64,000 bases of DNA from Phaeobacter sp. 11ANDIMAR09 (GTDB taxonomy: Bacteria > Pseudomonadota > Alphaproteobacteria > Rhodobacterales > Rhodobacteraceae): assembly GCF_001294455.1 (NCBI RefSeq), contig NZ_LIKT01000001.1, positions 248,001 to 312,000 on the forward strand, written 5' to 3'. Of the stretch, positions 1 through 64,000 are shown piece after piece. Position numbers and translations under genes: made by a program. The notes beneath the pieces are model-generated. The model saw nothing but the letters and a program-made list of their open reading frames with translations, was not told the DNA's origin and ran no database searches. How positions within the stretch are numbered: position 1 is the first letter of the stretch; the number at the start of each line of letters is the position of its first letter.

Positions 1-229
1 GTTTACCCATCATCACCCCGGTCATCGGGTTCAGCTTGCCCTTGAGCAGTTTGAGCAGATTGTCCTGACTGAGGGCAATGGTGCAATCTGTCTCGCGGTC
101 CTCCGTCGAAGCGCCGCCCTCGGCCAGAATGATGACACCATCGGCGCCGCAGTCAAACTTCAGCGAGCCCTCAAAGCTCTTGCCTTGAAGGGCCTCAGAT
201 ATGCCCTGTGCAATGTCAGCTAGCGCCAT
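1..229 (-). CDS. SCP2 sterol-binding domain protein, 3' end cut by window
   Basis: The reverse strand from an ATG at 229 reads a continuous frame of 76 codons running off the left edge. It begins MALADIAQGISEALQGKSF and contains the SCP2-like stretch GSLKFDCGADGVIILAEGG followed by DCTIALSQDNLLKLLKGKLNPM. Roseobacter SCP2 proteins are roughly 95-100 residues, so most of the gene is present. The fold binds lipids or acyl chains in a hydrophobic tunnel; the ligand is unknown. No signal peptide is seen, so it is probably cytosolic. The family call rests on the K-x-NPMTGVMMGK segment typical of these small proteins. Confidence 0.85.
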   Translation of the reverse strand, partial: MALADIAQGISEALQGKSFEGSLKFDCGADGVIILAEGGASTEDRETDCTIALSQDNLLKLLKGKLNPMTGVMMGK

Positions 230-357
230 TGGATTGCCCCTTTGAAACATTTCCGCGTTTGAAACACGGTCAATGGGGTAGGCAAGCGCTGGGCAGCTGG
301 CAAGCCTGACGGGGCGGCAAGCACCAGCCTAAGGGGCGCAAGACTGCAGGCGGCGCC

Positions 358-810
358 TTAAGAAATGGCTTCTACTGTCACATCGCAGGGCGTGGCTGCA
401 AAAAACGTGGCGAGCACCTCGGCAAAGATGTCTGGTGCGCCTGGAACGGCGGCAAAGAGGGTCATAGAGGAGCAGAGTTTCTTTGCATCTGTCGCGCCCA
501 GGATTGCTGCGGGGTCTTGCCCCTGATGGGTCAACATCAATTCGGAGACCTCGATCAGGCGGGCGCGCAGCACCTCATGGCCCAGATAGGCACTGGCCTC
601 GGAGAGGTCTTCGATTCCATAAAGCTGCGCCATATGGGATTGGCCAAGTTCTGCCAGCTGGGGAAAGACAAACCACATCCAATGGCCGGTCTTTTTGCCG
701 GCTTTCAACTCGGCCAGCACGTCAGCCCAGACGGTGTCCTGAGCTTCGATAAACATTTCCAGCTCTTCCGCGAAATCATCTTCAAAGAGGTCATCCTCTT
801 GATCAGTCAT
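358..810 (-). CDS. DUF1810 family protein
   Basis: This 150-residue protein of unknown function belongs to the DUF1810 family, recognised from HWMWFVFPQL, SHMAQLYGI, AYLGHEVLRARL and SSMTLFAAV, in the family order. The frame is open for another 39 codons upstream, but the ATG at 810 starts MTDQEDDLFEDD, and the upstream part is low-complexity and lacks a ribosome-binding site. The first 15 residues are very acidic, longer than the usual family N-terminus. Homologues are cytosolic, about 140 residues, and often transferred between bacteria. The gene stands alone; neighbours give no functional hint. Confidence 0.85.
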   Translation of the reverse strand: MTDQEDDLFEDDFAEELEMFIEAQDTVWADVLAELKAGKKTGHWMWFVFPQLAELGQSHMAQLYGIEDLSEASAYLGHEVLRARLIEVSELMLTHQGQDPAAILGATDAKKLCSSMTLFAAVPGAPDIFAEVLATFFAATPCDVTVEAIS

Positions 811-975
811 CCTAAACTCCGTCTGCGGCGATATCTGGCAGACCCTAGCGGATGCGGAACTACTGCGCCAGACGCTCTTTGAAACTGTCGATGTGTCTGA
901 GCCAGTTGCGAGGGAGCGGAGGGGCAAATTTGACAGAGATGCCTTTGGTCGCCGTCAAAACACATTGAAGGGGAC

Positions 976-1005
976 AAAAAAGGGCCGCTCCCAGTGGTGC
1001 GGCCC
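976..1005 (-). terminator. Intrinsic terminator of argG
   Basis: Stem GGGCCGC (982-988) pairs with GCGGCCC (999-1005) around a 10-nt loop. Read on the minus strand the hairpin is followed by a T-run (976-981), 29 bases after the argG stop codon. Confidence 0.85.
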
Positions 1006-1034
1006 CTCGTGCAAATCTCTGATGTTCCAGAGTG

Positions 1035-2261
1035 TTACTTTTTCAGGCGACGCTCGCGCGCAGCCAGCAGCTTCAGACGCAGGGCGTTGAGCTGGATAAA
1101 GCCCGCCGCATCGGTCTGGTCATAGGCGCCGGCATCTTCTTCGAAGGTCACATGGGCCTCGGAGTAGAGCGTGTGATCCGACCAGCGGCCAACGCAGGTG
1201 GCGGAGCCTTTGTAGAGCTTCAGACGCACGGTGCCGGTGACATGGGTCTGGCTGGCGTCGATGGCGGCCTGCAGCATTTCGCGCTCGGGGGAATACCAGA
1301 AGCCATTGTAGATCAGCTCGGCATATTTTGGCATCAGCTCATCTTTGAGGTGCATCGCGCCCCGGTCCATGGTGATGGACTCGATGCCGCGGTGCGCTTC
1401 CAGCAGCAGGGTGCCGCCGGGGGTCTCGTAGATGCCGCGCGATTTCATGCCAACAAAGCGACCTTCAACCAGGTCGAGACGACCGCAGCCGTGCTTGCCA
1501 CCGTATTCATTCAGCTTGGTCAGGATGGTGGCGGGCGACATGGCCTCACCATTGATCGAGACCGCATCGCCCTTTTCAAAGCCGATTTCGATGAATTCGG
1601 GCTCGTTGGGGGCATCCTCGGGGTGGACTGTACGCTGGTAGACGTAATCCGGTGCCTCGACGGCGGGATCTTCCAGAACCTTGCCCTCAGAGGAGGTGTG
1701 CAACAGGTTTGCGTCCACCGAGAAAGGCGCTTCGCCACGTTTGTCCTTGGCAACTGGGATCTGGTTTTGCTCAGCGAACTCCAGCAGCCGGGTGCGCGAG
1801 GTCAGATCCCATTCACGCCAGGGCGCGATCACCTTGATGTCGGGGTTCAGCGCATAGGCGGCCAGTTCAAAACGAACCTGATCGTTGCCCTTGCCGGTGG
1901 CGCCATGGGCCACGGCATCAGCGCCGGTGGCTTCGGCGATCTCGACCAGACGTTTGGAGATCAGCGGACGTGCGATCGAGGTGCCCAGCAGATACAGGCC
2001 TTCGTAGACGGCATTGGCGCGGAACATCGGGAAGACAAAATCACGCACGAACTCTTCGCGCACGTCCTCAATATAGATGTTTTCCGGCTTGATGCCGAGC
2101 AGTTCAGCCTTTTTGCGGGCGGGCTCCAGCTCTTCACCCTGGCCGAGATCGGCGGTGAAGGTGACAACTTCGCAGCCATATTCGGTCTGCAGCCATTTCA
2201 GGATGATTGAGGTATCAAGGCCACCGGAATAGGCCAGCACAACTTTCTTGGGCGCGGACAT
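1035..2261 (-). CDS. argG: Argininosuccinate synthase
   Basis: Joins citrulline and aspartate with ATP to give argininosuccinate, the penultimate step of arginine synthesis, in the cytoplasm. The 408-residue length fits the family. The N-type pyrophosphatase loop SGGLDTS lies at residues 12-18, followed by [18 protein letters not shown] and [15 protein letters not shown], all diagnostic of ArgG. The ATG at 2261 is preceded by AGAGGAAA. The gene is monocistronic: a divergent membrane-protein gene lies upstream and a strong terminator downstream. argJ of the same pathway is 34 kb away. Confidence 0.98.
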
Positions 2262-2401
2262 AGAATTTCCTCTCAGTCAGATCGACTGGGCGATAGCGGG
2301 TTTCCGCCGCGAGGGCAAGCTTTGCAGGGCTTTTCATTCAATTGCCTCTCGCTTAGCGTGCGGCCAAATTGATGCATTCGTTTGAAGGGGTGTTGTGTGC
2401 G

Positions 2402-3127
2402 ATGGGCTGGAAGATTTTCTCACATTCGGTGTTTTTGCTGAATCACAATCTGAAGGATGCCCTGCGCATTTCTTCGCCGCTGATTGTCACCATGCTGCTG
2501 AACCTGTTTCTTGGGGGCGCTATGGCGATCGACAATTTGGAAGCCGGGACACCGCAAGGTACTGGGCCCAATCTGTTTCTGACACTCCTAAGCGCAATTG
2601 CCGGCCTGTGGGTCGCTGTGGCCTGGCACCGTTTTGTGCTGCTGGAAGAACGGGGCGGCAGCCTGCCGACCTTCCATGGCAGCCGTATGGTTTCCTATTT
2701 TATTGTCATTTTGCTTATGATGATTGGTTTGGCGCTGGGCGCCGGGGGGGCGGGCGCCATCGCTGGCATTGCGCTCAGCAACATCACCCCGCTGTTTGTC
2801 TTGGCCATGCTGGCAATTGTCGTGACGACCCTCTGGGCCTTTTACAGGTTGTCGCCGCTTCTTCCGGCTGCGGCCCTGGGGGAAGCTATGGGCGTGAAAC
2901 AGGCCTGGGAGGCAACCGCCGACATGTCCGGCGCAGTGCTGGGTGCGGCCCTGCTGCTGATCGTATTTGCCTTGCTTTGTGGTGGGGCTGCCATGCTGGT
3001 CCTGTTTCAGGTCAACATTTTGATCGGGGTGATCCTGATGGGGGTGGTGCAATGGGCCTATACCATGGTCGGGATCAGTGTCCTGACCACGATCTACGGA
3101 ATTGCCGTGGAGGGCCGCGATATCTGA
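2402..3127 (+). CDS. Six-helix integral membrane protein, unknown function
   Basis: I do not recognise a named family. The 241-residue product has about six hydrophobic segments (near residues 22-42, 57-77, 97-120, 128-148, 175-198 and 204-230) and almost no long loops, so it is an inner-membrane protein. The segment VAVAWHRFVLLEE between helices 2 and 3 and the ATADMSG motif before helix 5 resemble Roseobacter DUF-type membrane proteins. I chose the ATG at 2402, giving MGWKIFSHSV; an in-frame TTG at 2369 gives an 11-residue extension without a better ribosome-binding site. It is divergent from argG. Confidence 0.7.
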   Translation: MGWKIFSHSVFLLNHNLKDALRISSPLIVTMLLNLFLGGAMAIDNLEAGTPQGTGPNLFLTLLSAIAGLWVAVAWHRFVLLEERGGSLPTFHGSRMVSYFIVILLMMIGLALGAGGAGAIAGIALSNITPLFVLAMLAIVVTTLWAFYRLSPLLPAAALGEAMGVKQAWEATADMSGAVLGAALLLIVFALLCGGAAMLVLFQVNILIGVILMGVVQWAYTMVGISVLTTIYGIAVEGRDI

Positions 3128-3301
3128 TCTCCCTGGGTTGTTCAGGACATTTGTTTTGTACAGGAGATCCCTATTGCCGAATTTGGATATGGCTTTGTGG
3201 TCAACGGGGAAGGCCTGAATAGACAGATCCTTTGGGTATTCTTCGGTATGCTTTGACCCTGCCCTCTTGCCATGAAGGCAGGCTTGGTTCAGTCAGGGGA
3301 T

Positions 3302-4528
3302 ATGACGGATTTCATGACCCAGGCCCGCGCGGCCGAGGCGGCGATGCGCGATGTGTTTCCGCCCACGCCGCTTCAGAAAAACCTGCATCTCTCCGATCGT
3401 TACGGAGCGGATATCTACCTCAAGCGTGAGGATCTGAGCCCGGTTCGCTCTTACAAAATTCGCGGTGCGCTCAATGCGATGCGCAAGCAGCAGGATCAGC
3501 AGCTTTTTGTCTGCGCCTCGGCGGGAAATCATGCACAGGGTGTGGCCTTTATGTGCAAGCACATGAGCGTCAAAGGCGTGATCTTTATGCCGGTGACCAC
3601 ACCGCAGCAGAAGATCCAGAAAACCCGGATCTTTGGTGGGGACAATGTCGAGATCCACCTGGTGGGCGACTATTTTGACGACACGCTGGCGGCGGCACAG
3701 GAGTGGTGTTCCCGCGAAGGCGGTCATTTTCTGTCGCCTTTTGACGATGCAGATGTGATCGAAGGCCAAAGTTCGATCGCGGTGGAAATCGAGGCTCAGT
3801 TGGGGCAGGTGCCGGATCACGTCATCCTGCCCGTGGGCGGCGGGGGTATGTCCGCCGGGGTGACCAGCTGGTTTGGCGAACGGGTGCATAGTCTTTATGT
3901 CGAACCCGCGGGTGGCGCCTGTCTGCGGGCGGCGCTGACAGCCGGGCATCCCGTCTCGCTGGACAGGGTCGATACCTTTGTGGATGGCGCTGCGGTTGGC
4001 CGACTGGGAGAACGGCCCTTTGAACTGTTGAAGAATGTACCCCTGCCGGATGTTATCGCCCTGTCCGAGGATCGGGTCTGCACCACCATGATCGAGATGC
4101 TGAACGTCGAGGGAATCGTTCTGGAGCCTGCCGGGGCTTTGGCAGTCGAGGCGCTGGGCGATCTGCGCACATGGATTCGCGGCAAGACAGTTGTCTGCGT
4201 CACTTCAGGCGGAAATTTTGATTTCGAACGCCTGCCTGAGGTCAAAGAGCGGGCGCAGCGATACTCCGGCGTAAAAAAATATTTTTTATTGCGGCTGCCA
4301 CAGCGCCCCGGAGCCTTGAAAGAGTTCCTGAATATTCTGGGGCCGGAGGATGACATTGCCCGATTCGAGTATTTGAAAAAGTCTGCACGCAACTTTGGTT
4401 CGGTCCTGATCGGGATCGAAACCAAACGCCCAGAGAACTTTGCGGATTTCTTTGCGCGTCTGGATGGCGCAGGCATGGCCTATACCGATATCACCAATGA
4501 CGAGACCTTGGCACAGTTCCTGATTTGA
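3302..4528 (+). CDS. ilvA: Threonine ammonia-lyase (threonine dehydratase)
   Basis: PLP enzyme converting threonine to 2-oxobutanoate and ammonia, the entry step to isoleucine. The PLP lysine is in SYKIRGA (about residue 52), the phosphate-binding glycine loop is VGGGGMSAG, and the C-terminus carries one ACT-like regulatory domain beginning YFLLRLPQRPGALKEF. At about 408 residues it is the short IlvA form, lacking the second ACT-like domain of the E. coli enzyme. The start is uncertain: ATG 3302 follows AGGGG very closely, and ATGs at 3272 and 3314 are also possible. Confidence 0.93.
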   Translation: MTDFMTQARAAEAAMRDVFPPTPLQKNLHLSDRYGADIYLKREDLSPVRSYKIRGALNAMRKQQDQQLFVCASAGNHAQGVAFMCKHMSVKGVIFMPVTTPQQKIQKTRIFGGDNVEIHLVGDYFDDTLAAAQEWCSREGGHFLSPFDDADVIEGQSSIAVEIEAQLGQVPDHVILPVGGGGMSAGVTSWFGERVHSLYVEPAGGACLRAALTAGHPVSLDRVDTFVDGAAVGRLGERPFELLKNVPLPDVIALSEDRVCTTMIEMLNVEGIVLEPAGALAVEALGDLRTWIRGKTVVCVTSGGNFDFERLPEVKERAQRYSGVKKYFLLRLPQRPGALKEFLNILGPEDDIARFEYLKKSARNFGSVLIGIETKRPENFADFFARLDGAGMAYTDITNDETLAQFLI

Positions 4529-4550
4529 CGGAGCCAGGCTAGCCATCAGG

Positions 4551-4732
4551 CCTGACAGCCCTGTTTGGCGTCAGGGTTTGGGAGGCAGCGCTTTTGCGAG
4601 ACTGTCCGAGGCTTCGCCAAACTGTGTTGCGCTGTTGCCCGCCTTTCACTGATCAGTAGATGCGGAGAAAACTTCCTGCAATTCCGATCTTATGTATCTG
4701 AGATACATTATTTTCTCAGATCATAGGATCTG
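4551..4732. other. Convergent gap with three inverted repeats (possible ilvA terminator)
   Basis: Three hairpins lie between the convergent ilvA and Hpt genes. CCTGAC (4551-4556) pairs with GTCAGG (4570-4575) over an inner GCC/GGC. ATGTATC (4692-4698) pairs with GATACAT (4702-4708), followed on the plus strand by TTATTTT. CAGATC (4717-4722) pairs with GATCTG (4727-4732). The second is the best terminator candidate for ilvA, though AT-rich. The last two could instead be operator palindromes. Confidence 0.4.
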
Positions 4733-4740
4733 GCTGTATT

Positions 4741-5064
4741 TTAGCCCAGCTTGGGAAGTTCAGCGATAAAACTTTGTTTGGACGCCTCAAACATATTGAG
4801 GATTGCTGGCAGGTCGACCTGCGCGGCTTGGCCTTCCGCTGATTGGCGTTCTCCCTGCAGGCAGAGTTCGGCAAAGCTTTCAAAGCCGAGATTCAGCGCG
4901 CAGCCCTTGAGGAAATGCAGGTCCTGTTCTAGCTGACCACGGTCGTTGCTCCGCAGCTTCTGGATAATTTCTTCGACTTCTTCCAGGAAAAGCTCCACAA
5001 CTTCGGTGAAGTCATCAGGCCCGATTTCGTCTCTCAGTTCTTTTACTCGAGGCCAATCAATCAT
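4741..5064 (-). CDS. Hpt (histidine phosphotransfer) domain protein
   Basis: A single-domain phosphotransfer protein of 107 residues. The phosphorylatable histidine is H50 in DLHFLKGCALNLGF, matching the Hpt pattern H-x-L-K-G with the distal glycine. The predicted four-helix bundle has no catalytic kinase domain, so it needs an external kinase. It is divergent from a response regulator fused to a PP2C phosphatase, 209 bases away, and the obvious inference is that it phosphorylates or dephosphorylates that receiver. The start ATG at 5064 gives MIDWPRVKEL. Confidence 0.88.
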   Translation of the reverse strand: MIDWPRVKELRDEIGPDDFTEVVELFLEEVEEIIQKLRSNDRGQLEQDLHFLKGCALNLGFESFAELCLQGERQSAEGQAAQVDLPAILNMFEASKQSFIAELPKLG

Positions 5065-5273
5065 GACGTGTTCCTATTTGCCTTCAGTTTGAAAGGGACT
5101 CATAGGTTGTATGTAGTAAATTTATGGTGAAAACGTGTTCAGAGACATTTTTCAAAATTCATATCCTATTAAAGGTCTGGCCTGATAGTGACAGCAGAGA
5201 CTAGCCCACGACTATTTTGTATGAGGAACCGAAGGTGCTGCCAGACAGTTCACTGGAGAACGAGGAACACGCG

Positions 5274-6506
5274 ATGAGCGGGTCAATCAGCCGAGTATTG
5301 GTTGTTGATGACAGCCGTTTGCAGCGCCGTATTCTGGTGGCCTCTCTGCAAAAGTGGGGTTTTGACGTCGTTGAGGCTGAAAGTGGCGAGGCCGCGATGG
5401 AGATCTGTCGCCAGGAGCCCCCCGATCTGATTCTCAGCGACTGGATGATGCCGGGAATGAATGGGCTGGAATTTTGCCAGGCCTTCCGGGAGCAGTCCAA
5501 GGACAACTATGCCTATTTCATTCTGCTGACCTCGAAGAGTGAAAAGAACGAGGTGGCCGAAGGTCTGGATGCCGGCGCCGATGATTTCCTGACCAAGCCT
5601 GTGAGCTCGGACGAGCTGCGCGCGCGGATTTCTGCTGGCGAACGCATTCTGAAAATGCAGCGGGAGTTGTCGGAGAAAAACCGCATTGTTTCCGATACGC
5701 TGGATGAGCTGCAGAATGTCTATGACGCCATCGACAAGGATCTGATTCAGGCCCGCAAGATTCAGGAATCATTGGTGCCCGAACTCTCCAAGGAGTTTGG
5801 GTCTTCGACCGTCAGCCTGCTGCTGAAACCCTGTGGTCACATCGGCGGCGATCTGGTTGGGATGTTCTGTCCTGGCGTGAATCGGATCGGGTTTTATTCG
5901 ATTGATGTCTCTGGGCACGGTATTACCTCGGCGATGATGACTGCCCGTCTGGGCGGCTATCTTTCCTCGACTTATTTTGATCAGAATGTCGGCATGGAGC
6001 AGCGCTTCAAACGGTTCTATGCACTGCGCCAACCGGATGAGGTGGCCCGGTTGCTGAATGCGCGGCTGATTGCGGATACCGGCATCGAAGAATATTTTAC
6101 CATGGCCTATTGCATCGTTGATCTGCGCAGCGGTGTGTTGAAGATGGTGCAAGCTGGGCATCCACATCCGCTGCTGCTGCGCCGGGATGGCAGTACCGAA
6201 TTCCTGGGCAAGGGCGGCGTGCCCATCGGCCTGGTGCCGGATATCAGCTACAGTCAGGAAGAGGTCGTTCTGGAAAAGGGGGACCGCTTGTTGCTCTATT
6301 CCGACGGCTTTACCGAAGCGCGGCTTGAGAATGGCGAGATGTTGGAGGTCGAAGGCCTGCTGGATCTGATCGGCAAATGCGACACCCGTCAGAGCGGCAA
6401 GGAATTCCTGGATGACCTCTATTGGAACCTCACTCAGATCATGTCGCAAGAACATGGGCTTGAGGATGATGTTTCGGCCACCCTGTTTGAATATGAAGGC
6501 CCCTAA
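5274..6506 (+). CDS. Response regulator fused to PP2C (RsbU/SpoIIE-type) phosphatase
   Basis: 410 residues in three parts. The N-terminal CheY-like receiver (1-125) has acidic pocket D12-D13, phospho-acceptor D56 in LILSDWMMPG and K108 in LTKP. A short coiled linker follows (about 125-165). The C-terminal PP2C phosphatase (about 185-405) has metal motifs GGDLVG, DVSGHG and EDDVSATLFE. Such proteins dephosphorylate anti-sigma-factor antagonists in partner-switching pathways. In Rhodobacter capsulatus RbaY has this architecture; orthology here is inferred from architecture only. The ATG at 5274 has GAGGAA seven bases upstream; an in-frame TTG at 5217 is the alternative. The phosphatase substrate is not encoded nearby. 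Confidence 0.9.
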   Translation: MSGSISRVLVVDDSRLQRRILVASLQKWGFDVVEAESGEAAMEICRQEPPDLILSDWMMPGMNGLEFCQAFREQSKDNYAYFILLTSKSEKNEVAEGLDAGADDFLTKPVSSDELRARISAGERILKMQRELSEKNRIVSDTLDELQNVYDAIDKDLIQARKIQESLVPELSKEFGSSTVSLLLKPCGHIGGDLVGMFCPGVNRIGFYSIDVSGHGITSAMMTARLGGYLSSTYFDQNVGMEQRFKRFYALRQPDEVARLLNARLIADTGIEEYFTMAYCIVDLRSGVLKMVQAGHPHPLLLRRDGSTEFLGKGGVPIGLVPDISYSQEEVVLEKGDRLLLYSDGFTEARLENGEMLEVEGLLDLIGKCDTRQSGKEFLDDLYWNLTQIMSQEHGLEDDVSATLFEYEGP

Positions 6507-6562
6507 AGCCTGATCGGAAAGATTTTCAAGTCCCCAAGCACAGATGACGTAGGGGATAGTCA

Positions 6563-6651
6563 GGGGGAGGCGAGGCTCCCGCCAATCGTCAAATTATCAG
6601 AGATAATTCGCTCTTGTTGGGCCCGGCAGACCGCAAAAGCGGTCTGCGGTT
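6563..6651 (+). repeat. Dispersed structured element, copy A
   Basis: Layout in order: GGGAG (6565-6569) against CTCCC (6576-6580); hairpin AATTATC / GATAATT (6592-6608, loop AGA); core TTGGGCCCGGC (6617-6627); hairpin GCAGACCGC / GCGGTCTGC (6626-6647, loop AAAA). The same order recurs at 43531, 58955 and, on the other strand, 59120-59195. It sits between the convergent phosphatase gene and the Nudix gene. Confidence 0.75.
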
Positions 6652-6671
6652 GCGCATCTTTGTGAGCTCGT

Positions 6672-7142
6672 TCAATCAAAACCCGGCTTTGCACGGGTCC
6701 GGCTTCGCGACAGGTAGAGTTGGGTAAAATGGCGGTCTCCGTCATTGCCGAGCGCCTGAAGAACCTCGGCGGGCTGCATCCAGATGGCGTGATGACCGGC
6801 TTCGCTGGGAGGTCCCATCCTGCGTAGAGGGCGCGCCAGGTAGATGTGACAGATTTTTTCCGCCCAGAGGTCATATTCAGGCATGTAGGTATACCGGCGG
6901 AATGCGCCGAGTCTCTTGGGGGTCCTGATAGACCAGCCGGTTTCCTCAAAGACTTCGCGATGCAGGGCCGGCAGAGGGGATTCTCCGGGGTCGATACCGC
7001 CGCCGGGCAGTTGGATCTCTGGCTGTGGATCCATCTGACGGGTCACCAGAAACCTGCCATCACGGGGCAAAATCGCATAGGCGCCAGGACGCATGCGATA
7101 TCTCTGTTTCTGCTGCGGAACCTCACCAAATCGCCTGATCAT
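6672..7142 (-). CDS. Nudix hydrolase
   Basis: A 156-residue Nudix-fold pyrophosphohydrolase. The box is complete at about residues 48-70: GGIDPGE, seven residues, then REVFEETGW. After the box come YTYMPEYDLWAEKICHIYLA and the strand-forming WMQPAEVLQAL. The substrate cannot be read from the sequence; the family hydrolyses nucleoside diphosphates linked to another moiety. I start at ATG 7142 (MIRRFGEVPQQ); the frame is open to 7199 but the extra 19 residues are not Nudix-like. The last 15 residues (SRSRTRAKPGFD) are basic and probably disordered. It is divergent from hslO. Confidence 0.88.
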   Translation of the reverse strand: MIRRFGEVPQQKQRYRMRPGAYAILPRDGRFLVTRQMDPQPEIQLPGGGIDPGESPLPALHREVFEETGWSIRTPKRLGAFRRYTYMPEYDLWAEKICHIYLARPLRRMGPPSEAGHHAIWMQPAEVLQALGNDGDRHFTQLYLSRSRTRAKPGFD

Positions 7143-7219
7143 CTGCGCCCCCTTCACTCTATCGTGGAAAACCCTATATAGGCTCGATATGCCAATCACC
7201 GGCGCTTAAGGAAACCCCC

Positions 7220-8227
7220 ATGACCGTTGGATCAGAAATGTCTCTTGGATCAAAAATTGCATGGGACGATACCGTCCTGCCTTTTCAGCTTGATGCCTCC
7301 GATATGCGGGGCCGCGTGGTGCGGCTTGATTCGGCGCTTGATGGCATTCTGAAGCAGCACAACTACCCCCCCCAGGTCGAGGCCCTAGTGGCTGAGATGG
7401 CTTTGCTGACTGCCATGATCGGGCAGACGATGAAACTGCGCTGGAAATTGTCGCTGCAGGTCCAGTCCAAAGGGCCGGTACGGATGATTGCCACCGACTA
7501 CTACGCGCCTGAGGCAGAGGGCGAGCCGGCCCGGATTCGCGCCTATGCCAGCTATGACGCGGATCGGCTGACGCCAGGCGCGCCATTTGATCAGGTGGGC
7601 GAGGGGTATTTTGCGGTGATGATCAATCAGGGCGAGGGCACCAAACCCTATCAGGGCATCGCTGCGCTGGATGGCGAATCGCTGGCGGCCTGTGCTGGCG
7701 CCTATTTTGCCCAGTCCGAGCAGCTGCCGACGACCTTTACCCTGACCTATGGGAAATCCTCTGGCCCTGGCGTTGCCGAACATTGGCGTGCAGGTGGCGT
7801 GATGCTGCAGCATATGCCAAAGGCCTCCCCCTTTGTGGCTTCGGATGCTGCGGGCAATGGCGCCACGCTTCAGGCCGCAGATCTGGTTGATGGCGAGACT
7901 GAGGAGAACTGGAACCGCGTCAACACGCTGCTGAACACCGTCGAGGAGCTGGAGTTGATTGGTCCCTCGATCACCCCGACCGAGCTGTTGCTGCGTCTGT
8001 TTCACGAGGAAGCGCCACGAGTATATGAAGCACAGACGGTTCACTTTGGCTGTACCTGTTCCGAAGAGCGTGTGCGCCAAAGCCTGTCGATCTATTCGGC
8101 CAAGGACATCGCCACCATGACCACAGAGGAGGGTCGGGTGACAGCTGATTGCCAGTTCTGTAGCGCGCACTATGATCTGGACCCTAAAACGGTTGGCTTT
8201 GAAGCGGAAACAGCAGCAGGTGACTGA
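7220..8227 (+). CDS. hslO: Hsp33 redox-regulated chaperone
   Basis: Hsp33 is a holdase activated when oxidation or heat releases zinc from its C-terminal cysteines. The 335-residue protein has the zinc motif C278-x-C280 (FGCTCSE) and C311-x-x-C314 (DCQFCSAHY), with the usual spacing of about 30 residues. The N-terminal substrate-binding domain includes GRVVRLDSALDGIL and RMIATDYY. The ATG at 7220 follows AAGGAA at normal spacing. It is the first gene of a tight run with a CoA-type Nudix gene and cca, each overlapping the next. Confidence 0.96.
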   Translation: MTVGSEMSLGSKIAWDDTVLPFQLDASDMRGRVVRLDSALDGILKQHNYPPQVEALVAEMALLTAMIGQTMKLRWKLSLQVQSKGPVRMIATDYYAPEAEGEPARIRAYASYDADRLTPGAPFDQVGEGYFAVMINQGEGTKPYQGIAALDGESLAACAGAYFAQSEQLPTTFTLTYGKSSGPGVAEHWRAGGVMLQHMPKASPFVASDAAGNGATLQAADLVDGETEENWNRVNTLLNTVEELELIGPSITPTELLLRLFHEEAPRVYEAQTVHFGCTCSEERVRQSLSIYSAKDIATMTTEEGRVTADCQFCSAHYDLDPKTVGFEAETAAGD

Positions 8228-8816
8228 CCTGCGGCAAAAGCTGAAGGCGGCATTGGCGCAGCAAGGGGCGGGATCGTCTGATTTTGATCTCAACCCCGAC
8301 CTGGTGCTCCCCGGCGCCCGCAGGCTGCGCCCTGCGGGGGTTCTGGTGGCAATTTCTCTGTTTGAAGAGGCGCCTCGGGTCATCCTGACCAAACGGTCTT
8401 CGGCCCTGAAACACCACCCCGGTCAGATTGCTTTTCCTGGTGGCAAAGTGGACCAGAGCGACGCTGATGTCACCGCTGCTGCGCTGCGGGAAGCCTGGGA
8501 AGAGATCGGCCTGCCGCCTGAATTGCCTGAGGTGATTGGTCATCTGCCCAACCATGAGACCGTGACCAGTTTTCAGGTGACGCCAGTGGTGGCGCTGCTG
8601 CATGAATGCTTTCAGATACGTCCCGAGGCGGGCGAAGTGGCCGAGGTGTTTTCGGTGCCGCTTGCCCATCTGCTGGAACCTGCCAACTATATCATTGCCT
8701 CGCGCAGCTGGCGTGGCACCCGGCGGCATTACTACACCGTGCCGTTTGGGCCCTACTACATCTGGGGCGCAACCGCGCGTATGCTGCGGAACCTGGCCGG
8801 GGCGCTACAGTCATGA
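8220..8816 (+). CDS. Nudix hydrolase, CoA pyrophosphatase type
   Basis: About 198 residues, related to NudL/YeaB enzymes that split CoA or acyl-CoA into phosphopantetheine and 3',5'-ADP. The family signature precedes the box: LTKRSSALKHHPGQIAFPGGK, with the Nudix core ALREAWEEIGL shortly after. I propose the GTG at 8220, which overlaps the hslO stop; an ATG at 8172 would overlap hslO by 56 bases. The 3' end overlaps the cca start (ATGA), so translation is probably coupled. Confidence 0.85.
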   Translation: MTDLRQKLKAALAQQGAGSSDFDLNPDLVLPGARRLRPAGVLVAISLFEEAPRVILTKRSSALKHHPGQIAFPGGKVDQSDADVTAAALREAWEEIGLPPELPEVIGHLPNHETVTSFQVTPVVALLHECFQIRPEAGEVAEVFSVPLAHLLEPANYIIASRSWRGTRRHYYTVPFGPYYIWGATARMLRNLAGALQS

Positions 8817-9982
8817 CGCTGGCTGCTGAAGCCTGGCTGAATGATCCGGCAACACAAAGCGTCTGTTCCGCGCTGACCGCAAATGGCGCCCAGGCCCTGT
8901 TTGTCGGCGGCTGCGTGCGCAATGCCCTTATGGGAGTTGCTGTATCTGATATTGATATCGCCACGGATGCCACCCCAGAGGAGGTTCTGGCATTGGCGAA
9001 GGCTGCTGGGATCAAGGCGATCCCGACTGGGATTGAGCATGGCACCGTGACACTGGTGAAGAATAAGATCCCGCATGAGGTGACCACCTTTCGCAAGGAT
9101 GTGGCCACCGATGGCCGTCGGGCCGTGGTGGCCTTTTCCAAAGAGATCGCGGAGGACGCGGCGCGGCGCGATTTCACCATGAACGCGATCTACGCCCACC
9201 CGGATGGCACAATCGTTGATCCCCTTGGGGGGCTCGCGGATCTCCTGGCGCGACGCCTGCGCTTTATCGGTATCGCCGAAAACCGCATTCGCGAGGATTA
9301 TCTGCGCACCCTGCGCTATTTCCGCTTTCACGCCTGGTATGGCGATCAGGAAGCAGGATTTGATCCTGAGGCTTTGGCGGCAATTGCAGCCAATCTTGAC
9401 GGGCTGTCACAGCTGTCTTTGGAGCGGGTCACGGCTGAATTTTTGAAACTTCTGCGGGCCCCGGATCCAGCACCGGCCATTGCGGTGATGCGCCAGATTG
9501 GTGTTCTGGGGCAGGTCTTGCCGGGTGCGGATGACCGGGCTTTGGCACCCCTGGTCCATCTACAGGGGCAGTTTCCGGACAGAGATGCCTCTTTTGATCC
9601 GATCTGCCGGTTGGCTGCGCTGGGCGGCGCGGCGTTGCAGGATCATCTGCGCCTAAGCAAGGCAGATGGCCGACTGTTGGTACAGCTGCGAGAGGCGGCA
9701 GTGGATACAATGGCAGCCGCTGAGCTGAGCTATCGGTTCGGGCGAGAGGTGGCACTTCAGGTGGTAGTGCTGCGCGCGGCCCTGCTAGAACAGCCGGTTT
9801 CGCTCGGTTTGGACCCAGATCTCAGGCTTGGAGCGACTGCAGCCTTTCCGCTCAAAGCGGCTGACCTGATGCCGGGTCTGTCCGGTGCTGCCCTCGGGGC
9901 GGCGCTGAAACAGCTGGAAGCTGCCTGGGTGAGCTCAGGCTTTCGGCTTAGCCGTGCAGAGCTATTGCAACAGTTGAAATAA
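8813..9982 (+). CDS. cca: CCA tRNA nucleotidyltransferase
   Basis: Adds or repairs the 3'-CCA of tRNAs using CTP and ATP. The 389-residue product has the nucleotidyltransferase head LFVGGCVRNALMG with the metal-binding acidic pair in SDIDIAT, then TTFRKDV and the neck motif EDAARRDFTMNAIY, all diagnostic of class II CCA/poly(A) enzymes. It continues into the helical tail (REDYLRTLRYFRFHAWYG). The ATG at 8813 overlaps the preceding stop by four bases; the longer upstream frame is a shadow of the Nudix gene. No HD domain is evident. Confidence 0.95.
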   Translation: MTLAAEAWLNDPATQSVCSALTANGAQALFVGGCVRNALMGVAVSDIDIATDATPEEVLALAKAAGIKAIPTGIEHGTVTLVKNKIPHEVTTFRKDVATDGRRAVVAFSKEIAEDAARRDFTMNAIYAHPDGTIVDPLGGLADLLARRLRFIGIAENRIREDYLRTLRYFRFHAWYGDQEAGFDPEALAAIAANLDGLSQLSLERVTAEFLKLLRAPDPAPAIAVMRQIGVLGQVLPGADDRALAPLVHLQGQFPDRDASFDPICRLAALGGAALQDHLRLSKADGRLLVQLREAAVDTMAAAELSYRFGREVALQVVVLRAALLEQPVSLGLDPDLRLGATAAFPLKAADLMPGLSGAALGAALKQLEAAWVSSGFRLSRAELLQQLK

Positions 9983-10092
9983 CGCCACAGCTGCTGAGAT
10001 CTGCCCGCCTAACGGACAATCCGGTGGTGACAGGGGGCAGAATCTATGGCTAATTCCGCCTAGCCAAAACAATCATGCCGGGAGGAATGCGA

Positions 10093-10119
10093 ATGTACTA
10101 CGGGATCTGGTTTAGCTAA
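10093..10119 (+). CDS. Eight-codon candidate leader peptide (MYYGIWFS)
   Basis: ATG 10093 is preceded by GGAGG (10081-10085) with a seven-base gap, an ideal Shine-Dalgarno, and reads MYYGIWFS then TAA at 10117. An ATG at 10087 in the same frame would add two residues but lies one base from the GGAGG. The peptide is aromatic-rich, unlike a random frame here. It ends 94 bases before the first ABC exporter gene, and two hairpins lie between them. I infer a leader that could control the exporter by ribosome stalling or attenuation; no function is shown. Confidence 0.5.
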   Translation: MYYGIWFS

Positions 10120-10129
10120 AGCCGTACCG

Positions 10130-10159
10130 CCCGTTTCAGAACGGGGGCGCGGCGTCGCC
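10130..10159 (+). promoter_or_regulatory. Paired hairpins after the leader ORF (possible attenuator)
   Basis: CCCGTT (10130-10135) pairs with AACGGG (10140-10145) over a TCAG loop, and directly abutting it GGCG (10146-10149) pairs with CGCC (10156-10159). A pyrimidine-rich stretch ending in TTTTT follows. The first hairpin begins 10 bases after the leader stop codon, so a ribosome paused on the leader would cover its base. Whether this terminates transcription is not clear from the sequence. Confidence 0.35.
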
Positions 10160-10213
10160 TCTTGTCTGCATTTTTGCATTCCCTATCTGCTCAAGTAACT
10201 GGAGCGCCCTGTC

Positions 10214-12052
10214 ATGTTTCGTTTTTTTGAAAATCTCATTGATCCTTATTGCGACTACCCGGAAACGGATCAGCCACCGACCCGGCTCTGGCCCTTTCTC
10301 AAGGCCTATTCTCAGCCGTTCAAAGCCGTGTTCATCTTGACCGCCTGTATGTCTGTGGTGGTGGCGGCGATTGAAATTGGCCTGATCTACTACATGGGGC
10401 GGGTGGTTGACCTGCTGTCGAACCCGCCGGAACAGGTTTGGCAGAACTACGGAACCGAGCTGATCCTGGTGGCGCTGTTCATTCTGCTATTGCGGCCTTT
10501 GCTGCAGCTGGCGGATGTCTTGCTGCTCAACAACAGTATTCTGCCGAACTTTGGAACACTTATTCGCTGGCGGGCCCATAAACATGTGTTGCGCCAATCT
10601 GTCTCTTGGTTTGAGAATGACTTTGCCGGCCGGATTGCCAACCGGATCATGCAGACCCCACCGGCCGCAGGTGAAGTGGTGTTTCAGGTCTTTGACGCCA
10701 TCACCTTTTCGCTGGCCTATCTGGTGGGCGCGGCGATCATGCTGATGGTTGCGGATGCGCGCTTGATGCTGCCTTTGCTGGTCTGGTTTGTACTCTACGG
10801 GTTCTTGGTGCGCTGGACGATTCAGCGGGTGGGGCCTGCCAGCCAAGCGGCCTCTGATGCGCGATCAACGGTGACGGGTCGGGTGGTGGACAGCTATTCC
10901 AACATCCATTCGGTCAAGATGTTCGCCCATGATAATCGGGAACTCGACTATGCAAAAGACGCCATCGAGAACACGCGGCTGACCTTCCAGAAGGAAATGC
11001 GCATCTTCACGGTGATGGACGGTGTTCTCGTCTCGTTGAACGGGCTGCTGATTGTTGGGGTGGTCGGCTGGGCGCTGCATCTGTGGATGATTGGCGCCGC
11101 CTCGGCTGGAGTGGTTGCGGCGGCAACCGCGCTGACATTGCGGCTCAATGCCATGACCGGCTGGATCATGTGGGCGCTGACCTCGTTCTTTCGCCAGCTT
11201 GGTGTGGTGGCCGAAGGGATGGAGACAATCGCCCAACCCATTGATCTGGTCGATGTCGCGAAAGCCAAACCGTTGCAGCTGTCCCAGGGTGAGGTCACGC
11301 TCAAGGATCTGTCGCATCACTATGGCCGCGAGGCGGGCGGTTTGGATCAGCTGAATCTGGTGATCAAACCCGGGGAGAAGATTGGCCTTGTGGGGCGCTC
11401 GGGTGCGGGCAAGTCGACTTTGGTCAAGCTGTTGTTGCGGTTCTATGACCCAGATGCGGGGCAAATCCTGGTGGATGGTCAGAATATTGCTGCCGTCACC
11501 CAGGATAGTCTGCGCAGCAAAATTGGCATGGTGCAGCAGGACAGTGCGCTTCTGCATCGCTCGGTGCGGGACAACCTGCTTTATGGGCGGCCCGATGCCA
11601 GCGAAGATCAGATCATCGCTGCCGCCAAACAGGCGCAGGCGCATGAGTTCATTCTGGACCTTGAGGATCCCCAGGGGCGGTGTGGCTATGACGCTCATGT
11701 GGGCGAGCGCGGTGTCAAACTGTCCGGCGGCCAGCGTCAGCGTATCACCCTGGCGCGGGTGATCCTGAAAGATGCGCCGATCCTGCTGCTGGATGAGGCC
11801 ACCTCGGCCCTGGATTCCGAGGTGGAGGCCGCCATTCAGGAGACCCTCTATGGCATGATGGAGGGCAAGACGGTGATCGCTATTGCACATCGCCTGTCCA
11901 CCATCGCACGGATGGACCGCATTCTGGTACTGGATCAAGGCCAGATCGCAGAGCAGGGTAGCCATGAAGAGCTATTGCAGGCCCAGGGGCTATATGCGCA
12001 GTTCTGGGCGCGCCAGTCCGGCGGATTCTTGAATATCGAGGCAGCAGAATGA
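10214..12052 (+). CDS. ABC exporter half-transporter, first subunit
   Basis: A 612-residue type IV (MsbA-like) half transporter. Residues about 35-330 form a six-helix transmembrane domain; the C-terminal ATPase has Walker A GRSGAGKST, signature LSGGQRQR, Walker B ILLLDEATSALD and the H-loop histidine in AIAHRLST. All ATPase motifs are canonical. It overlaps the next gene by four bases (ATGA), and the two proteins share long stretches such as AQFWARQSGGF at their ends, so they probably form a heterodimer that arose by duplication. The substrate is unknown; lipids, peptides or drugs are typical. Confidence 0.92.
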   Translation: MFRFFENLIDPYCDYPETDQPPTRLWPFLKAYSQPFKAVFILTACMSVVVAAIEIGLIYYMGRVVDLLSNPPEQVWQNYGTELILVALFILLLRPLLQLADVLLLNNSILPNFGTLIRWRAHKHVLRQSVSWFENDFAGRIANRIMQTPPAAGEVVFQVFDAITFSLAYLVGAAIMLMVADARLMLPLLVWFVLYGFLVRWTIQRVGPASQAASDARSTVTGRVVDSYSNIHSVKMFAHDNRELDYAKDAIENTRLTFQKEMRIFTVMDGVLVSLNGLLIVGVVGWALHLWMIGAASAGVVAAATALTLRLNAMTGWIMWALTSFFRQLGVVAEGMETIAQPIDLVDVAKAKPLQLSQGEVTLKDLSHHYGREAGGLDQLNLVIKPGEKIGLVGRSGAGKSTLVKLLLRFYDPDAGQILVDGQNIAAVTQDSLRSKIGMVQQDSALLHRSVRDNLLYGRPDASEDQIIAAAKQAQAHEFILDLEDPQGRCGYDAHVGERGVKLSGGQRQRITLARVILKDAPILLLDEATSALDSEVEAAIQETLYGMMEGKTVIAIAHRLSTIARMDRILVLDQGQIAEQGSHEELLQAQGLYAQFWARQSGGFLNIEAAE

Positions 12053-13896
12053 AACTAGGCAATCTGATCGACGCGTTTCAGCCCGCCAAGGGCCCGCCGC
12101 CGCAGAACCTGGGCGGGTTCCTGCGCTGGGTGCTGGCCGGAGCCTGGCCGATGCTCATCCTGGCGGCTGCGATTTCGGGCTTTGCCGGCGCCATGGAGGC
12201 AGGGACCGCCTATTTCCTGGGATTGGTGATTGATACCGCTCTCTCCAGCGGGCCAGAGGCCTTTTTTACCAGTGGCAATCTCTTGGTAATCCTGGGCGCG
12301 CTGGGCTTTTTCATGCTGGTGCGGCCGGTTCTCTTTGGTCTGTCGGCGGCGTCCAATGCCATTGTGGTGCAGCCCAATGTGAATCCGCTGGTGCTGTCAC
12401 GGCTTAATCGCTGGACCCTGGGCCAATCGGTGCGGTTTTTTGACGATGATTTTGCGGGCCGCATTGCGCAAAAGCAGATGCAGACGGCCTCGGCTGTGAC
12501 CTCGGTTGCGACCGAGATGATCAATGTGGTGGCCTTTGCTCTGGCCTCTCTGGTTGGCTCTCTTGCGCTACTGGGCGCGATTGATTTTCGCATTACCTTG
12601 CTGTTTCTGATCTGGCTGATTGGGTATTTTGCCCTGATCCGATTTTTCCTGCCACGGGTAAGACAGCGGTCTGGAAAGCGTGCCGGGGCGCGGGCGATGG
12701 TCTCGGGGCAGGTGGTGGACAGCATCACCAATATCAAGACAGTGAAGCTGTTCGCCCATGCGTCGCATGAGGAACGCAGCGCCCAGAACGCCATGGTGAA
12801 GTTCCGCGAAACGGCGCTGGAGTTTGGCTATCTGGCTGCCAGCTTCCGCTTTTGCCTGATGACCCTCGCGGGTCTGTTGCCTGTCCTGCTGATCGGCGCG
12901 ACCTTGTTGCTGTGGCGCAATGGCATGGCCAGCGAGGGCGACATCGTTGCCGCTGGCGCAGTGTCGATCCGCATTGCCCAGATGACAGGCTGGGTCAGTT
13001 TCACCCTGATGGCGATCTATTCCAACGTGGGCGAGATTGAGAACGGCATGAAGACCCTGACCCGCCCCGATAGGGTCGAAGACCTGCAAGACGCAGAGAC
13101 TTTGCGGGTCACGGAAGGGGCGATCACTTTTGACTCAGTTGGCTTTGCTTATGGGCGTGATGTAGGCGGCATTCGTGATGTCTCTCTCGCCATAAAACCC
13201 GGCGAGAAACTGGGCATTGTGGGGGCTTCCGGTGCGGGAAAATCCACCCTCGTTTCGCTCTTGTTGCGGCTCTATGATGGGGAGGGTGGCCGGATCTTGA
13301 TTGATGGGCAGGACATCGCCGGGGTGACGCAGGATAGTCTGCGCGGTCAGATCGGTATGGTCACCCAGGAAACTGCCATGTTCAATCGCTCGGCGCGTGA
13401 AAACATTCTGTACGGGCGACCTGATGCCAGCGAAGAAGAGCTGGTGGCGGCGGCCAAACAGGCCGAGGCGCATGAGTTCATTCTGGACCTCGAAGACGGG
13501 CAGGGACGTCAGGGCTATGACGCCTTTCTGGGTGAGCGGGGGGTCAAACTCTCCGGAGGTCAGCGGCAACGCATTGCCCTGGCGCGGGCAATCCTGAAGG
13601 ACGCGCCGATCCTGATCATGGACGAGGCCACCTCGGCGCTGGATTCCGAGGTTGAGGCGCTGATCCAGGCGGCGCTGGAGCGGGTGATGCAGGGCAAAAC
13701 CGTGCTGGCCATCGCCCACCGCCTGTCCACGCTCAGCGAGATGGACCGGATCATCGTGATGGAGCAGGGCCAAATTGCCGAGGTCGGCAGCCACGCGGAA
13801 CTATTGGCTTCGGGCGGGCTCTATGCGCAGTTCTGGGCGCGTCAGTCCGGCGGCTTCATCTGCACGGATGAGGCAGGCACCGAAGCAGCAGAGTGA
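12049..13896 (+). CDS. ABC exporter half-transporter, second subunit
   Basis: 615 residues with the same architecture as its upstream partner: transmembrane domain about 35-330, ATPase domain with Walker A GASGAGKST, signature LSGGQRQR and Walker B ILIMDEATSALD. Both ATP sites of the inferred heterodimer look catalytically competent, unlike heterodimers with one degenerate site. The ATG at 12049 lies inside the stop region of the first gene, implying coupled translation. A terminator follows at 13925. No adaptor or outer-membrane gene lies nearby, so this is probably an inner-membrane exporter working alone. Confidence 0.92.
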   Translation: MKLGNLIDAFQPAKGPPPQNLGGFLRWVLAGAWPMLILAAAISGFAGAMEAGTAYFLGLVIDTALSSGPEAFFTSGNLLVILGALGFFMLVRPVLFGLSAASNAIVVQPNVNPLVLSRLNRWTLGQSVRFFDDDFAGRIAQKQMQTASAVTSVATEMINVVAFALASLVGSLALLGAIDFRITLLFLIWLIGYFALIRFFLPRVRQRSGKRAGARAMVSGQVVDSITNIKTVKLFAHASHEERSAQNAMVKFRETALEFGYLAASFRFCLMTLAGLLPVLLIGATLLLWRNGMASEGDIVAAGAVSIRIAQMTGWVSFTLMAIYSNVGEIENGMKTLTRPDRVEDLQDAETLRVTEGAITFDSVGFAYGRDVGGIRDVSLAIKPGEKLGIVGASGAGKSTLVSLLLRLYDGEGGRILIDGQDIAGVTQDSLRGQIGMVTQETAMFNRSARENILYGRPDASEEELVAAAKQAEAHEFILDLEDGQGRQGYDAFLGERGVKLSGGQRQRIALARAILKDAPILIMDEATSALDSEVEALIQAALERVMQGKTVLAIAHRLSTLSEMDRIIVMEQGQIAEVGSHAELLASGGLYAQFWARQSGGFICTDEAGTEAAE

Positions 13897-13924
13897 TTTT
13901 GCCAAGAGCGGCGTCTCAGCATAG

Positions 13925-13967
13925 AAAACCCGGCTTTCTCCTGGATTGTCGGGTTTTGTCCTTTTTT
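13925..13967 (+). terminator. Probable terminator of the ABC exporter genes
   Basis: AAAACCCG (13925-13932) pairs with CGGGTTTT (13950-13957) around a 17-nt loop, followed by a T-run (13962-13967). It lies 28 bases beyond the second ABC gene. Confidence 0.6.
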
Positions 13968-13996
13968 CATTGGGCCACAGTCGCTATCTAGCCCGA

Positions 13997-15244
13997 ATGA
14001 CAGATGTAGCCAGAACCACAGCAACCATCCTTCGACTCGGCCATCAAGGCGACGGAGTCGCCCATGGCCCAATTTATGCCCCCCGCACCCTGCCAGATGA
14101 GCAGGTCAGCGGAATTTTGGAGGGTGCGCAGCTCACCGATATTCGGATTGAGACCCCGTCCGAGAACCGCATTCAGGCGCCGTGCCGCCATTACAAATCC
14201 TGCGGCGGCTGCCAATTGCAGCATGCCAGCGAGGGTTTTGTTGCGACCTGGAAGCAGGGCATTGTGGAGAAGGCGCTGCAGGCCCAGGGGCTGGAAAGCA
14301 CGTTCCGCCCGATCCATACCTCGCCCGCCCAGTCACGCCGCCGTGCGACCTTGGCAGTGCGGCGCACCAAAAAGGGCGCCATGGCCGGGTTTCACGGTCG
14401 TGCCTCGGGGGTGATTACACCGATCCCGGATTGCCAGCTGCTGGACCCGGATCTGATTGCTGCCATTCCCCTGGCCGAGGCCCTGGCGATGGCAGGCGCG
14501 AGCCGCAAGACGCCGCTGTCGGTGACACTAACCACCTCCGAAACCGGGCTGGATGTGTTGGTGCGCGAGGGCAAACCTTTGGATAGCGAGTTGCGCAGTG
14601 CCCTGGCCGCGCTGGCCGGGCAGCACGGGGTAGCGCGTCTGACCTGGGAGGACGAACAGGTGGCGATGGAACAGCCGCCTCTGCAGGCCTTTGGGCCGGC
14701 GCGCGTCTGCCCGCCTGCTGGATCCTTTTTGCAGGCCACGCGGGATGGTGAAGCCGCACTGTTGGCTGGCGTTCTCGAGATCACCAAGGGCGCCAAGCGC
14801 ATCGTGGATTTCTTTGCCGGTTGCGGCACCTTCTCGCTGCCATTGGCGGCGCAGGCCGAGGTTCTGGCGCTAGAAAGTGAGCCTGCAATGATCGAGGCGC
14901 TGGAGACTGGCTGGCGTCAGGCCAGGGGGCTGAAGAAGATCACTGCTGAGGTGCGGGATCTGTTCCGCAATCCTCTGCTGCCTGAGGATCTGAAACCCTT
15001 TGGGGCCTTTTACGAGGCGGCCGTGATTGACCCGCCCCGCGCCGGTGCTGAGGCCCAGGTGGCACAGCTGGCCGCAGCCCGGATGCCGGTGATTGCCTAT
15101 GTCTCTTGCAATCCTGTGACCTTTGCCCGGGATGCAAAGACGCTGGTCGTAGCTGGCTATCGCCTCAACTGGGTGCAGGTTGTTGACCAGTTCAGATGGT
15201 CGGCCCATACCGAACTGGTTGCCAGTTTCACGCTGGATGACTGA
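13997..15244 (+). CDS. Class I SAM RNA m5U methyltransferase (RumA/TrmA-like)
   Basis: 415 residues. An N-terminal TRAM-like region is followed by iron-sulfur cysteines (PCRHYKSCGGCQLQH and a further Cys in IPDCQLL), then the Rossmann methyltransferase core FFAGCGTF, IDPPRAGAE and the nucleophile motif YVSCNPVTFARD. These identify an enzyme of the m5U rRNA/tRNA family using a covalent cysteine intermediate. It is shorter than E. coli RlmD (433), and target choice between 23S rRNA positions or tRNA U54 cannot be read off. The ATG at 13997 starts MTDVARTTATI; the upstream frame covers the ABC terminator. Confidence 0.9.
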   Translation: MTDVARTTATILRLGHQGDGVAHGPIYAPRTLPDEQVSGILEGAQLTDIRIETPSENRIQAPCRHYKSCGGCQLQHASEGFVATWKQGIVEKALQAQGLESTFRPIHTSPAQSRRRATLAVRRTKKGAMAGFHGRASGVITPIPDCQLLDPDLIAAIPLAEALAMAGASRKTPLSVTLTTSETGLDVLVREGKPLDSELRSALAALAGQHGVARLTWEDEQVAMEQPPLQAFGPARVCPPAGSFLQATRDGEAALLAGVLEITKGAKRIVDFFAGCGTFSLPLAAQAEVLALESEPAMIEALETGWRQARGLKKITAEVRDLFRNPLLPEDLKPFGAFYEAAVIDPPRAGAEAQVAQLAAARMPVIAYVSCNPVTFARDAKTLVVAGYRLNWVQVVDQFRWSAHTELVASFTLDD

Positions 15245-15289
15245 TCCCGACCCTAATTCGACTGTAGAGCTGAACGGAGCCTGACGACT

Positions 15290-16099
15290 GTGATTGAACG
15301 CCTGAACGGACTTTTGGAAGACACCCGATTCACCCGCTTCATCATGGCGGTGATCATGGTCAATGCGGTGACTCTGGGGCTTGAGACCTCTGAGGTCGCG
15401 ATGGCGCGGGCTGGCGGGTTGATCCATCTGATCGACAAGATCTGCCTGGGGGTCTTTATCGTGGAGATCGCCATCAAGCTCATTGTGCGCCGTTTCAAAT
15501 TCTTCCTCAGCGGCTGGAGCCTGTTTGACTTCGTCATCGTTGGCGTGGCCCTGGTGCCTGGCGCGCAGGGATTCTCGGTGCTCCGGGCGCTGCGTATTTT
15601 GCGGGTGTTGCGGGTGATCTCCGTCGCGCCCAGCCTGCGCCGTGTGGTTGAGGGCTTTGTCACCGCGCTGCCGGGTATGGGATCTGTCTTTTTGCTGATG
15701 GCGATCATTTTCTACATCGGGTCGGTGATGGCGACCAAGCTGTTTGGCGCCAGCTTCCCACAGTGGTTCGGCACACTGGGGCAATCTGGTTATTCGCTGT
15801 TTCAGATCATGACCCTGGAGAGCTGGTCCATGGGTATCGTACGTCCGGTGATGGAGGTCTACCCTTATGCCTGGGCCTTCTTTGTGCCCTTTATCATGGT
15901 GACAACATTTGCTGTGGTGAACCTGCTGGTGGGTCTGATTGTGAACTCGATGCAGGATGCACACTCTGCCGAGGAGGGTGAGCGCACGGATGCCTATCGC
16001 GACGAGGTACTGGAGCGTTTGAAGAGCATCGAGGCGCAGCTCAATGCGGTCAAGGTTTCGGAGGCTGGGCCAGTTGACGCTCCAAACAGCAAGTTGTGA
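15290..16099 (+). CDS. Bacterial voltage-gated sodium channel (NavBac)
   Basis: A 269-residue one-domain channel subunit that should assemble as a homotetramer in the inner membrane. Six helices are evident. S4 carries gating arginines R99, R102, R105 and R108, spaced by three. The pore selectivity filter TLESWSM (175-181) is identical to the sodium-selective NavBac type. The C-terminus (about 230-262) is an acidic neck followed by a heptad-like coiled coil (DEVLERLKSIEAQLNAV). The start codon is GTG at 15290 with GGAG upstream. Known relatives include NavSp1 from Silicibacter (Ruegeria) pomeroyi. Confidence 0.95.
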   Translation: MIERLNGLLEDTRFTRFIMAVIMVNAVTLGLETSEVAMARAGGLIHLIDKICLGVFIVEIAIKLIVRRFKFFLSGWSLFDFVIVGVALVPGAQGFSVLRALRILRVLRVISVAPSLRRVVEGFVTALPGMGSVFLLMAIIFYIGSVMATKLFGASFPQWFGTLGQSGYSLFQIMTLESWSMGIVRPVMEVYPYAWAFFVPFIMVTTFAVVNLLVGLIVNSMQDAHSAEEGERTDAYRDEVLERLKSIEAQLNAVKVSEAGPVDAPNSKL

Positions 16100-16165
16100 T
16101 TTTGAATTTTTGGCGATTCGGGGTATGGCGCTAAAAAAGGCGAGCAGGCCAAACAGGAAAAAGAC

Positions 16166-16690
16166 ATGGACAGACGCGCATTCGGACTAACGGCAGCTGC
16201 CAGCCTGGCAGTGGCTGGCTGCGGTAGAGGCCCGCAAGTGAGCCGGTTTAAAACCTATGACGGCCCAGAGGTGACCAGCATTGTGGTCAACAAGGGTGCC
16301 CGTAAGGTCTATCTGTTGCACGGAGAAGAGATCCTGCGCGAATACAAAATGGATCTCGGCTTTGCGCCACTGGGGCACAAACGTATCGAGGGGGATGGCA
16401 AAACGCCCGAGGGGCTGTATCGCATCGACCGGCGCAATCCCAATAGCGCTTTTCATCTGTCCATTGGTATCTCCTATCCGAACGCCGAGGACCGCGCCCA
16501 TGCGCGGGCCATGGGCAAACGTCCCGGTGGCGAGATCTTCATTCACGGCGAGCCCAACAATGAAAAAGATCGCAAACGCGCAGCGCGGGTCTCTGACTGG
16601 ACTGCGGGCTGTATTGCAGTAAAGAACGACGAGATCGAAGAGATCTATGCGATGGTGCGCGATGGCACGCCCATCGCGCTGCGCGCCTAG
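16166..16690 (+). CDS. L,D-transpeptidase (YkuD) family lipoprotein
   Basis: 174 residues. The N-terminus is a lipoprotein signal with lipobox VAGC (Cys19). The YkuD domain spans about 40-172 with IFIHGEPN and the catalytic SDWTAGCIAV, in which the cysteine attacks the peptidoglycan stem peptide. Family members make 3-3 cross-links or attach lipoproteins to peptidoglycan. The protein also keeps the GDGKTPEGLYRI motif of short ErfK-like proteins. It is followed by a strong terminator. Confidence 0.9.
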   Translation: MDRRAFGLTAAASLAVAGCGRGPQVSRFKTYDGPEVTSIVVNKGARKVYLLHGEEILREYKMDLGFAPLGHKRIEGDGKTPEGLYRIDRRNPNSAFHLSIGISYPNAEDRAHARAMGKRPGGEIFIHGEPNNEKDRKRAARVSDWTAGCIAVKNDEIEEIYAMVRDGTPIALRA

Positions 16691-16716
16691 GCGCAAGCGG
16701 TTCTGACAAAGATGAA

Positions 16717-16739
16717 GGGGCCCTCAGAGGCCCCTTTTT
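16717..16739 (+). terminator. Intrinsic terminator after the L,D-transpeptidase gene
   Basis: GGGGCC (16717-16722) pairs with GGCCCC (16729-16734) and is followed by TTTTT, 27 bases after the stop codon. Confidence 0.88.
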
Positions 16740-16797
16740 GCTGCGCTGGTTTTGTTTGTTGCACCGTTGTGCTGGGGTGTTGGACCCTTTGGATGGC

Positions 16798-17286
16798 CTA
16801 GTTGGCCATAACCAATGTCCACCAGATCTTGCCATTGGCCTCCTGGAACCACGAAAAGCCCATGTTTGTGGCCTTAGGGTCCAGGATTACTGCACGGGTG
16901 CTTGGCGCTTCCATCCAGGCCGTCAGGGTCTGCAGCTCGTTTTCATAGGTCTCCGAGATGTTTTCCCCCTGCACCGTGCCAGTATAGCCAGCGCGCATGA
17001 CACGGTCCAAAGGGGAGGAGCCGTCGGAGCCAAAATGCCAGGGTCGGTTCTGGACGGACATGTCGCGGGAGTGGGTGGCGGCTGCCGCGTTCAACTGTGC
17101 GTTCAGCTGAACCTGTGGCGCAGCTGCCGCCTGACGCAGGGCATTGACGGAATCCAGCATCCGCAGCTGTACTTTGTCGGCGTTCCGAATGCGGTAGGCC
17201 GAGCTGCCGCCGTTTTCTGGTGTTGGCGTGCAGGCCGCGGCCAGTGCCAGGGTGGCGGCCATCAGGATCAGAAATACACGCTTCAT
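16798..17286 (-). CDS. CAP (SCP/PR1) domain lipoprotein
   Basis: 162 residues with an N-terminal lipoprotein-like signal ending LAAAC (Cys19). The CAP domain has LDSVNALRQAA, LNAAAATHSRDMS, HFGSDGSSPLDRVMRAGYTG, GENISE and TAWMEAPSTRAVILDP, matching the usual HxxDM / GENI / W-x-x-S-xx-H series, although the last histidine is an arginine here. Bacterial CAP proteins are exported and of unclear biochemical role. The ATG at 17286 was chosen over the longer frame because the signal peptide starts there. It is divergent from a second L,D-transpeptidase gene. Confidence 0.85.
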   Translation of the reverse strand: MKRVFLILMAATLALAAACTPTPENGGSSAYRIRNADKVQLRMLDSVNALRQAAAAPQVQLNAQLNAAAATHSRDMSVQNRPWHFGSDGSSPLDRVMRAGYTGTVQGENISETYENELQTLTAWMEAPSTRAVILDPKATNMGFSWFQEANGKIWWTLVMAN

Positions 17287-17454
17287 CGCAAGTCTCGCTC
17301 TATCGTTTGTCCAAGCACTTAGCCTATCCTGTGGCAGCTGCGCAAACAGGCGCGGGGAAATCCGCACAGAAAACGCATGGTTTGATTTGCGACTGCGGCT
17401 TTCCGGCCATACTATGCACATCAGCCGGATTAAAACGCGCAGGATATATTTCAG

Positions 17455-18075
17455 ATGACACGATCTCTTTTTAACGGCGGCACCCGTCGTCAGTTTCTGG
17501 CCGGTTCTGCGGCCCTGATAGCCTCACCCGCTTTGGCGCAAGTGGCTCCAGAACCTGAGGAAGAACAGGCCTTTGACCCCCTGCGCCCGCCCCCTGAACC
17601 AGAGCCGCCAGTGAAGCGGAATATCTCGGCTTTCCGGTCAAAACGCTGGCAGCCTTACTTTGATCATCTTCGCAAAGGAGCGATTCTTGTCGACATCGAC
17701 AGCCGGGCTTTGCACTATTGGTCTGAAGATGGGAATAACTACAGACTTTTCCCCTCTTCTGTGCCGTTGTCTGATGACCTGACGCGGCGCGGGCGGACCA
17801 GGATTACCCGCAAGGTGGACGGACCCGGCTGGGCGCCCACACCCAATATGCGCAAGCGCAATCCAGAGTGGCCGGCCTATATCCCTCCTGGACCGGATAA
17901 CCCATTGGGAACACATGCTTTGTACCTGGGTTGGAAGTACTATCGCATCCATGGAACCCATGACACCCGCAAGATTGGGCGTAAATCTTCCAATGGCTGT
18001 ATCGGGCTCTACAACGAGCATATCGCCGAGTTGTTTGAGGTGGCCAAGGTAGGCACCCAAGTGTTGCTAATTTGA
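17455..18075 (+). CDS. Exported L,D-transpeptidase (YkuD), Tat-type signal
   Basis: 206 residues. The N-terminus has a twin-arginine-like signal, R11-R12 in TRRQFLAGSAALI, with likely cleavage after SPALA. A proline- and glutamate-rich linker (30-54) spans the periplasm. The YkuD domain has H166 in YRIHGTHDT and catalytic C182 in KSSNGCIGL, preceded by the family motif NPLGTHALYLGW. It should remodel peptidoglycan cross-links. The start ATG 17455 has AGGA upstream. It and the lipoprotein at 16166 give two YkuD enzymes within 2 kb, of distinct subfamilies. Confidence 0.92.
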   Translation: MTRSLFNGGTRRQFLAGSAALIASPALAQVAPEPEEEQAFDPLRPPPEPEPPVKRNISAFRSKRWQPYFDHLRKGAILVDIDSRALHYWSEDGNNYRLFPSSVPLSDDLTRRGRTRITRKVDGPGWAPTPNMRKRNPEWPAYIPPGPDNPLGTHALYLGWKYYRIHGTHDTRKIGRKSSNGCIGLYNEHIAELFEVAKVGTQVLLI

Positions 18076-18212
18076 CGACATGTGGCCTTTCGCAGGCCGG
18101 AAAATGGCAACAAGCAATTGCAATTCCGAAGCTTTACTGGTTAGAAAAAATCACGAGGTAAGTCTTGGGTGCGTAGGCCATTTTTAGGTCTGCGCTAATT
18201 CTGGAGGTTAAC

Positions 18213-18395
18213 ATGAACAAACTTGTACTCGCAGCCGCACTGACCGCCGCTGCTTCCACCGCGACTGCTGGCAACCTGGCCGAGCCAATCGTTGAGCCCG
18301 TAGTGATCGAAGAAGCTGCAACCAGCTCTTCCAGCGGCATCCTGCTGCCACTGCTGCTGCTCGTCCTGGTTGGCGCGGCTGTTGCAAGCAGCTAA
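18213..18395 (+). CDS. Small exported protein with C-terminal hydrophobic helix
   Basis: 60 residues. It has an N-terminal signal peptide (about 1-20, MNKLVLAAALTAAASTATAG), a short acidic middle (LAEPIVEPVVIEEAATSSSS) and a C-terminal hydrophobic helix (about 42-58). I recognise no functional domain. Expression signals are strong: GGAGG at good spacing before the ATG and a perfect 8-bp terminator stem 24 bases after the stop. Similar 60-70 residue proteins occur in Roseobacters; that is from memory. The layout suggests a small envelope protein anchored by its C-terminal helix. Confidence 0.75.
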   Translation: MNKLVLAAALTAAASTATAGNLAEPIVEPVVIEEAATSSSSGILLPLLLLVLVGAAVASS

Positions 18396-18419
18396 TTGCT
18401 TAGCATAAGAATTTAAAAA

Positions 18420-18445
18420 GGCGGTGGTTTTCCACCGCCTTTTTT
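18420..18445 (+). terminator. Intrinsic terminator of the small exported protein gene
   Basis: GGCGGTGG (18420-18427) pairs with CCACCGCC (18432-18439) over TTTT, followed by TTTTTT. Confidence 0.9.
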
Positions 18446-18484
18446 ATTGTCTCGGCTCTGGCTGGTGGCAGGCGTGTCGGCTGC

Positions 18485-21400
18485 CTAGGGCAGCACGACC
18501 TCGGATAATATGCTGTCCAGGGATGCAAGGATCATTTCGACCCCCTCCGCATCAATGGTCAAAGGCGGACGGATTTTGAGGATATTGTCCTTGGGACCTT
18601 CGCTGCCGATCAAGATACGGTGGTCGCGCATGCGGTTTTTCACATAGGAACAGATCTGCGTGGCTTCCGATCCATCTGTCTGGATCAGCTCCAGCCCCAG
18701 AAACAGACCCATGCCGCGCACATCGCCAACGCAAGCGTATTTGGCCTCCAGGGTTTTGAGCCCCTCGATCAGCTTTGCGCCCATGTCGCGGGCATTGTCC
18801 TGCAGGCCCTCATCATCAACGATATCCAGCACCTCTTTGCCCATACGGCAGGACAGAGTCGATCCGCCAAAGGTGGAGAAGAACTCAATGCCGTTGTTGA
18901 AGCTCTCGGCGATTTCCCTGGTGGTGACCAGCACTCCCAGGGGGTGGCCATTGCCGATGGGCTTACCCATGACAACGATGTCGGGGCTGGCGCCCTGGTG
19001 TTCAAAACCAAAGTAATAGTCACCCAGGCGCCCTAGACCTGTCTGCACCTCATCGGCAATACAGATCCCTCCGGCAGCGCGGATCTTTTCATATACCGCA
19101 GGCAGATAGCCCTGTGGCGGGATGATTTGCCCCCCGACCGACGGGAAGGTCTCGGCGATGAAGCCCGCAATCCCTTGGCCACGTGCTTGCAGGGCTGCAA
19201 TGGCCGGATCCACCAGATCGGCAAACTTCTGGGCCCGGTCCGGGTCATCGCGCTTGAAACTACCGCGATAGTCATCGGCCACTTCAACCAGTTCCACCCA
19301 GTCAGCTTTGCCCACGCCGCCGGGTTTGTTGAACTTATAGGCCGAGACATCGATTACCCCGGTGGTATTGCCGTGATAACCATGATCTGGCGTCACCATC
19401 CCCTTGGCACCAGTATGGGCGCGGGCCAGGCGCAGGGCCAGCTCGTTTGCCTCGGTGCCCGAATTCACAAAGAAGCAGACCTCTAGATGGTCTGGCAGTT
19501 TTGACAGGACCTTGTCGGCAAAGGCGGTTTGCGCCGGGTGCAGGTAACGGGTGTTGGAGTTCATCCGCTTGAGCTGATCCGCCGCCACCGCCTGAATGCG
19601 GGGGTGGGCGTGACCGACATGGGGCACATTGTTATAGGCGTCCAGATAGGGGCGGCCCCATTCATCAAACAGGTGGTGTTTCCAACCGCGCACCAGCATC
19701 ACCGGATCAGAATAGGTGAGGCTGAGGTTGCCGCCAAAATGATCCTGACGCCCCTGGCGGATTTCGTCCTTGTTGGTGGGGGCATAGCGGCATTTGTCAT
19801 CCGGCAGGTTCAGCAGCGCCGCTGGGTTCGGGCAGATGGCCCGCCACATATACATCTCGTCCGGGTCGCCAACGCCGGGCCAGTCCGCCTCGATGCCTTC
19901 GGTGGTGAGGGCCAGTTGAAAATGCACATGCGGCGCCCAGCCACCATTCATGCTGGCATCACCCAGACGGCAAAACTCTTCACCCTTGGCGATCATGTCT
20001 CCGGGGCTCAGGCGGTCGCAGCACTCAGGGTCGAGGTGACCATAAAGCGTGTAGAACGGATCACCCGCCGGGGTCTCGTGACGTAGGATGATCACCCCGC
20101 CGTAATCCAGATGGCCATTGCGGTTTTCAACCACAAAGACTTCGCCATCCAATGGCGCGTACATTGGGGTGAAATCGGGGGCAAAGGCATCCACCGCCAG
20201 GTGCACGGTACGGCGGTTGCTGGCCTTAAAGGGACCTTTGCGAAAGGCGGGTTCGGCGTAGATCAGCCGCGGTTCGTGATAATAGCCGAGCCAAATCCTT
20301 CCCTGGTCTTCGAATTCTTCACCGACGCGGGCGGCCTCTTCCAGTGGCATGTGAAAGGGGTTTTGCGGCCAGGTGGAATTTTCCACTGACAGCGATCCCA
20401 TCGGGGCATCCTTTAGATCGACGCCCATGAGGGGGGCAAAATTGCCGCGTTCTGCCTCCAGCCAGCCCATCACGCGGTCGGCGCCATCGACCACGGGCAG
20501 GTCGCAGGCGGCGCGCAGGCGGGCCGCAAGCAATCCGGGATGCAGATCATGGGTTTCCAGGAAGCGCCAGGCTGGGGCCTGGGAAATGGTCACATAGGGG
20601 TCATCCGGATTTTCGACAGCCATCAGAGTGGAATTCACCACACTGACCGCAAGACGAGCGCGCAGCAGCGGGTAGATCAGGTCGACCTCTTGCGGGGTCA
20701 GCGGATAGGCGCTGTGATAGCCCGCCACCAGGGCAGCCAATGCGCCTTCGGGGTCGGAATGATCCAGCACGATATAGGCCGCAGCAATGGCCAGGTCACA
20801 GATCCGGGGGGCGGCGCACATGTCGCCCAGATCGATCAGCCCAGAGACCTGACGCGGTTCAGTGTGCTCCCCGGCCACCATGATGTTGTAGTCATTGGCG
20901 TCATTGTGGATCGCCTGTTTTGGAAGAGTCCCTAATACAGGCTCTAACTTGGAAAATTCAGTCTCGATTTCTTGGATTAGGGTCTGTTTGGCCGGATCGG
21001 TGATAGAGTCGATTTCGGCGCTGATCCAACCCGCCTGCATCAGATCCCATTTGAAATCACGCGCCAATCCGGGGTGCTGAAAATCGACCAAAGCCTTGCC
21101 CGCGCCGCCCAAAACCGCGCCGACCTCATGGATCAGATTCAGTGTCTTTGGGGCGCTTTTTGCATAGCATTGTCCCGGCAGGCATTCGAGCATCCAGCAC
21201 AGGCGCTCAGAGCCTGTTTCATCGGCAATAGAGAGCATTGCAGAGCCCTGCGCAGACTCGATCACCCGCGGGCAGGGCAGCTCTGGCGCGGCTTTGGCAA
21301 TATGCTGAAAGGCCAGGACCTGCATTTCAACCAGAGCGGCTTCGCAGCCGGGGCGCATGGCTTTGAAGATATAGGCGCTGCCATCACTGGCCTCGGCGCG

Positions 21401-21493
21401 GAAGTTCAGATCATATTCGCCATCTAGCTGGCGTAGCTCCGCCGTGATGCCCCAATGGGTTCTAAGGGCATCGGCCCAGTGCAAAAGGTTCAT
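18485..21493 (-). CDS. Kinase / M23 peptidase / class III PLP enzyme fusion
   Basis: 1002 residues with three domains. Residues 1-330 are an APH/choline-kinase-like phosphotransferase with catalytic H196-x-D198-xxxx-N203 and metal-binding D221. Residues about 400-540 are an M23-type metallopeptidase domain with zinc ligands intact (H431, D435, H524). Residues about 575-1002 are a class III aminotransferase fold with D814 and PLP lysine K844 (VVMGKPIGNG). The kinase plus PLP pair matches hydroxylysine kinase with the phospho-lyases acting on 5-phosphohydroxylysine or phosphoethanolamine, so I infer phosphorylation then elimination of an amino alcohol. No signal peptide is visible, which makes the M23 domain puzzling. 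It is downstream of hemH. Confidence 0.9.
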   Translation of the reverse strand: MNLLHWADALRTHWGITAELRQLDGEYDLNFRAEASDGSAYIFKAMRPGCEAALVEMQVLAFQHIAKAAPELPCPRVIESAQGSAMLSIADETGSERLCWMLECLPGQCYAKSAPKTLNLIHEVGAVLGGAGKALVDFQHPGLARDFKWDLMQAGWISAEIDSITDPAKQTLIQEIETEFSKLEPVLGTLPKQAIHNDANDYNIMVAGEHTEPRQVSGLIDLGDMCAAPRICDLAIAAAYIVLDHSDPEGALAALVAGYHSAYPLTPQEVDLIYPLLRARLAVSVVNSTLMAVENPDDPYVTISQAPAWRFLETHDLHPGLLAARLRAACDLPVVDGADRVMGWLEAERGNFAPLMGVDLKDAPMGSLSVENSTWPQNPFHMPLEEAARVGEEFEDQGRIWLGYYHEPRLIYAEPAFRKGPFKASNRRTVHLAVDAFAPDFTPMYAPLDGEVFVVENRNGHLDYGGVIILRHETPAGDPFYTLYGHLDPECCDRLSPGDMIAKGEEFCRLGDASMNGGWAPHVHFQLALTTEGIEADWPGVGDPDEMYMWRAICPNPAALLNLPDDKCRYAPTNKDEIRQGRQDHFGGNLSLTYSDPVMLVRGWKHHLFDEWGRPYLDAYNNVPHVGHAHPRIQAVAADQLKRMNSNTRYLHPAQTAFADKVLSKLPDHLEVCFFVNSGTEANELALRLARAHTGAKGMVTPDHGYHGNTTGVIDVSAYKFNKPGGVGKADWVELVEVADDYRGSFKRDDPDRAQKFADLVDPAIAALQARGQGIAGFIAETFPSVGGQIIPPQGYLPAVYEKIRAAGGICIADEVQTGLGRLGDYYFGFEHQGASPDIVVMGKPIGNGHPLGVLVTTREIAESFNNGIEFFSTFGGSTLSCRMGKEVLDIVDDEGLQDNARDMGAKLIEGLKTLEAKYACVGDVRGMGLFLGLELIQTDGSEATQICSYVKNRMRDHRILIGSEGPKDNILKIRPPLTIDAEGVEMILASLDSILSEVVLP

Positions 21494-21502
21494 GTCTCAA
21501 GG

Positions 21503-21558
21503 CTCCCCGTTTGCCGAAATATGGCAATCCAATATTGGATCCTATTTGGACCGGGGAG
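21503..21558. promoter_or_regulatory. Nested inverted repeats between hemH and the fusion gene
   Basis: CTCCCCG (21503-21509) pairs with CGGGGAG (21552-21558). Inside are TTGCC / GGCAA (21511-21527) and a perfect palindrome ATCCAATATTGGAT (21527-21540). The whole fills the 71-base gap. It could be a readthrough terminator of hemH, or an operator for the fusion gene; no T-run follows. Confidence 0.45.
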
Positions 21559-21564
21559 GTTGGT

Positions 21565-22626
21565 TTAGTCCAGCCAACCTTTGAGGTTTTCCTCAATTAC
21601 GCCCGCGAGCGCCGCAATATGATCCTCATCATCGTTGAGGCAGGGAATATAGAGAAAGTCTTCGCCGCCGGCCTCTTCAAAGCTCTCTTTGATCTCTTCG
21701 TTGATCTCTTCCAGTGTCTCGATGCAATCGGCGGAAAAGGCAGGTGCCATCACAGCGATGTTTTTCTTGCCTTCTTTTGCCAGGGCGGCAACGTGATCCA
21801 CGGTATAGGGTTTCAGCCATTCCTCGGGGCCAAAGACCGACTGGAAGGTGGTGGTAATCTCGGTGTCCTGCCAGCCCAGCCGTTCGCGCAGCAGCCGCGT
21901 GGTTTTCTGGCACTGGCAATGGTAGGGATCGCCCTGCATCAGATAGCGTTTTGGCATGCCGTGATACGAGACCACCAGGATGTCGGGGCGTTTGTCGGCC
22001 TCTGCATAGGCTTCTTCCACCGAGCGGGCCAATGCCTCGATATAGGCGGGTTGGTCAAAGTATGGCGCGATGGTGCGCGCGGCGGGCTGCCATACCTCCT
22101 CCATCAGGGCGCGAAAGAACTGGTCATTGGCAGTGCCCGAAGTGGCGCCGGCATATTGCGGGTAGAGCGGCATAAAGAGGATCTTTTGGCAGCCGGCTTC
22201 GACCATGGCGCGGACTTTGGATTTGGTAGACGGGTTACCATAGCGCATGCAGAAATCCACCATGACCTGATCGCCGTAGCGCTGGCGCATGACCTCGGCA
22301 ATCTTTGTGGTCTGATCCTTGGTGATGGTCATCAGCGGGCTTTCACCCTTGTCATGGTTCCAGATCGACTTATAGGCCGCGCCCGATGAAAACGGGCGTT
22401 TGGTCAGGATGATAAGCTGCAGCAACGGCTGCCATTTCCAGGCGGGGTAGTCGATCACTCGTTTATCCGACAGGAACTCGCTCAGATAGCGGCGCATGGG
22501 CCAATAGCTATAGTCATCCGGCGTGCCCAGATTGGCCAGCAGGATGCCAACCTTTTCGCCCTTGATCTTGGGGTGATCGGCTGGCGCATGGGCGGGGCAG
22601 GTGGCGGTCATGGAAGAATCCAGCAT
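21565..22626 (-). CDS. hemH: Ferrochelatase
   Basis: Inserts ferrous iron into protoporphyrin IX, the last step of heme synthesis, at the inner face of the membrane. The 353-residue protein has GILLANLGTPD at the N-terminus, RRYLSEFLSD, the active-site histidine in VVSYHGMPKRY and the C-terminal NDDEDHIAALAGVI. The PAFSADCIETLEEI stretch carries the conserved late motif. I start at ATG 22626; ATG 22611 is also possible, and the frame stays open to 22737. A non-conserved, proline-rich 20-residue N-terminus precedes the enzyme core. Confidence 0.96.
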   Translation of the reverse strand: MLDSSMTATCPAHAPADHPKIKGEKVGILLANLGTPDDYSYWPMRRYLSEFLSDKRVIDYPAWKWQPLLQLIILTKRPFSSGAAYKSIWNHDKGESPLMTITKDQTTKIAEVMRQRYGDQVMVDFCMRYGNPSTKSKVRAMVEAGCQKILFMPLYPQYAGATSGTANDQFFRALMEEVWQPAARTIAPYFDQPAYIEALARSVEEAYAEADKRPDILVVSYHGMPKRYLMQGDPYHCQCQKTTRLLRERLGWQDTEITTTFQSVFGPEEWLKPYTVDHVAALAKEGKKNIAVMAPAFSADCIETLEEINEEIKESFEEAGGEDFLYIPCLNDDEDHIAALAGVIEENLKGWLD

Positions 22627-22777
22627 GGCGTTGGGAGGTCCTGTATCTGCAGCGTGATCTAGCGAATTGAAGTAAAGGCGAAAACCATATTTCGCCACAA
22701 GATAGGGTGTTACGCATCCAAAGGCCAATTGGATCACATTGGCACAGTGATTTGTTTTTGTTATCGCGCGTGCGCTG

Positions 22778-23608
22778 CTACTCGGGTAGTTTTTTCTCTG
22801 GCACCTTCAGGGCCTCGGCCAAGCGCATCTTGGCTGAACCGGGGCGCAGCGGTTGCTGCTGGCTCTCCGAGGGCGACCAGCCAGTGAGGCAGACCAGCTC
22901 GAAAGTGGCGGGCAGTTTGCCATTTTCTAGGGCAAAATGCGCGCGGTAGATGGCTTCGGTCTGGGCAAAGAGCGCGCGGGGGCTGGGGTGTTTCAGGCGC
23001 TGTGCCATGGCATTGCCTTCGCCCATGGCGCGCAACTCCTGCATCAGGTGCAGGCTGTCGCGGTACTGCGCTGTCAGAGGCACCACATCGGCAACCGGCA
23101 GGGCAAAACCGGCGCGTTGCAGCAGCCCGCCCAGATCCCGGACCTCTCCCATTGGGGCGATACGCGGCGACAGCCCGCCGGTGACGTGGGTCTCGGCCTC
23201 GGCAAGGGCGCTGCGCAGCTCGTGCAGAGTACGCCCGCCTAGGGCCACCGCCAGCAGCAGACCATCCTCGACCAGGGCGCGGCGGCATTGAATCAGCTGA
23301 CCCACCGGGTCATTGGCCCAATGTAGCGCCATGGCGTGAATCACCAGATCATAGGCCCCGGGTGCGAGATCCAGCAGATCGTCATCCGGCACAATTCGGG
23401 CATCGGGAAAGGAATTTTGCCAAATATGAGCAAAAGGTGAAACAATCGCTACCTTCGTAAAGGTCCTGTTAACCATTGTTAAGCGATCTTCAACCTCGTC
23501 CCGGGCCAGGTCGTGAAGGAACAAAGCTTCAGGCTGGTGGCGGGCGCGATGGATCGCCAATACCTGGCGGTCGAACAGCTCTGGCTGTGATTTGGGTGTT
23601 TGCGTCAT
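22778..23608 (-). CDS. SAM-dependent methyltransferase-like protein (BioC/NDUFAF5 type)
   Basis: 276 residues beginning FDRQVLAIHRARHQPEALFLHDLARDEVEDRL, the signature N-terminus of the group that includes mitochondrial NDUFAF5 and alphaproteobacterial relatives. The core has DLVIHAMALHWANDPVGQL, VEDGLLLAVALGG and the late GLLQRAGFALPV. The usual glycine-rich motif I is poorly preserved (TKVAIVSPFA), so SAM chemistry is not certain; NDUFAF5 itself hydroxylates an arginine of complex I. It is divergent from comF. Function here is not established. Confidence 0.75.
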   Translation of the reverse strand: MTQTPKSQPELFDRQVLAIHRARHQPEALFLHDLARDEVEDRLTMVNRTFTKVAIVSPFAHIWQNSFPDARIVPDDDLLDLAPGAYDLVIHAMALHWANDPVGQLIQCRRALVEDGLLLAVALGGRTLHELRSALAEAETHVTGGLSPRIAPMGEVRDLGGLLQRAGFALPVADVVPLTAQYRDSLHLMQELRAMGEGNAMAQRLKHPSPRALFAQTEAIYRAHFALENGKLPATFELVCLTGWSPSESQQQPLRPGSAKMRLAEALKVPEKKLPE

Positions 23609-23621
23609 GGGGGCTATTTAG

Positions 23622-24350
23622 ATGTTGCGGACGCAGTTTCAAACCGCTGTTTCACTTGTCTACCCCCCCAAATGTCTGGGCTGTGACGAATTGGTCGAAC
23701 AGGACTTTGGCCTCTGCGGCACATGCTGGGGCGAGGCACATTTCATCAGCGGTACGGTCTGTGAAAGCTGTGGCGTGCCGCTGCCGGGGGATGGCGATGG
23801 TCATCGGCTGGACTGTGATGAATGCATGGCGGTGGCGCGCCCCTGGAGCCAGGGCCGGGCTGCGATGTTGTACAAGGGCAAGGCCCGCAATCTGGTGATG
23901 GCGCTGAAGCATGGGGATCGCACTGAACTGGCCGCTCCGGCCGCAGCCTGGATCGAGCGGGCAGCTGGGCGTTTGCTGCGCGATAATCCTTTGGTTTGTC
24001 CGGTGCCACTACATTGGTCCCGCTTGCTCAAGCGTCGATACAACCAGTCGGCTTTGCTGGCTGACCATCTGTCCAGGCAGGCGCGTCTGGACTATTGGCC
24101 CGACATGTTGAAACGTGTCAAGGTGACGCCCAGCCTGGAGGGCAAAACCCGGGCGCAACGGTTTTCGGTGCTCAGCCGGGCTATTGTTGCGCATCCGCGC
24201 CATCGGGCTCTGATGCAGGGGCGTGTGGTTTTGCTGGTGGATGATGTGATGACCTCTGGTGCGACCCTGACCGCCTGCGCCGATGCCTGCCGCGCAGCAG
24301 GGGCTGCAGATGTGCGGGTGGCGGTCCTGGCCCGGGTCACACGGGCGTGA
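23622..24350 (+). CDS. comF: ComF-family phosphoribosyltransferase-like protein
   Basis: 242 residues. The N-terminus has a zinc-ribbon-like set of CxxC pairs (CLGCDE, CGTCW, CESCG, CDEC), followed by a type I phosphoribosyltransferase domain with the PRPP-binding motif VVLLVDDVMTSGATL. ComF proteins support DNA uptake in competent bacteria, but most proteobacterial homologues have unknown roles and are also called amidophosphoribosyltransferase-like. It starts 13 bases from the divergent methyltransferase gene, so the two share a promoter region, and grxC follows on the same strand. Confidence 0.9.
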   Translation: MLRTQFQTAVSLVYPPKCLGCDELVEQDFGLCGTCWGEAHFISGTVCESCGVPLPGDGDGHRLDCDECMAVARPWSQGRAAMLYKGKARNLVMALKHGDRTELAAPAAAWIERAAGRLLRDNPLVCPVPLHWSRLLKRRYNQSALLADHLSRQARLDYWPDMLKRVKVTPSLEGKTRAQRFSVLSRAIVAHPRHRALMQGRVVLLVDDVMTSGATLTACADACRAAGAADVRVAVLARVTRA

Positions 24351-24432
24351 TCTGCCGCCGCTGACACTGGCAATGATTGCAATGCGGCCCCATATGGCGC
24401 AAAACATCGCAATCAGACAATTGGAGACCCGC

Positions 24433-24690
24433 ATGAAATCGGTCGAAATCTACACCTCGCCTCTTTGTGGCTTTTGCCACGCGGCCAAACGCCTACTGAA
24501 ACAAAAGGGCGTGGAATTTTCCGAGGTCAACGTGCTGACCAATCCTGGGCGTAAGCAGGAAATGATTCAGCGGGCCAATGGCGGCTATACCGTGCCGCAG
24601 ATCTTTATTGGCGAAACCCATGTGGGGGGCTGTGATGATCTTTATGCGCTGGAGCAGGCGGGCAAGCTGGACCCGCTCCTCGCCGCCTGA
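24433..24690 (+). CDS. grxC: Glutaredoxin 3
   Basis: 85-residue dithiol glutaredoxin reducing disulfides with glutathione. Active site C12-G-F-C15, cis-proline motif TVPQIFI and the glutathione-contact GGCDDLYAL are all present. The ATG at 24433 starts MKSVEIYTSPLCGFC with GGAGAC upstream. The following gene encodes a nitrilase-family amidase, a pairing common in alphaproteobacteria and consistent with glutathione metabolism. Confidence 0.96.
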   Translation: MKSVEIYTSPLCGFCHAAKRLLKQKGVEFSEVNVLTNPGRKQEMIQRANGGYTVPQIFIGETHVGGCDDLYALEQAGKLDPLLAA

Positions 24691-24723
24691 CCACAAGAGA
24701 CCAAGACCCAAAGGGGAGTTCTG

Positions 24724-25554
24724 ATGCGCGCCGCCCTGTTGCAGATCACATCAAGTGATTCCCCGAACGAAAACCTGGACCTGCTTCAGCGCCTGATCGC
24801 TGAGGCGGTTCAAAATGGGGCTGGGTTTGTCCTGACCCCAGAGGTGAGCAATTGTGTTTCGCTGAGTCGCGCGCATCAGCAGGAGGTTCTGTGCCACGAA
24901 GAGGAGGACGCAAGCCTTGCGGCTCTGTGTCAGACGGCGGCCCAGCATCGGATCTGGCTGTCTCTGGGCTCCTTTGGGGTCAAGACCCATGATGCTGACG
25001 GCAGATTTGCCAATCGTCAGTTCCTGATCTCGCCGCAGGGAGAGATCGTGGCACGCTATGACAAGATCCACATGTTCGATGTGGAGGTTACCCCGCAAGA
25101 GACCTTTCGCGAATCCGATGGCTACCGGCCCGGAGATCGCGCTGTTATCGCCGAAACGCCCTTTGGCACTCTGGGGCTGACCATCTGTTATGATCTGCGC
25201 TTTCCACAGCTGCACCGGGCGCTGGCCAAGGCCGGGGCCGAGATCCTGATTGCGCCGGCGGCCTTTTCTCCAGTCACAGGTGCGGCTCATTGGCACGCAC
25301 TGCTGCAAGCCCGCGCGATTGAAACCGGCTGCTATGTGTTGGCGGCGGCTCAGACAGGCAGCCATAAAACCAGCCGGGGCGCTGTGCGCAAAACCTATGG
25401 TCATTCGCTGGTGGTGGCACCCTGGGGCGAGATCCTATTGGATGCGGGCAGGGATGCGGGGATAAGTTACGTTGATCTTGATAGGGAAAAAGTGGCAGAA
25501 GCACGCAGGCGTGTGCCCTCCCTGACCCATGATCGAGAGTTTGACGGACCCTGA
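24724..25554 (+). CDS. Carbon-nitrogen hydrolase (Nit1-like amidase)
   Basis: 276 residues of the nitrilase superfamily with catalytic triad E40 (LTPEVS), K114 (YDKIHMFD) and C155 (LTICYDLRFP). The motifs RYDKIHMFDV and LRFPQLHRAL match the Nit1 branch that hydrolyses deaminated glutathione, a toxic side-product of transaminases; neighbouring grxC supports this. It lies 33 bases after grxC and overlaps the MarR gene by one base, so the three are probably co-transcribed. The exact substrate is inferred. Confidence 0.88.
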   Translation: MRAALLQITSSDSPNENLDLLQRLIAEAVQNGAGFVLTPEVSNCVSLSRAHQQEVLCHEEEDASLAALCQTAAQHRIWLSLGSFGVKTHDADGRFANRQFLISPQGEIVARYDKIHMFDVEVTPQETFRESDGYRPGDRAVIAETPFGTLGLTICYDLRFPQLHRALAKAGAEILIAPAAFSPVTGAAHWHALLQARAIETGCYVLAAAQTGSHKTSRGAVRKTYGHSLVVAPWGEILLDAGRDAGISYVDLDREKVAEARRRVPSLTHDREFDGP

Positions 25555-25994
25555 TGGAAGAAACCCACTCCCTGGCGGTCTCGCTGTTCAGCGAGATTTT
25601 GATGGCGGATCAGCTGGCGCGCTCACGCCTGGGCAAGGCCCTGCCCAAGGGAATGGAACTGTCGCATTTCTCGGTGCTCAACCACCTGACTCGCACCGGG
25701 GTTGAACGCTCTCCGGCGCAATTGGCCAAGGCCTTTCATGTCACCCGTGGTGCCATGACCAATACCCTGAACAAGCTGGAAGTGGCGGGCTATATCCATA
25801 TTCGCCCGGATTGGGATGATGCTCGGCGCAAAATGGTGGCGATCAGCCCGGCCGGTAGGCAGGCCCGAGATGCCGCCCTGGCCAGCATCGTGCCGCTGAT
25901 TTCAGAGGTGGTGAATGATCTTGGGGGAGACCGCGTGCGGGCGACACTGCCAATTCTGCGGGAACTGCGCGCCAAGCTGGAATCAACCGCCTGA
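25554..25994 (+). CDS. MarR-family transcriptional regulator
   Basis: 146 residues with a winged helix: SHFSVLNHLTRTG, then recognition segment SPAQLAKAFHVTRGAMTNTLNKLEVAGYI and the wing DARRKMVAISPAG. These are the MarR hallmarks. It overlaps the amidase stop (TGATG), so it is expressed with grxC and the amidase. MarR proteins usually repress neighbouring genes in response to aromatic or oxidant ligands; a role in regulating this operon is an inference. A strong terminator follows. Confidence 0.9.
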   Translation: MEETHSLAVSLFSEILMADQLARSRLGKALPKGMELSHFSVLNHLTRTGVERSPAQLAKAFHVTRGAMTNTLNKLEVAGYIHIRPDWDDARRKMVAISPAGRQARDAALASIVPLISEVVNDLGGDRVRATLPILRELRAKLESTA

Positions 25995-26323
25995 TCCGAG
26001 CAATAGTGATACTGAAAAAGGGGATGCCTGTTGCAGGCATCCCCTTTCGCCCATCAGAGCCCTCTGTCGAGATGTGAGTGGTGGCAGAGCCAAAGCGCAT
26101 TCAAGCTTTGGCGAGAGGCTCTAATGGGTGTCTGGATCAGAGCGCATTCTGTCGCCGGGCTGACCCCTTGGTGGTGATCGCTGAAGTTGTGTTCGTTAAA
26201 GGGTAACTCAAATTCACCTTATCTCTTTGCGACTCATTTCCCAAGGTTGCAAAAGATAGGAGGCACCTATCCCTAAGGCTAGGTGCCCGACTGCTGGAAC
26301 TGCTCTAGAGCCCCTATGCGATC
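25995..26323. other. Convergent gap between marR gene and ubiG, with three hairpins
   Basis: A 329-base gap without a gene. It holds a strong terminator: GGGGATGCCTG (26020-26030) pairs with CAGGCATCCCC (26034-26044), then TTT. GCCAAAGC (26089-26096) pairs with GCTTTGGC (26105-26112). GGCACCTA (26262-26269) pairs with TAGGTGCC (26280-26287), 37 bases beyond the ubiG stop and probably its weak terminator on the minus strand. I see no ORF, RNA gene or promoter of note. Confidence 0.6.
26020..26047 (+). terminator. Intrinsic terminator of the grxC-amidase-marR run
   Basis: A perfect 11-bp stem (26020-26030 with 26034-26044) with a TTG loop and TTT tail. An A-run on the other side lets it work in the minus direction too. 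Confidence 0.85.
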
Positions 26324-27070
26324 TCAGTGGTCTTTGATGCTGGCGGTGACATAGTTGACGGAAAGATCGCGATCCGAAATAGACCAGTTCCAGCTAAGGG
26401 GATTAAAAACAAACCCTTTGCGGTCAACTGGCGTCAGGCCAGCTTTGCTCAGCAGATCACACAACTCGTCCGGGGTAATGAACTTGTGCCATTCATGGGT
26501 GCCGCGTGGCAGCCAGCGCATCACCACCTCGGCGCCAAAAATGGCCATGGCATAGCTTTTGGGATTGCGATTGATGGTCGAACAGATCTCCAACCCGCCC
26601 GGTTTCAGCAGATCTTTGGTGGCGGTGAGATAGCTGAGCGGGTCAGCCACATGTTCCACCACCTCCATATTCAGCACCACGTCAAACTGTTCGCCTGCGG
26701 CGGCCATATCCTCGGCGGTGGTATGGCGGTAGTCGATTGTCAGCCCAGTCTGTTCGGCGTGCAGCCGCGCAACCGGCAAATTTCCCGCAGCCGCATCTGC
26801 GCCGGTCACTTCGGCACCCAGCCGCGCCATGGGTTCACACAACAGCCCGCCGCCGCAGCCGATATCCAAAAGGCGCAGCCCTTTGAACGGCTCTGGATCT
26901 GTCAGGTCCCGGTCGAACTCCCCGGCAATCTGGCTGGTGATATAGTCCAGACGGCAGGGGTTCAGCATATGCAGCGGCTTGAACTTGCCATTGGGATCCC
27001 ACCACTCTGCGGCCATGGCTTCGAACTTGGCGATTTCCGCCAGGTCGACTGTGGATTGAGGCGCTTGCAT
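26324..27070 (-). CDS. ubiG: Ubiquinone biosynthesis O-methyltransferase
   Basis: Performs both O-methylations in ubiquinone synthesis. The 248 residues begin [20 protein letters not shown] then AEWWDPNG, typical of alphaproteobacterial UbiG, and continue with [12 protein letters not shown] motif [11 protein letters not shown], and [15 protein letters not shown] chose ATG 27070, which has GGAGACAGGA just upstream, over ATG 27109 (13 more residues, no Shine-Dalgarno). It is divergent from pip and is probably monocistronic. Confidence 0.96.
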
Positions 27071-27120
27071 TCCTGTCTCCGTATGTTCTTTTGTAGGCTC
27101 AGGTTTCATCTAGGTCAGTA

Positions 27121-28101
27121 ATGGACAAATTCTCGGATCAAAAGCGCGCAGTGCATTATCTTTACCCCCCGATCGATACATTTGATCAGCGGATGCTCGA
27201 AATGGGGCAGGGTCACAAGGTCTATGTTGAACAATCGGGGAACCCCCGTGGCATCCCTGTGGTGGTCTGTCATGGGGGGCCGGGCGGTGGCAGCAGCCCG
27301 GCGATGCGGCGGTATTTTGACCCGCTTGTCTACCGGATTATCCTTTTCGATCAACGTGGTTGTGGGCGTTCGCAGCCCCATGCCTCCTGCGAGGACAACA
27401 CCACCTGGCATCTGGTCGCCGATATGGAGGAAATCCGTCGGCAGCTGCAGATCGAACGCTGGCTGGTCTTTGGTGGCAGCTGGGGCGCGACACTTTCGCT
27501 GATCTACGCGCAGACCCACCCGGAGCGGGTGATTCAGATTGTTTTGCGTGGCGTCTTTTTGATGACCAGTGCCGAGCTGGACTGGTTTTATGGCGGCGGG
27601 GCAGGTCGGTTCTGGCCGGAACCCTGGGCCAAGTTTGTCGCCCCCATTCCCGAATCCGAACGGGGCGATCTGATCGCTGCCTATAACAAACGTCTGTTTT
27701 CCGGGGACAGAACCGAAGAGGTTCGGCTGGGCCGGGCCTGGTCTGCCTGGGAAAATGCTTTGGCCTCGATCCATTCCAACGGCACCTCGGTTGAGGGGCC
27801 GGGTGATTATGCCCGTGCCTTTGCCAGATTGGAGAATCACTATTTCATAAATCGTGGGTTTCTGGATTTTGATGGACAGATCCTCGCCAATATGGGCCGG
27901 ATCTCGCATATCCCGGGCACCATCGTGCAGGGGCGCTATGACATGATCTGCCCGCCGGTCTCAGCCTGGAAGTTGAATGAGCTGTGGCCAAATGCGGAAT
28001 TGATCATGGTGCGCAATGCGGGGCATGCTTTGTCGGAGCCGGGAATCAGCGCAGAGCTGGTCCTGGCCATGGACCGCATTGCCGAGGAACTCTTGCCTTG
28101 A
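27121..28101 (+). CDS. pip: Proline iminopeptidase
   Basis: A 326-residue alpha/beta hydrolase removing N-terminal proline from peptides (family S33). The oxyanion motif CHGGPGGGSSP, the FDQRGCGRSQPH stretch, nucleophile S120 in GGSWGATLSL, and late acid and histidine (GRYDMICPP, NAGHALSEP) are all in place. No signal peptide, so cytosolic. The stop codon overlaps the TTG start of the following exported protein, indicating coupling. Confidence 0.96.
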   Translation: MDKFSDQKRAVHYLYPPIDTFDQRMLEMGQGHKVYVEQSGNPRGIPVVVCHGGPGGGSSPAMRRYFDPLVYRIILFDQRGCGRSQPHASCEDNTTWHLVADMEEIRRQLQIERWLVFGGSWGATLSLIYAQTHPERVIQIVLRGVFLMTSAELDWFYGGGAGRFWPEPWAKFVAPIPESERGDLIAAYNKRLFSGDRTEEVRLGRAWSAWENALASIHSNGTSVEGPGDYARAFARLENHYFINRGFLDFDGQILANMGRISHIPGTIVQGRYDMICPPVSAWKLNELWPNAELIMVRNAGHALSEPGISAELVLAMDRIAEELLP

Positions 28102-28943
28102 CCCGTATTGACCGTCGCGCCCTGTTCACCTCTGGTGCCGCCGCCGCCCTTCTGGCGGCCACGGGCACGTCACTTGCGGCTGCGCCGCGAGCGGGGGGCG
28201 TGCTCCGGCTGGCCTTGCCACGGGAAAGCGGTCTGCTGGATCTGGTGGCCCGTGGTGCCGTGTTGGATTGTCTGACCGAAATTGCTCCGGATGGGCTGTT
28301 GCGGGCCGAACTGGCCACAGCCTGGGAGAGTGTTGAGGATGCGCGCATCTGGCGGTTTGATCTGCGCCGGGATGTGCTGTTCCATGATGGCACAGCCTTG
28401 CAGGCCACAGATGTTGTGGCCTCGCTGCAGGGACGTTTTGTGGCGGGTGGGGAACAGATGTCGATTGTGGCGCTGGATTCGCAGCGGATTGAAATCCAAT
28501 TGTCCAAGCCCAATCCGCATTTGCCCTATCTGCTGGCAGGTCCCAGCTATGCGATTGCCCCGGATGGCGCGGTTGATCTGCCCCTGGCGCGATTGGTGGG
28601 CAGTGGCTGTTACCGGGTTGAACGCGCCCAGGAGGCCCGGCATTTCCGCGCCGCCAAGGTCGTAGGCCACTATAAGGACGGTCAGGCCGGCTGGGTCGAC
28701 AGCCTGGAGGTGATTGTCATTCCCGATGCAGCCGTCCGGGCCGAAGCTCTGCGTGATGGTTTTGTCGATGTGGCGGCCCTGCCGCAACCGGCTGAGCTGC
28801 TCAAACGGGGTGGTTTTCTGTTTCACCCCTCGGCCGAAGACATGGCGCTGGCGGCGCGATCGGATGTCGGCCTGCCGCGGGTGGTTGGTCAGCAATCCGC
28901 CCTGGATGATGGCCGTATCGCCGAACGCTGGTGGCGGCTTTGA
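28098..28943 (+). CDS. Short family 5 solute-binding-like protein, Tat-type signal
   Basis: I place the start at TTG 28098, overlapping the pip stop, because it gives MTRIDRRALFTSGAAAALLA, a twin-arginine-like signal peptide. The 281-residue protein matches the first part of peptide/nickel-type binding proteins (RAGGVLRLALPRESGLLD, WRFDLRRDVLFHDGTALQATDVVAS, ISL-like SKPNPHLPYLL, GSGCYRVE), but ends at about 280 residues instead of about 500, with a plausible C-terminus (DDGRIAERWWRL). It lacks the second lobe and has no permease or ATPase neighbours. It may be a decayed or minimal binding protein; the frame itself shows no stop or frameshift. Confidence 0.75.
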   Translation: MTRIDRRALFTSGAAAALLAATGTSLAAAPRAGGVLRLALPRESGLLDLVARGAVLDCLTEIAPDGLLRAELATAWESVEDARIWRFDLRRDVLFHDGTALQATDVVASLQGRFVAGGEQMSIVALDSQRIEIQLSKPNPHLPYLLAGPSYAIAPDGAVDLPLARLVGSGCYRVERAQEARHFRAAKVVGHYKDGQAGWVDSLEVIVIPDAAVRAEALRDGFVDVAALPQPAELLKRGGFLFHPSAEDMALAARSDVGLPRVVGQQSALDDGRIAERWWRL

Positions 28944-29031
28944 TCCTGGGCTTTTCCCTCGCTGGGGATGCGCAAATTGGGGGGTGTTTTTGACAGCTCC
29001 CCGTTGCTGTTCGGCAGATCGCAACACAAGA

Positions 29032-29061
29032 CTTGCAGATTCGTAGCAAGGGGCGTATATG
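29032..29061 (+). promoter_or_regulatory. Candidate promoter for the rimP leader
   Basis: CTTGCA (29032-29037), 18-base spacer, TATATG (29056-29061). A second -35-like TTGACA at 28990-28995 has a weak -10. It is the only good promoter between the solute-binding gene and rimP. Confidence 0.4.
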
Positions 29062-29139
29062 GCTTTTCAACAGCGGCGTGTTGAGCTCTGGTTCAAGACA
29101 CCTCCGGATTAGTTCAACGGGCCGCGCGCCCGTTTTTTT
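29062..29139 (+). ncRNA. Candidate short RNA / attenuated leader upstream of rimP
   Basis: Starting just after the promoter-like pair, about 78 bases hold a hairpin TCAACA (29067-29072) / TGTTGA (29079-29084) with a GCGGCG loop, and end in a textbook terminator: AACGGGC (29116-29122), CGCGC loop, GCCCGTT (29128-29134) and a T-run to 29139. It lies 66 bases before rimP. It could terminate as a small RNA or act as an attenuator for the rimP-nusA-infB operon. I find no ORF or tRNA fold. Confidence 0.45.
29116..29139 (+). terminator. Intrinsic terminator in front of rimP
   Basis: Seven-bp stem AACGGGC / GCCCGTT with a 5-nt loop and seven T residues (29133-29139, two of them in the stem). It may end transcription from upstream or attenuate the nusA operon. 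Confidence 0.85.
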
Positions 29140-29205
29140 GTGTCCAAATGGACGCCGAATCCAACGCCCAGCCCGATAGGGACCAACCCGATTGTGGGAA
29201 GCTTA

Positions 29206-29796
29206 ATGACGAATGACCTGATTGCCAAAGCCGCGATTGATCGCCGCCTGGCCGAAATCCTTATCCCTGTGATCGAGGATCTCGGCTATGAGCTGGTGCG
29301 CATTCGCCTGATGTCCGGCAAAACCACCACGTTGCAGATCATGGCTGACAAGCCTGAAGGCGGTATTGAGGTGGATGATTGCGCTGCTATTTCCAATGCT
29401 GTCAGCGCCTCTCTGGACGTCGAGGATCCGATCTTGGATGCCTATACGCTGGAGGTCTCCAGCCCCGGTATCGACCGGCCGCTGACCCGGTTGAAAGACT
29501 TCGACATGTTCGAGGGCTATGAGGCCAAACTGGAAACAGATGAGCTGGTTGGCGGCCGCCGCCGCTTTAAGGGTGAGCTGGCGGGCACCGAAGAGGACGA
29601 GGTTCTGATCAATATCGAAGATCAGGGCAAGACTGTTACCATTGGTCTGAAATTTGATTGGCTCTCGGATGCCAAGCTGGTTCTGACCGATGATCTGATC
29701 ACGGAAATGCTGCGCCAGCGCAAAGCTGCCGGCACATTAAACGAAGACGCATTCGACGAGATCGAGGCCGAAGGGTCCGAAGAGGAGAACAAGTAA
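29206..29796 (+). CDS. rimP: Ribosome maturation factor RimP
   Basis: Needed for late 30S assembly. 196 residues with [17 protein letters not shown], the two-domain linker and the motif [18 protein letters not shown], which is characteristic of RimP, and a C-terminal SH3-like half. The ATG at 29206 ([11 protein letters not shown]) is preceded by GGGAAG. An acidic tail ([16 protein letters not shown]) is somewhat longer than in E. coli. It overlaps nusA by one base and heads the conserved rimP-nusA-ylxR-infB operon. Confidence 0.95.
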
Positions 29797-31421
29797 TGGC
29801 TATCACCTCTGCAAACCAGCTAGAGCTGTTGCAAACTGCCGAAGCCGTGGCGCGCGAAAAGATGATCGACCCCGGTCTGGTGGTTGACGCGATGGAAGAA
29901 AGCCTCGCCCGGGCCGCCAAGAGCCGCTACGGCAGCGAGATGGATATCCGCGTGTCGATCGACCGCAAGACCGGCAAGGCGACCTTTACCCGTGTGCGTT
30001 CGGTGGTTGAGGATGAGGCTCTGGAAAACTACCAGGCCGAAATGACCGTCGAGCAGGCCAAGCAGTATATGGCGGACCCCGTGGTTGGTGACACCTTTGT
30101 CGAAGAAGTGCCCCCGGTGGAAATGGGCCGCATCGCGGCACAATCGGCCAAGCAGGTCATCCTGCAGCGCGTGCGCGAAGCGGAACGTGATCGTCAGTTC
30201 GAAGAGTTTCAGGATCGTGCAGGCACCATCATCAATGCGCTGGTCAAGCGCGAAGAATACGGCAACGTTATCGTCGATGTGGGCGCCGGCGAAGGCATCC
30301 TGCGCCGCAACGAGAAAATCGGCCGCGAGAGCTATCGCCCCAATGACCGTATTCGCTGCTACATCAAAGATGTGCGCCGCGAACCGCGTGGCCCGCAGAT
30401 CTTCCTGAGCCGGACCGCGCCAGAATTCATGGCCGAGCTGTTCAAGATGGAAGTGCCGGAAATCTATGACGGTATCATCCAGATCAAAGCCGTGGCCCGG
30501 GATCCCGGTTCGCGCGCCAAGATTGCTGTGATCTCTAACGACGGCTCAATCGATCCGGTTGGCGCCTGTGTCGGTATGCGCGGCAGCCGTGTGCAGGCCG
30601 TTGTGAATGAGCTTCAGGGGGAAAAGATCGACATCATTCCATGGAATGATGATCAGCCGACCTTCCTGGTCAACGCGCTGCAGCCTGCCGAAGTCTCCAA
30701 GGTTGTTCTGGATGAAGAAGCTGGCAAGATCGAAGTTGTGGTGCCCGAAGAGCAGCTGAGCCTGGCGATTGGCCGTCGTGGTCAGAACGTGCGTCTGGCC
30801 TCGCAGCTGACCGGCCTTGATATCGACATCATGACCGAAGAAGAAGAATCGGCCCGCCGTCAGAAGGAATTCGAAGCGCGCACCGGGTTGTTCATGGAAA
30901 CTCTGGATCTGGACGAATTCTTCGCTCAGCTGCTGGTCTCCGAGGGCTTTACCAATCTGGAAGAGGTCGCCTATGTCGAGCTCGATGAGCTGACCGTCAT
31001 CGACGGTGTTGACGAAGGCACAGCCGAAGAATTGCAGGCCCGTGCCCGTGACTACCTGGAAGCCAAGGCCAAGGCTGCTATCGACGCTGCCATCGCATTG
31101 GGAGCAGAGGACAGCCTGATCCAGTTTGACGGGTTGACCCCGCCCATGATCGAGGCTCTGGCCAAAGACGACATCAAGTCGCTGGAAGATTTTGCGACCT
31201 GTGCCGACTGGGAACTGGCGGGTGGCTGGACCACCGACAATGGTGAGCGGATCAAGGATGACGGCATCCTGGAGCCCTTTGGCATGAGCCTGGAAGAGGC
31301 GCAGACCCTGGTGATGACCGCACGGGTCCTGCTGGGTTGGGTTGACCCTGAAGAACTGCTTGGCTCGGAAGAGGGCGAAGAAGATCTGGTCGAGGGTGAA
31401 GACGGGGAAGCCGAGGCGTAA
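29796..31421 (+). CDS. nusA: Transcription termination/antitermination factor NusA
   Basis: 541 residues binding RNA polymerase and nascent RNA to control pausing, termination and antitermination. Domain order: N-terminal RNAP-binding (1-130), S1 (about 135-200), two KH domains (about 230-345, with GSRVQAVVNEL and IGRRGQNVRLA), then acidic C-terminal repeats (about 360-500) of helix-hairpin type (FTNLEEVAYVELDEL). Ends in an acidic tail. The start overlaps the rimP stop. Confidence 0.97.
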   Translation: MAITSANQLELLQTAEAVAREKMIDPGLVVDAMEESLARAAKSRYGSEMDIRVSIDRKTGKATFTRVRSVVEDEALENYQAEMTVEQAKQYMADPVVGDTFVEEVPPVEMGRIAAQSAKQVILQRVREAERDRQFEEFQDRAGTIINALVKREEYGNVIVDVGAGEGILRRNEKIGRESYRPNDRIRCYIKDVRREPRGPQIFLSRTAPEFMAELFKMEVPEIYDGIIQIKAVARDPGSRAKIAVISNDGSIDPVGACVGMRGSRVQAVVNELQGEKIDIIPWNDDQPTFLVNALQPAEVSKVVLDEEAGKIEVVVPEEQLSLAIGRRGQNVRLASQLTGLDIDIMTEEEESARRQKEFEARTGLFMETLDLDEFFAQLLVSEGFTNLEEVAYVELDELTVIDGVDEGTAEELQARARDYLEAKAKAAIDAAIALGAEDSLIQFDGLTPPMIEALAKDDIKSLEDFATCADWELAGGWTTDNGERIKDDGILEPFGMSLEEAQTLVMTARVLLGWVDPEELLGSEEGEEDLVEGEDGEAEA

Positions 31422-31452
31422 GCCTCGGGTTTCCGAGTAGGAGAAAGACAGC

Positions 31453-32073
31453 ATGGGTCGCGCAGGCGCCAAAAAAGATCACGACGACGGGCCGGAACGC
31501 AAATGCATTGCGACTGGCGAGACCCAGCCAAAGCAGGGTCTGCTTCGTTTTGTGATGGGGCCTGATTCTCAGGTGGTTCCCGACATCTTTGGCAAATTGC
31601 CAGGACGTGGGGTCTATGTGACGGCCAGTCGTGCGGCGCTGGAATTGGCGGTAAAGAAGAAACTCTTTGCCCGCGGCTTCAAGGCCCCGGTGACCCTGCC
31701 CGATGATCTGGCAAATGAGGTGGAGCGCCAAACGCTGCGCCGATTGGTGGACCTGCTGAGCCTGGCCCGCAAATCGGGGCAGGCTGTTGGTGGCTATGAA
31801 AAAGTCAAGGATTGGCTAGGTAAAGAACAGGCCTCAGTTCTGATTCAAGCAAGTGATGGATCAGGGCGTGGCAAATCGAAATTGAGTACCCCGCATCGGG
31901 GAAATTTTATCGGATGTCTCACTGCGGATGAGCTGGGGATGGCATTTGGGCGTCAAACTATGATACATGCGGCGCTCGCCTCTGGTGGACTCAGCAAACG
32001 TGTTGTAGACGAGGCGCAACGGTTGCAGGGTTTGCGTGAAATGGTGGGCGGCAGCGGCCGCACAGAAGGATAA
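31453..32073 (+). CDS. YlxR (RnpM-type) domain fused to L7Ae-like domain
   Basis: 206 residues. The N-terminal YlxR fold (about 15-85) has [20 protein letters not shown] and [20 protein letters not shown] second domain (about 95-200) resembles ribosomal L7Ae/L30e ([18 protein letters not shown], then a beta-strand pattern). In many bacteria the two are separate genes, ylxR and ylxQ, between nusA and infB, so this looks like a fusion of both in place. YlxR of Bacillus binds RNase P RNA; no function is shown here. Confidence 0.88.
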
Positions 32074-32081
32074 AGAGCTTT

Positions 32082-34577
32082 ATGAGCGATAGTGACGGCA
32101 AAAAGACCTTGGGTCTGCGTGGCGGCGGTTCCCGGCCTGGGAACGTAAAACAGAGCTTTAGCCACGGGCGGACCAAGAATGTCGTGGTGGAAACCAAGCG
32201 CAAGCGCGTTGTGGTGCCCAAACCCGGTGGCAACAAGGGCGGCAATGCCGCGCCTGCAACCGACGGTTCGCGTCGGCCCGCCGGGATCACCGATGCAGAG
32301 ATGAGCCGCCGCCTGAAGGCGTTGCAGGCTGCCAAGGCCCGCGAGGCCGAAGACGCGGCAAAGCGTGCTGCTGAAGAGAAAGCCCGCGAAGAAGAGCGCG
32401 CCCGTCGTCGGGCCGAGGCTGAGGCCAAGGAACGCGAGCAGCGCGAAGCGGAAGAAAAGGCCCGCCAAAAGGCCGAAGACGAAGAGCGTAAAAAGCGCGA
32501 AGCTGCGGAAGCTGCAAAGCGCGCAGCCGAGCCTGCCGCCAAAAAAGCTGCGCCTGCCGAGGGTGCGCCTGCGCGCAACCCCGCCTCCAAACCAGCACCT
32601 GCGCAGACACCGCGCAAGTCTGACCGCGAACGCGAAGAGCGTGGCCGCAGCGCCAAGGCGCGTACCGGCGACGACAACCGTCGTTCCGGCAAGCTGACAC
32701 TGGGTCAGGCCACAGGGGGTGCGGGCAACCGTCACCGCTCCATGGCTTCGATGAAGCGTAAGCAAGAGCGGGCACGTCAAAAAGCGATGGGTGGCACGGT
32801 TGAGCGCGAAAAGGTTCTGCGCGAAGTGCAGCTGCCAGAAGCAATTCTGGTGTCTGAACTGGCAAACCGCATGTCTGAACGTGTTGGCGCGGTTGTGAAA
32901 TCGCTGATGAACATGGGCATGATGGTCACGCAGAACCAGACTATCGATGCCGATACCGCCGAGCTGATCATTGAAGAATTCGGCCACAAGGTTGTGCGCG
33001 TTTCCGACTCTGACGTTGAAGACGTGATCAACGAAGTGGCAGACAACGAAGACGATCTGCAGGGTCGCCCACCGGTGATCACCATCATGGGTCACGTTGA
33101 CCACGGTAAAACCTCGATTCTCGATGCGATCCGCAACGCCCGCGTTGTGGCGGGTGAAGCCGGTGGTATTACCCAGCACATTGGTGCCTACCAGGTCACC
33201 ACCGAAAGCGGCACTGTGCTGAGCTTCCTCGACACCCCTGGCCACGCGGCCTTTACCTCCATGCGCTCCCGTGGTGCACAGGTCACGGATATCGTGGTTC
33301 TGGTTGTGGCGGCGGATGACGCGGTGATGCCGCAGACCATCGAAGCGATTGCGCATGCCAAGGCGGCCGAAGTTCCGATGATCGTGGCGATCAACAAATG
33401 CGACAAGCCAGCCGCTGATCCGATGAAAGTGCGCACAGATCTGCTGCAGCACGAAGTCATCGTGGAAGCCATGTCTGGTGATGTTCAGGATGTCGAAGTC
33501 TCGGCCCATACCGGCCAGGGCCTGGATGAACTGCTCGAAGCCATTGCACTGCAGTCAGAAATTCTGGAACTGAAAGCCAACCCCGATCGCGCTGCTCAGG
33601 GTGCCGTGATTGAGGCGCAGCTGGATGTGGGCCGCGGCCCCGTTGCCACTGTTCTGGTTCAGAACGGGACACTGCGCCAGGGTGACATCTTTGTTGTGGG
33701 TGAGCAGTACGGTAAGGTCCGCGCGCTGATCAACGACAAAGGCGAACGCGTCAAGGAAGCCGGTCCGTCGGTTCCTGTCGAAGTTCTGGGTCTCAACGGT
33801 ACGCCCGAAGCGGGTGACGTGTTGAACGTGACCGAGACCGAAGCGCAGGCCCGTGAAATCGCCGAGTACCGGGCGCAGGCCGCCAAGGACAAGCGCGCAG
33901 CGGCTGGTGCGGCGACCACTCTGGAACAGCTGATGCAGAAGGCCAAGGATGACGAAAACGTCTCTGAGCTGCCAATTCTGGTCAAAGCTGACGTGCAGGG
34001 CTCTGCCGAAGCCATCGTTCAGGCGATGGAGAAGATCGGCAACGACGAAGTCCGCGTCCGCGTGCTGCATTCCGGCGTTGGTGCCATCACCGAAACCGAT
34101 ATCGGTCTGGCAGAGGCCTCCGGTGCTCCAGTCATGGGCTTCAACGTGCGGGCCAATACCTCGGCACGCAACACCGCCAACCAAAAAGGCGTCGAGATCC
34201 GCTACTATTCGGTGATCTACGATCTGGTTGACGATGTGAAGAAGGCCGCCTCTGGTCTGCTCAGCGCCGAGATCAAAGAGAACTTCATCGGCTACGCCCA
34301 AATCAAGGATGTCTTCAAGGTTTCCAACGTGGGCAAGGTTGCCGGCTGTCTGGTCACCGAGGGTGTTGCCCGTCGTTCCGCAGGCGTGCGCCTGTTGCGC
34401 GACAACGTGGTGATCCACGAAGGCACGCTGAAGACCCTCAAGCGCTTCAAGGACGAAGTCCCCGAAGTGCAGTCCGGTCAGGAATGCGGCATGGCCTTTG
34501 AGAGCTATGATGATATCCGCGCAGGCGATGTCATCGAGATCTTTGAGCGCCAGGAAGTCGAGCGTAATCTCGACTAA
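32082..34577 (+). CDS. infB: Translation initiation factor IF-2
   Basis: 831 residues. The N-terminus (about 75-180) is a long Ala/Glu/Arg/Lys-rich coiled region, typical of alphaproteobacterial IF-2. The GTPase domain has G1 [10 protein letters not shown]3 DTPGHAAF and G4 NKCDKP, followed by the beta-barrel domain II, domain III ([14 protein letters not shown]) and C-terminal fMet-tRNA-binding barrel ([18 protein letters not shown]). It brings fMet-tRNA to the 30S subunit. Last gene of the nusA operon, with a strong terminator 24 bases after the stop. Confidence 0.98.
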
Positions 34578-34601
34578 TCCTCTGCGAGGTTTATCTATAG
34601 G

Positions 34602-34632
34602 AAAAGCCCCGGTCTTTTGGCCGGGGCTTTTC
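34602..34632 (+). terminator. Intrinsic terminator of infB
   Basis: AAAAGCCCCGG (34602-34612) pairs with CCGGGGCTTTT (34621-34631) around an 8-nt loop; the T-run is part of the stem and tail. Confidence 0.9.
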
Positions 34633-34891
34633 TGTTGTGGACGTTCGGAAACGTCGCGGAGGGATTTCGTGTGGCAGATAAACCGCCAGCGACTGATTGA
34701 GGTCAGCGCCGTGGGGACCTGATGCCCAAACCGGGGCGGAGGGGAGCGCCCTGATTGTGGTTGAACCCGCCACGCGCTGATCATTGCGCAGTGGCAGCGT
34801 CAAAGGAAGGTGCGCCTTAGGATGCTGAGCTGGCCATTGGTATGGCGGATTCCACAAAGGGATAGTCCCCTGAAATGGGCTTTGGACCCTC

Positions 34892-34922
34892 AAAAAAAGG
34901 TGGGGCGGCCAATGGCCGCCCC
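34892..34922 (-). terminator. Intrinsic terminator of the candidate RNA
   Basis: Nine-bp GC stem (34902-34910 with 34914-34922), three-base loop, and on the minus strand a tail ACC then seven T residues (34898-34892). Confidence 0.85.
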
Positions 34923-35110
34923 GGTTCTGTGAGTGAGTGGTGGTCTTTTGTGCGCAGCGCAAGACATGTGATCCAGCGGATCTGAGGGCTGCACTGCGCC
35001 GATAGGTTTTGCCTGTATGACCCTGCCAAGGATCCCATGGCAGCCGCCCTGGGGAGAACAAGGCGCTGTTCAAGGTCCTGTCTTACGGTCTGTAGAGAAG
35101 CTGTTGTGGT
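34892..35110 (-). ncRNA. Candidate structured RNA, about 220 nt
   Basis: Read on the minus strand from about 35110. Stems seen: CTGCCA / TGGCAG (35023-35043, 9-nt loop); a 10-bp stem between 34990-34999 and 34952-34961 (one G-U pair) enclosing GATCC / GGATC (34971-34983); and the terminal GGGGCGGCC / GGCCGCCCC (34902-34922, loop of three) followed by seven T residues. An upstream promoter-like pair fits. I compared it by eye with SRP RNA, 6S, tmRNA and RNase P and it does not match. There is no long ORF. Function unknown. Confidence 0.6.
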
Positions 35111-35115
35111 GAGCT

Positions 35116-35143
35116 TTTATATCTTCTGCCCAAATTCTGACAA
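35116..35143 (-). promoter_or_regulatory. Promoter for the candidate RNA
   Basis: On the minus strand TTGTCA (35143-35138), 16-base spacer, TATAAA (35121-35116). This is close to the sigma-70 consensus and one of the best promoter matches I found in the window; transcription would begin near 35110. Confidence 0.6.
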
Positions 35144-35265
35144 AATAGTTAACAAAAGGTTTCCAGTGATTCGCGGCCCGAATCATTTTTTCAAAATCGC
35201 GTGGATTTTCTGAAAAATTTACGATTTGGAGTTGAGAAACCCCAGGTTGCCAAGGCAGCAGATGC

Positions 35266-35297
35266 AAAAAGGGCCCCTGGCAGAGATGCAGAGGCCC
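35266..35297 (-). terminator. Intrinsic terminator of ppiC-argJ-mutT
   Basis: On the minus strand GGGCCTCTG pairs with CAGGGGCCC (35297-35289 with 35279-35271, one G-U pair), followed by TTTTT (35270-35266), 26 bases after the mutT stop. Confidence 0.85.
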
Positions 35298-35322
35298 TTG
35301 GGTGATCATTTAACAGCAGCGG

Positions 35323-35721
35323 TTACAGCCAATCGCGCAGAATAGGGATAAGCGGGATATCGGCGGCCGGCATGGGGTAACTGCGCAGGTCCTGCGCCTG
35401 CACCCATTTCAGGGTCTGCCCTTCGCGGGCCTGTGGGATGCCTTCCCATTTGCGGCAGGCAAACAGCGGCATCAGCAGGTGGAAGTCGTCATAGCTGTGG
35501 CTGGCAAAGGTCAGCGGCGCCAGACAGGATGCCCAGGTGTCGATGCCCAGCTCTTCTTGAAGCTCGCGGATCAGCGCGGCCTCCGGTGTCTCGCCAGCTT
35601 CGATCTTGCCGCCGGGAAACTCCCATAAACCAGCCATGGATTTGCCTTCGGGGCGTTGTGCCAGCAGCACGCGCCCTTCGACATCAATCAGCGCAACGGC
35701 AGAGACCAGAACGGTTTTCAT
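35323..35721 (-). CDS. mutT: 8-oxo-dGTP diphosphatase (MutT)
   Basis: 132 residues removing oxidised GTP from the nucleotide pool. The Nudix box GGKIEAGETPEAALIRELQEELGI is complete and is followed by HSYDDFHLLMPLFACRKWEG, typical of MutT. The start ATG 35721 overlaps the argJ stop by four bases, so it is translated with argJ. Third gene of a ppiC-argJ-mutT run. Confidence 0.93.
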   Translation of the reverse strand: MKTVLVSAVALIDVEGRVLLAQRPEGKSMAGLWEFPGGKIEAGETPEAALIRELQEELGIDTWASCLAPLTFASHSYDDFHLLMPLFACRKWEGIPQAREGQTLKWVQAQDLRSYPMPAADIPLIPILRDWL

Positions 35722-36944
35722 GACCGATAGTCCGCGTTGATGGTGATGTACTGATGGGTCAGATCGCAGGTCCAGACCGTGCAGGCTCCCGTGCCCAGAC
35801 CCAGATCCACTTTGATGGTGATCTCATCCCGCGTCATCTGGGCTGCGCCATCTTCTTCGCGATAGTTGGGTGAAACCCAGCCTTTTGTCGCTACCAACAC
35901 ATCCCCAAAGGAGATCGACAGCAGATCGCGGTCCGCCGCGGCACCAGATTTTCCGATGGCCATCACCACCCGGCCCCAATTGGGGTCTTCGCCCGCGATT
36001 GCGGTCTTGACCAGCGGGGAATTGGCGATCGCCAGACCATGTACCTTGGCTTCGGCATCATCCACGGCACCAGTGATCTGGATTTCGACGAACTTGGTGG
36101 CACCTTCACCGTCGCGCACCACCTGATGTGCCAGATCCAGCATCACGGCTTCCAGCGCCTGGCTGAATTCAGCGCTGCCCGAGACATCAACCCCAGAGGC
36201 GCCGGTGGCACAGAGCATCAGACTGTCCGAGGTCGAGGTATCGCTGTCCACGGTAATACAGTTGAAGCTGCGATCACACAGACGGCTCAGCTCGGCCTGC
36301 AGGGCCTCCTGCGGCAGCTGCGCATCGGTGAAGATATAGACCAGCATGGTGGCCATATCCGGGGCGATCATGCCCGAGCCCTTGGCGATCCCTGCAATCG
36401 AGACAGTCTCTCCGCCAATGGTCACCTCGGCTGAGGCGCCCTTGGCAAAGGTATCAGTGGTCATGATCGCTTCGGCGGCGGCTTCCAAGGCATCCACCTT
36501 TAGGCCGGCGTTCAGATCATTGATCTGAGCGATGATGCGGTCATGGGGCAGGGGCTCGCCAATGACACCGGTCGAGGCGGTAAAGATCCGCGCCTCGGGC
36601 AGGCCGGTGGCGGCGGCCACGGCGGCGCAGATCTCGGCAACCGAGGTCTGGCCATAATGGCCGGTAAAGGCGTTGGAATTGCCTGAATTGACCAGAATGG
36701 CAGCCCCGGTCGAACTGTCGCCGCCCAGCTTGGCCTGGCAGTCGCGCACCGGGGCCGAACGGGTTTTTGAACGGGTGAAAGTCCCTGCCACGGTGGTGCC
36801 AGGATCCATCACCGCCAGCATAACGTCATTGCGCCCCTGATATTTTACCCCGGCGGCTCCTGCACTCAGCCGCAAGCCCTTGATCGCGGGGAGCTCAGGA
36901 AAAGCGGCGGGTGCCAGCGGCGAGCGGGGAAGACTATCGCCCAT
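35718..36944 (-). CDS. argJ: Bifunctional glutamate N-acetyltransferase / N-acetylglutamate synthase
   Basis: Transfers acetyl from N-acetylornithine to glutamate in the cyclic arginine pathway, and may also use acetyl-CoA. 408 residues; the self-cleaving site is in IAPDMATMLVYIFTD, where the threonine becomes the nucleophile of the beta subunit. The motif LVNSGNSNAFTG also fits. ATG 36944 lies two bases after the ppiC stop, with GAGGAA inside the ppiC end as ribosome-binding site. Confidence 0.97.
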   Translation of the reverse strand: MGDSLPRSPLAPAAFPELPAIKGLRLSAGAAGVKYQGRNDVMLAVMDPGTTVAGTFTRSKTRSAPVRDCQAKLGGDSSTGAAILVNSGNSNAFTGHYGQTSVAEICAAVAAATGLPEARIFTASTGVIGEPLPHDRIIAQINDLNAGLKVDALEAAAEAIMTTDTFAKGASAEVTIGGETVSIAGIAKGSGMIAPDMATMLVYIFTDAQLPQEALQAELSRLCDRSFNCITVDSDTSTSDSLMLCATGASGVDVSGSAEFSQALEAVMLDLAHQVVRDGEGATKFVEIQITGAVDDAEAKVHGLAIANSPLVKTAIAGEDPNWGRVVMAIGKSGAAADRDLLSISFGDVLVATKGWVSPNYREEDGAAQMTRDEITIKVDLGLGTGACTVWTCDLTHQYITINADYRS

Positions 36945-36946
36945 CT

Positions 36947-37798
36947 TTAGTTCCTCACCAGGCTCAGATCGCGCAGAATCGCGGGGTCCAGATCTTCGAT
37001 TTCGGGACGTTCGATAACAGCGGCGGCGGTCAGATCACTGACGCGGGCCTCGACGGCGGCATTCTGCAATTCCTGGCTCAGGGTCTCGCGAACCTCCTCA
37101 AAGGCAGGGGCGGCGGTCTTGCGGCGTTCCTTGAGCAGGATGAGGTGCCAACCAAACTGGGTTTCGACTGGTTCGGAAATCTCGCCAGCGCGCAGGTCCA
37201 GCACGGCCTCTTCAAATTCGGGCACCATTCGGCCCCGGGTAAACCAACCCAGATCTCCCCCATTGGGACCGGATGGGCCGGTGGAGCGTTCTTTGGCCAT
37301 GATCGAAAAATCCGCACCGGTGTCCAGTTCCGATTTGATTTCCAGCGCGTCTTCCTGGGTTTCGACCAGGATATGGGCGGCGTTGAACTCGTCACCGCCA
37401 TCGCCATCGGAATATTTGTCCTCGTAGGCCTGACGCAGGGTCTCTTCGTTGCTGGCGCTCTTCATCACGCTTTCGATGACATTGGCGGCCAGCAAGGCCC
37501 GCTTTTCGTTGTCGACGGCCAGTTGCACGTAATGGGGCACACTGCCGTGCAGCTCTTGCTTCAGCGCGGTCTGCTGCACCAGCTGATCAAGGATCGCGTT
37601 GTAGAGCACATCATCGGGCAATTGTTTGTATTGTTCGGGCAGGCTGTCGCGGGCCATGATCATGTGACCCAGCGTGATTTCTTCGCCGTTGACGGTGGCA
37701 ATCACGGTATTGGCATGGGGCGCGGCCAAAGCAGGCAGGGGTAGAGCCATAAACATGGCCACAGCGGTGCCTTGCAAAAAAGTGAGACCTTTACGCAT
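36947..37798 (-). CDS. Exported parvulin-type peptidyl-prolyl isomerase
   Basis: 283 residues. A signal peptide (about 1-25, ending LPALAAP) is followed by a SurA-like N-terminal helical region (30-130), then a parvulin PPIase domain with AAHILVETQEDA, GPSGPNGGDLGWFTRGRMVPEFEEAV and ETQFGWHLILLKE. It should assist folding of exported proteins in the periplasm. The ATG 37798 start was chosen for the signal peptide. It is divergent from secA, a fitting neighbour. Confidence 0.9.
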   Translation of the reverse strand: MRKGLTFLQGTAVAMFMALPLPALAAPHANTVIATVNGEEITLGHMIMARDSLPEQYKQLPDDVLYNAILDQLVQQTALKQELHGSVPHYVQLAVDNEKRALLAANVIESVMKSASNEETLRQAYEDKYSDGDGGDEFNAAHILVETQEDALEIKSELDTGADFSIMAKERSTGPSGPNGGDLGWFTRGRMVPEFEEAVLDLRAGEISEPVETQFGWHLILLKERRKTAAPAFEEVRETLSQELQNAAVEARVSDLTAAAVIERPEIEDLDPAILRDLSLVRN

Positions 37799-37976
37799 TG
37801 AATTCTTCCTATTCCCGGGCCGCAAAGGGGCGCGGCGTTGACACTTATTTTCCTGACCCTTACATCCCAAAGAGGCCTGAGGCAGGACCGTCGTTTGCAC
37901 CATTGTTTATGGGTTGCGACCACGACGAGCAAGCCTGCCTGATACAAGGGCCACGAAGAGGATCGTTGGAGAACAC

Positions 37977-40682
37977 ATGCTGGGTATCGGAACACTCGCC
38001 AAAAAGGTTTTCGGGACACCGAATGACCGCAAAATCAAGGCGACACGGCCACTGGTTGCAAAAATCAATGGGCTGGAAGAGACGTTCGAGAAACTCAGCG
38101 ACGAGGGTCTCAAGGAAAAAACTGCGGAACTGCGCCAGCGGGCCCTGGACGGCGAGTCGCTGGACGCGCTGCTGCCCGAGGCCTTTGCCAATGTGCGCGA
38201 AGGCGCGCGTCGTGCCCTGGGACTGCGGGCCTTTGACACCCAGTTGATGGGCGGGATTTTCCTGCACCAGGGTAACATCTCCGAGATGAAAACAGGTGAG
38301 GGCAAAACCCTTGTCGCGACCTTCCCGGCCTATCTGAATGCGTTGACCGGCAAGGGTGTGCATGTGGTCACGGTGAACGAATATCTGGCTAAGCGTGACT
38401 CGGAGTGGATGAGCAAGGTCTTTGGCGCCCTGGGCATGACAACCGGCGTGATCTGGTCCGGCCAGCCCGACGACGAAAAGATGGCCGCCTATACCAGCGA
38501 CGTCACCTATGCGACCAATAACGAGCTGGGCTTTGATTATCTGCGCGATAACATGAAGCCTAGCCTCGATCAGGTGTTCCAGAAACAGCACAACTTTGCC
38601 ATCGTCGATGAGGTCGACTCGATCCTGATCGATGAAGCACGAACGCCACTGATCATCTCCGGCCCGGCCGAGGATCGTTCGGAGCTTTATGTCTCCATCG
38701 ACAAGGTGATTCCGCTGCTGTCGGAGGATCACTATGAAGTGGATGAGAAAACCCGCGGTGTGACCTTCACCGAAGAGGGCAATGACTATCTGGAGCAGGT
38801 GCTGCGCGAGCAGGGACTGCTGGAGGCCGAGGCCTCTTTGTACGATCCCGAAAGCACCACTGTGGTGCATCATGTGAACTCGGCTCTGCGGGCGCATAAA
38901 CTTTTCCTGCGCGACAAGGATTACATCGTCCGCGATGGCGAAGTGGTTTTGATTGATGAATTCACCGGGCGCATGATGGCGGGCCGCCGCCTGTCCGAAG
39001 GGCTGCATCAGGCGATCGAAGCCAAGGAAGAGGTCAAGATCCAGCCAGAGAACACCACGCTGGCCTCTGTGACCTTCCAGAACTATTTCCGTCTCTATGC
39101 CAAACTGTCCGGCATGACCGGCACAGCCCTGACCGAAGCAGAGGAATTTGCCGAAATCTACGGGCTGGGGGTTGTTGAAGTTCCAACCAACAGGCCCATC
39201 GCACGGGTCGACGAAGATGACCGGGTCTATCGCACCGCCATGGAAAAATTCCAGGCGATGATTGACGAGGCCAAGGTTGCCAATGCCAATGGTCAGCCGG
39301 TTTTGATGGGGACGACTTCGATCGAGAAATCGGAGCTGCTCAGCCAGATGCTGGAGCGCGATGGTGTGAAACACAACGTGTTGAACGCCCGCCACCACGA
39401 ACAAGAAGCCCAGATTGTTGCGGATGCCGGTCGGCTCGGCGCGGTGACCATTGCCACCAATATGGCTGGTCGCGGTACAGATATTCAGCTGGGCGGCAAC
39501 ATCGACATGATCGTCATGGCGGCGCTAGAGGCCAACCCGGATGCGGATCCGGTCGCCCTACGCGCCGAAGAAGAAGCCAAACACGCTGAAGAAAAGAAAA
39601 AGGTGCTTGAGGCTGGTGGTCTGTTTGTGATGGCTTCAGAGCGTCACGAAAGCCGCCGTATCGACAACCAGCTGCGCGGCCGTTCGGGTCGTCAGGGGGA
39701 TCCGGGGCGCACCCTGTTCTACCTCAGCCTCGAAGATGATTTGATGCGGATCTTTGGCTCAGAGCGGCTGGACAAGGTCCTGTCGAGCCTGGGCATGAAA
39801 GAAGGCGAAGCCATCATTCATCCCTGGGTGAACAAATCGCTGGAGCGCGCCCAGGCCAAGGTCGAGGGTCGCAACTTTGACATGCGTAAGAACGTGCTCA
39901 AATTTGACGACGTGATGAATGATCAGCGTAAGGTGATCTTTGGTCAGCGTCGCGAAATCATGGCCGCAGAGGATCTGTCCGAGATCGTCGGTGACATGCG
40001 CCATGAGGTGATCGACGAGCTGATCGACACCTATATGCCGCCCAAGACCTATGCCGAGCAGTGGGATGTTGAAGGCCTGCACGCGGCGGTTTTGGAAAAG
40101 CTGAGCATGGATGCACCGGTGGCTGACTGGGCCGCTGAGGAAGGCGTCGACGATGAGCAGATGTCCGAGCGCCTGGCCGAAGCGGCAAACCAGATGATGG
40201 CGGAAAAGGCCGCAGCCTTTGGCCCCGAAAGCATGCGCAATATCGAAAAGCAGGTGCTGTTGCAGACCATCGACGCCAAATGGCGCGAACATCTGTTGAC
40301 GCTGGAACATCTGCGTTCCGTGGTTGGCTTCCGTGGCTACGCCCAGCGTGATCCGCTGAACGAGTACAAAAACGAAAGCTTCCAGCTGTTCGAGACCATG
40401 CTCGATTCGCTGCGCGAGGATGTGACCCAGCAGTTGAGCCGTGTCCGTCCGATGACCGATGAAGAGCAGCAGCAGATGCTGGCCGAAATGGCGGCCCGGC
40501 AGGCCGCGATGCAGCAGATGGCATTGGGCGGAGCCGCAGCAGCTCCCGAGGGCAACCCGGAGGAGGCGGCGCCAGGGTTTGTTGAAGATGATCCCTCGAC
40601 CTGGGGCAACCCCTCGCGCAATGACAAATGTCCCTGCGGCTCTGGCAAGAAGTTCAAGCATTGCCACGGCCGACTGACCTGA
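37977..40682 (+). CDS. secA: Preprotein translocase ATPase SecA
   Basis: 901 residues driving proteins through SecYEG. Walker A in [13 protein letters not shown]-like [19 protein letters not shown], the PPXD-NBD2 motifs GTTSIEKSE and [13 protein letters not shown], and the C-terminal zinc-binding tail [14 protein letters not shown] that contacts SecB are present. The ATG 37977 starts [13 protein letters not shown] and has GGAGA upstream; the frame extends 21 codons further without a better start. A terminator follows at 40744. Confidence 0.98.
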
Positions 40683-40743
40683 CCAATGAGGTTAAGGCCG
40701 TGTCGCGCCGCGCCTGATGCCAACATAAACAATGCATAAATAG

Positions 40744-40764
40744 CCCCGGCCTTTGGCCGGGGTT
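40744..40764 (+). terminator. Intrinsic terminator of secA
   Basis: CCCCGGCC (40744-40751) pairs with GGCCGGGG (40755-40762) over TTT, followed by TTAATTG and then TTTTT at 40771. Confidence 0.75.
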
Positions 40765-40937
40765 AATTGTTTTTGGTTATCCAATTTCAGGAGATCCCCT
40801 AGGCACATTCTCTGTGTCTTGGTTCAAAATGCGAATAAATGCCTGAATCTTTTCAAGGGGCGGCCACAGATCGGCCTCCTTTTGTGGGCCTAATTCAGAG
40901 GGCTCGAAGTGGGTCTTTCGGGTATTGGAGGTTTGAA

Positions 40938-41900
40938 ATGCTGAACAAACGCATCCTTCTGATCAGCGCGGCTACCGCAGCCTGCGCCTTGGGAATCGGC
41001 TTTCTGATGCAGCCATCAACCTTTGGCCCTTCAGCTTCTGATCACGCGGCGCTGGACCAGCTCCAAGACGCAACATTGGCACAGCCAATTGAGATCGAGA
41101 AAATCACCCTGACCTCCGCAGACTCCGGCCTCTCTCGCCAAGAGCAGGCGGCGGTGACCCCGTCTGAGACCTCTGCAGTTGTCGCCGCTCCAAGGCTGGG
41201 CGCTGTGGCAGCCTGCGTGGTCGAGACCCGTGCGACGGCCTTGCCCGGGGCTTTGGTCGGGCTTCAGATTTCTGCACCCTGCCGGGGCGGAGAGCGGATC
41301 ACCCTGCATCATCATGGCATGATGGTGACGGAAACGCTTGGCCCTGAGGGGCAGCTTGATCTGGCGATCCCGGCGCTGTCCAGCCCGGCAATAGTCATCG
41401 TAGAACCTACAGCGCTGGAGGTCACGGATACAGCCATTGGTTCGGTTGCACAGGTTACAGTACCGGATCTGGCCGAGTTTGACCGCGTGGTGCTGCAGTG
41501 GAGCGGCAACAGTGGCTTTGAAATCCACGCCCGTGAATTTGGCGCCCAGTATGGCGAAAACGGTCATGTCTGGCATGGGGCAGACCCGGCTCAGCAAGCC
41601 CAGGGCGCCTTGGTTCAGCTGGGCGATGCCAATCAGCTGGCTCCGCGTCTGGCCGAAATCTACAGCTTTCCCCGCGACAGGGTTGCTGCCCTTGATCAGG
41701 CCGGTGTTGTAGAAATCAGTGTCGAAGCCGAGATCACGCAGATCAATTGTGGCCGCGAAATTTCTGCTCAGAGCCTGCGTGTGGTCGCCGGACGGGTGCA
41801 AACGCGGGACTTGATCCTCAACATGCCGGATTGCACTGCCTCTGGGGACTTTCTGGTGTTGAATAATCTGGTAGAAAACCTGAAAATCGCAGCCAAGTGA
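40938..41900 (+). CDS. Envelope protein of unknown function after secA
   Basis: 320 residues with an N-terminal hydrophobic anchor (MLNKRILLISAATAACALGI), a Ser/Thr/Glu-rich linker (about 30-80), and a C-terminal part (about 90-318) with VVAAPRLGAVAACVVETRATALPGALV, HHHGMMVTETLGPEGQLDLAIPAL and NMPDCTASGDFLVLNNL. I recognise no named domain. The ATG 40938 has GGAGG eight bases upstream. It is followed 24 bases later by a periplasmic-type protein, and the two may be an operon. Confidence 0.75.
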   Translation: MLNKRILLISAATAACALGIGFLMQPSTFGPSASDHAALDQLQDATLAQPIEIEKITLTSADSGLSRQEQAAVTPSETSAVVAAPRLGAVAACVVETRATALPGALVGLQISAPCRGGERITLHHHGMMVTETLGPEGQLDLAIPALSSPAIVIVEPTALEVTDTAIGSVAQVTVPDLAEFDRVVLQWSGNSGFEIHAREFGAQYGENGHVWHGADPAQQAQGALVQLGDANQLAPRLAEIYSFPRDRVAALDQAGVVEISVEAEITQINCGREISAQSLRVVAGRVQTRDLILNMPDCTASGDFLVLNNLVENLKIAAK

Positions 41901-41924
41901 TCTGCGGTTAGTTCAGGATTTCAA

Positions 41925-43481
41925 ATGATCAATTTTCGTGCGGCGATCTGCGCCGCACTTCTCCTTTTTGCCCCTGTGGGACTGGCCCAGGCGCAGGATG
42001 TCACCCTGTCCTCCCCGGATGGGGTGGTTGAGATCACCGGCAATCTTCTGGGCTTTGATGGCGAATTCTATCGGGTCGAGACTAAGTTTGGCGAATTGAC
42101 CCTGGATGGTTCAGGGGTCAGTTGCGAAGGGCCGGGCTGTCCCAGCCTGTCGGATTTTGTCGCTGAGGTGACCCTGTCTGGATCGGCAAATATGGCCGAG
42201 GTGCTCCTCCCCTCGCTGATCGAAGGCTTTGCCCTGCGCAACGGCTATAAAACCCAACGAGTCTCGCTGCCGGATGGGGTATTTGAATATCTTCTGTTGC
42301 AGAGCGAGGGCCGCCCCGTGGCGCGGTTTTCCTTTCTGGTCAGCTCGACCGATGAAGGTTTTGGCGACTTGATTGCGCAGCAGGCCGATATTGTCATGGC
42401 TCTGCGGGAAATTCGCCCGGAAGAGCAAAAACAGGCCCGCGCTGCTGGGCTGGGGGATATGACAACCGCTCTGCGCAGCCGAATTGTGGCGCTGGATGCC
42501 ATGGTGCCGGTGGTGTCGCCTGAAAACCCGGTGACTCGGATTTCAATCCCAGATCTGGCAGGGATCTTTTCCGGGGCGATCACCAATTGGCAGGTGCTGG
42601 GGGGGCCGGATGCGCCGATTTCGGTGCATATGCCGCTGGCATCCTCTGGCCTGACCCAGGGGTTTGCAGACCGGGTTCTGGCGGCTTCTGGTGTGGAGCT
42701 GACACAGGAATTGCGCCACCACGAGCGGGGCACCTCCCTGGTGCGCCGGGTGGCGACGGACCCCTTTGCAATCGGCATCGCTAGCTTTTCCAATCTGGGC
42801 ACCGCGCGGATGTTGACGTTGACCGGCGCCTGCGGGTTTTCCCTGCGGGCCAACCGACGTGGGATCAAGACCGAGGATTATCCGCTGACCGCGCCGATGT
42901 TCCTTTATCTGCCGCAGCGCCGCCTGGCCAAGGTGGCGCGGGAATTCCTGGCCTATGTGCGGGGACCAGGAGCGCAGATCGTGATCCGTCGCGCAGGGTT
43001 TGTCGATCAGGCGCCAGAACATATTTCAATGAATGCCCAGGGGGACCGGCTGAGCAATGCCATTTTGGCGGCAGGCCCTGAGGTCGAGCTGGCGGAATTG
43101 CAGCGCCTGGTGAAACGGCTGACGGGGTTTCGCCGTCTCACTACGTCCTTCCGGTTCGAGGCGGGGTCTGCGCGCCCGGATGCACAATCGCGCAGCAATG
43201 TCGCGCAGCTGGCCCGGGCGCTGGAGACCGGGCTCTATGATGGCAAGGTGCTGAACTTTGTGGGTTTTTCCGATGGCGACGGGGCGGCTTCGGGCAACCG
43301 GGCCATTGCCCTGAAACGGGCCGAGCGGGTGCGCGACGCGGTTTTGGCCACGGCAGAGGAGGGCAGTGTCGCCCGGGTCGAGATCAAGGTGGAGGCCTTT
43401 GGAGAGGCGCTGCCAATGGCCTGTGATGACAGCGACTGGGGTCGTCAGGTCAACCGCCGCGTTGAGGTCTGGGTGAAATAA
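41925..43481 (+). CDS. PstS-like binding domain fused to OmpA C-terminal domain
   Basis: 518 residues. Signal peptide 1-23 (ends AQAQD). Residues about 25-390 resemble phosphate-type periplasmic binding proteins (ISIPDLAGIFSGAITNWQVLGG, ELRHHERGTSLVRRVATDP, PLTAPMFLYLPQ). Residues about 400-518 are an OmpA-like peptidoglycan-binding domain with SFRFEAGSARPDAQSRSNVAQLARAL and GNRAIALKRAERVRDAV. Such fusions hold a sensor domain to the cell wall. Ligand unknown; the ligand-binding residues of PstS are not clearly kept. Confidence 0.85.
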   Translation: MINFRAAICAALLLFAPVGLAQAQDVTLSSPDGVVEITGNLLGFDGEFYRVETKFGELTLDGSGVSCEGPGCPSLSDFVAEVTLSGSANMAEVLLPSLIEGFALRNGYKTQRVSLPDGVFEYLLLQSEGRPVARFSFLVSSTDEGFGDLIAQQADIVMALREIRPEEQKQARAAGLGDMTTALRSRIVALDAMVPVVSPENPVTRISIPDLAGIFSGAITNWQVLGGPDAPISVHMPLASSGLTQGFADRVLAASGVELTQELRHHERGTSLVRRVATDPFAIGIASFSNLGTARMLTLTGACGFSLRANRRGIKTEDYPLTAPMFLYLPQRRLAKVAREFLAYVRGPGAQIVIRRAGFVDQAPEHISMNAQGDRLSNAILAAGPEVELAELQRLVKRLTGFRRLTTSFRFEAGSARPDAQSRSNVAQLARALETGLYDGKVLNFVGFSDGDGAASGNRAIALKRAERVRDAVLATAEEGSVARVEIKVEAFGEALPMACDDSDWGRQVNRRVEVWVK

Positions 43482-43530
43482 AACCGAGGCTTTCCTGAGC
43501 GGTCGGCGGGTCGGGTGAGCCCAAAAGAGG

Positions 43531-43606
43531 GGGGAGCTCCCGCAGCTTTTGAGCTCATCACAGATGAGTCAAAGCGCTTTGGGCCCGGCGCCGCTGGCGC
43601 GGCGCG
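43531..43606 (+). repeat. Dispersed structured element, copy B
   Basis: GGGAG/CTCCC (43532-43541); hairpin CTCATC / GATGAG (43554-43568, loop ACA); core TTGGGCCCGGC (43579-43589); hairpin GCGCCGC / GCGGCGC (43588-43605, loop TGGC). Same order and strand as copies A and C. It lies between the convergent PstS-OmpA gene and radC. Confidence 0.75.
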
Positions 43607-43632
43607 GTTGCTCTGCTTTGCTGCAGCAGCGG

Positions 43633-44421
43633 TTACAGCAGCCCCTCGGATTTGAAGCTCAGTTCAGTGGCGCTGCCGATGATAAGATGGTCATGCAATA
43701 GGATGCCTAGCGGTTTTAGAGCCTGATTGATCCGTTCGGTCATGTCGATATCGCTGGCAGAGGGCGAAGGGTCGCCCGAGGGGTGGTTATGGACCAAGAT
43801 CAGCGCGCTGGCGTTGAGCTCGAGCGCCCGTTTGGCCACTTCGCGCGGGTAGACGGGCACATGATCGACAGTGCCACGGGCCTGCTCCTCATCGGCGATG
43901 AGACAGTTTTTGCGGTCCAGAAACAGCAGCCGGAAATGTTCGATGCTGCGATGCGCCATAGTGGTGTGACAATAGTCCAGCAGGGCGTCCCAGCTGGAGA
44001 TCACCTGGCGCTGCATCACCCGGGCGCGGGCCATCCGTTGGGCTGCAGCCTCGAGTACCTTGAGATCGGTGATTAGCGCCTCGCCGACGCCTTTAACCTG
44101 GGCCAGCCGTTCGGGGCGCGCACTGACGACGCGGGCAAAATCGCCAAACTGTTTGAGCAGCTGATGCGCCAGCGGTTTCACATCCTGTCGCGGTAACGAG
44201 CGGAACAGGACCAGTTCCAGCAGCTCGTAGTCCGGCATGGCAGCCGCGCCACCTTCGCAGAAGCGTTGGCGCAGGCGCATGCGGTGGTCCTTGATATAGG
44301 AGGGCAGCCGACTGGCGCTGAGCGACGCAGTTGATGGCGTATTCTGCGCCAAGACCTCGTTGGAAAACAGGGGGAGGGTCGCGGTGTCGCCTGCGAAGCT
44401 TTTAGCCTTGTTGCCTGCCAT
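43633..44421 (-). CDS. radC: RadC-family JAB1/MPN protein
   Basis: 262 residues. After an N-terminal helix-hairpin-helix-like part (about 55-130, RLAQVKGVGEALI), the JAMM metal-binding site is complete in LILVHNHPSGDPSPSASD. RadC was named for a repair phenotype now doubted; its true function is not known. The ATG 44421 has AGGA seven bases upstream. It stands between dnaJ (same strand, upstream) and a convergent gene. Confidence 0.93.
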   Translation of the reverse strand: MAGNKAKSFAGDTATLPLFSNEVLAQNTPSTASLSASRLPSYIKDHRMRLRQRFCEGGAAAMPDYELLELVLFRSLPRQDVKPLAHQLLKQFGDFARVVSARPERLAQVKGVGEALITDLKVLEAAAQRMARARVMQRQVISSWDALLDYCHTTMAHRSIEHFRLLFLDRKNCLIADEEQARGTVDHVPVYPREVAKRALELNASALILVHNHPSGDPSPSASDIDMTERINQALKPLGILLHDHLIIGSATELSFKSEGLL

Positions 44422-44486
44422 CTGATTCCTTTCCCCCTGCAGTATAGCGGGCTCAAGGCTAGGCGCCAAAGGACATGTCTCAAAAG

Positions 44487-44512
44487 AAAAGCGCCCCCTA
44501 AGGGACGCTTTT
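44487..44512 (-). terminator. Intrinsic terminator of dnaJ
   Basis: AAAAGCG (44487-44493) pairs with CGCTTTT (44506-44512), with inner CCC/GGG. It is about 145 bases beyond the dnaJ stop; the gap between also holds CGATCC/GGATCG (44628-44642) and CGCCG/CGGCG repeats. Confidence 0.7.
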
Positions 44513-44656
44513 ATTGGTGATGTTTTGATTGTAGCGACGGAGCGCGCGGCTCACGTGCCAAGCCCGGGAGGCTTAAGACGCACTGGGAAGACCCTGCCTG
44601 TGTTTTCCGCCGGTTCGGCGTTGAAACGATCCACTGGATCGCTTCTTAGACGCGCC

Positions 44657-45814
44657 TCACCCCTTCATGCCGTCCCAGAAGCCTTTGACTGAGGAAAAGA
44701 AGCTGCGGGATTCGGGGTTTGTGTTGTCTTCCGACAGATCCTCGAATTCGCGTAGGATTTCCTTTTGTCGCGCGGTCAGGTTGACCGGTGTTTCCACCGC
44801 CAGTTCGATGAACATATCGCCAACACCGCCGCCACGCAGGGCGGGCATGCCCTTGCTGCGCAGACGCATCTGGCGGCCGGACTGGCTGCCTTCGGGGATC
44901 TGCACACGACCGCGACCACCGTCAATGGTGGGCACTTCGATGGCGCCACCCAGCGCCGCCTTGGCCATGGAAACGGGTACGCGGCAATAGAGGTTGTTGC
45001 CATCGCGCTCGAACAGATCATGCGGTGCCACCTCTACAAAGATGTAGAGATCACCCGGAGGTCCGCCACGCAGGCCAGCTTCGCCTTCGCCGGCCAGGCG
45101 AATGCGGGTGCCGGTTTCCACGCCTGCCGGGATATTCACCGACAGCGAGCGGTCCTTTTCGATGCGGCCATGACCATGGCAGACCTTACAAGGGTTTTTG
45201 ATGATCTGACCCAGACCAGAACAGGTGGGACAGCTGCGTTCGACGGTAAAGAAGCCCTGCTGTGCCCGCACTTTGCCCATGCCCGAACAGGTCGGGCAGG
45301 TGGTGGGTTCAACACCACCTTCGGCACCAGAACCGTCACAGGCGGTACAGGAGACTGAGGTGGGCACCTTGATGGTCTTGTGCAGACCAGAGAAGGCCTC
45401 TTCCAAGGTGACGCGCAGATTGTAGCGCAGATCCGCCCCTCGAGAGGCACGCTGACGTCCGCCGCCTGCCTGGCCACGCCCGCCCATGAAGTCTCCAAAG
45501 AGGTCGTCAAAGACATCGGAGAAGGCAGAGGAGAAGTCACCGCCGCCGGGATGCCCGCCGCGCTGGCCGCCACCCCCCCCCATGCCGTTTTCAAAGGCAG
45601 CATGACCAAAACGGTCATAGGCGGCCTTTTTCTCGGCGTCTTTCAGAACATCATAGGCCTCGTTGGCCTCTTTGAACTGAGCTTCGGCATCCGGATTGTC
45701 GCTATTGCGATCGGGATGCAGCTCCTTGGCCTTCTTGCGAAAGCCCTTTTTGATCTCATCGGCGCTGGCCCCTTTGGCCACTCCGAGAGTCTCGTAGTAA
45801 TCACGTTTCGACAT
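44657..45814 (-). CDS. dnaJ: Chaperone DnaJ
   Basis: 385 residues, type I J-protein. J-domain (1-70) with HPD in ELHPDRNSD, Gly-rich linker (about 75-115), four CxxCxGxG zinc repeats ([32 protein letters not shown]), then two substrate-binding barrels. It delivers unfolded clients to DnaK and stimulates its ATPase. It follows dnaK by 78 bases, which hold a hairpin. Confidence 0.98.
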
Positions 45815-45845
45815 CGGTTTACCCCTGCTGCCTCAACGACAACGA

Positions 45846-45868
45846 GCCGGTCCGAGGTCCGGACCGGC
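45846..45868 (-). promoter_or_regulatory. Hairpin between dnaK and dnaJ
   Basis: GCCGGTCC (45846-45853) pairs with GGACCGGC (45861-45868) over a 7-nt loop, with no T-run, so it is not an intrinsic terminator. It may cap the dnaK message, as intercistronic stems do for higher dnaK than dnaJ levels. Confidence 0.5.
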
Positions 45869-45892
45869 CCGCCGTGGCCAAGTGTTCAGACC

Positions 45893-47812
45893 TTAGCGCT
45901 TGTCGCCGTCCAGATCTTCGAATTCGGCGTCGACGATGTCGTCTTCACCGGGAGCGGCACTCTCGTCCGCAGCCGAAGGCTCATCGCCTGCCTCATCCTG
46001 AGCCGCCTTGTAGATGGCTTCACCCAGACGCATGGAGGCCTCGGTGACATTCTGGATGCCTGCCTTGATCTTTTCGGCATTGGCGCTGTCGCCTTCCAGA
46101 TCATCACGCAGCGCGGCCAGAGCCAGCTCGATGGCTTCGACAGTGGAGGGATCCACCTTGTCGCCATGCTCTTCGACGTGCTTTTCGGTCGAGTGGATCA
46201 GGCTTTCGGCCTGGTTCCGCGCTTCGATCAGCTCGCGACGCTCTTTATCCGCTTCAGCGTTGTCTTCCGCGTCTTTGACCATCTGGTCGATGTCAGCGTC
46301 GGACAGACCACCAGACGCCTGGATGGTGATGACCTGCTCTTTGCCGGTGCCTTTGTCTTTGGCCGAAACCGACACGATGCCGTTGGCGTCAATGTCAAAG
46401 GTCACTTCGATCTGAGGCAGGCCGCGTGGCGCTGGTGGGATCTCTTCGAGATTGAACTGGCCTAGCATCTTGTTGTCTGCCGCCATTTCGCGCTCACCCT
46501 GGAAAACCCGGATGGTCACAGCCGACTGGTTGTCTTCGGCGGTCGAGAAGACCTGAGACTTTTTGGTCGGGATGGTGGTGTTGCGGTCGATCAGACGGGT
46601 AAAGACACCGCCCAGAGTTTCGATACCCAGCGACAGAGGCGTTACGTCGAGCAGAACAACGTCTTTCACGTCACCCTGCAGAACGCCGGCCTGAATGGCG
46701 GCACCCATGGCAACCACTTCGTCGGGGTTCACACCTTTGTGCGGCTCTTTGCCAAAGAATTTGGTGACCTCTTCGATCACTTTTGGCATCCGGGTCATAC
46801 CACCAACCAGAACAACTTCGTCGATGTCAGAGGCGGAGAGACCGGCGTCTTTCAGAGCCGCAGCGCAGGGCTTCATCGAGGCTTTGATCAGGTCGTTGAC
46901 CAGGCTTTCCAGTTTGGCACGGGTCAGTTTCATAACCATGTGCAGCGGCTGGCCCGAGGACGGATCCATCGAGATGAAAGGCTGGTTGATTTCGGTCTGG
47001 CTGGAAGAGGACAGTTCGATCTTGGCTTTTTCAGCGGCTTCTTTCAGGCGCTGCAGGGCCATTTTATCTTTGGTCAGATCAACGCCGTGCTCTTTTTTGA
47101 ACTCACCCGCCAGGTAGTTGACGATGCGCATGTCAAAGTCTTCACCGCCGAGGAAGGTGTCGCCGTTGGTGGATTTCACCTCAAACAGACCGTCGTCGAT
47201 TTCCAGGATGGTCACGTCGAAGGTACCACCACCAAGGTCATAGACCGCGATGATCTGGGTTTCTTCCTTGTCGAGACCATAGGCCAGAGCGGCAGCTGTG
47301 GGCTCGTTGATGATGCGCAGCACTTCGAGACCAGCGATTTTGCCGGCGTCTTTGGTGGCCTGACGCTGGGCGTCGTTGAAATAGGCAGGAACCGTGATCA
47401 CCGCCTGAGTAACGTCTTCACCCAGGTAGGACTCTGCGGTTTCTTTCATCTTGCCCAGAATGAAGGCCGAGATCTGCGAAGGGGAGTATTTCTCACCCTT
47501 GGCTTCGACCCACGCATCACCGTTGCCGCCATTGACCAGGGCAAAGGGCAGGTTCTGCTTGTCTTTGGCCAGATCCGCGTCATCAAAGCGACGGCCGATC
47601 AGGCGCTTGACACCAAAGACCGTGTTGTCTGGGTTGGTGACAGCCTGACGCTTGGCGGCCTGGCCGACCAGGCGCTCATCATCTGTGAAGGCAACGATAG
47701 AAGGGGTAGTCCGCGCGCCTTCAGCGTTCTCGATGACGCGAGGCTGCGATCCATCCATGATGGAAATACAGGAGTTGGTTGTTCCGAGGTCAATCCCGAT
47801 AACTTTGCTCAT
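45893..47812 (-). CDS. dnaK: Chaperone DnaK (Hsp70)
   Basis: 639 residues. ATPase domain with [15 protein letters not shown], the DLGGGTFD phosphate loop and [12 protein letters not shown]; substrate-binding domain from about 390; acidic C-terminus ending [10 protein letters not shown]. Together with DnaJ it folds and rescues proteins under stress. The ATG 47812 starts the canonical N-terminus; the frame continues upstream but into the promoter. Confidence 0.99.
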
Positions 47813-47919
47813 TTTGATCCCTTTACTTACTAAGGCGATTACCCGCGGCCTGAACCCGTTGTGGCATCCTGGCCCCGATTTTGTTGCAGGAGGGGTCTGC
47901 ACCTCTCCGCTCCACGGCG

Positions 47920-47949
47920 TATATAGGGAGCGAAATATGCCCCTGCAAG
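47920..47949 (-). promoter_or_regulatory. Candidate heat-shock (sigma-32) promoter of dnaK
   Basis: On the minus strand CTTGCA (47949-47944), 15-base spacer, CCCTATATA (47928-47920), close to the alphaproteobacterial RpoH pattern. It lies 108 bases before the dnaK start. Confidence 0.6.
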
Positions 47950-48023
47950 CGTCAGAACGCATGGTGAAATGCGATTCATCGCGCTTTTTTGCATGGGAAT
48001 TGGTTAAGAACGGAATAATCGCC

Positions 48024-48626
48024 ATGAGCGTGCTGCGAATACGCGGGTTTGAAATTCACAAGGCCTATCTGGCGGCTGAGGCGCAGCGCGCCCTGATTGA
48101 AGATCTGCGGCCGATCCTGAAGGCGGCGCCGCTGTTTTCGCCGTCTGTTCCTGGCGGTGGACAGATGTCGGTGCGCATGACCTCAGCCGGGGGCTTTGGC
48201 TGGTTTTCTGATGCAGCGGGCTATCGCTATATTGACCGCCACCCAAAGGGTCGGGCGTGGCCTGCGATTCCGGCGCCGGTCCTGAATCTGTGGCGCGCGG
48301 TCACCGGGGTGCAGCGCGATCCGGATTGTTGCCTGCTTAACTACTATGGTCAGGAGGCAAAAATGGGCCTGCATCAGGACAAGGACGAGGCGGATTTTTC
48401 CTATCCCGTGGTTTCGATCAGCCTGGGCGATGATGGGCTGTTCCGGATGGGGGAGAGTCGGCGCGGTGGCAAAACAGATACCATCTGGCTCAATTCTGGG
48501 GATGTGGTGGTGATGGGCGGCGAAGCGCGGCTAGCCTATCACGGGGTGGATCGGATCCGGTTTGGATCCTCCCGGTTGCTGCCCAAGGGTGGGCGCATAA
48601 ACCTGACCCTGCGGGTGGTGACGTGA
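48024..48626 (+). CDS. alkB: AlkB-type alkylated-DNA dioxygenase
   Basis: 200 residues, a 2-oxoglutarate/iron enzyme that oxidatively removes methyl groups from 1-methyladenine and 3-methylcytosine. The iron site H117-x-D119 (GLHQDKDEA) and H173 (AYHGVDR) and the oxoglutarate arginine R191 (GGRINLTLR) are all present, as is [11 protein letters not shown]. The ATG 48024 was chosen because the N-terminus [16 protein letters not shown] matches the family start. It is divergent from dnaK across a 211-base gap. Confidence 0.92.
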
Positions 48627-48708
48627 ATGCCACTCAGATGGGGTGGCCTCCAGGCCGGCGCAAGACAGGGATATCCCGTGGTTTGGCTCCGAAATTTTGC
48701 GTCAAAAC

Positions 48709-49530
48709 CTAGCGCCGGGCGTTCCAGCTGATTGAGACATGGCGGCGGGTGTAGAACTCGCCCATCAGGCCGATCATCACCAGCCCCAGAGCAACCCAGG
48801 CAGAATATTGCCAGCTGCTGTAATGCGGGTTGTAGTTGATAAAGACAAAGCCGCGCGCCTGATCAATGCAGTGAAACAGTGGGTTCCAGTCGAACAGGGC
48901 CAGCATGAAACTGGGCAGGGTATTGGCCAGGAACATCTTGCCCGAGGCAATCATATTGGCCCGCTGGTAAATCAGGGTCATGATGCCGACAACGCCTGGG
49001 GCCCAGGGTTTGAGTACCAAAAAGACCAATCCAACTGCGGCGCCAGTGACCCAGGCCAGCATGACCATGCCATAGGCCTGGATCGGTTGTTCGATCTCCA
49101 GCGGGGTAAAGGCCACGTGATAGACAAAGAGGATCAGAAACAGGGACACCGTCTGAATATAGAGCGAGCCAAGTGCTGCCGAGAGAATCGCCACCATGGT
49201 GTTCATCGGCGCGTGTTGCATCATCGGGCTGGCGGGGCCTTCGGCTCCGGCAACGGCGCCTACCGTTTTGGTATGGGTCAGAAACAGAAAAACCCCGGAC
49301 ATCACATAGAGCAAAAAGTCGCCGCGAATGGCTGAGCCACGCATCCCCAGAATCGAGAACATGATATAAAAGACAATGACAAACATCACCGCCTGCATGA
49401 TGTTCATGGACAAAGCGATTAAAGCATTGTTGTGCTTTGAGCGTACGCTGCGCACGATCGAGTGAAACACCACCTCACACAAGGAAATGAAACTCGAAAA
49501 CCGATTCTGCTTGGTCCGAACCTGAAACAT
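48709..49530 (-). CDS. ABC-2 type polysaccharide export permease (KpsM-like)
   Basis: 273 residues with about six membrane helices and the ABC-2 pattern of capsule exporters (KpsM/BexB/Wzm): SIVRSVRSKHNNALIALSMN at the N-terminus, then hydrophobic segments, PMMQHAPMNTM and a C-terminal FYTRRHVSISWN. It should form the membrane channel for a lipid-linked polysaccharide. No ATPase partner (kpsT) is beside it; the pair must be completed elsewhere. The ATG 49530 was chosen over a TTG at 49578. It is divergent from cysQ. Confidence 0.85.
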   Translation of the reverse strand: MFQVRTKQNRFSSFISLCEVVFHSIVRSVRSKHNNALIALSMNIMQAVMFVIVFYIMFSILGMRGSAIRGDFLLYVMSGVFLFLTHTKTVGAVAGAEGPASPMMQHAPMNTMVAILSAALGSLYIQTVSLFLILFVYHVAFTPLEIEQPIQAYGMVMLAWVTGAAVGLVFLVLKPWAPGVVGIMTLIYQRANMIASGKMFLANTLPSFMLALFDWNPLFHCIDQARGFVFINYNPHYSSWQYSAWVALGLVMIGLMGEFYTRRHVSISWNARR

Positions 49531-49664
49531 ATTGCCTGCTATCTGTGCTGGGGCCAATTGACCCGGCTGATATCTCAATGGACTTCTTGATGATCCACCT
49601 CTGAGTCAGCATAAGGGGCCCGAGGCAAATTTTCAATTAACCCTTTGCGAGTGGGAGTACCTGT

Positions 49665-50462
49665 GTGACCTACGAAGAGCTTATCCCTGTGATCCGCCGC
49701 CTGGCGATCGAAGCCGGTAGCAAGATCATGGAGATCTATAATTCCGATGAATTCGACGTGAAGGTGAAATCCGATGATAGCCCGGTAACGGCGGCAGATG
49801 AGGCTGCGGATGCTCTGATCTCGGCCGGTTTGCGCAGTGCCTTTCCGGATATGATGTTGGTCACCGAAGAACAGTCAGAATCGCATAAGGAACGCGGCGA
49901 CACCTTCCTGATCGTGGATCCATTGGATGGAACCAAGGAATTCATCCATCGGCGCGGCGATTTCACCGTCAATATCGCCCTGGTGGAAAAGGGTGTTCCA
50001 ACCCGCGGGGTGGTCTATGCTCCGGCGCGCAACCGCATGTTCTTTACCCTGGCAGATGGGACCGCTGTCGAAGAAACCGGCGCTTTTGATCCGGCAGTGG
50101 TTGGCGCGACCAGACCGATTCGGGTCGCCAAGAGCGACAATGCGGCGCTGATGGTGGTGGCCTCCAAATCACACCGGGATCAGGCGACCGAGGACTACAT
50201 CAACAAATACAGCGTCAAAGACAGCAAAAGCGCAGGCTCTTCGTTGAAGTTTTGCTTGGTGGCCACCGGCGAGGCCGACATCTATCCCCGCGTTGGGCGC
50301 ACTATGGAGTGGGACACTGCAGCGGGCCACGCAGTTCTGTCCGGCGCAGGCGGGCAGGTGGTTCGCTTTGACGATCATTCGCCGCTGCTCTATGGCAAGG
50401 AAGACTATGCCAACCCCTTCTTTATTGCCACTGCGCCTGATGTTGAGTTGAAAGAAGCCTGA
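49665..50462 (+). CDS. cysQ: 3'(2'),5'-bisphosphate nucleotidase
   Basis: 265 residues of the inositol-monophosphatase fold with the metal site VTEEQS, IVDPLDGTKEFIHRRGDFTVNIAL and MEWDTAAGHAVL. The DPLDGTKEFI form is typical of CysQ, which turns PAP (left by sulfate transfer) into AMP. Start GTG 49665 with GGGAG upstream. It overlaps kdsB by one base. A sulfotransferase gene at 57460 in the same cluster would produce the PAP that CysQ clears. Confidence 0.93.
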   Translation: MTYEELIPVIRRLAIEAGSKIMEIYNSDEFDVKVKSDDSPVTAADEAADALISAGLRSAFPDMMLVTEEQSESHKERGDTFLIVDPLDGTKEFIHRRGDFTVNIALVEKGVPTRGVVYAPARNRMFFTLADGTAVEETGAFDPAVVGATRPIRVAKSDNAALMVVASKSHRDQATEDYINKYSVKDSKSAGSSLKFCLVATGEADIYPRVGRTMEWDTAAGHAVLSGAGGQVVRFDDHSPLLYGKEDYANPFFIATAPDVELKEA

Positions 50463-51262
50463 TGTCCGTATTGATCGTCATTCCCGCCCGCTATGCCTCC
50501 ACCCGCTATCCCGGTAAGCCGCTTGTGGAACTCACCGGGGCTCAGGGTGACAAGAGCACACTCATTGAACGCTCCTGGCGTGCGGCCTGCGAAGTGCAGG
50601 GCGTGGATCGCGTGGTAGTGGCCACGGATGATGATCTCATACGCATAGCGGCAGAGAGCTTTGGTGCCGAGGTGGTCATGACCTCCGAGAGTTGCGCCAA
50701 TGGCACCGAACGCTGCGCTGAGGCCCATGCGGCGCTGGGCGGCGGCTATGAGGTGGTGGTCAACCTGCAGGGTGATGCCCCCCTGACGCCGCATTGGTTT
50801 GTCGAAGATCTGGTGGCGGGGCTGCGCGCGGCTCCCGAGATGGGGCTGGCAACACCAGTATTGCGCTGTGACGGTGACACGCTTAACAGCCTGCTGAAGG
50901 ACCGAGCCGAAGGGCGCGTTGGCGGCACCACGGCGGTCTTTGGTGGCGATCATAGCGGTCTCTATTTCTCCAAAGAGGTGATCCCCTTCTGTGCGGAGCG
51001 CTTTGAAGGGGCTGCCCTGACACCGGTCTTTCATCATGTTGGTGTCTATGCCTATCGCCCCGATGCGCTGGCGGATTACCCCAGCTGGCCGGTCGGTCCG
51101 CTGGAACAGTTGGAGGGGCTTGAGCAACTGCGGTTTCTTGAGAACAACCGCAAGATTCTTTGTGTTGAAGTCGAGGCGCGCGGGCGTGAGTTCTGGGAGC
51201 TGAACAACCCCGAAGACGTGGCGCGTATTGAGGCGATGATGCTCAAGATGGGCAAAAGTTGA
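50462..51262 (+). CDS. kdsB: CMP-KDO synthetase
   Basis: 266 residues joining CTP and KDO (3-deoxy-manno-octulosonate) to CMP-KDO, the donor for LPS core or capsule linkers. Motifs IPARYASTRYPGKPL, VVNLQGDAPLTP and HVGVYAYRPDAL. In this family some members are capsule-specific (KpsU). The ATG lies in the cysQ stop (TGATG), so the two are coupled. kdsD of the same pathway is at 62587. Confidence 0.93.
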   Translation: MSVLIVIPARYASTRYPGKPLVELTGAQGDKSTLIERSWRAACEVQGVDRVVVATDDDLIRIAAESFGAEVVMTSESCANGTERCAEAHAALGGGYEVVVNLQGDAPLTPHWFVEDLVAGLRAAPEMGLATPVLRCDGDTLNSLLKDRAEGRVGGTTAVFGGDHSGLYFSKEVIPFCAERFEGAALTPVFHHVGVYAYRPDALADYPSWPVGPLEQLEGLEQLRFLENNRKILCVEVEARGREFWELNNPEDVARIEAMMLKMGKS

Positions 51263-51398
51263 GCAAGTTTCCCCTGTTTTTGACTGTGCTTATACGAAAG
51301 AACAGGATTGCAGAGTTGAGCTAGGTCATCAAAATTGCGTAATTTGTGAGTAATGTATCTGCCAAAACGCATCGTTGTGTGATGCCTGAATAATATGG

Positions 51399-51422
51399 CG
51401 CCCTTAAAGACATTAATGGGCG
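51399..51422 (+). promoter_or_regulatory. Inverted repeat in the galU upstream gap
   Basis: CGCCC, TTAA (51399-51407) pairs with TTAA, T bulge, GGGCG (51413-51422). It is in an AT-rich 242-base gap before galU; it could be the kdsB terminator (TTTGA follows) or an operator. I see no clear promoter. Confidence 0.35.
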
Positions 51423-51504
51423 TTTGACTGCTGAGCTGACTGTCCAGGTGGTTGTCTCTTGGTGAAATTGAATTTGTCCTGGACGTAGATTGGTGAGAAA
51501 TCTG

Positions 51505-52407
51505 ATGCGTAGAAAAGTAACCAAAGCGATTTTCCCGGTTGCGGGTCTGGGGACCCGGTTTCTGCCCGCGACCAAATCGGTGCCCAAGGAAATCATGACC
51601 CTGGTGGACCGCCCGCTGGTGCAATATGCCATCGACGAAGCCCGCGCCGCCGGCATCAAGGAATTCATCTTTGTCACCTCGCGCGGCAAGGGCGCCTTGG
51701 AGGATTACTTTGACCACTCGCCCGTGCTGGAGCAGGAACTGCGCAAGAAGGGCAAGGATGCACTGCTGGAGATCCTCAAGGATACAAATATGGACAGCGG
51801 CGCCATCGCCTATCTGCGCCAGCACCGGGCGCTGGGGCTGGGCCATGCGGTCTGGTGCGCGCGCCGTCTGATCGCCAATGAACCCTTTGCGGTGATCCTG
51901 CCCGATGATGTAATCGCCGCCGAAAAACCCTGCCTGCAGCAGATGGTCGAAGCCTATGAGGATCTGGGCGGCAATATGGTTGCCACCATGGAGGTCGCGC
52001 CCGAGCAGACCGCCTCTTACGGGGTGCTGGATCCCCGCCCCGGCGCCGAGACCTCCGGCGCGGTGGTTGCCGCCCGCGGCATGGTGGAAAAGCCCAATCC
52101 GGCGCAGGCGCCCTCAAACCTGGCGGTGATCGGCCGCTATATTCTGTCGCCTTCGGTGTTGCGCAATCTCAACCAGATGAAATCCGGGGCGGGCGGCGAG
52201 ATCCAGCTGACCGATGCCATCGCCGAGGATATCGCCGCCGAGGTGCCGACCCATGGCTTCCGCTTCAAGGGCGAGCGCTATGATTGCGGCTCTAAGGCCG
52301 GGTTCTTGCAGGCCACCGTTTCCTTTGCCCTCTCACGCCCCGAGCTGCGCGACGATCTGATGGCCCACTTGCACAAGGTCACACAGCTTGACCAGGCCGC
52401 AGAATAA
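51505..52407 (+). CDS. galU: UTP-glucose-1-phosphate uridylyltransferase
   Basis: Makes UDP-glucose from UTP and glucose-1-phosphate. 300 residues with AIFPVAGLGTRFLPATKSVPKEIM, LGHAVWCARRLI, ILPDDVI and RYDCGSKAGFL. I start at ATG 51505 (MRRKVTKAIFPVAG) rather than TTG 51490. It heads the galU-galE-glycosyltransferase stretch. Confidence 0.96.
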   Translation: MRRKVTKAIFPVAGLGTRFLPATKSVPKEIMTLVDRPLVQYAIDEARAAGIKEFIFVTSRGKGALEDYFDHSPVLEQELRKKGKDALLEILKDTNMDSGAIAYLRQHRALGLGHAVWCARRLIANEPFAVILPDDVIAAEKPCLQQMVEAYEDLGGNMVATMEVAPEQTASYGVLDPRPGAETSGAVVAARGMVEKPNPAQAPSNLAVIGRYILSPSVLRNLNQMKSGAGGEIQLTDAIAEDIAAEVPTHGFRFKGERYDCGSKAGFLQATVSFALSRPELRDDLMAHLHKVTQLDQAAE

Positions 52408-52487
52408 GCGGCGGGATTGAAAGGCATGGCCCTGCGGCAACTGCGGGCGGGGCCAGCAACATAAAACTCCTGAGAGGCGTTATTAAC

Positions 52488-53471
52488 GTGAAGACTGTTC
52501 TGGTAACCGGCGGTGCTGGCTATATTGGCTCACATGCCTGCAAGGCGCTGAAAGCGGCGGGCTATACGCCTGTGACCTACGACAACCTGGTGACCGGTTG
52601 GAAAGACGCGGTAAAGTTCGGGCCCTTTGAACAGGGCGATTTGCAGGACCGTGCCCGGCTGGATGAGGTCTTTGCCAAGCATAAACCAGTGGCGGTCATG
52701 CATTTTGCCGCCCTGAGTCAGGTTGGCGAAGCGATGAGTGAACCGGGGCGCTATTGGGCCAACAATACCGGCGGATCGCTGAACCTGATCGAGGCTGCAG
52801 TGGCTGCGGAGTGCCTGGATTTTGTGTTCTCCTCTACCTGTGCCACCTATGGTGAGCACGACAATGTGGTGCTTGATGAGAACACGCCACAGCTGCCGCT
52901 GAATGCCTATGGCGCTTCGAAACGCGCGGTTGAGGATATTCTCAAGGATTTTGGCGCCGCCTATGGGCTGCGCTCGGTGATCTTTCGCTATTTCAACGTG
53001 GCTGGCGCGGATCCCGAGGCTGAAGTGGGCGAATTCCACCGCCCCGAGACCCATCTGGTGCCGCTGGTGCTGGATGCCATTGACGGCAAACGCGATGCGC
53101 TGACCATTTTTGGCACCGATTATGACACCCCTGACGGAACCTGTATCCGCGACTATGTTCATGTCTGTGATTTGGTGGATGCCCATGTGCTGGGTCTGCA
53201 ATGGCTGGAGCAGGATAAGGGCAGCCAGGTATTCAACCTGGGCACCGGATCCGGCTTTTCCGTACGCGAAGTCATGGACCGGGGCGCGGCTGTCACCGGT
53301 CGCCCTGTGCCCTGCAACACCGGCCCGCGCCGGGCCGGAGATTGCACCAAGCTTGTCTCCGGTTCCACCCGCGCAATCACCGATCTTGGCTGGAACCCTC
53401 AACGGTCTGATCTGGACACAATGATCGCTGACGCCTGGAAGTGGCACCAAACGGGCCACTACGAGGCCTGA
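52488..53471 (+). CDS. galE: UDP-glucose 4-epimerase
   Basis: Interconverts UDP-glucose and UDP-galactose (NAD-dependent). 327 residues with Rossmann motif GGAGYIGSHACKAL, catalytic YGASK and substrate motifs NPQRSDL. The start is GTG 52488 with GAGAGG upstream. It is followed two bases later by a glycosyltransferase gene, so it probably supplies the UDP-hexose used there. Confidence 0.96.
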   Translation: MKTVLVTGGAGYIGSHACKALKAAGYTPVTYDNLVTGWKDAVKFGPFEQGDLQDRARLDEVFAKHKPVAVMHFAALSQVGEAMSEPGRYWANNTGGSLNLIEAAVAAECLDFVFSSTCATYGEHDNVVLDENTPQLPLNAYGASKRAVEDILKDFGAAYGLRSVIFRYFNVAGADPEAEVGEFHRPETHLVPLVLDAIDGKRDALTIFGTDYDTPDGTCIRDYVHVCDLVDAHVLGLQWLEQDKGSQVFNLGTGSGFSVREVMDRGAAVTGRPVPCNTGPRRAGDCTKLVSGSTRAITDLGWNPQRSDLDTMIADAWKWHQTGHYEA

Positions 53472-53473
53472 AT

Positions 53474-54517
53474 ATGGAACCAGCCCGCGCAGCCGCATTC
53501 TCACCGCCGGGCTGGCGACAAGGGTATCGGTTGCGTTTGAAACGGCGACGATTGCTGTGGCGGTCGCTGCGGTCGCGCCATCAGCTGCGCTCAGTGGTGG
53601 ACCGCACGGGTCTTATCAAACCGGGCGATATTCTGGGCTTTGTGGTGCTGAGAAATGAAAGCGCCCGTCTGCCCTATTTCTTGCAGCACTACCGGGCGCT
53701 GGGGGTTTCGCAGTTTCTGGTGGTCGACAACGGCAGCACCGATGGCAGCGGTGCGTTCCTGGCCGGTCAGCTCGATGTCTCCTTGTGGCAAACTGAGGCA
53801 AGTTATCGCGCGGCACGGTTTGGGCTGGATTGGAGCAGCTGGCTGCAGATGCGCTATGGGCACGGTCATTGGTGTCTGACCGTGGATGCGGATGAGCTGC
53901 TGATCTATGACGGCTTTGAGCACCATGACCTACCGGATCTGACCGCAGTGTTGGAGGATCAGGCGATCCCCGGTTTTGGCGCCCTGATGCTGGATCTTTA
54001 CCCCAAGGGGCCGCTGGGCACCCAGAGCTACGTGCCGGGGCAGGATCCCTGCGAGGTTTTGCCCTGGTTTGACACGGGCCCCTATCGGGCCAGCCGTCAG
54101 GCGCCTTTGGGAAATCTTTGGCTGCAGGGGGGCGCCAGGGAGCGGGTGTTCTTTGCAGATGCGGCGCAGCGATCACCAACACTGAACAAGATCCCGCTGA
54201 TGAAATGGAACCGGCGTTACGCCTATGCAAATTCAACCCATTCGATCCTGCCTCCGGCTTTGAATGGGCTCTATGAGGGGCCGGGCGGGGCACAACCGGC
54301 CGGAGTGCTGTTGCACACAAAATTCCTGCCCGAGATTGTTTCCAAATCGGCAACCGAAAAGCAGCGTCAAGAGCACTTCCATACGCCGCAGGATTTTGAC
54401 CACTACTATGACGCCCTGGCGGCGGCCCCAGTCCTGTGGGATGAAAGTTCCCATGAATATAAGGGGTCCGGCCAGCTCTGTACGCTGGGGTTGATGTCAA
54501 ATCTGACTTGGGACTGA
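53474..54517 (+). CDS. Family 2-like glycosyltransferase (Glyco_tranf_2_4), first paralogue
   Basis: 347 residues. A basic N-terminus (YRLRLKRRRLLWRSLRSR) precedes the transferase core: FVVLRNESARLPYFLQHYRALGV, DNGSTDGS, and acidic metal motif VDADELLIYDG. C-terminal half has QGGARERVFF and LNKIPLMKW, shared with its neighbour. No signal peptide. It likely adds a sugar to the surface glycan; donor unknown. The start ATG 53474 is two bases after the galE stop. Confidence 0.85.
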   Translation: MEPARAAAFSPPGWRQGYRLRLKRRRLLWRSLRSRHQLRSVVDRTGLIKPGDILGFVVLRNESARLPYFLQHYRALGVSQFLVVDNGSTDGSGAFLAGQLDVSLWQTEASYRAARFGLDWSSWLQMRYGHGHWCLTVDADELLIYDGFEHHDLPDLTAVLEDQAIPGFGALMLDLYPKGPLGTQSYVPGQDPCEVLPWFDTGPYRASRQAPLGNLWLQGGARERVFFADAAQRSPTLNKIPLMKWNRRYAYANSTHSILPPALNGLYEGPGGAQPAGVLLHTKFLPEIVSKSATEKQRQEHFHTPQDFDHYYDALAAAPVLWDESSHEYKGSGQLCTLGLMSNLTWD

Positions 54518-54745
54518 CCAAAACAGCCGCTGGCCTTTAGGGGGAATTCCTGTTTGGAAGAACCAGGATGCCCTGTAACTGTTTCTAAATCCGTTGTTCC
54601 TAGTATTTTTCCGTGACATATTGCGACATATGGCTGGGATCAGTGTGGCTGCGGGTTTTGCCTTGGTGGATAGGTGATGTGCTGCAATTGATTTTGCCAA
54701 TTGTTTGCATCGTCGGACATTTCTCTTTTCGGGCATGGAGTTGTC

Positions 54746-55756
54746 GTGGGGCTTTGGGATTCTTACCGGATGCGTGTTCGGCGCAAGCGCAGGCTGGTCC
54801 GAGCTCTGCGCAAGTCGCGCGAGCTGAGCTCGGTGCAGGATAATACCCAGGCCATCCGTCCTGAGGATGTGCTTTTGGTTTCTACCATGCGCAACGAACA
54901 GATCCGGCTACCCTATTTTCTGGATTATTATCGCAGGCTGGGGGTCAATCACTTCCTCTTTGTCGACAATGGATCCGAGGATGGCACCAGCGCCTATCTG
55001 CAGGGCATGGGGGATGTTTCTCTGTGGCAGACACGGGCCAGCTATCGGCGCTCGCACTATGGGGTCGATTGGATGAACTACCTCAAGCGCAAATATGCCC
55101 ACGGGCATTGGGTGCTGGTGGTCGATCCGGATGAGTTCTTTATCTACCCGTTCTGTGATACGCGGCCCATTCAGGCGTTGACGGATTGGTTGGACACCTC
55201 GGCTATTCGCAGCTTTTCTGCGATGCTGATTGATACCTATCCCAAGGGCCGCCTCAGCGATACGCCCTATCAAGCGGGACAGAACCCTTTGGAAATCGCC
55301 AATTGGTTCGACAGCGGCAATTACACGATCAGTAAGAACCATATGTATGGCAACCTATGGATTCAGGGCGGGCCACGGGCGCGGGTATTCTTTGCCGATG
55401 AGCCCAAAAAGGCACCAGCTCTGAACAAGATCCCGCTGGTGAAATGGGACCGAAAATATGCCTATGTCAGCTCCACCCATTCCCTGCTCCCGCGGGGGTT
55501 GAACCAGGTCTATGAGACTGACGGGGGCGAAAAGGCCAGCGGAGCGCTGCTGCATACTAAATTTATTGATACCTTTGGCACCAAAGCCAAGGAAGAGCTG
55601 GCGCGCAGTCAGCACTATGCCAATTCGCGCGAATACAAGGCCTACGCCGAAGGACTGGATCAGCAGCCTGAGCTGTGGTGCAAGTGGAGCGAAAAATACA
55701 TCAACTGGCGGCAGCTTGAAATCCTGGGACTGATGTCCAAAGGAAACTGGGCATGA
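54746..55756 (+). CDS. Family 2-like glycosyltransferase (Glyco_tranf_2_4), second paralogue
   Basis: 336 residues, clearly a tandem paralogue of the gene before it: RLPYFLDYYRRLGVNHFLFVDNGS, SLWQTRASYRRSHYGVDW, acidic motif VDPDEFFIY, QGGPRARVFFADEP and LNKIPLVKW align block by block. I propose GTG 54746, which has GGAG five bases upstream; a TTG at 54701 adds 15 residues. Its end overlaps the next gene (ATGA). The 228-base gap before it may hold a promoter. Confidence 0.85.
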   Translation: MGLWDSYRMRVRRKRRLVRALRKSRELSSVQDNTQAIRPEDVLLVSTMRNEQIRLPYFLDYYRRLGVNHFLFVDNGSEDGTSAYLQGMGDVSLWQTRASYRRSHYGVDWMNYLKRKYAHGHWVLVVDPDEFFIYPFCDTRPIQALTDWLDTSAIRSFSAMLIDTYPKGRLSDTPYQAGQNPLEIANWFDSGNYTISKNHMYGNLWIQGGPRARVFFADEPKKAPALNKIPLVKWDRKYAYVSSTHSLLPRGLNQVYETDGGEKASGALLHTKFIDTFGTKAKEELARSQHYANSREYKAYAEGLDQQPELWCKWSEKYINWRQLEILGLMSKGNWA

Positions 55757-57456
55757 GCAGCGTCGGGATCATCATGCTGGTGCATACTGCGCTGGATCGC
55801 GCCGCCGAGGTGGCGCGCCATTGGACAGCCAGCGGCTGCCCGGTGGTGCTGCATGTCGACAAGAATGTTGATGGTAAGACCTACAAAGCATTCCGCCAAA
55901 GCCTGGCACAGGATCCGTTGATCCAGTTCTGTAAACGGCATCGATGCGAATGGGGCACCTGGGGCATTGTCGCGGCCTCGCAATCGGCCTCGTCCCTGAT
56001 CCTGAAACAATTCCCCGAGGTGCGCCACGTTTATCTGTCGTCGGGGTCCTGCCTGCCGCTGCGCCCGGTCGAGGAGTTGATCGACTATCTTGCTGCCCGC
56101 CCGCGCACAGATTTCATCGAAAGCGCAACCACGGCGGATGTGCCTTGGATTGTGGGCGGGTTGGATTTTGAGCGCTTCACTCTGCGGTTTCCTTTCTCCT
56201 GGAAAAAGCATCGCTATCTGTTTGACCGCTATGTCGATCTGCAGCGCCGATTGCGAATGCGGCGACGCATCCCTGCAGGGTTGGTGCCCCATATGGGCAG
56301 CCAATGGTGGTGCCTGACCCGGCAAACCCTGTCGGCCATTCTGGAAGATCCTGACCGGGCGAGTTACGACGCCTATTTTCGCAAGGTCTGGATCCCGGAT
56401 GAAAGCTATTATCAGACTCTGGCACGACAGTATTCCACCAATATTGAAAGCCGTTCGCTGACCCTGTCCAAATTCGATTTCCAGGGCAAGCCGCATATCT
56501 TTTACGATGACCACCTGCAGCTCCTGCGGCGGTCGGATTGCTTTGTCGCGCGCAAGATCTGGCCGCGGGCGGACCGGCTGTACCAGGCCTTTTTGACCGA
56601 TAGTGCCGGGGCGATGAAAAAGACCGAACCCAACCCGGGCAAGATCGACCGCATCTTTGCCAAGGCGGTGGAGAGGCGCACCAGGGGCCGTCCGGGGCTC
56701 TATATGCAAAGTCGTTTCCCCAGGCGTTGGTCGGTCAATAGCGTTACCTCGAATCCCTATTCAGTGTTTCAGGGGTTTTCCGAGCTGTTTGAAGATTTTG
56801 AGAGCTGGCTAACGCGGATCACCGGGGCGCGGGTACATGGGCATCTTTTTGCGCCTGAGCGGGCCGAACTGGCCGGGGGCGGGGCGATGATCAATGGTGC
56901 GCTGACCGATGGCGCCAAGATGCGCGATTACAGCGCGCAGAGCTTTCTGACCAACCTGATCTGGAATACACGGGGCGAGCGTCAGTGCTTTCAGTTTGGA
57001 CCGGGTGACAATCAGAAGATCTGTAAGGTGCTAGCCCGCGATCCCAATGCGCAGATTTCAGTGATCAGTGGGGCCTGGGCAGTGCCGTTATTCCGCTCGA
57101 ACCAGAATTTCACCGAGCTGCGCCGCGAAGCCGCCCGCTTGCAACAGATTGAGGCCAAGTATCTGACCCTGCTGCGGGACCAGAAGACCAAGGCGCGGGT
57201 GCGCATCTGGTCCATGGCCGAATTCATTGAAGCCCCGATGGAGCCCCTACAAACCATCCTGGATGAGCTGGGACCACAGATCCCCCGCCATTTGAGCGAG
57301 GCACCGACGATGGTGAACCTGGATGGGTTTGGGCAATTCCTGCAGAACCTCAAGAACCAGGGCATGCACCCCTACCTGATGGGGGATTTCCCGGTAGAGC
57401 AGGGGCCGATAAACATGCCAAAACCTCCCAGAAAACCCTATCTGGTGCGAAAATAG
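55753..57456 (+). CDS. GT14 (Branch) glycosyltransferase with extra C-terminal domain
   Basis: 567 residues. The N-terminal 270 residues match the GT14/Branch family (IIMLVHTALDRAAEVARHW, VVLHVDKNVDG, WGTWGIVAASQSASSLIL, YLSSGSCLPLRPVEEL, HMGSQWWCLTRQT, WIPDESYYQTL), related to beta-1,6-GlcNAc and xylosyltransferases. The remaining roughly 300 residues form a second domain of unknown function; from memory Roseobacter proteins carry a DUF5927/5928-type extension here, which needs a search. It overlaps its upstream neighbour by four bases. Confidence 0.85.
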   Translation: MSSVGIIMLVHTALDRAAEVARHWTASGCPVVLHVDKNVDGKTYKAFRQSLAQDPLIQFCKRHRCEWGTWGIVAASQSASSLILKQFPEVRHVYLSSGSCLPLRPVEELIDYLAARPRTDFIESATTADVPWIVGGLDFERFTLRFPFSWKKHRYLFDRYVDLQRRLRMRRRIPAGLVPHMGSQWWCLTRQTLSAILEDPDRASYDAYFRKVWIPDESYYQTLARQYSTNIESRSLTLSKFDFQGKPHIFYDDHLQLLRRSDCFVARKIWPRADRLYQAFLTDSAGAMKKTEPNPGKIDRIFAKAVERRTRGRPGLYMQSRFPRRWSVNSVTSNPYSVFQGFSELFEDFESWLTRITGARVHGHLFAPERAELAGGGAMINGALTDGAKMRDYSAQSFLTNLIWNTRGERQCFQFGPGDNQKICKVLARDPNAQISVISGAWAVPLFRSNQNFTELRREAARLQQIEAKYLTLLRDQKTKARVRIWSMAEFIEAPMEPLQTILDELGPQIPRHLSEAPTMVNLDGFGQFLQNLKNQGMHPYLMGDFPVEQGPINMPKPPRKPYLVRK

Positions 57457-57459
57457 ATT

Positions 57460-58890
57460 ATGACAGCTCCTTTTGATTACTTCATTGTCTTTGCCGAAAT
57501 GCGGACGGGCTCCAATTTTCTGGAAACCAATCTCAATGCCTATGAGGATTTGTTCTGCCATGGCGAGGCCTTTAATCCGCATTTTATTGGCTATCCCAAT
57601 GCGGACAATATCCTGGGCATCACCCAGAGCATGCGCGAGGATAACCCAGCCTGTCTGATCGCGCGGATCAAATCGGAACCCGGCGGGCTTGGGGGCTTTC
57701 GCTATTTTCATGACCACGACCCGCGGGTTTTGGATCTGGCGTTGGAGGATCCGCGCTGCGCCAAGGTGGTGCTGACCAGGAACCCCTTGGAGAGCTATGT
57801 GTCCTGGAAGATAGCCCAGGCCACAGGGCAGTGGAAATTGACCAATGTGAAGCGCCGGAAAGAAGCCTTGGCGCATTTTGATAGTGGTGAGTTCTCCCGT
57901 CATGTTGCGGCACTGCAGGATTTTCAAATCACCCTGCTGAACCGTTTGCAGAAATCCGGGCAAACCGCTTTTTACCTTGCCTATGAGGACCTACAGAGCC
58001 TCGATGTGATGAATGGTCTGGCGCGCTGGTTGGGGTCGCAGACTCAGCTGGAAGCGCTGGATGACAGTTTGAAACGGCAGAACCCGGCGCCGGTGGTCTC
58101 CAAGGTCGAAAACCCGAACGTCATGGCAGAGGCCCTGGCGGGGATGGATCGATTCAACCTGAGCCGCACGCCCAATTTTGAACCCCGTAGGGGGCCTGCG
58201 GTTCCCAGCTATGTCGCCGGGGTGGTGACGCCGCTGCTCTACCTGCCGATCAGAGGCGGGCCGGAAACAGAGGTAAAGGCCTGGATGGCGGGGCTGGACA
58301 ATGTTGAGCCAAACGGCCTGATCCAAAAGATGAACCAAAAGCAGTTGCGGCAATGGAAGCGGGGAAATCCCGGATTTCGCAGCTTTACGGTGCTGCGGCA
58401 TCCGGCAGCCCGGGTGCATTCGGTGTTCTGTCGCCGCATTCTGCAAAAAGGGGGCGACAGCTATGGCGCAATTCGCGAAACCCTGAGGCGGCAGTTCAAG
58501 CTGCCGCTGCCCAAGGATGGCCCTGACGCGGGTTATAGCAAGGCGGATCACTACGCTGCTTTCTCGCAGTTTCTGACCTTTTTGCAGACCAACCTGGCGG
58601 GGCAGACCTCGGTTCGGGTGGATGCGGAATGGGCCAGCCAGTCGCAGGCGTTATCGGGGTTGGCGGAGCTGGGCGCACCGGACCTGGTGTTGCGCGAAGA
58701 GGAGCTGGCAGAGGCCCTGCCTGATCTGGCGCGCCGGATGGGACGCGCCACGCCGGGCCAACCAGAGACGGCCCGCGAGGATCAGCCCTATTCATTGGCA
58801 GAGATCTGGGATGCTGCTTTGGAAAAGCAGATCTCAACCCTGTATCAGCGCGACTATGTGATGTTTGGGTTTTCATCCTGGCGGGCCTAG
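57460..58890 (+). CDS. Sulfotransferase, NodH-like, two-part
   Basis: 476 residues. The first half has the PAPS 5'-phosphosulfate loop FAEMRTGSNFLETN (R15-S18) and 3'-phosphate motif VVLTRNPLESYVSW, as in Stf0/NodH-type enzymes. The second half starts a further sulfotransferase-like motif, FTVLRHPAARVHSVFCRR. It should transfer sulfate from PAPS to a carbohydrate. Relatives in Roseobacters are often labelled nodulation protein NodH. CysQ in the same cluster fits. The start is ATG 57460, three bases after the previous stop. Confidence 0.85.
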   Translation: MTAPFDYFIVFAEMRTGSNFLETNLNAYEDLFCHGEAFNPHFIGYPNADNILGITQSMREDNPACLIARIKSEPGGLGGFRYFHDHDPRVLDLALEDPRCAKVVLTRNPLESYVSWKIAQATGQWKLTNVKRRKEALAHFDSGEFSRHVAALQDFQITLLNRLQKSGQTAFYLAYEDLQSLDVMNGLARWLGSQTQLEALDDSLKRQNPAPVVSKVENPNVMAEALAGMDRFNLSRTPNFEPRRGPAVPSYVAGVVTPLLYLPIRGGPETEVKAWMAGLDNVEPNGLIQKMNQKQLRQWKRGNPGFRSFTVLRHPAARVHSVFCRRILQKGGDSYGAIRETLRRQFKLPLPKDGPDAGYSKADHYAAFSQFLTFLQTNLAGQTSVRVDAEWASQSQALSGLAELGAPDLVLREEELAEALPDLARRMGRATPGQPETAREDQPYSLAEIWDAALEKQISTLYQRDYVMFGFSSWRA

Positions 58891-58954
58891 GCTGGATTGC
58901 TCTGCTGGCGGACCGAAGGTCTGCCGGCAGGCCGATGGGGGTGGTCTGAGAGCA

Positions 58955-59037
58955 GCGGGAGGCTCCCGCCCCCCAAAAGTGTTTTGCAAGCAAAACCCTA
59001 TTGAGCCTTGGGCCTGGCGCCGCCCTGCGTGCGGCGC
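58955..59037 (+). repeat. Dispersed structured element, copy C
   Basis: GCGGGAG / CTCCCGC (58955-58969); hairpin GTTTTGC / GCAAAAC (58981-58996, loop AA); core TTGGGCCTGGC (59008-59018); hairpin GCGCCGC / GCGGCGC (59017-59037, 7-nt loop). Confidence 0.75.
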
Positions 59038-59119
59038 TGCACAGCTTTCTAGCAAGCCCTCTGTGACATGAGAGCCCGGACCGAACCTGGCCACAGGGGC
59101 CTGAAAATCGCGCGGGCGC

Positions 59120-59195
59120 ATGAGAACTCCAAAGGAGTTTTCATGCCGGGCCCAACGGGCAGAGATCTTTGACAAAGATCGATTGACGGGCGGGA
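59120..59195 (-). repeat. Dispersed structured element, copy D
   Basis: On the minus strand: GCTCCCGCC near 59194 (its 5' pairing half is not evident), hairpin GATCTTTG / CAAAGATC (59180-59164, single-base loop), core TTGGGCCCGGC (59155-59145), then hairpin ATGAAAACTCC / GGAGTTCTCAT (59144-59120, loop TTT, one mismatch). It is the sense direction of ptsN, just beyond the ptsN terminator. Confidence 0.7.
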
Positions 59196-59210
59196 GCGCT
59201 TGGGGAGACC

Positions 59211-59244
59211 AAAAGAGAAAACGCGCGGGCCTTGGCCTGCGCGC
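59211..59244 (-). terminator. Intrinsic terminator of ptsN
   Basis: On the minus strand CGCGCAGGCC pairs with GGCCCGCGCG (one mismatch) across 59243-59222 and is followed by TTTTCTCTTTT (59221-59211). Confidence 0.75.
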
Positions 59245-59295
59245 TGCATCTTTCAACCGCACAGGACAGCTGGGGAGCTGCAAATCCCCTCTGGT

Positions 59296-59760
59296 TTAAG
59301 CGGCTTGCACTGGGGTTGCTTCGGTCAGGATGGTGAAGAGCGTTGCGGGGTCATGGTTGGCGCGCAGCTTGGTACAGAAGCTCTGTTCGCGCAGTGTGCG
59401 CGACACCAGGGCCAGGGCCTTCAAATGCTCAACCCCCGCGTCTTCGGGGGCAAAGAGAGAAAAGGCAATGTCCACTGGCTGGCGATCAACGGCGTCAAAA
59501 TCCAGCGGTTTTTCCAGGATCAAAAAGACCCCGCGTACCGCATCCAGACCATGGAGCCGGGCATGGGGCAGGGCAACACCGTGGCCCACACCTGTGGGGC
59601 CAAGGCTCTCCCGGTCTAGGAGAGCCTCAACAGTGGATTGCGCAGCAAGACCATAGGAGGCCTGCGCCACCTCGGCAACTTCCTGAAACAGGCGCTTTTT
59701 GCTGGATACGGCTCCGATAACCCGGACTGCGCCCGGCTTAAGGATGCTTGAAATCTGCAT
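59296..59760 (-). CDS. ptsN: Nitrogen PTS component IIA-Ntr
   Basis: 154-residue EIIA of the nitrogen phosphotransferase system. The phosphorylated histidine is H66 in GVALPHARL; the core GHGVALPHA, ILEKPLDFDAVD and LFAPEDAGVEHLKALA are typical. It accepts phosphate from NPr and regulates potassium and carbon/nitrogen metabolism. It follows hpf by 44 bases on the same strand. Confidence 0.96.
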   Translation of the reverse strand: MQISSILKPGAVRVIGAVSSKKRLFQEVAEVAQASYGLAAQSTVEALLDRESLGPTGVGHGVALPHARLHGLDAVRGVFLILEKPLDFDAVDRQPVDIAFSLFAPEDAGVEHLKALALVSRTLREQSFCTKLRANHDPATLFTILTEATPVQAA

Positions 59761-59804
59761 TGCTCACCTGCTCCGTTCAGATGCCGTGGTGCGGCCTTTG
59801 GGCC

Positions 59805-60374
59805 TTAACTCTGAGGGTCGATCCAACCAATGTTGCCATCTTCCCGGCGGTATACCACGTTCACCCCGTTTTTGCTTTCATTGCGGAACACCAGCACCGG
59901 CGCCCCTGCCAGCTCCATCTGCATCACTGCCTCACCAACAGAGAGGGATTGAATCCGGGTCTCCATCTCGGCAACGATGATCGGCTGCAGCGTTTCGGGC
60001 TCGGCTTCGGTTTCCGCGTCATCAGAGGCGAGGATATAAGAGTTGGCGCCGAGAATTTCAACCGGTTCGCTGCGATCACGATGGTGATCTTTCAATCGAC
60101 GCTTGTACCGGCGCAGCTGTTTTTCCAGTTTCTCGTTGCAGGCTTCAAAAGCGGAATAGATTTCAGTGGCATGTGCCTTGGCCTGGGCGGTCAGCCCAGT
60201 GGACAGATGGACCGTGGCTTCGCATACATATTCATGGGCCGACTTGGAAAAGACGACATTTGCATCGGTCGGACGTTCTGCATATTTCGAGACGACAGTC
60301 CCCAGCTCGGTCTGTACATGGGTCTGCAGGGCTTCGCCAATGTCGATCTGTTTACCGGTGATTTTGTAACGCAT
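59805..60374 (-). CDS. hpf: Ribosome hibernation promoting factor, long form
   Basis: 189 residues. N-terminal HPF/YfiA domain (MRYKITGKQIDIGEALQTHV, KAHATEIYSAFE, RRYKRRLKDHH) that sits in the decoding region of inactive ribosomes, a variable linker, and the C-terminal dimerisation domain (MSVGEAVMQM-like, VLVFRNES, VVYRREDGNIGWIDP). Long HPF makes 100S ribosome dimers in stationary phase. The ATG 60374 follows GGAG. Confidence 0.96.
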   Translation of the reverse strand: MRYKITGKQIDIGEALQTHVQTELGTVVSKYAERPTDANVVFSKSAHEYVCEATVHLSTGLTAQAKAHATEIYSAFEACNEKLEKQLRRYKRRLKDHHRDRSEPVEILGANSYILASDDAETEAEPETLQPIIVAEMETRIQSLSVGEAVMQMELAGAPVLVFRNESKNGVNVVYRREDGNIGWIDPQS

Positions 60375-60695
60375 GTGATCTCCTTCACAAATTTCCACCC
60401 AAAACACCCTCCGGGCCGGGCCCGCAGAGCTGTCGTCAGTTTTGGGTCAGGGGATTAGGCTGAAGACAGGGCTGCAACCCTTCGGGTCTTGTTGCCAAGA
60501 CCACGCGTCGGACTGCTTCGTACTGCACTTTTGCCATAGGTCAATTCGATGACAATCCGCACGGAGAGTCAATGGAGTTACGGCAAATTGATGGAGAGAA
60601 TTCGCTTTGCTTTGTAAAAAAGTGCTGCGGGAAAAGCTGCTTTTTTGAGGCAGGTTTTTGGGGGCGGTTCTCGCTATCGTCGCGTTTTTCGGGGC
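60375..60695. other. 321-base gap between lptB and hpf, hpf leader
   Basis: No gene. In many alphaproteobacteria rpoN is located here; it is absent. GGTCTTG (60485-60491) pairs with CAAGACC (60496-60502), giving on the hpf message a 7-bp stem with a GCAA tetraloop, near an overlapping CCC/GGG pair. A TTGACC with TACGAA 16 bases on (minus strand, about 60547-60520) could be the hpf promoter. AAAAAAG and CTTTTTT flank an imperfect hairpin (60616-60646), a possible weak lptB terminator. Confidence 0.5.
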
Positions 60696-61457
60696 TTAGG
60701 AAATGCGGAAATTATCGCCCAGGTAGACGCGACGCACGTTCTCGTTTTCGACCACTTCGGCGGGGCTGCCGGACATCAGGACCTGGCCATCGTGCAGGAT
60801 ATAGGCACGGTCGACGATCTCGAGTGTTTCGCGGACGTTGTGGTCGGTGATTAGGACGCCAATGCCGCGTTTTTTCAGATCCGCCACCAGGTGACGGATA
60901 TCGCCGACCGAAATCGGGTCCACCCCGGCAAAGGGTTCATCCAGCAAAAGGTACTTGGGGTCGGCGGCAAGACAGCGGGCGATTTCTACCCGGCGGCGTT
61001 CACCGCCAGACAGGGCCAGGGCGGGCGCGCGGCGCAGGTGCTCGATGGAAAAATCCGACAGCAGCTCTTCCAGCCTCTCGCGGCGGCGATGGCCATGTTT
61101 CACCGCGATTTCCAGAACTGCCATGATATTGTCTTCGACCGAGAGGCCGCGAAAGATCGACATTTCCTGTGGCAGATAGCCAATGCCAAGCCGCGCCCGG
61201 CGGTACATGGGCAGGGTGGTGACATTCTGCCCATCAATTGTCACGCTGCCGGCTTCGGGAAAGATCAGGCCGGCAATGGCGTAAAAGCTGGTTGTCTTGC
61301 CAGAGCCGTTTGGGCCCAGCAGCGCCACGACCTCGCCGCGATCCAGGGAGATCGAGACATCGCGGATCACGACCTTCTTGCTGTAGCTTTTGCGCAGTTT
61401 TTCGATACGCAGCCCAGACGAGCCTTCGGTCAGTTTCAGATCAGGTGTCGGAGCCAT
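60696..61457 (-). CDS. lptB: LPS export ABC ATPase
   Basis: 253 residues powering extraction of LPS from the inner membrane with LptFG. Walker [10 protein letters not shown], signature LSGGERRR, Walker [14 protein letters not shown] and H-loop [10 protein letters not shown] are intact, and the LptB-specific [20 protein letters not shown] is present. It overlaps lptA by one codon frame (ATGA) and closes the kdsD-lptC-lptA-lptB run. Confidence 0.98.
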
Positions 61458-61969
61458 CAGTTATTATCGCTCGAGCTGGCGCTGGGGTTGAGGATTGTTT
61501 TGACGCGACCCGCCATGCTCGCCGTCCCGGTGGTGAGATTGACCACCATCCGCTGTGAGGCAAGCGTGCCTGCACCCTGGTCGAGCAGCACATCCCCGGT
61601 CATGACGATGGTGCCGTCGTCAATGGTATATTCAGCCCGCTGGGCCTCGGCGGCATCCGGGCCGCTGACCAAAAGAACGCGTCCCGTGGCCTCCAGTCTT
61701 TCGATTGCGCGTTTCCCCTCTGCGTCGGTTTTATAGACCACCAGCACGCGGTCGGCCGACAGGCGCATCACTCCCTGGGTGATGAGCACGCTGCCAGTGA
61801 ATTCCGCTGCGCCATCGGCCTGGTTGACCGACAGAGCATCAGAGGTGACTTCAACCGGAAGCGAAGGGTCGGCCTTGACCGCGCCAAAGGCCACATTCTG
61901 CGCGGTTGCGGGTAGGGCAAGCCACAGTGTGGAGATCAGGAAAAGCAATAGGGAACGCAAATGAGTCAC
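61457..61969 (-). CDS. lptA: LPS transport periplasmic protein LptA
   Basis: 170 residues with a signal peptide (ending LPATAQN) and the OstA-like beta-jellyroll ([44 protein letters not shown]). It forms the bridge carrying LPS across the periplasm. ATG 61969 is three bases after lptC; the stop overlaps lptB. Confidence 0.92.
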
Positions 61970-61972
61970 AAT

Positions 61973-62569
61973 CTATCTTTCCAATTTTTGGGGAGAGTAC
62001 ACCAGCTTGACACCATTGGTGAAGAGCAGATGCACTGGCCCTCCCACTGTTTCTGACGCGATCTCCATATGTCCGGCTGTCAGGTCTCCCAAATCGCCCG
62101 TGGCCTGAATGGCACCGGGGCTTTCGGCGTGAACTGCGCTGAGTTGGGTCTTTAAGGCTTCGGTTTCAACCACCATGCCATCGGTTGTGATGATTTCAAC
62201 ATTGCCGACAAACCGGGCGAGATCCTGATCCGGATGCACCGTTCCGCGATCCGAAGTCAGGGTGATCTGGCCGCCGGTGGTCATGCGGATCTCTGCCCTG
62301 AGCGCGCTGGCGATCACTGGTTGGTCCTCGCTGGCGCGGGCCACATCTGCTGTGACCCAGATCTCATCCCCCTGTGCGGTCGAGCCCGAAAAGAATGGTG
62401 CCGTTACCTGCTGGCCTCGCAGGCGCTCTTCGATTTCACGATCCGCAAAGGGAATTGTCACCTCGCCGTCAGAGCCGGGCGAGATGAGAAAGAGGGTCGC
62501 CAGCAGGGCGAGCGCTGCCAGCGGCAGGAACACCTTGAGGTAGCTCACCATGCGGGAATACTGATCCAT
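61973..62569 (-). CDS. lptC: LPS transport protein LptC
   Basis: 198 residues. One N-terminal membrane helix (LKVFLPLAALALLATLFLI) and a periplasmic jellyroll (ISPGSDGEVTIPFADREIEERL, ASEDQPVIASALRAEI, TSDRGTVHPDQDLARFVGNVEI). It links LptBFG to LptA. Divergence is high in this family, so the call leans on context between kdsD and lptA. Confidence 0.9.
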   Translation of the reverse strand: MDQYSRMVSYLKVFLPLAALALLATLFLISPGSDGEVTIPFADREIEERLRGQQVTAPFFSGSTAQGDEIWVTADVARASEDQPVIASALRAEIRMTTGGQITLTSDRGTVHPDQDLARFVGNVEIITTDGMVVETEALKTQLSAVHAESPGAIQATGDLGDLTAGHMEIASETVGGPVHLLFTNGVKLVYSPQKLER

Positions 62570-62586
62570 GACCGGCTGACCTGCCC

Positions 62587-63555
62587 CTATCCGAGACCGG
62601 CGCGCAGGCAGTCGTGAATGTGCAGCAACCCTTCGGCACGCTGTCCCTTGTCCGGATCGACCACAAACAGGCAGGTGATCTTGCGCTGATACATGATGGC
62701 CAGGGCTTCGGCCGCCAGGGCATCCGGTGCGATGGTGGTGGGGTCCGGAGTCATAACTTCTGCGGCTTCTTTTTGCAAAAGACCATCCATATGGCGCCGC
62801 AGGTCACCATCGGTGATGATGCCCTTCAGGCTGCCCTCGGCGTCAACGACACCGGCAACACCAAAGCCCTTTTGACTGATCTCGATGAGCGCCTCGGACA
62901 TGGCTGTGTCGGCGGTGACAACAGGCAGGGTCTCGTGCCCGTGCATCAAATCGCTGACCATGCTCAGCTGGGCGCCGAGTTTGCCGCCGGGGTGGAAATC
63001 GCGGAAGTTTTCAGGGCGGAAATCCCGGTGCTTCATGATGGCGATGGCCAGGGCATCGCCCATGGCCAGCGTCAGCGTGGTGGAATTCGAAGGCACAATC
63101 CCATAGCCGCAGGCCTCGCCAGTGGCGGGGATTTGCAGCTGCACATCGGCCTGCGTCATCAAGGTGCTGTCTGGTTTGCTCGACAACCCGATCAGCGGGA
63201 TGTCAAACCTGCGGGTAAAGGCCAACAGATTGGCCAGTTCGGGGGCCTCGCCGGAATTGGAGATCGCCACCACCACATCGCCCTTGGACAACATGCCCAG
63301 ATCGCCATGGCTGGCCTCTGCGGGGTGGACAAAATAGGCCGGGGTGCCGGTGCTGGCCAGGGTGGCGGCAATCTTGCGGCCGATATGGCCGGATTTTCCG
63401 ATGCCGCTGATGATGACGCGCCCGGTGGCGGCCAGAATCAAATTTGCCGCTTCGACAAAGCGTTCGTCAAAGCTTTCGGCCAGTGCGTCCAGCGCACGGG
63501 CCTCGTCTGTGGCCACCTGGCGGGCAGTGGCAAGGAGTTTTTCAGAGGAGGTCAT
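62587..63555 (-). CDS. kdsD: Arabinose-5-phosphate isomerase (KdsD/KpsF)
   Basis: 322 residues converting ribulose-5-P to arabinose-5-P, the first step to KDO. SIS domain (about 30-200, SGIGKSGHIGRKIAATLAST, EASHGDLGML, SNSGEAPELANLL) and two C-terminal CBS domains. The ATG 63555 overlaps the rnd stop (ATGA). It is followed by lptC after 17 bases. Confidence 0.95.
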   Translation of the reverse strand: MTSSEKLLATARQVATDEARALDALAESFDERFVEAANLILAATGRVIISGIGKSGHIGRKIAATLASTGTPAYFVHPAEASHGDLGMLSKGDVVVAISNSGEAPELANLLAFTRRFDIPLIGLSSKPDSTLMTQADVQLQIPATGEACGYGIVPSNSTTLTLAMGDALAIAIMKHRDFRPENFRDFHPGGKLGAQLSMVSDLMHGHETLPVVTADTAMSEALIEISQKGFGVAGVVDAEGSLKGIITDGDLRRHMDGLLQKEAAEVMTPDPTTIAPDALAAEALAIMYQRKITCLFVVDPDKGQRAEGLLHIHDCLRAGLG

Positions 63556-64000
63556 GAGTGTGCAAAAATATCCGTTTCGGGCCATCCGGCGAGATCCAGT
63601 TTGGCACGCATGGGCAAAAAGTCAAAACAGGCCTGGGCCATTTCCATGCGCCCTTCCCGCTCAAGCCGCTTATTCAGAGCTTCCCGCAGGCGGTGCAGAT
63701 ACAGAACATCCGAGGCCGCATAGTCCAGCTGCGCATCGGTCAGCTTCTTGGCGCCCCAGTCGCTCATCTGTTGCTGCTTGGAGATGTCGACACCAATCAG
63801 CTCTTGGGTCAGGTTCTTGAGCCCATGACGATCCGTATAGGTGCGCACCAGACGGCTGGCGATTTTGGTGCAATAGACCGGTGCGGTCAGGGCGCCGAAA
63901 GCGTGGTACATGGCGGCGATGTCAAAGCGGCCAAAGTGGAACAGCTTAAGCGTATTGGGATCTTCCAGCATGGCGCAGAGGTTTGGCGCCTTGGTCTGGC
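63552..64000 (-). CDS. rnd: Ribonuclease D, 5' part cut by window
   Basis: The C-terminal 148 codons of an exonuclease: KLFHFGRFDIAAMYHAFG (Exo II), LTQELIGVDISKQQQMSDWG and LDYAASDVLYL (Exo III, Y-x3-D). The 3'-5' exonuclease domain runs off the right edge. There is no sign of the HRDC tail found in E. coli RNase D; Roseobacter proteins of this type are about 200 residues. It overlaps kdsD. Confidence 0.9.
   Translation of the reverse strand, partial: QTKAPNLCAMLEDPNTLKLFHFGRFDIAAMYHAFGALTAPVYCTKIASRLVRTYTDRHGLKNLTQELIGVDISKQQQMSDWGAKKLTDAQLDYAASDVLYLHRLREALNKRLEREGRMEMAQACFDFLPMRAKLDLAGWPETDIFAHS

Follow-up and report, generated by a model that had tools for sequence, protein, structure and literature searches.

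The 64,000-nucleotide stretch analyzed here (the window) holds four copies of a structured intergenic element, each beside genes identified through their Pfam domains. The first-pass annotation had reported four copies, and all four were found where it had placed them. The hairpin arms that it quoted were also present, with one A·C mismatch in those of copy 4. The copies and their neighbors are as follows, with scores from our covariance model (R1).

5217 to 6506, plus strand: response regulator gene with SpoIIE phosphatase domain, upstream of copy 1
6564 to 6656, plus strand: copy 1, R1 match of 72.8 bits (box 6576-6582, variable hairpin 1 6583-6616, core 6617-6627, hairpin 2 6626-6647)
6672 to 7199, minus strand: NUDIX gene, convergent, after copy 1
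41925 to 43481, plus strand: gene with PBP-like and OmpA domains, upstream of copy 2
43525 to 43614, plus strand: copy 2, R1 match of 83 bits (box 43537-43543, core 43579-43589)
43633 to 44421, minus strand: RadC-like gene, convergent, after copy 2
57460 to 58890, plus strand: sulfotransferase family gene, upstream of copy 3
58951 to 59046, plus strand: copy 3, R1 match of 59.1 bits (box 58963-58969, core 59008-59018)
59109 to 59208, minus strand: copy 4, forming an inverted pair with copy 3, R1 match of 43.7 bits (box 59190-59196, core 59145-59155)
59296 to 59760, minus strand: PTS EIIA 2 gene, preceding copy 4 on that strand

Copy 1 starts 57 nt past the stop of the response-regulator/SpoIIE gene, and copy 2 is separated by 43 nt from the stop of the PBP-like/OmpA gene behind it and by 18 nt from that of the convergent RadC gene ahead. 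Copy 3 follows the sulfotransferase-like gene by 60 nt, while copy 4 and the stop of the convergent PTS EIIA-like gene are 87 nt apart. All four copies lay in convergent gaps, as had been described, with the NUDIX gene as the right-hand neighbor of copy 1. The pattern CTCCCGC N15-45 TTGGGCC matched four times in the window against 0.01 expected from shuffles; the 11-base core with one mismatch allowed is uninformative alone (5 matches versus 6.47 expected). The window also has an Rfam match above cut-off, Cis2_sRNA, which lies away from the element copies.

The covariance-model search that the first-pass annotation had proposed as a check reached well beyond its four copies. Using a model built from 23 copies and a threshold of E ≤ 0.01 for the window's own Pseudophaeobacter genome, we found 63 copies in that genome. 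Each of 11 congeners had 37 to 70, and of 246 Rhodobacteraceae genera sampled, 26 had copies. The exact core TTGGGCCYGGC had 50 matches in the own genome compared to 3 for a reversed control, and the upstream box stood at a suitable distance in 29 of the 50; all but one of these 29 sites (L039) fell within the 63 model matches. Rfam scans by gathering score and E-value gave no family matching the element, in keeping with the earlier remark that no named family has this layout. SorX, SorY, and ncS54 reached E-values of 0.045 to 0.4 on two copies, far under their gathering scores, and were rejected as chance-level. No description of the family turned up in literature with few subscription journals among it, nor in passages on related terms in PMC12306157, PMC4809877, PMC1525189, PMC2873474, and PMC5082802. 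Our best reading is that these mosaic repeats, similar in kind to REP/BIME, make up a new family in Rhodobacteraceae.

The first-pass annotation had read the copies as a selected fold, and the covariation check that it suggested bore this out. Pairing held in 89.9% of cells, compared to 68.8% after shuffling and 37 to 46% when the alignment was slid by one to three columns, and 17 of 23 base pairs had changes on both sides. Covariation was seen again in two further sets of 109 and 77 sequences and was strong across all three data sets, while one model pair (columns 21-96) was mostly unformed (45 of 63 copies). Pairing between the CTCCCGC box and TTGGG in the core (CCCGC with TTGGG) closes hairpin 1, and hairpin 2 starts at the GC of the core. 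Across the 63 copies the pair beside box and core was CG in 44, GC in 13, AU in 1, and something else in 5, and this swap between C-G and G-C shows that a single stem is closed by box and core together. The middle hairpin is not a separate unit: the box-core pairing closes it. CTCCCGC and TTGGG are nearly invariant and a GC/TT internal mismatch is conserved. Hairpin 1, in contrast to the shared boxes, differs in sequence in most of the 63 copies; on our reading, there are a few sub-families with similar hairpin 1 inside one genome. Copies vary in sequence yet keep their pairing, and cells seem to need the fold.

The element proved to be one module of a larger mosaic and not a self-contained unit. 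This module of about 94 bp runs from a polypurine tract through CTCCCGC, variable hairpin 1, and TTGGG to hairpin 2. A second structured module, termed B, consists of a three-way junction plus a hairpin, is represented by 18 copies, and adjoins the hairpin-2 side in 13 of the 63 own copies. Double changes occurred in 20 of 33 B pairs. The 10 neighbors of B that were scanned, at 9 loci, were unrelated housekeeping or unknown genes, with no shared host gene among them.

We next consider placement, with flanking genes called by our own codon-usage script. Convergent gaps held 52 of the 63 own copies and 145 of 212 copies overall, while divergent gaps held 4 of 212; for the 63 own copies, overlap with a predicted gene never exceeded 40 nt. 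For single convergent copies, the box side lay a median of 18 nt from a stop codon (57 of 90 at 30 nt or less) and the hairpin-2 side a median of 60 nt (27 of 90 at 30 nt or less). Close pairs, less than 600 nt apart, were plus then minus in 39 of 39 cases. No tRNA was found upstream in the 11 loci with odd context that were scanned. The copies had been described as sense to the preceding gene, a claim that is empty in convergent gaps because either orientation there is sense to one gene. One-way gaps are informative, and there the orientations split 31 to 25 (22 to 15 for unpaired copies only). Copies in both orientations within one gene context had been named beforehand as evidence against the original proposal, and one-way gaps contain them. 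Placement at gene 3' ends is supported; placement simply at sense 3' ends is not.

Conservation was assessed by 26 orthologue comparisons at three gaps. Element identity was 0.66 to 0.92, versus 0.40 to 0.64 at fourfold sites and 0.06 to 0.59 in the upstream flank; for comparison, random sequence, once aligned, reaches about 0.56 over the element length and 0.52 over the flank length. Values at gap 3 (0.66 to 0.70) were little above the random 0.56. The copies studied, once in place, are kept by purifying selection while the flank drifts. Homogenization between copies fails to explain this because hairpin 1 is locus specific. Outside the genus, 26 of 27 matching gene ends had no model match and one had an inverted copy; the element occupies different gaps in different genera and has also been lost within a genus.

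Palindromic units in many intergenic copies, inverted pairs, and a mosaic build are features of the REP/BIME repeats of E. coli. Rhizobium intergenic mosaic elements (RIME) are likewise an alphaproteobacterial mosaic of palindromic modules, which our element resembles by description, the basis on which they were compared, although the module order differs. The element shares with E. coli REP/BIME the many intergenic palindromic copies, the inverted pairs, the mosaic build, and the preference for convergent gaps that PMC1525189 describes; that text also reports binding by Pol I, gyrase, and IHF. It differs in that most copies lack a common stem sequence while sharing boxes, and in that single loci are conserved between species. 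According to PMC5082802, Br-REP1 of Bradyrhizobium was first met in overlapping 3'-UTRs of convergent genes, about 200 intergenic regions carry Br-REP1 and at least 50 Br-REP2, parts occur alone or with flanking palindromes, and sequences similar to the BjsR3 terminator stem-loop occur in Phaeobacter. As there described, these are also multi-palindrome repeats of an alphaproteobacterium, but our element has a box/core closing stem, a longer locus-specific hairpin, and the multi-branched B module. In 341 sources, nothing matched Br-REP1 or a 22-nt part of Br-REP2 when up to three mismatches were allowed and the first two bases had to be exact. The attC core-site consensus resembles GTTGGGC. We rejected an attC-like recombination site, as 13 of the 63 own copies pair C with G there and the 5' box is noncomplementary.

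Taken together, we tentatively favor, at a little under an even chance, a dispersed, modular, REP/BIME-like repeat that acts as a 3'-end transcript barrier, mostly in convergent gaps. Transcripts running past the stop codon into the gap would form a string of highly stable hairpins that would block read-through into the convergent neighbor, shield the new 3' end from exonucleases, or both. The fold would probably be a barrier, acting presumably in RNA and in both directions. Both neighbors read the same DNA, so that pairing would have to hold on both strands. Rarity of both G·U and A·C on either strand is expected in that case, and we found G·U at 1.5% and A·C at 4.1% relative to Watson-Crick cells. 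Against this barrier reading we count few terminator tails, both orientations in one-way gaps, the 4 of 212 divergent copies, and strict palindromes, which a DNA-level role would also predict. We also count a one-strand mismatch bias, unlike a symmetric demand on both strands. On the strand first annotated, A·C outnumbered G·U by 97 to 36 (own copies, 44 to 12, p = 2e-5), and by 41 to 20 in a further set from other genera, which would point to the opposite strand, or to both, as the one that folds.

Beyond a few model bacteria, little is known, as far as we are aware, about what keeps convergent genes from reading into one another. With its many conserved, covarying copies at convergent gaps, the element allows direct tests of what repeat-derived 3' structures do, with natural contrasts in the gaps lacking the element in sister genera, the one inverted copy, and the within-genus losses.

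A DNA-level element, whose palindromes would work in duplex, cruciform, or single-stranded form, for instance by binding a topology or nucleoid protein in convergent gaps, is an unlikely alternative. Hairpin-2 loops have four bases in 96 of 165 copies, and on the annotated strand 75 of the 96 start with T and 66 end with C, equivalent to GNNA on the opposite strand. The GNNA motif is very stable in single-stranded DNA. These loops, the scarcity of G·U on both strands, and the occurrence of both orientations in one-way gaps would suit such a role, as would a convergent preference like that reported for REP in PMC1525189. However, the box side keeps close to stop codons (within 30 nt for 16 of 22 in (+,+) gaps), a position less often taken by the hairpin-2 side (2 of 15 in (-,-) gaps), and the mismatch bias is strand specific, unlike a symmetric duplex role.

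That bias bears on a third possibility, rather unlikely on balance, in which the opposite strand forms an RNA in the 3'-UTR of the hairpin-2-side gene and ends just before the convergent neighbor. Its order would be B, hairpin 3, hairpin 2', hairpin 1', then GGCGGGAGCCCCCCUUU. Besides the excess of A·C on the annotated strand, two observations point this way: the RNA folding energy, which is lower for the opposite strand in 41 of 63 own copies, in 64 of 106 others, and in 49 of 75 more, and a pyrimidine tract after hairpin 1'. B leans similarly on that strand (G·U 29 versus A·C 17), but without significance (p = 0.10), and hairpin 2 was unbiased under a looser stem definition (A·C 22, G·U 21; 165 copies). 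Further, 31 of 212 copies lie in (+,+) gaps with no predicted neighbor reading that strand, and a hairpin with a full U-tract is found on that strand in 30 of 247. It also seems unlikely that B, hairpin 3, and the annotated element on the opposite strand are a new class of large (~220-nt), multidomain structured RNA in tens of copies (whole or the annotated part). Such an RNA would end just before the convergent neighbor's stop codon and shield gene 3' ends from antisense read-through, and every copy would be adapted to, and conserved at, the locus where it lies.

The original proposal, an RNA fold solely in the sense strand of the preceding gene as a cis-acting 3'-UTR element, draws on covariation and on box sides close behind stop codons. 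We consider it improbable, as 25 of 212 copies, in one-way gaps, are antisense to both neighbors and the G·U/A·C spectrum is reversed for this strand. Just as improbable is a selfish dispersed repeat (REPIN/MITE-like) without host function, to which gene ends would be harmless places to insert. The empty matching gene ends in other genera, the fixed inverted pairs, and the hairpin 1 sub-families agree with it, but the element is conserved above flank at the three gaps studied and hairpin 1 is locus specific. Moreover, the own genome has no match to the RAYT-type transposase Y1_Tnp (PF01797), which was detected in 5 of 14 control genomes, and we rejected a REP/RAYT (REPIN) system on this basis. 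The conservation suggests that purifying selection can act on REP-like repeats locus by locus, and that they are not only parasitic.

Ordinary intrinsic terminators of shared ancestry are very improbable despite the gene-end position and T runs at the end of some copies, as 189 of 247 copies have no hairpin plus T run on either side and termination would need neither the near-invariant CTCCCGC and TTGGG nor the internal mismatch. Canonical terminator tails accompany 58 of 247 copies, 30 on the opposite and 29 on the annotated strand (both in 1), so that canonical terminator identity was rejected, although about 12% per strand exceeds the 5% of a coding control (10 of 196). An excess of T on the gene-matching strand in one-way gaps is suggestive only (p = 0.05 to 0.09). 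Terminator-like sites occurred in 74 of 113 gaps with the element and 10 of 21 without, a comparison that we set aside as confounded by gap length (median, 209 versus 113).

The four copies of the element were confirmed at the positions that the first-pass annotation had given:

6564..6656, + strand, copy 1, in gap 1 after the response-regulator/SpoIIE gene 5217..6506
43525..43614, + strand, copy 2, in gap 2 after the PBP/OmpA gene 41925..43481
58951..59046, + strand, copy 3, in gap 3 after the sulfotransferase-family gene 57460..58890
59109..59208, - strand, copy 4, in gap 3

The window has four matches to the CTCCCGC box and the TTGGG core at a spacing of 15-45, where shuffled sequence would give 0.01. 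The whole genome (G000; 4.7 Mb in 101 contigs) held 50 matches to the exact core, compared to 3 for the reversed control, and 29 of these 50 had the box upstream. We built a covariance model, R1, from 23 of the 29. A search of this kind, which the annotation had proposed, reached well past the window's four, with 63 copies in G000 at E ≤ 0.01. Eleven same-genus genomes gave at least 37-70 R1 matches each at E ≤ 1e-4, from no more than 70 scored candidates in each, and at least 26 genomes of a 246-genome family draw (one per genus, own included) had a match at E ≤ 1e-7 among 17 candidates scored in each. A strict pattern matched exactly in 57 stretches, the records including Pseudophaeobacter, Roseobacter, Phaeobacter, Leisingera, Tritonibacter, Epibacterium, Falsiruegeria, and Seohaeicola.

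On the S strand, which reads CTCCCGC ... TTGGG, the consensus order is an A/G-rich tract, CTCCCGC, hairpin 1, TTGGG, 3 to 4 bases, RGC, and hairpin 2, followed in many copies by GGYYGCGC. Hairpin 1 is variable, with a frequent C-ANA-G loop. The proposed check for base-pair covariation supported the fold in three separate counts, whose alignments were fitted to the model and so lean towards structure: 89.9% paired versus 68.8% shuffled and 37-46% slid (own copies, 63 rows), 89.8% versus 69.4% (same-genus and named copies, 109 distinct of 114 rows), and 92.6% versus 71.0% (other genera, 77 rows). Double changes occurred at 17 of 23 pairs in own copies, where the “change on both sides” measure was weaker and was reached by 25 of 500 shuffles. 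Two separate hairpins, as originally described, did not hold. The pair beside the boxes swaps C-G to G-C (44 to 13 own, 86 to 11 same-genus and named, 66 to 9 other genera), so the box and the core form a single stem that encloses hairpin 1. This stem runs through a conserved G.T and a C/T mismatch; its model pair columns 21-96 are mostly unformed (45 of 63 own copies), and when the window's four copies were folded singly and without constraints, it appeared in copy 2 alone.

We then considered which strand folds. S-strand stems carried more A.C than G.U mismatches: 44 versus 12 in own copies and 53 versus 24 in others (169 of 172 distinct elements, 3 unparsed), and 41 versus 20 in other genera (75 of 77 copies). 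P values here are guides only, since the sequences are related. Part of the excess comes from recurrent A.C cells around pairs seven and eight, counted from the hairpin 1 loop; because these feed the total, the inner-stem plus hairpin-2 counts are cleaner (18 versus 4 own, 24 versus 8 others, 14 versus 9 other genera). Under a looser stem definition hairpin 2 was unbiased (22 versus 21). RNA folding energy was lower on the A strand, the reverse complement of S, in 41 of 63 own, 64 of 106 other, and 49 of 75 other-genera copies. In a small sample, 26 terminator-like hairpins read in sense, there were 15 G.U and 10 A.C. In our reading of these sequences, the A strand, or both strands, would have to fold, and the S strand alone is disfavored.

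All 12 genomes of the genus carry the genes that precede the window's three gaps. By R1 at E ≤ 0.001 plus reading, the element was kept in 10 of 12 at gap 1, in 11 of 12 at gap 2 (core decayed in G008), and, as the + copy, in 10 of 12 at gap 3 (weak in G009). It is missing from all three gaps in the congener G010, a natural loss line with the lowest copy count in the genus (at least 37), and from two in G006. We made 26 of the 33 own-versus-relative comparisons that the set allowed, leaving out G010 (3), G006 (2), and G009 (gap 3), where the pattern found no element, and G004 (gap 3). In all 26, element identity (0.66-0.92) exceeded that of the neighboring gene's fourfold sites (0.40-0.64), with the upstream flank at 0.06-0.59; element and flank were aligned with gaps, for which random sequence gives 0.56 and 0.52, respectively, and fourfold sites without. 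Since gapping raises only the former identities, the fairer contrast is the element against its own random level, which it exceeded clearly in gaps 1 and 2 (0.67-0.92) and by less in gap 3 (0.66-0.76). Hairpin 1 differs by locus and is recognizably preserved at each. Orthologues of the gene at 5217-6506 in six relatives (L142-L147) have a TAA within the aligned stretch; perhaps the window gene's TTG start was set too early.

For other genera, we picked 16 genomes and searched with R1 27 loci whose genes match the ones at gaps 1 and 2, four G096 paralogue loci being excluded. Twenty-six gave no match at E ≤ 1. Judged from this, element positions are common within the genus and mostly not shared between genera. 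The remaining locus, in G210, has an inverted copy after the PBP/OmpA gene of gap 2 (L273, 3095-3185, - strand), either an independent gain or a flip. Synteny was judged by eye in 21 of the 27 loci; in most, a short gap leads to a next gene that appears to be the same. A decayed copy may be present at L277.

Of the 63 own copies, 52 lie in convergent gaps, 5 in (+,+), 4 in (-,-), and 2 in (-,+) gaps, and none overlaps a predicted gene by >40 nt, gene calls here coming from a codon-usage script with the window as its training set and not from genome annotation. Over 212 copies (63 own, 72 in L153-L209, one of which overlaps a predicted gene, and 77 in other genera), the figures were 145, 31, 25, and 4, with 7 at a locus edge; the convergent share is lower in other genera (41 of 77). 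That copies are sense to the preceding gene carries no weight in convergent gaps, because either orientation is sense to one gene, and the single orientation expected in one-way gaps was not seen: unpaired copies split nearly evenly, 22 versus 15. Position in the gap is nevertheless asymmetric. The box side lies ≤30 nt from the stop in 16 of 22 unpaired (+,+) copies, the hairpin-2 side in 2 of 15 unpaired (-,-) copies, and in convergent gaps the counts are 57 of 90 versus 27 of 90. According to PMC5082802, E. coli REPs ≤15 nt from a stop codon can stall ribosomes. All 39 adjacent pairs (<600 nt) run “+ then -”. A pair of inverted copies overlaps at the hairpin-2 ends by 39 nt at L097 (1668-1822), and another by 17 nt at L114 (3300-3474), as though the two strands shared a single palindrome.

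Comparing own copies with 300-nt flanks, we found that in at least 11 the homology continues about 120 nt beyond hairpin 2 into a second structured domain, the B module. It folds into a three-way junction (TCAAGGG/CCCTTGA) that encloses two hairpins and is followed by a long GGGCAG..CTGCCC hairpin; over 28 sequences, 20 of 33 pairs showed double changes, and 91.8% were paired versus 78.1% shuffled. The B model, R2, had 20 matches in G000, none in the window, and 18 were strong (E ≤ 1e-17):

L301-L318, 18 places in the own genome, strong B copies (R2 matches)

Thirteen of the 18 lie on the hairpin-2 side of an R1 copy and read on the opposite strand; 11 of these abut it and 2 are separated from it by about 50 nt. 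The other five have no R1 copy there, and three of them lead into another hairpin module, which is GCGCGGTAGCGC or similar and has a T-rich tail. This third module, GCGCGGTAGCGC or with a GGAA loop, stands downstream of B at L310, L313, L316, L321, L325, and L330, in several loci close to the convergent neighbor's end. The genes beside B are unrelated (10 proteins, 9 loci), and B has no Rfam family. In the 246-genome draw, B occurred in at least 38 genomes, with 14 candidates scored in each, and 6 were common to B and R1 among the matches listed, which suggests that the two modules spread independently.

Canonical terminator tails were uncommon, though above control (30 and 29 of 247 copies, by strand, versus 10 of 196 coding controls), and tail T content tracked neighboring-gene direction weakly (p 0.05-0.09). 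The element could act as a structured barrier at transcript ends, effective from either side of the gap between convergent genes, as suggested by where it lies, by selection at single loci, by its strict Watson-Crick pairing, and by the REP roles reported in PMC5082802 and PMC1525189. A DNA-level role is a serious rival. The annotation linked this layout to no named family, and our search of the open-access literature found no description of the family. The nearest published kind found was Br-REP1, an alphaproteobacterial REP likewise composed of several palindromes in convergent 3'-UTRs (PMC5082802), with no sequence relation found to the element. Elsewhere in the window, the Rfam family Cis2_sRNA (Ruegeria cis2 sRNA) matched at 48814-48966 (+) with 121.6 bits, antisense to the predicted gene 48709-49530 (-).
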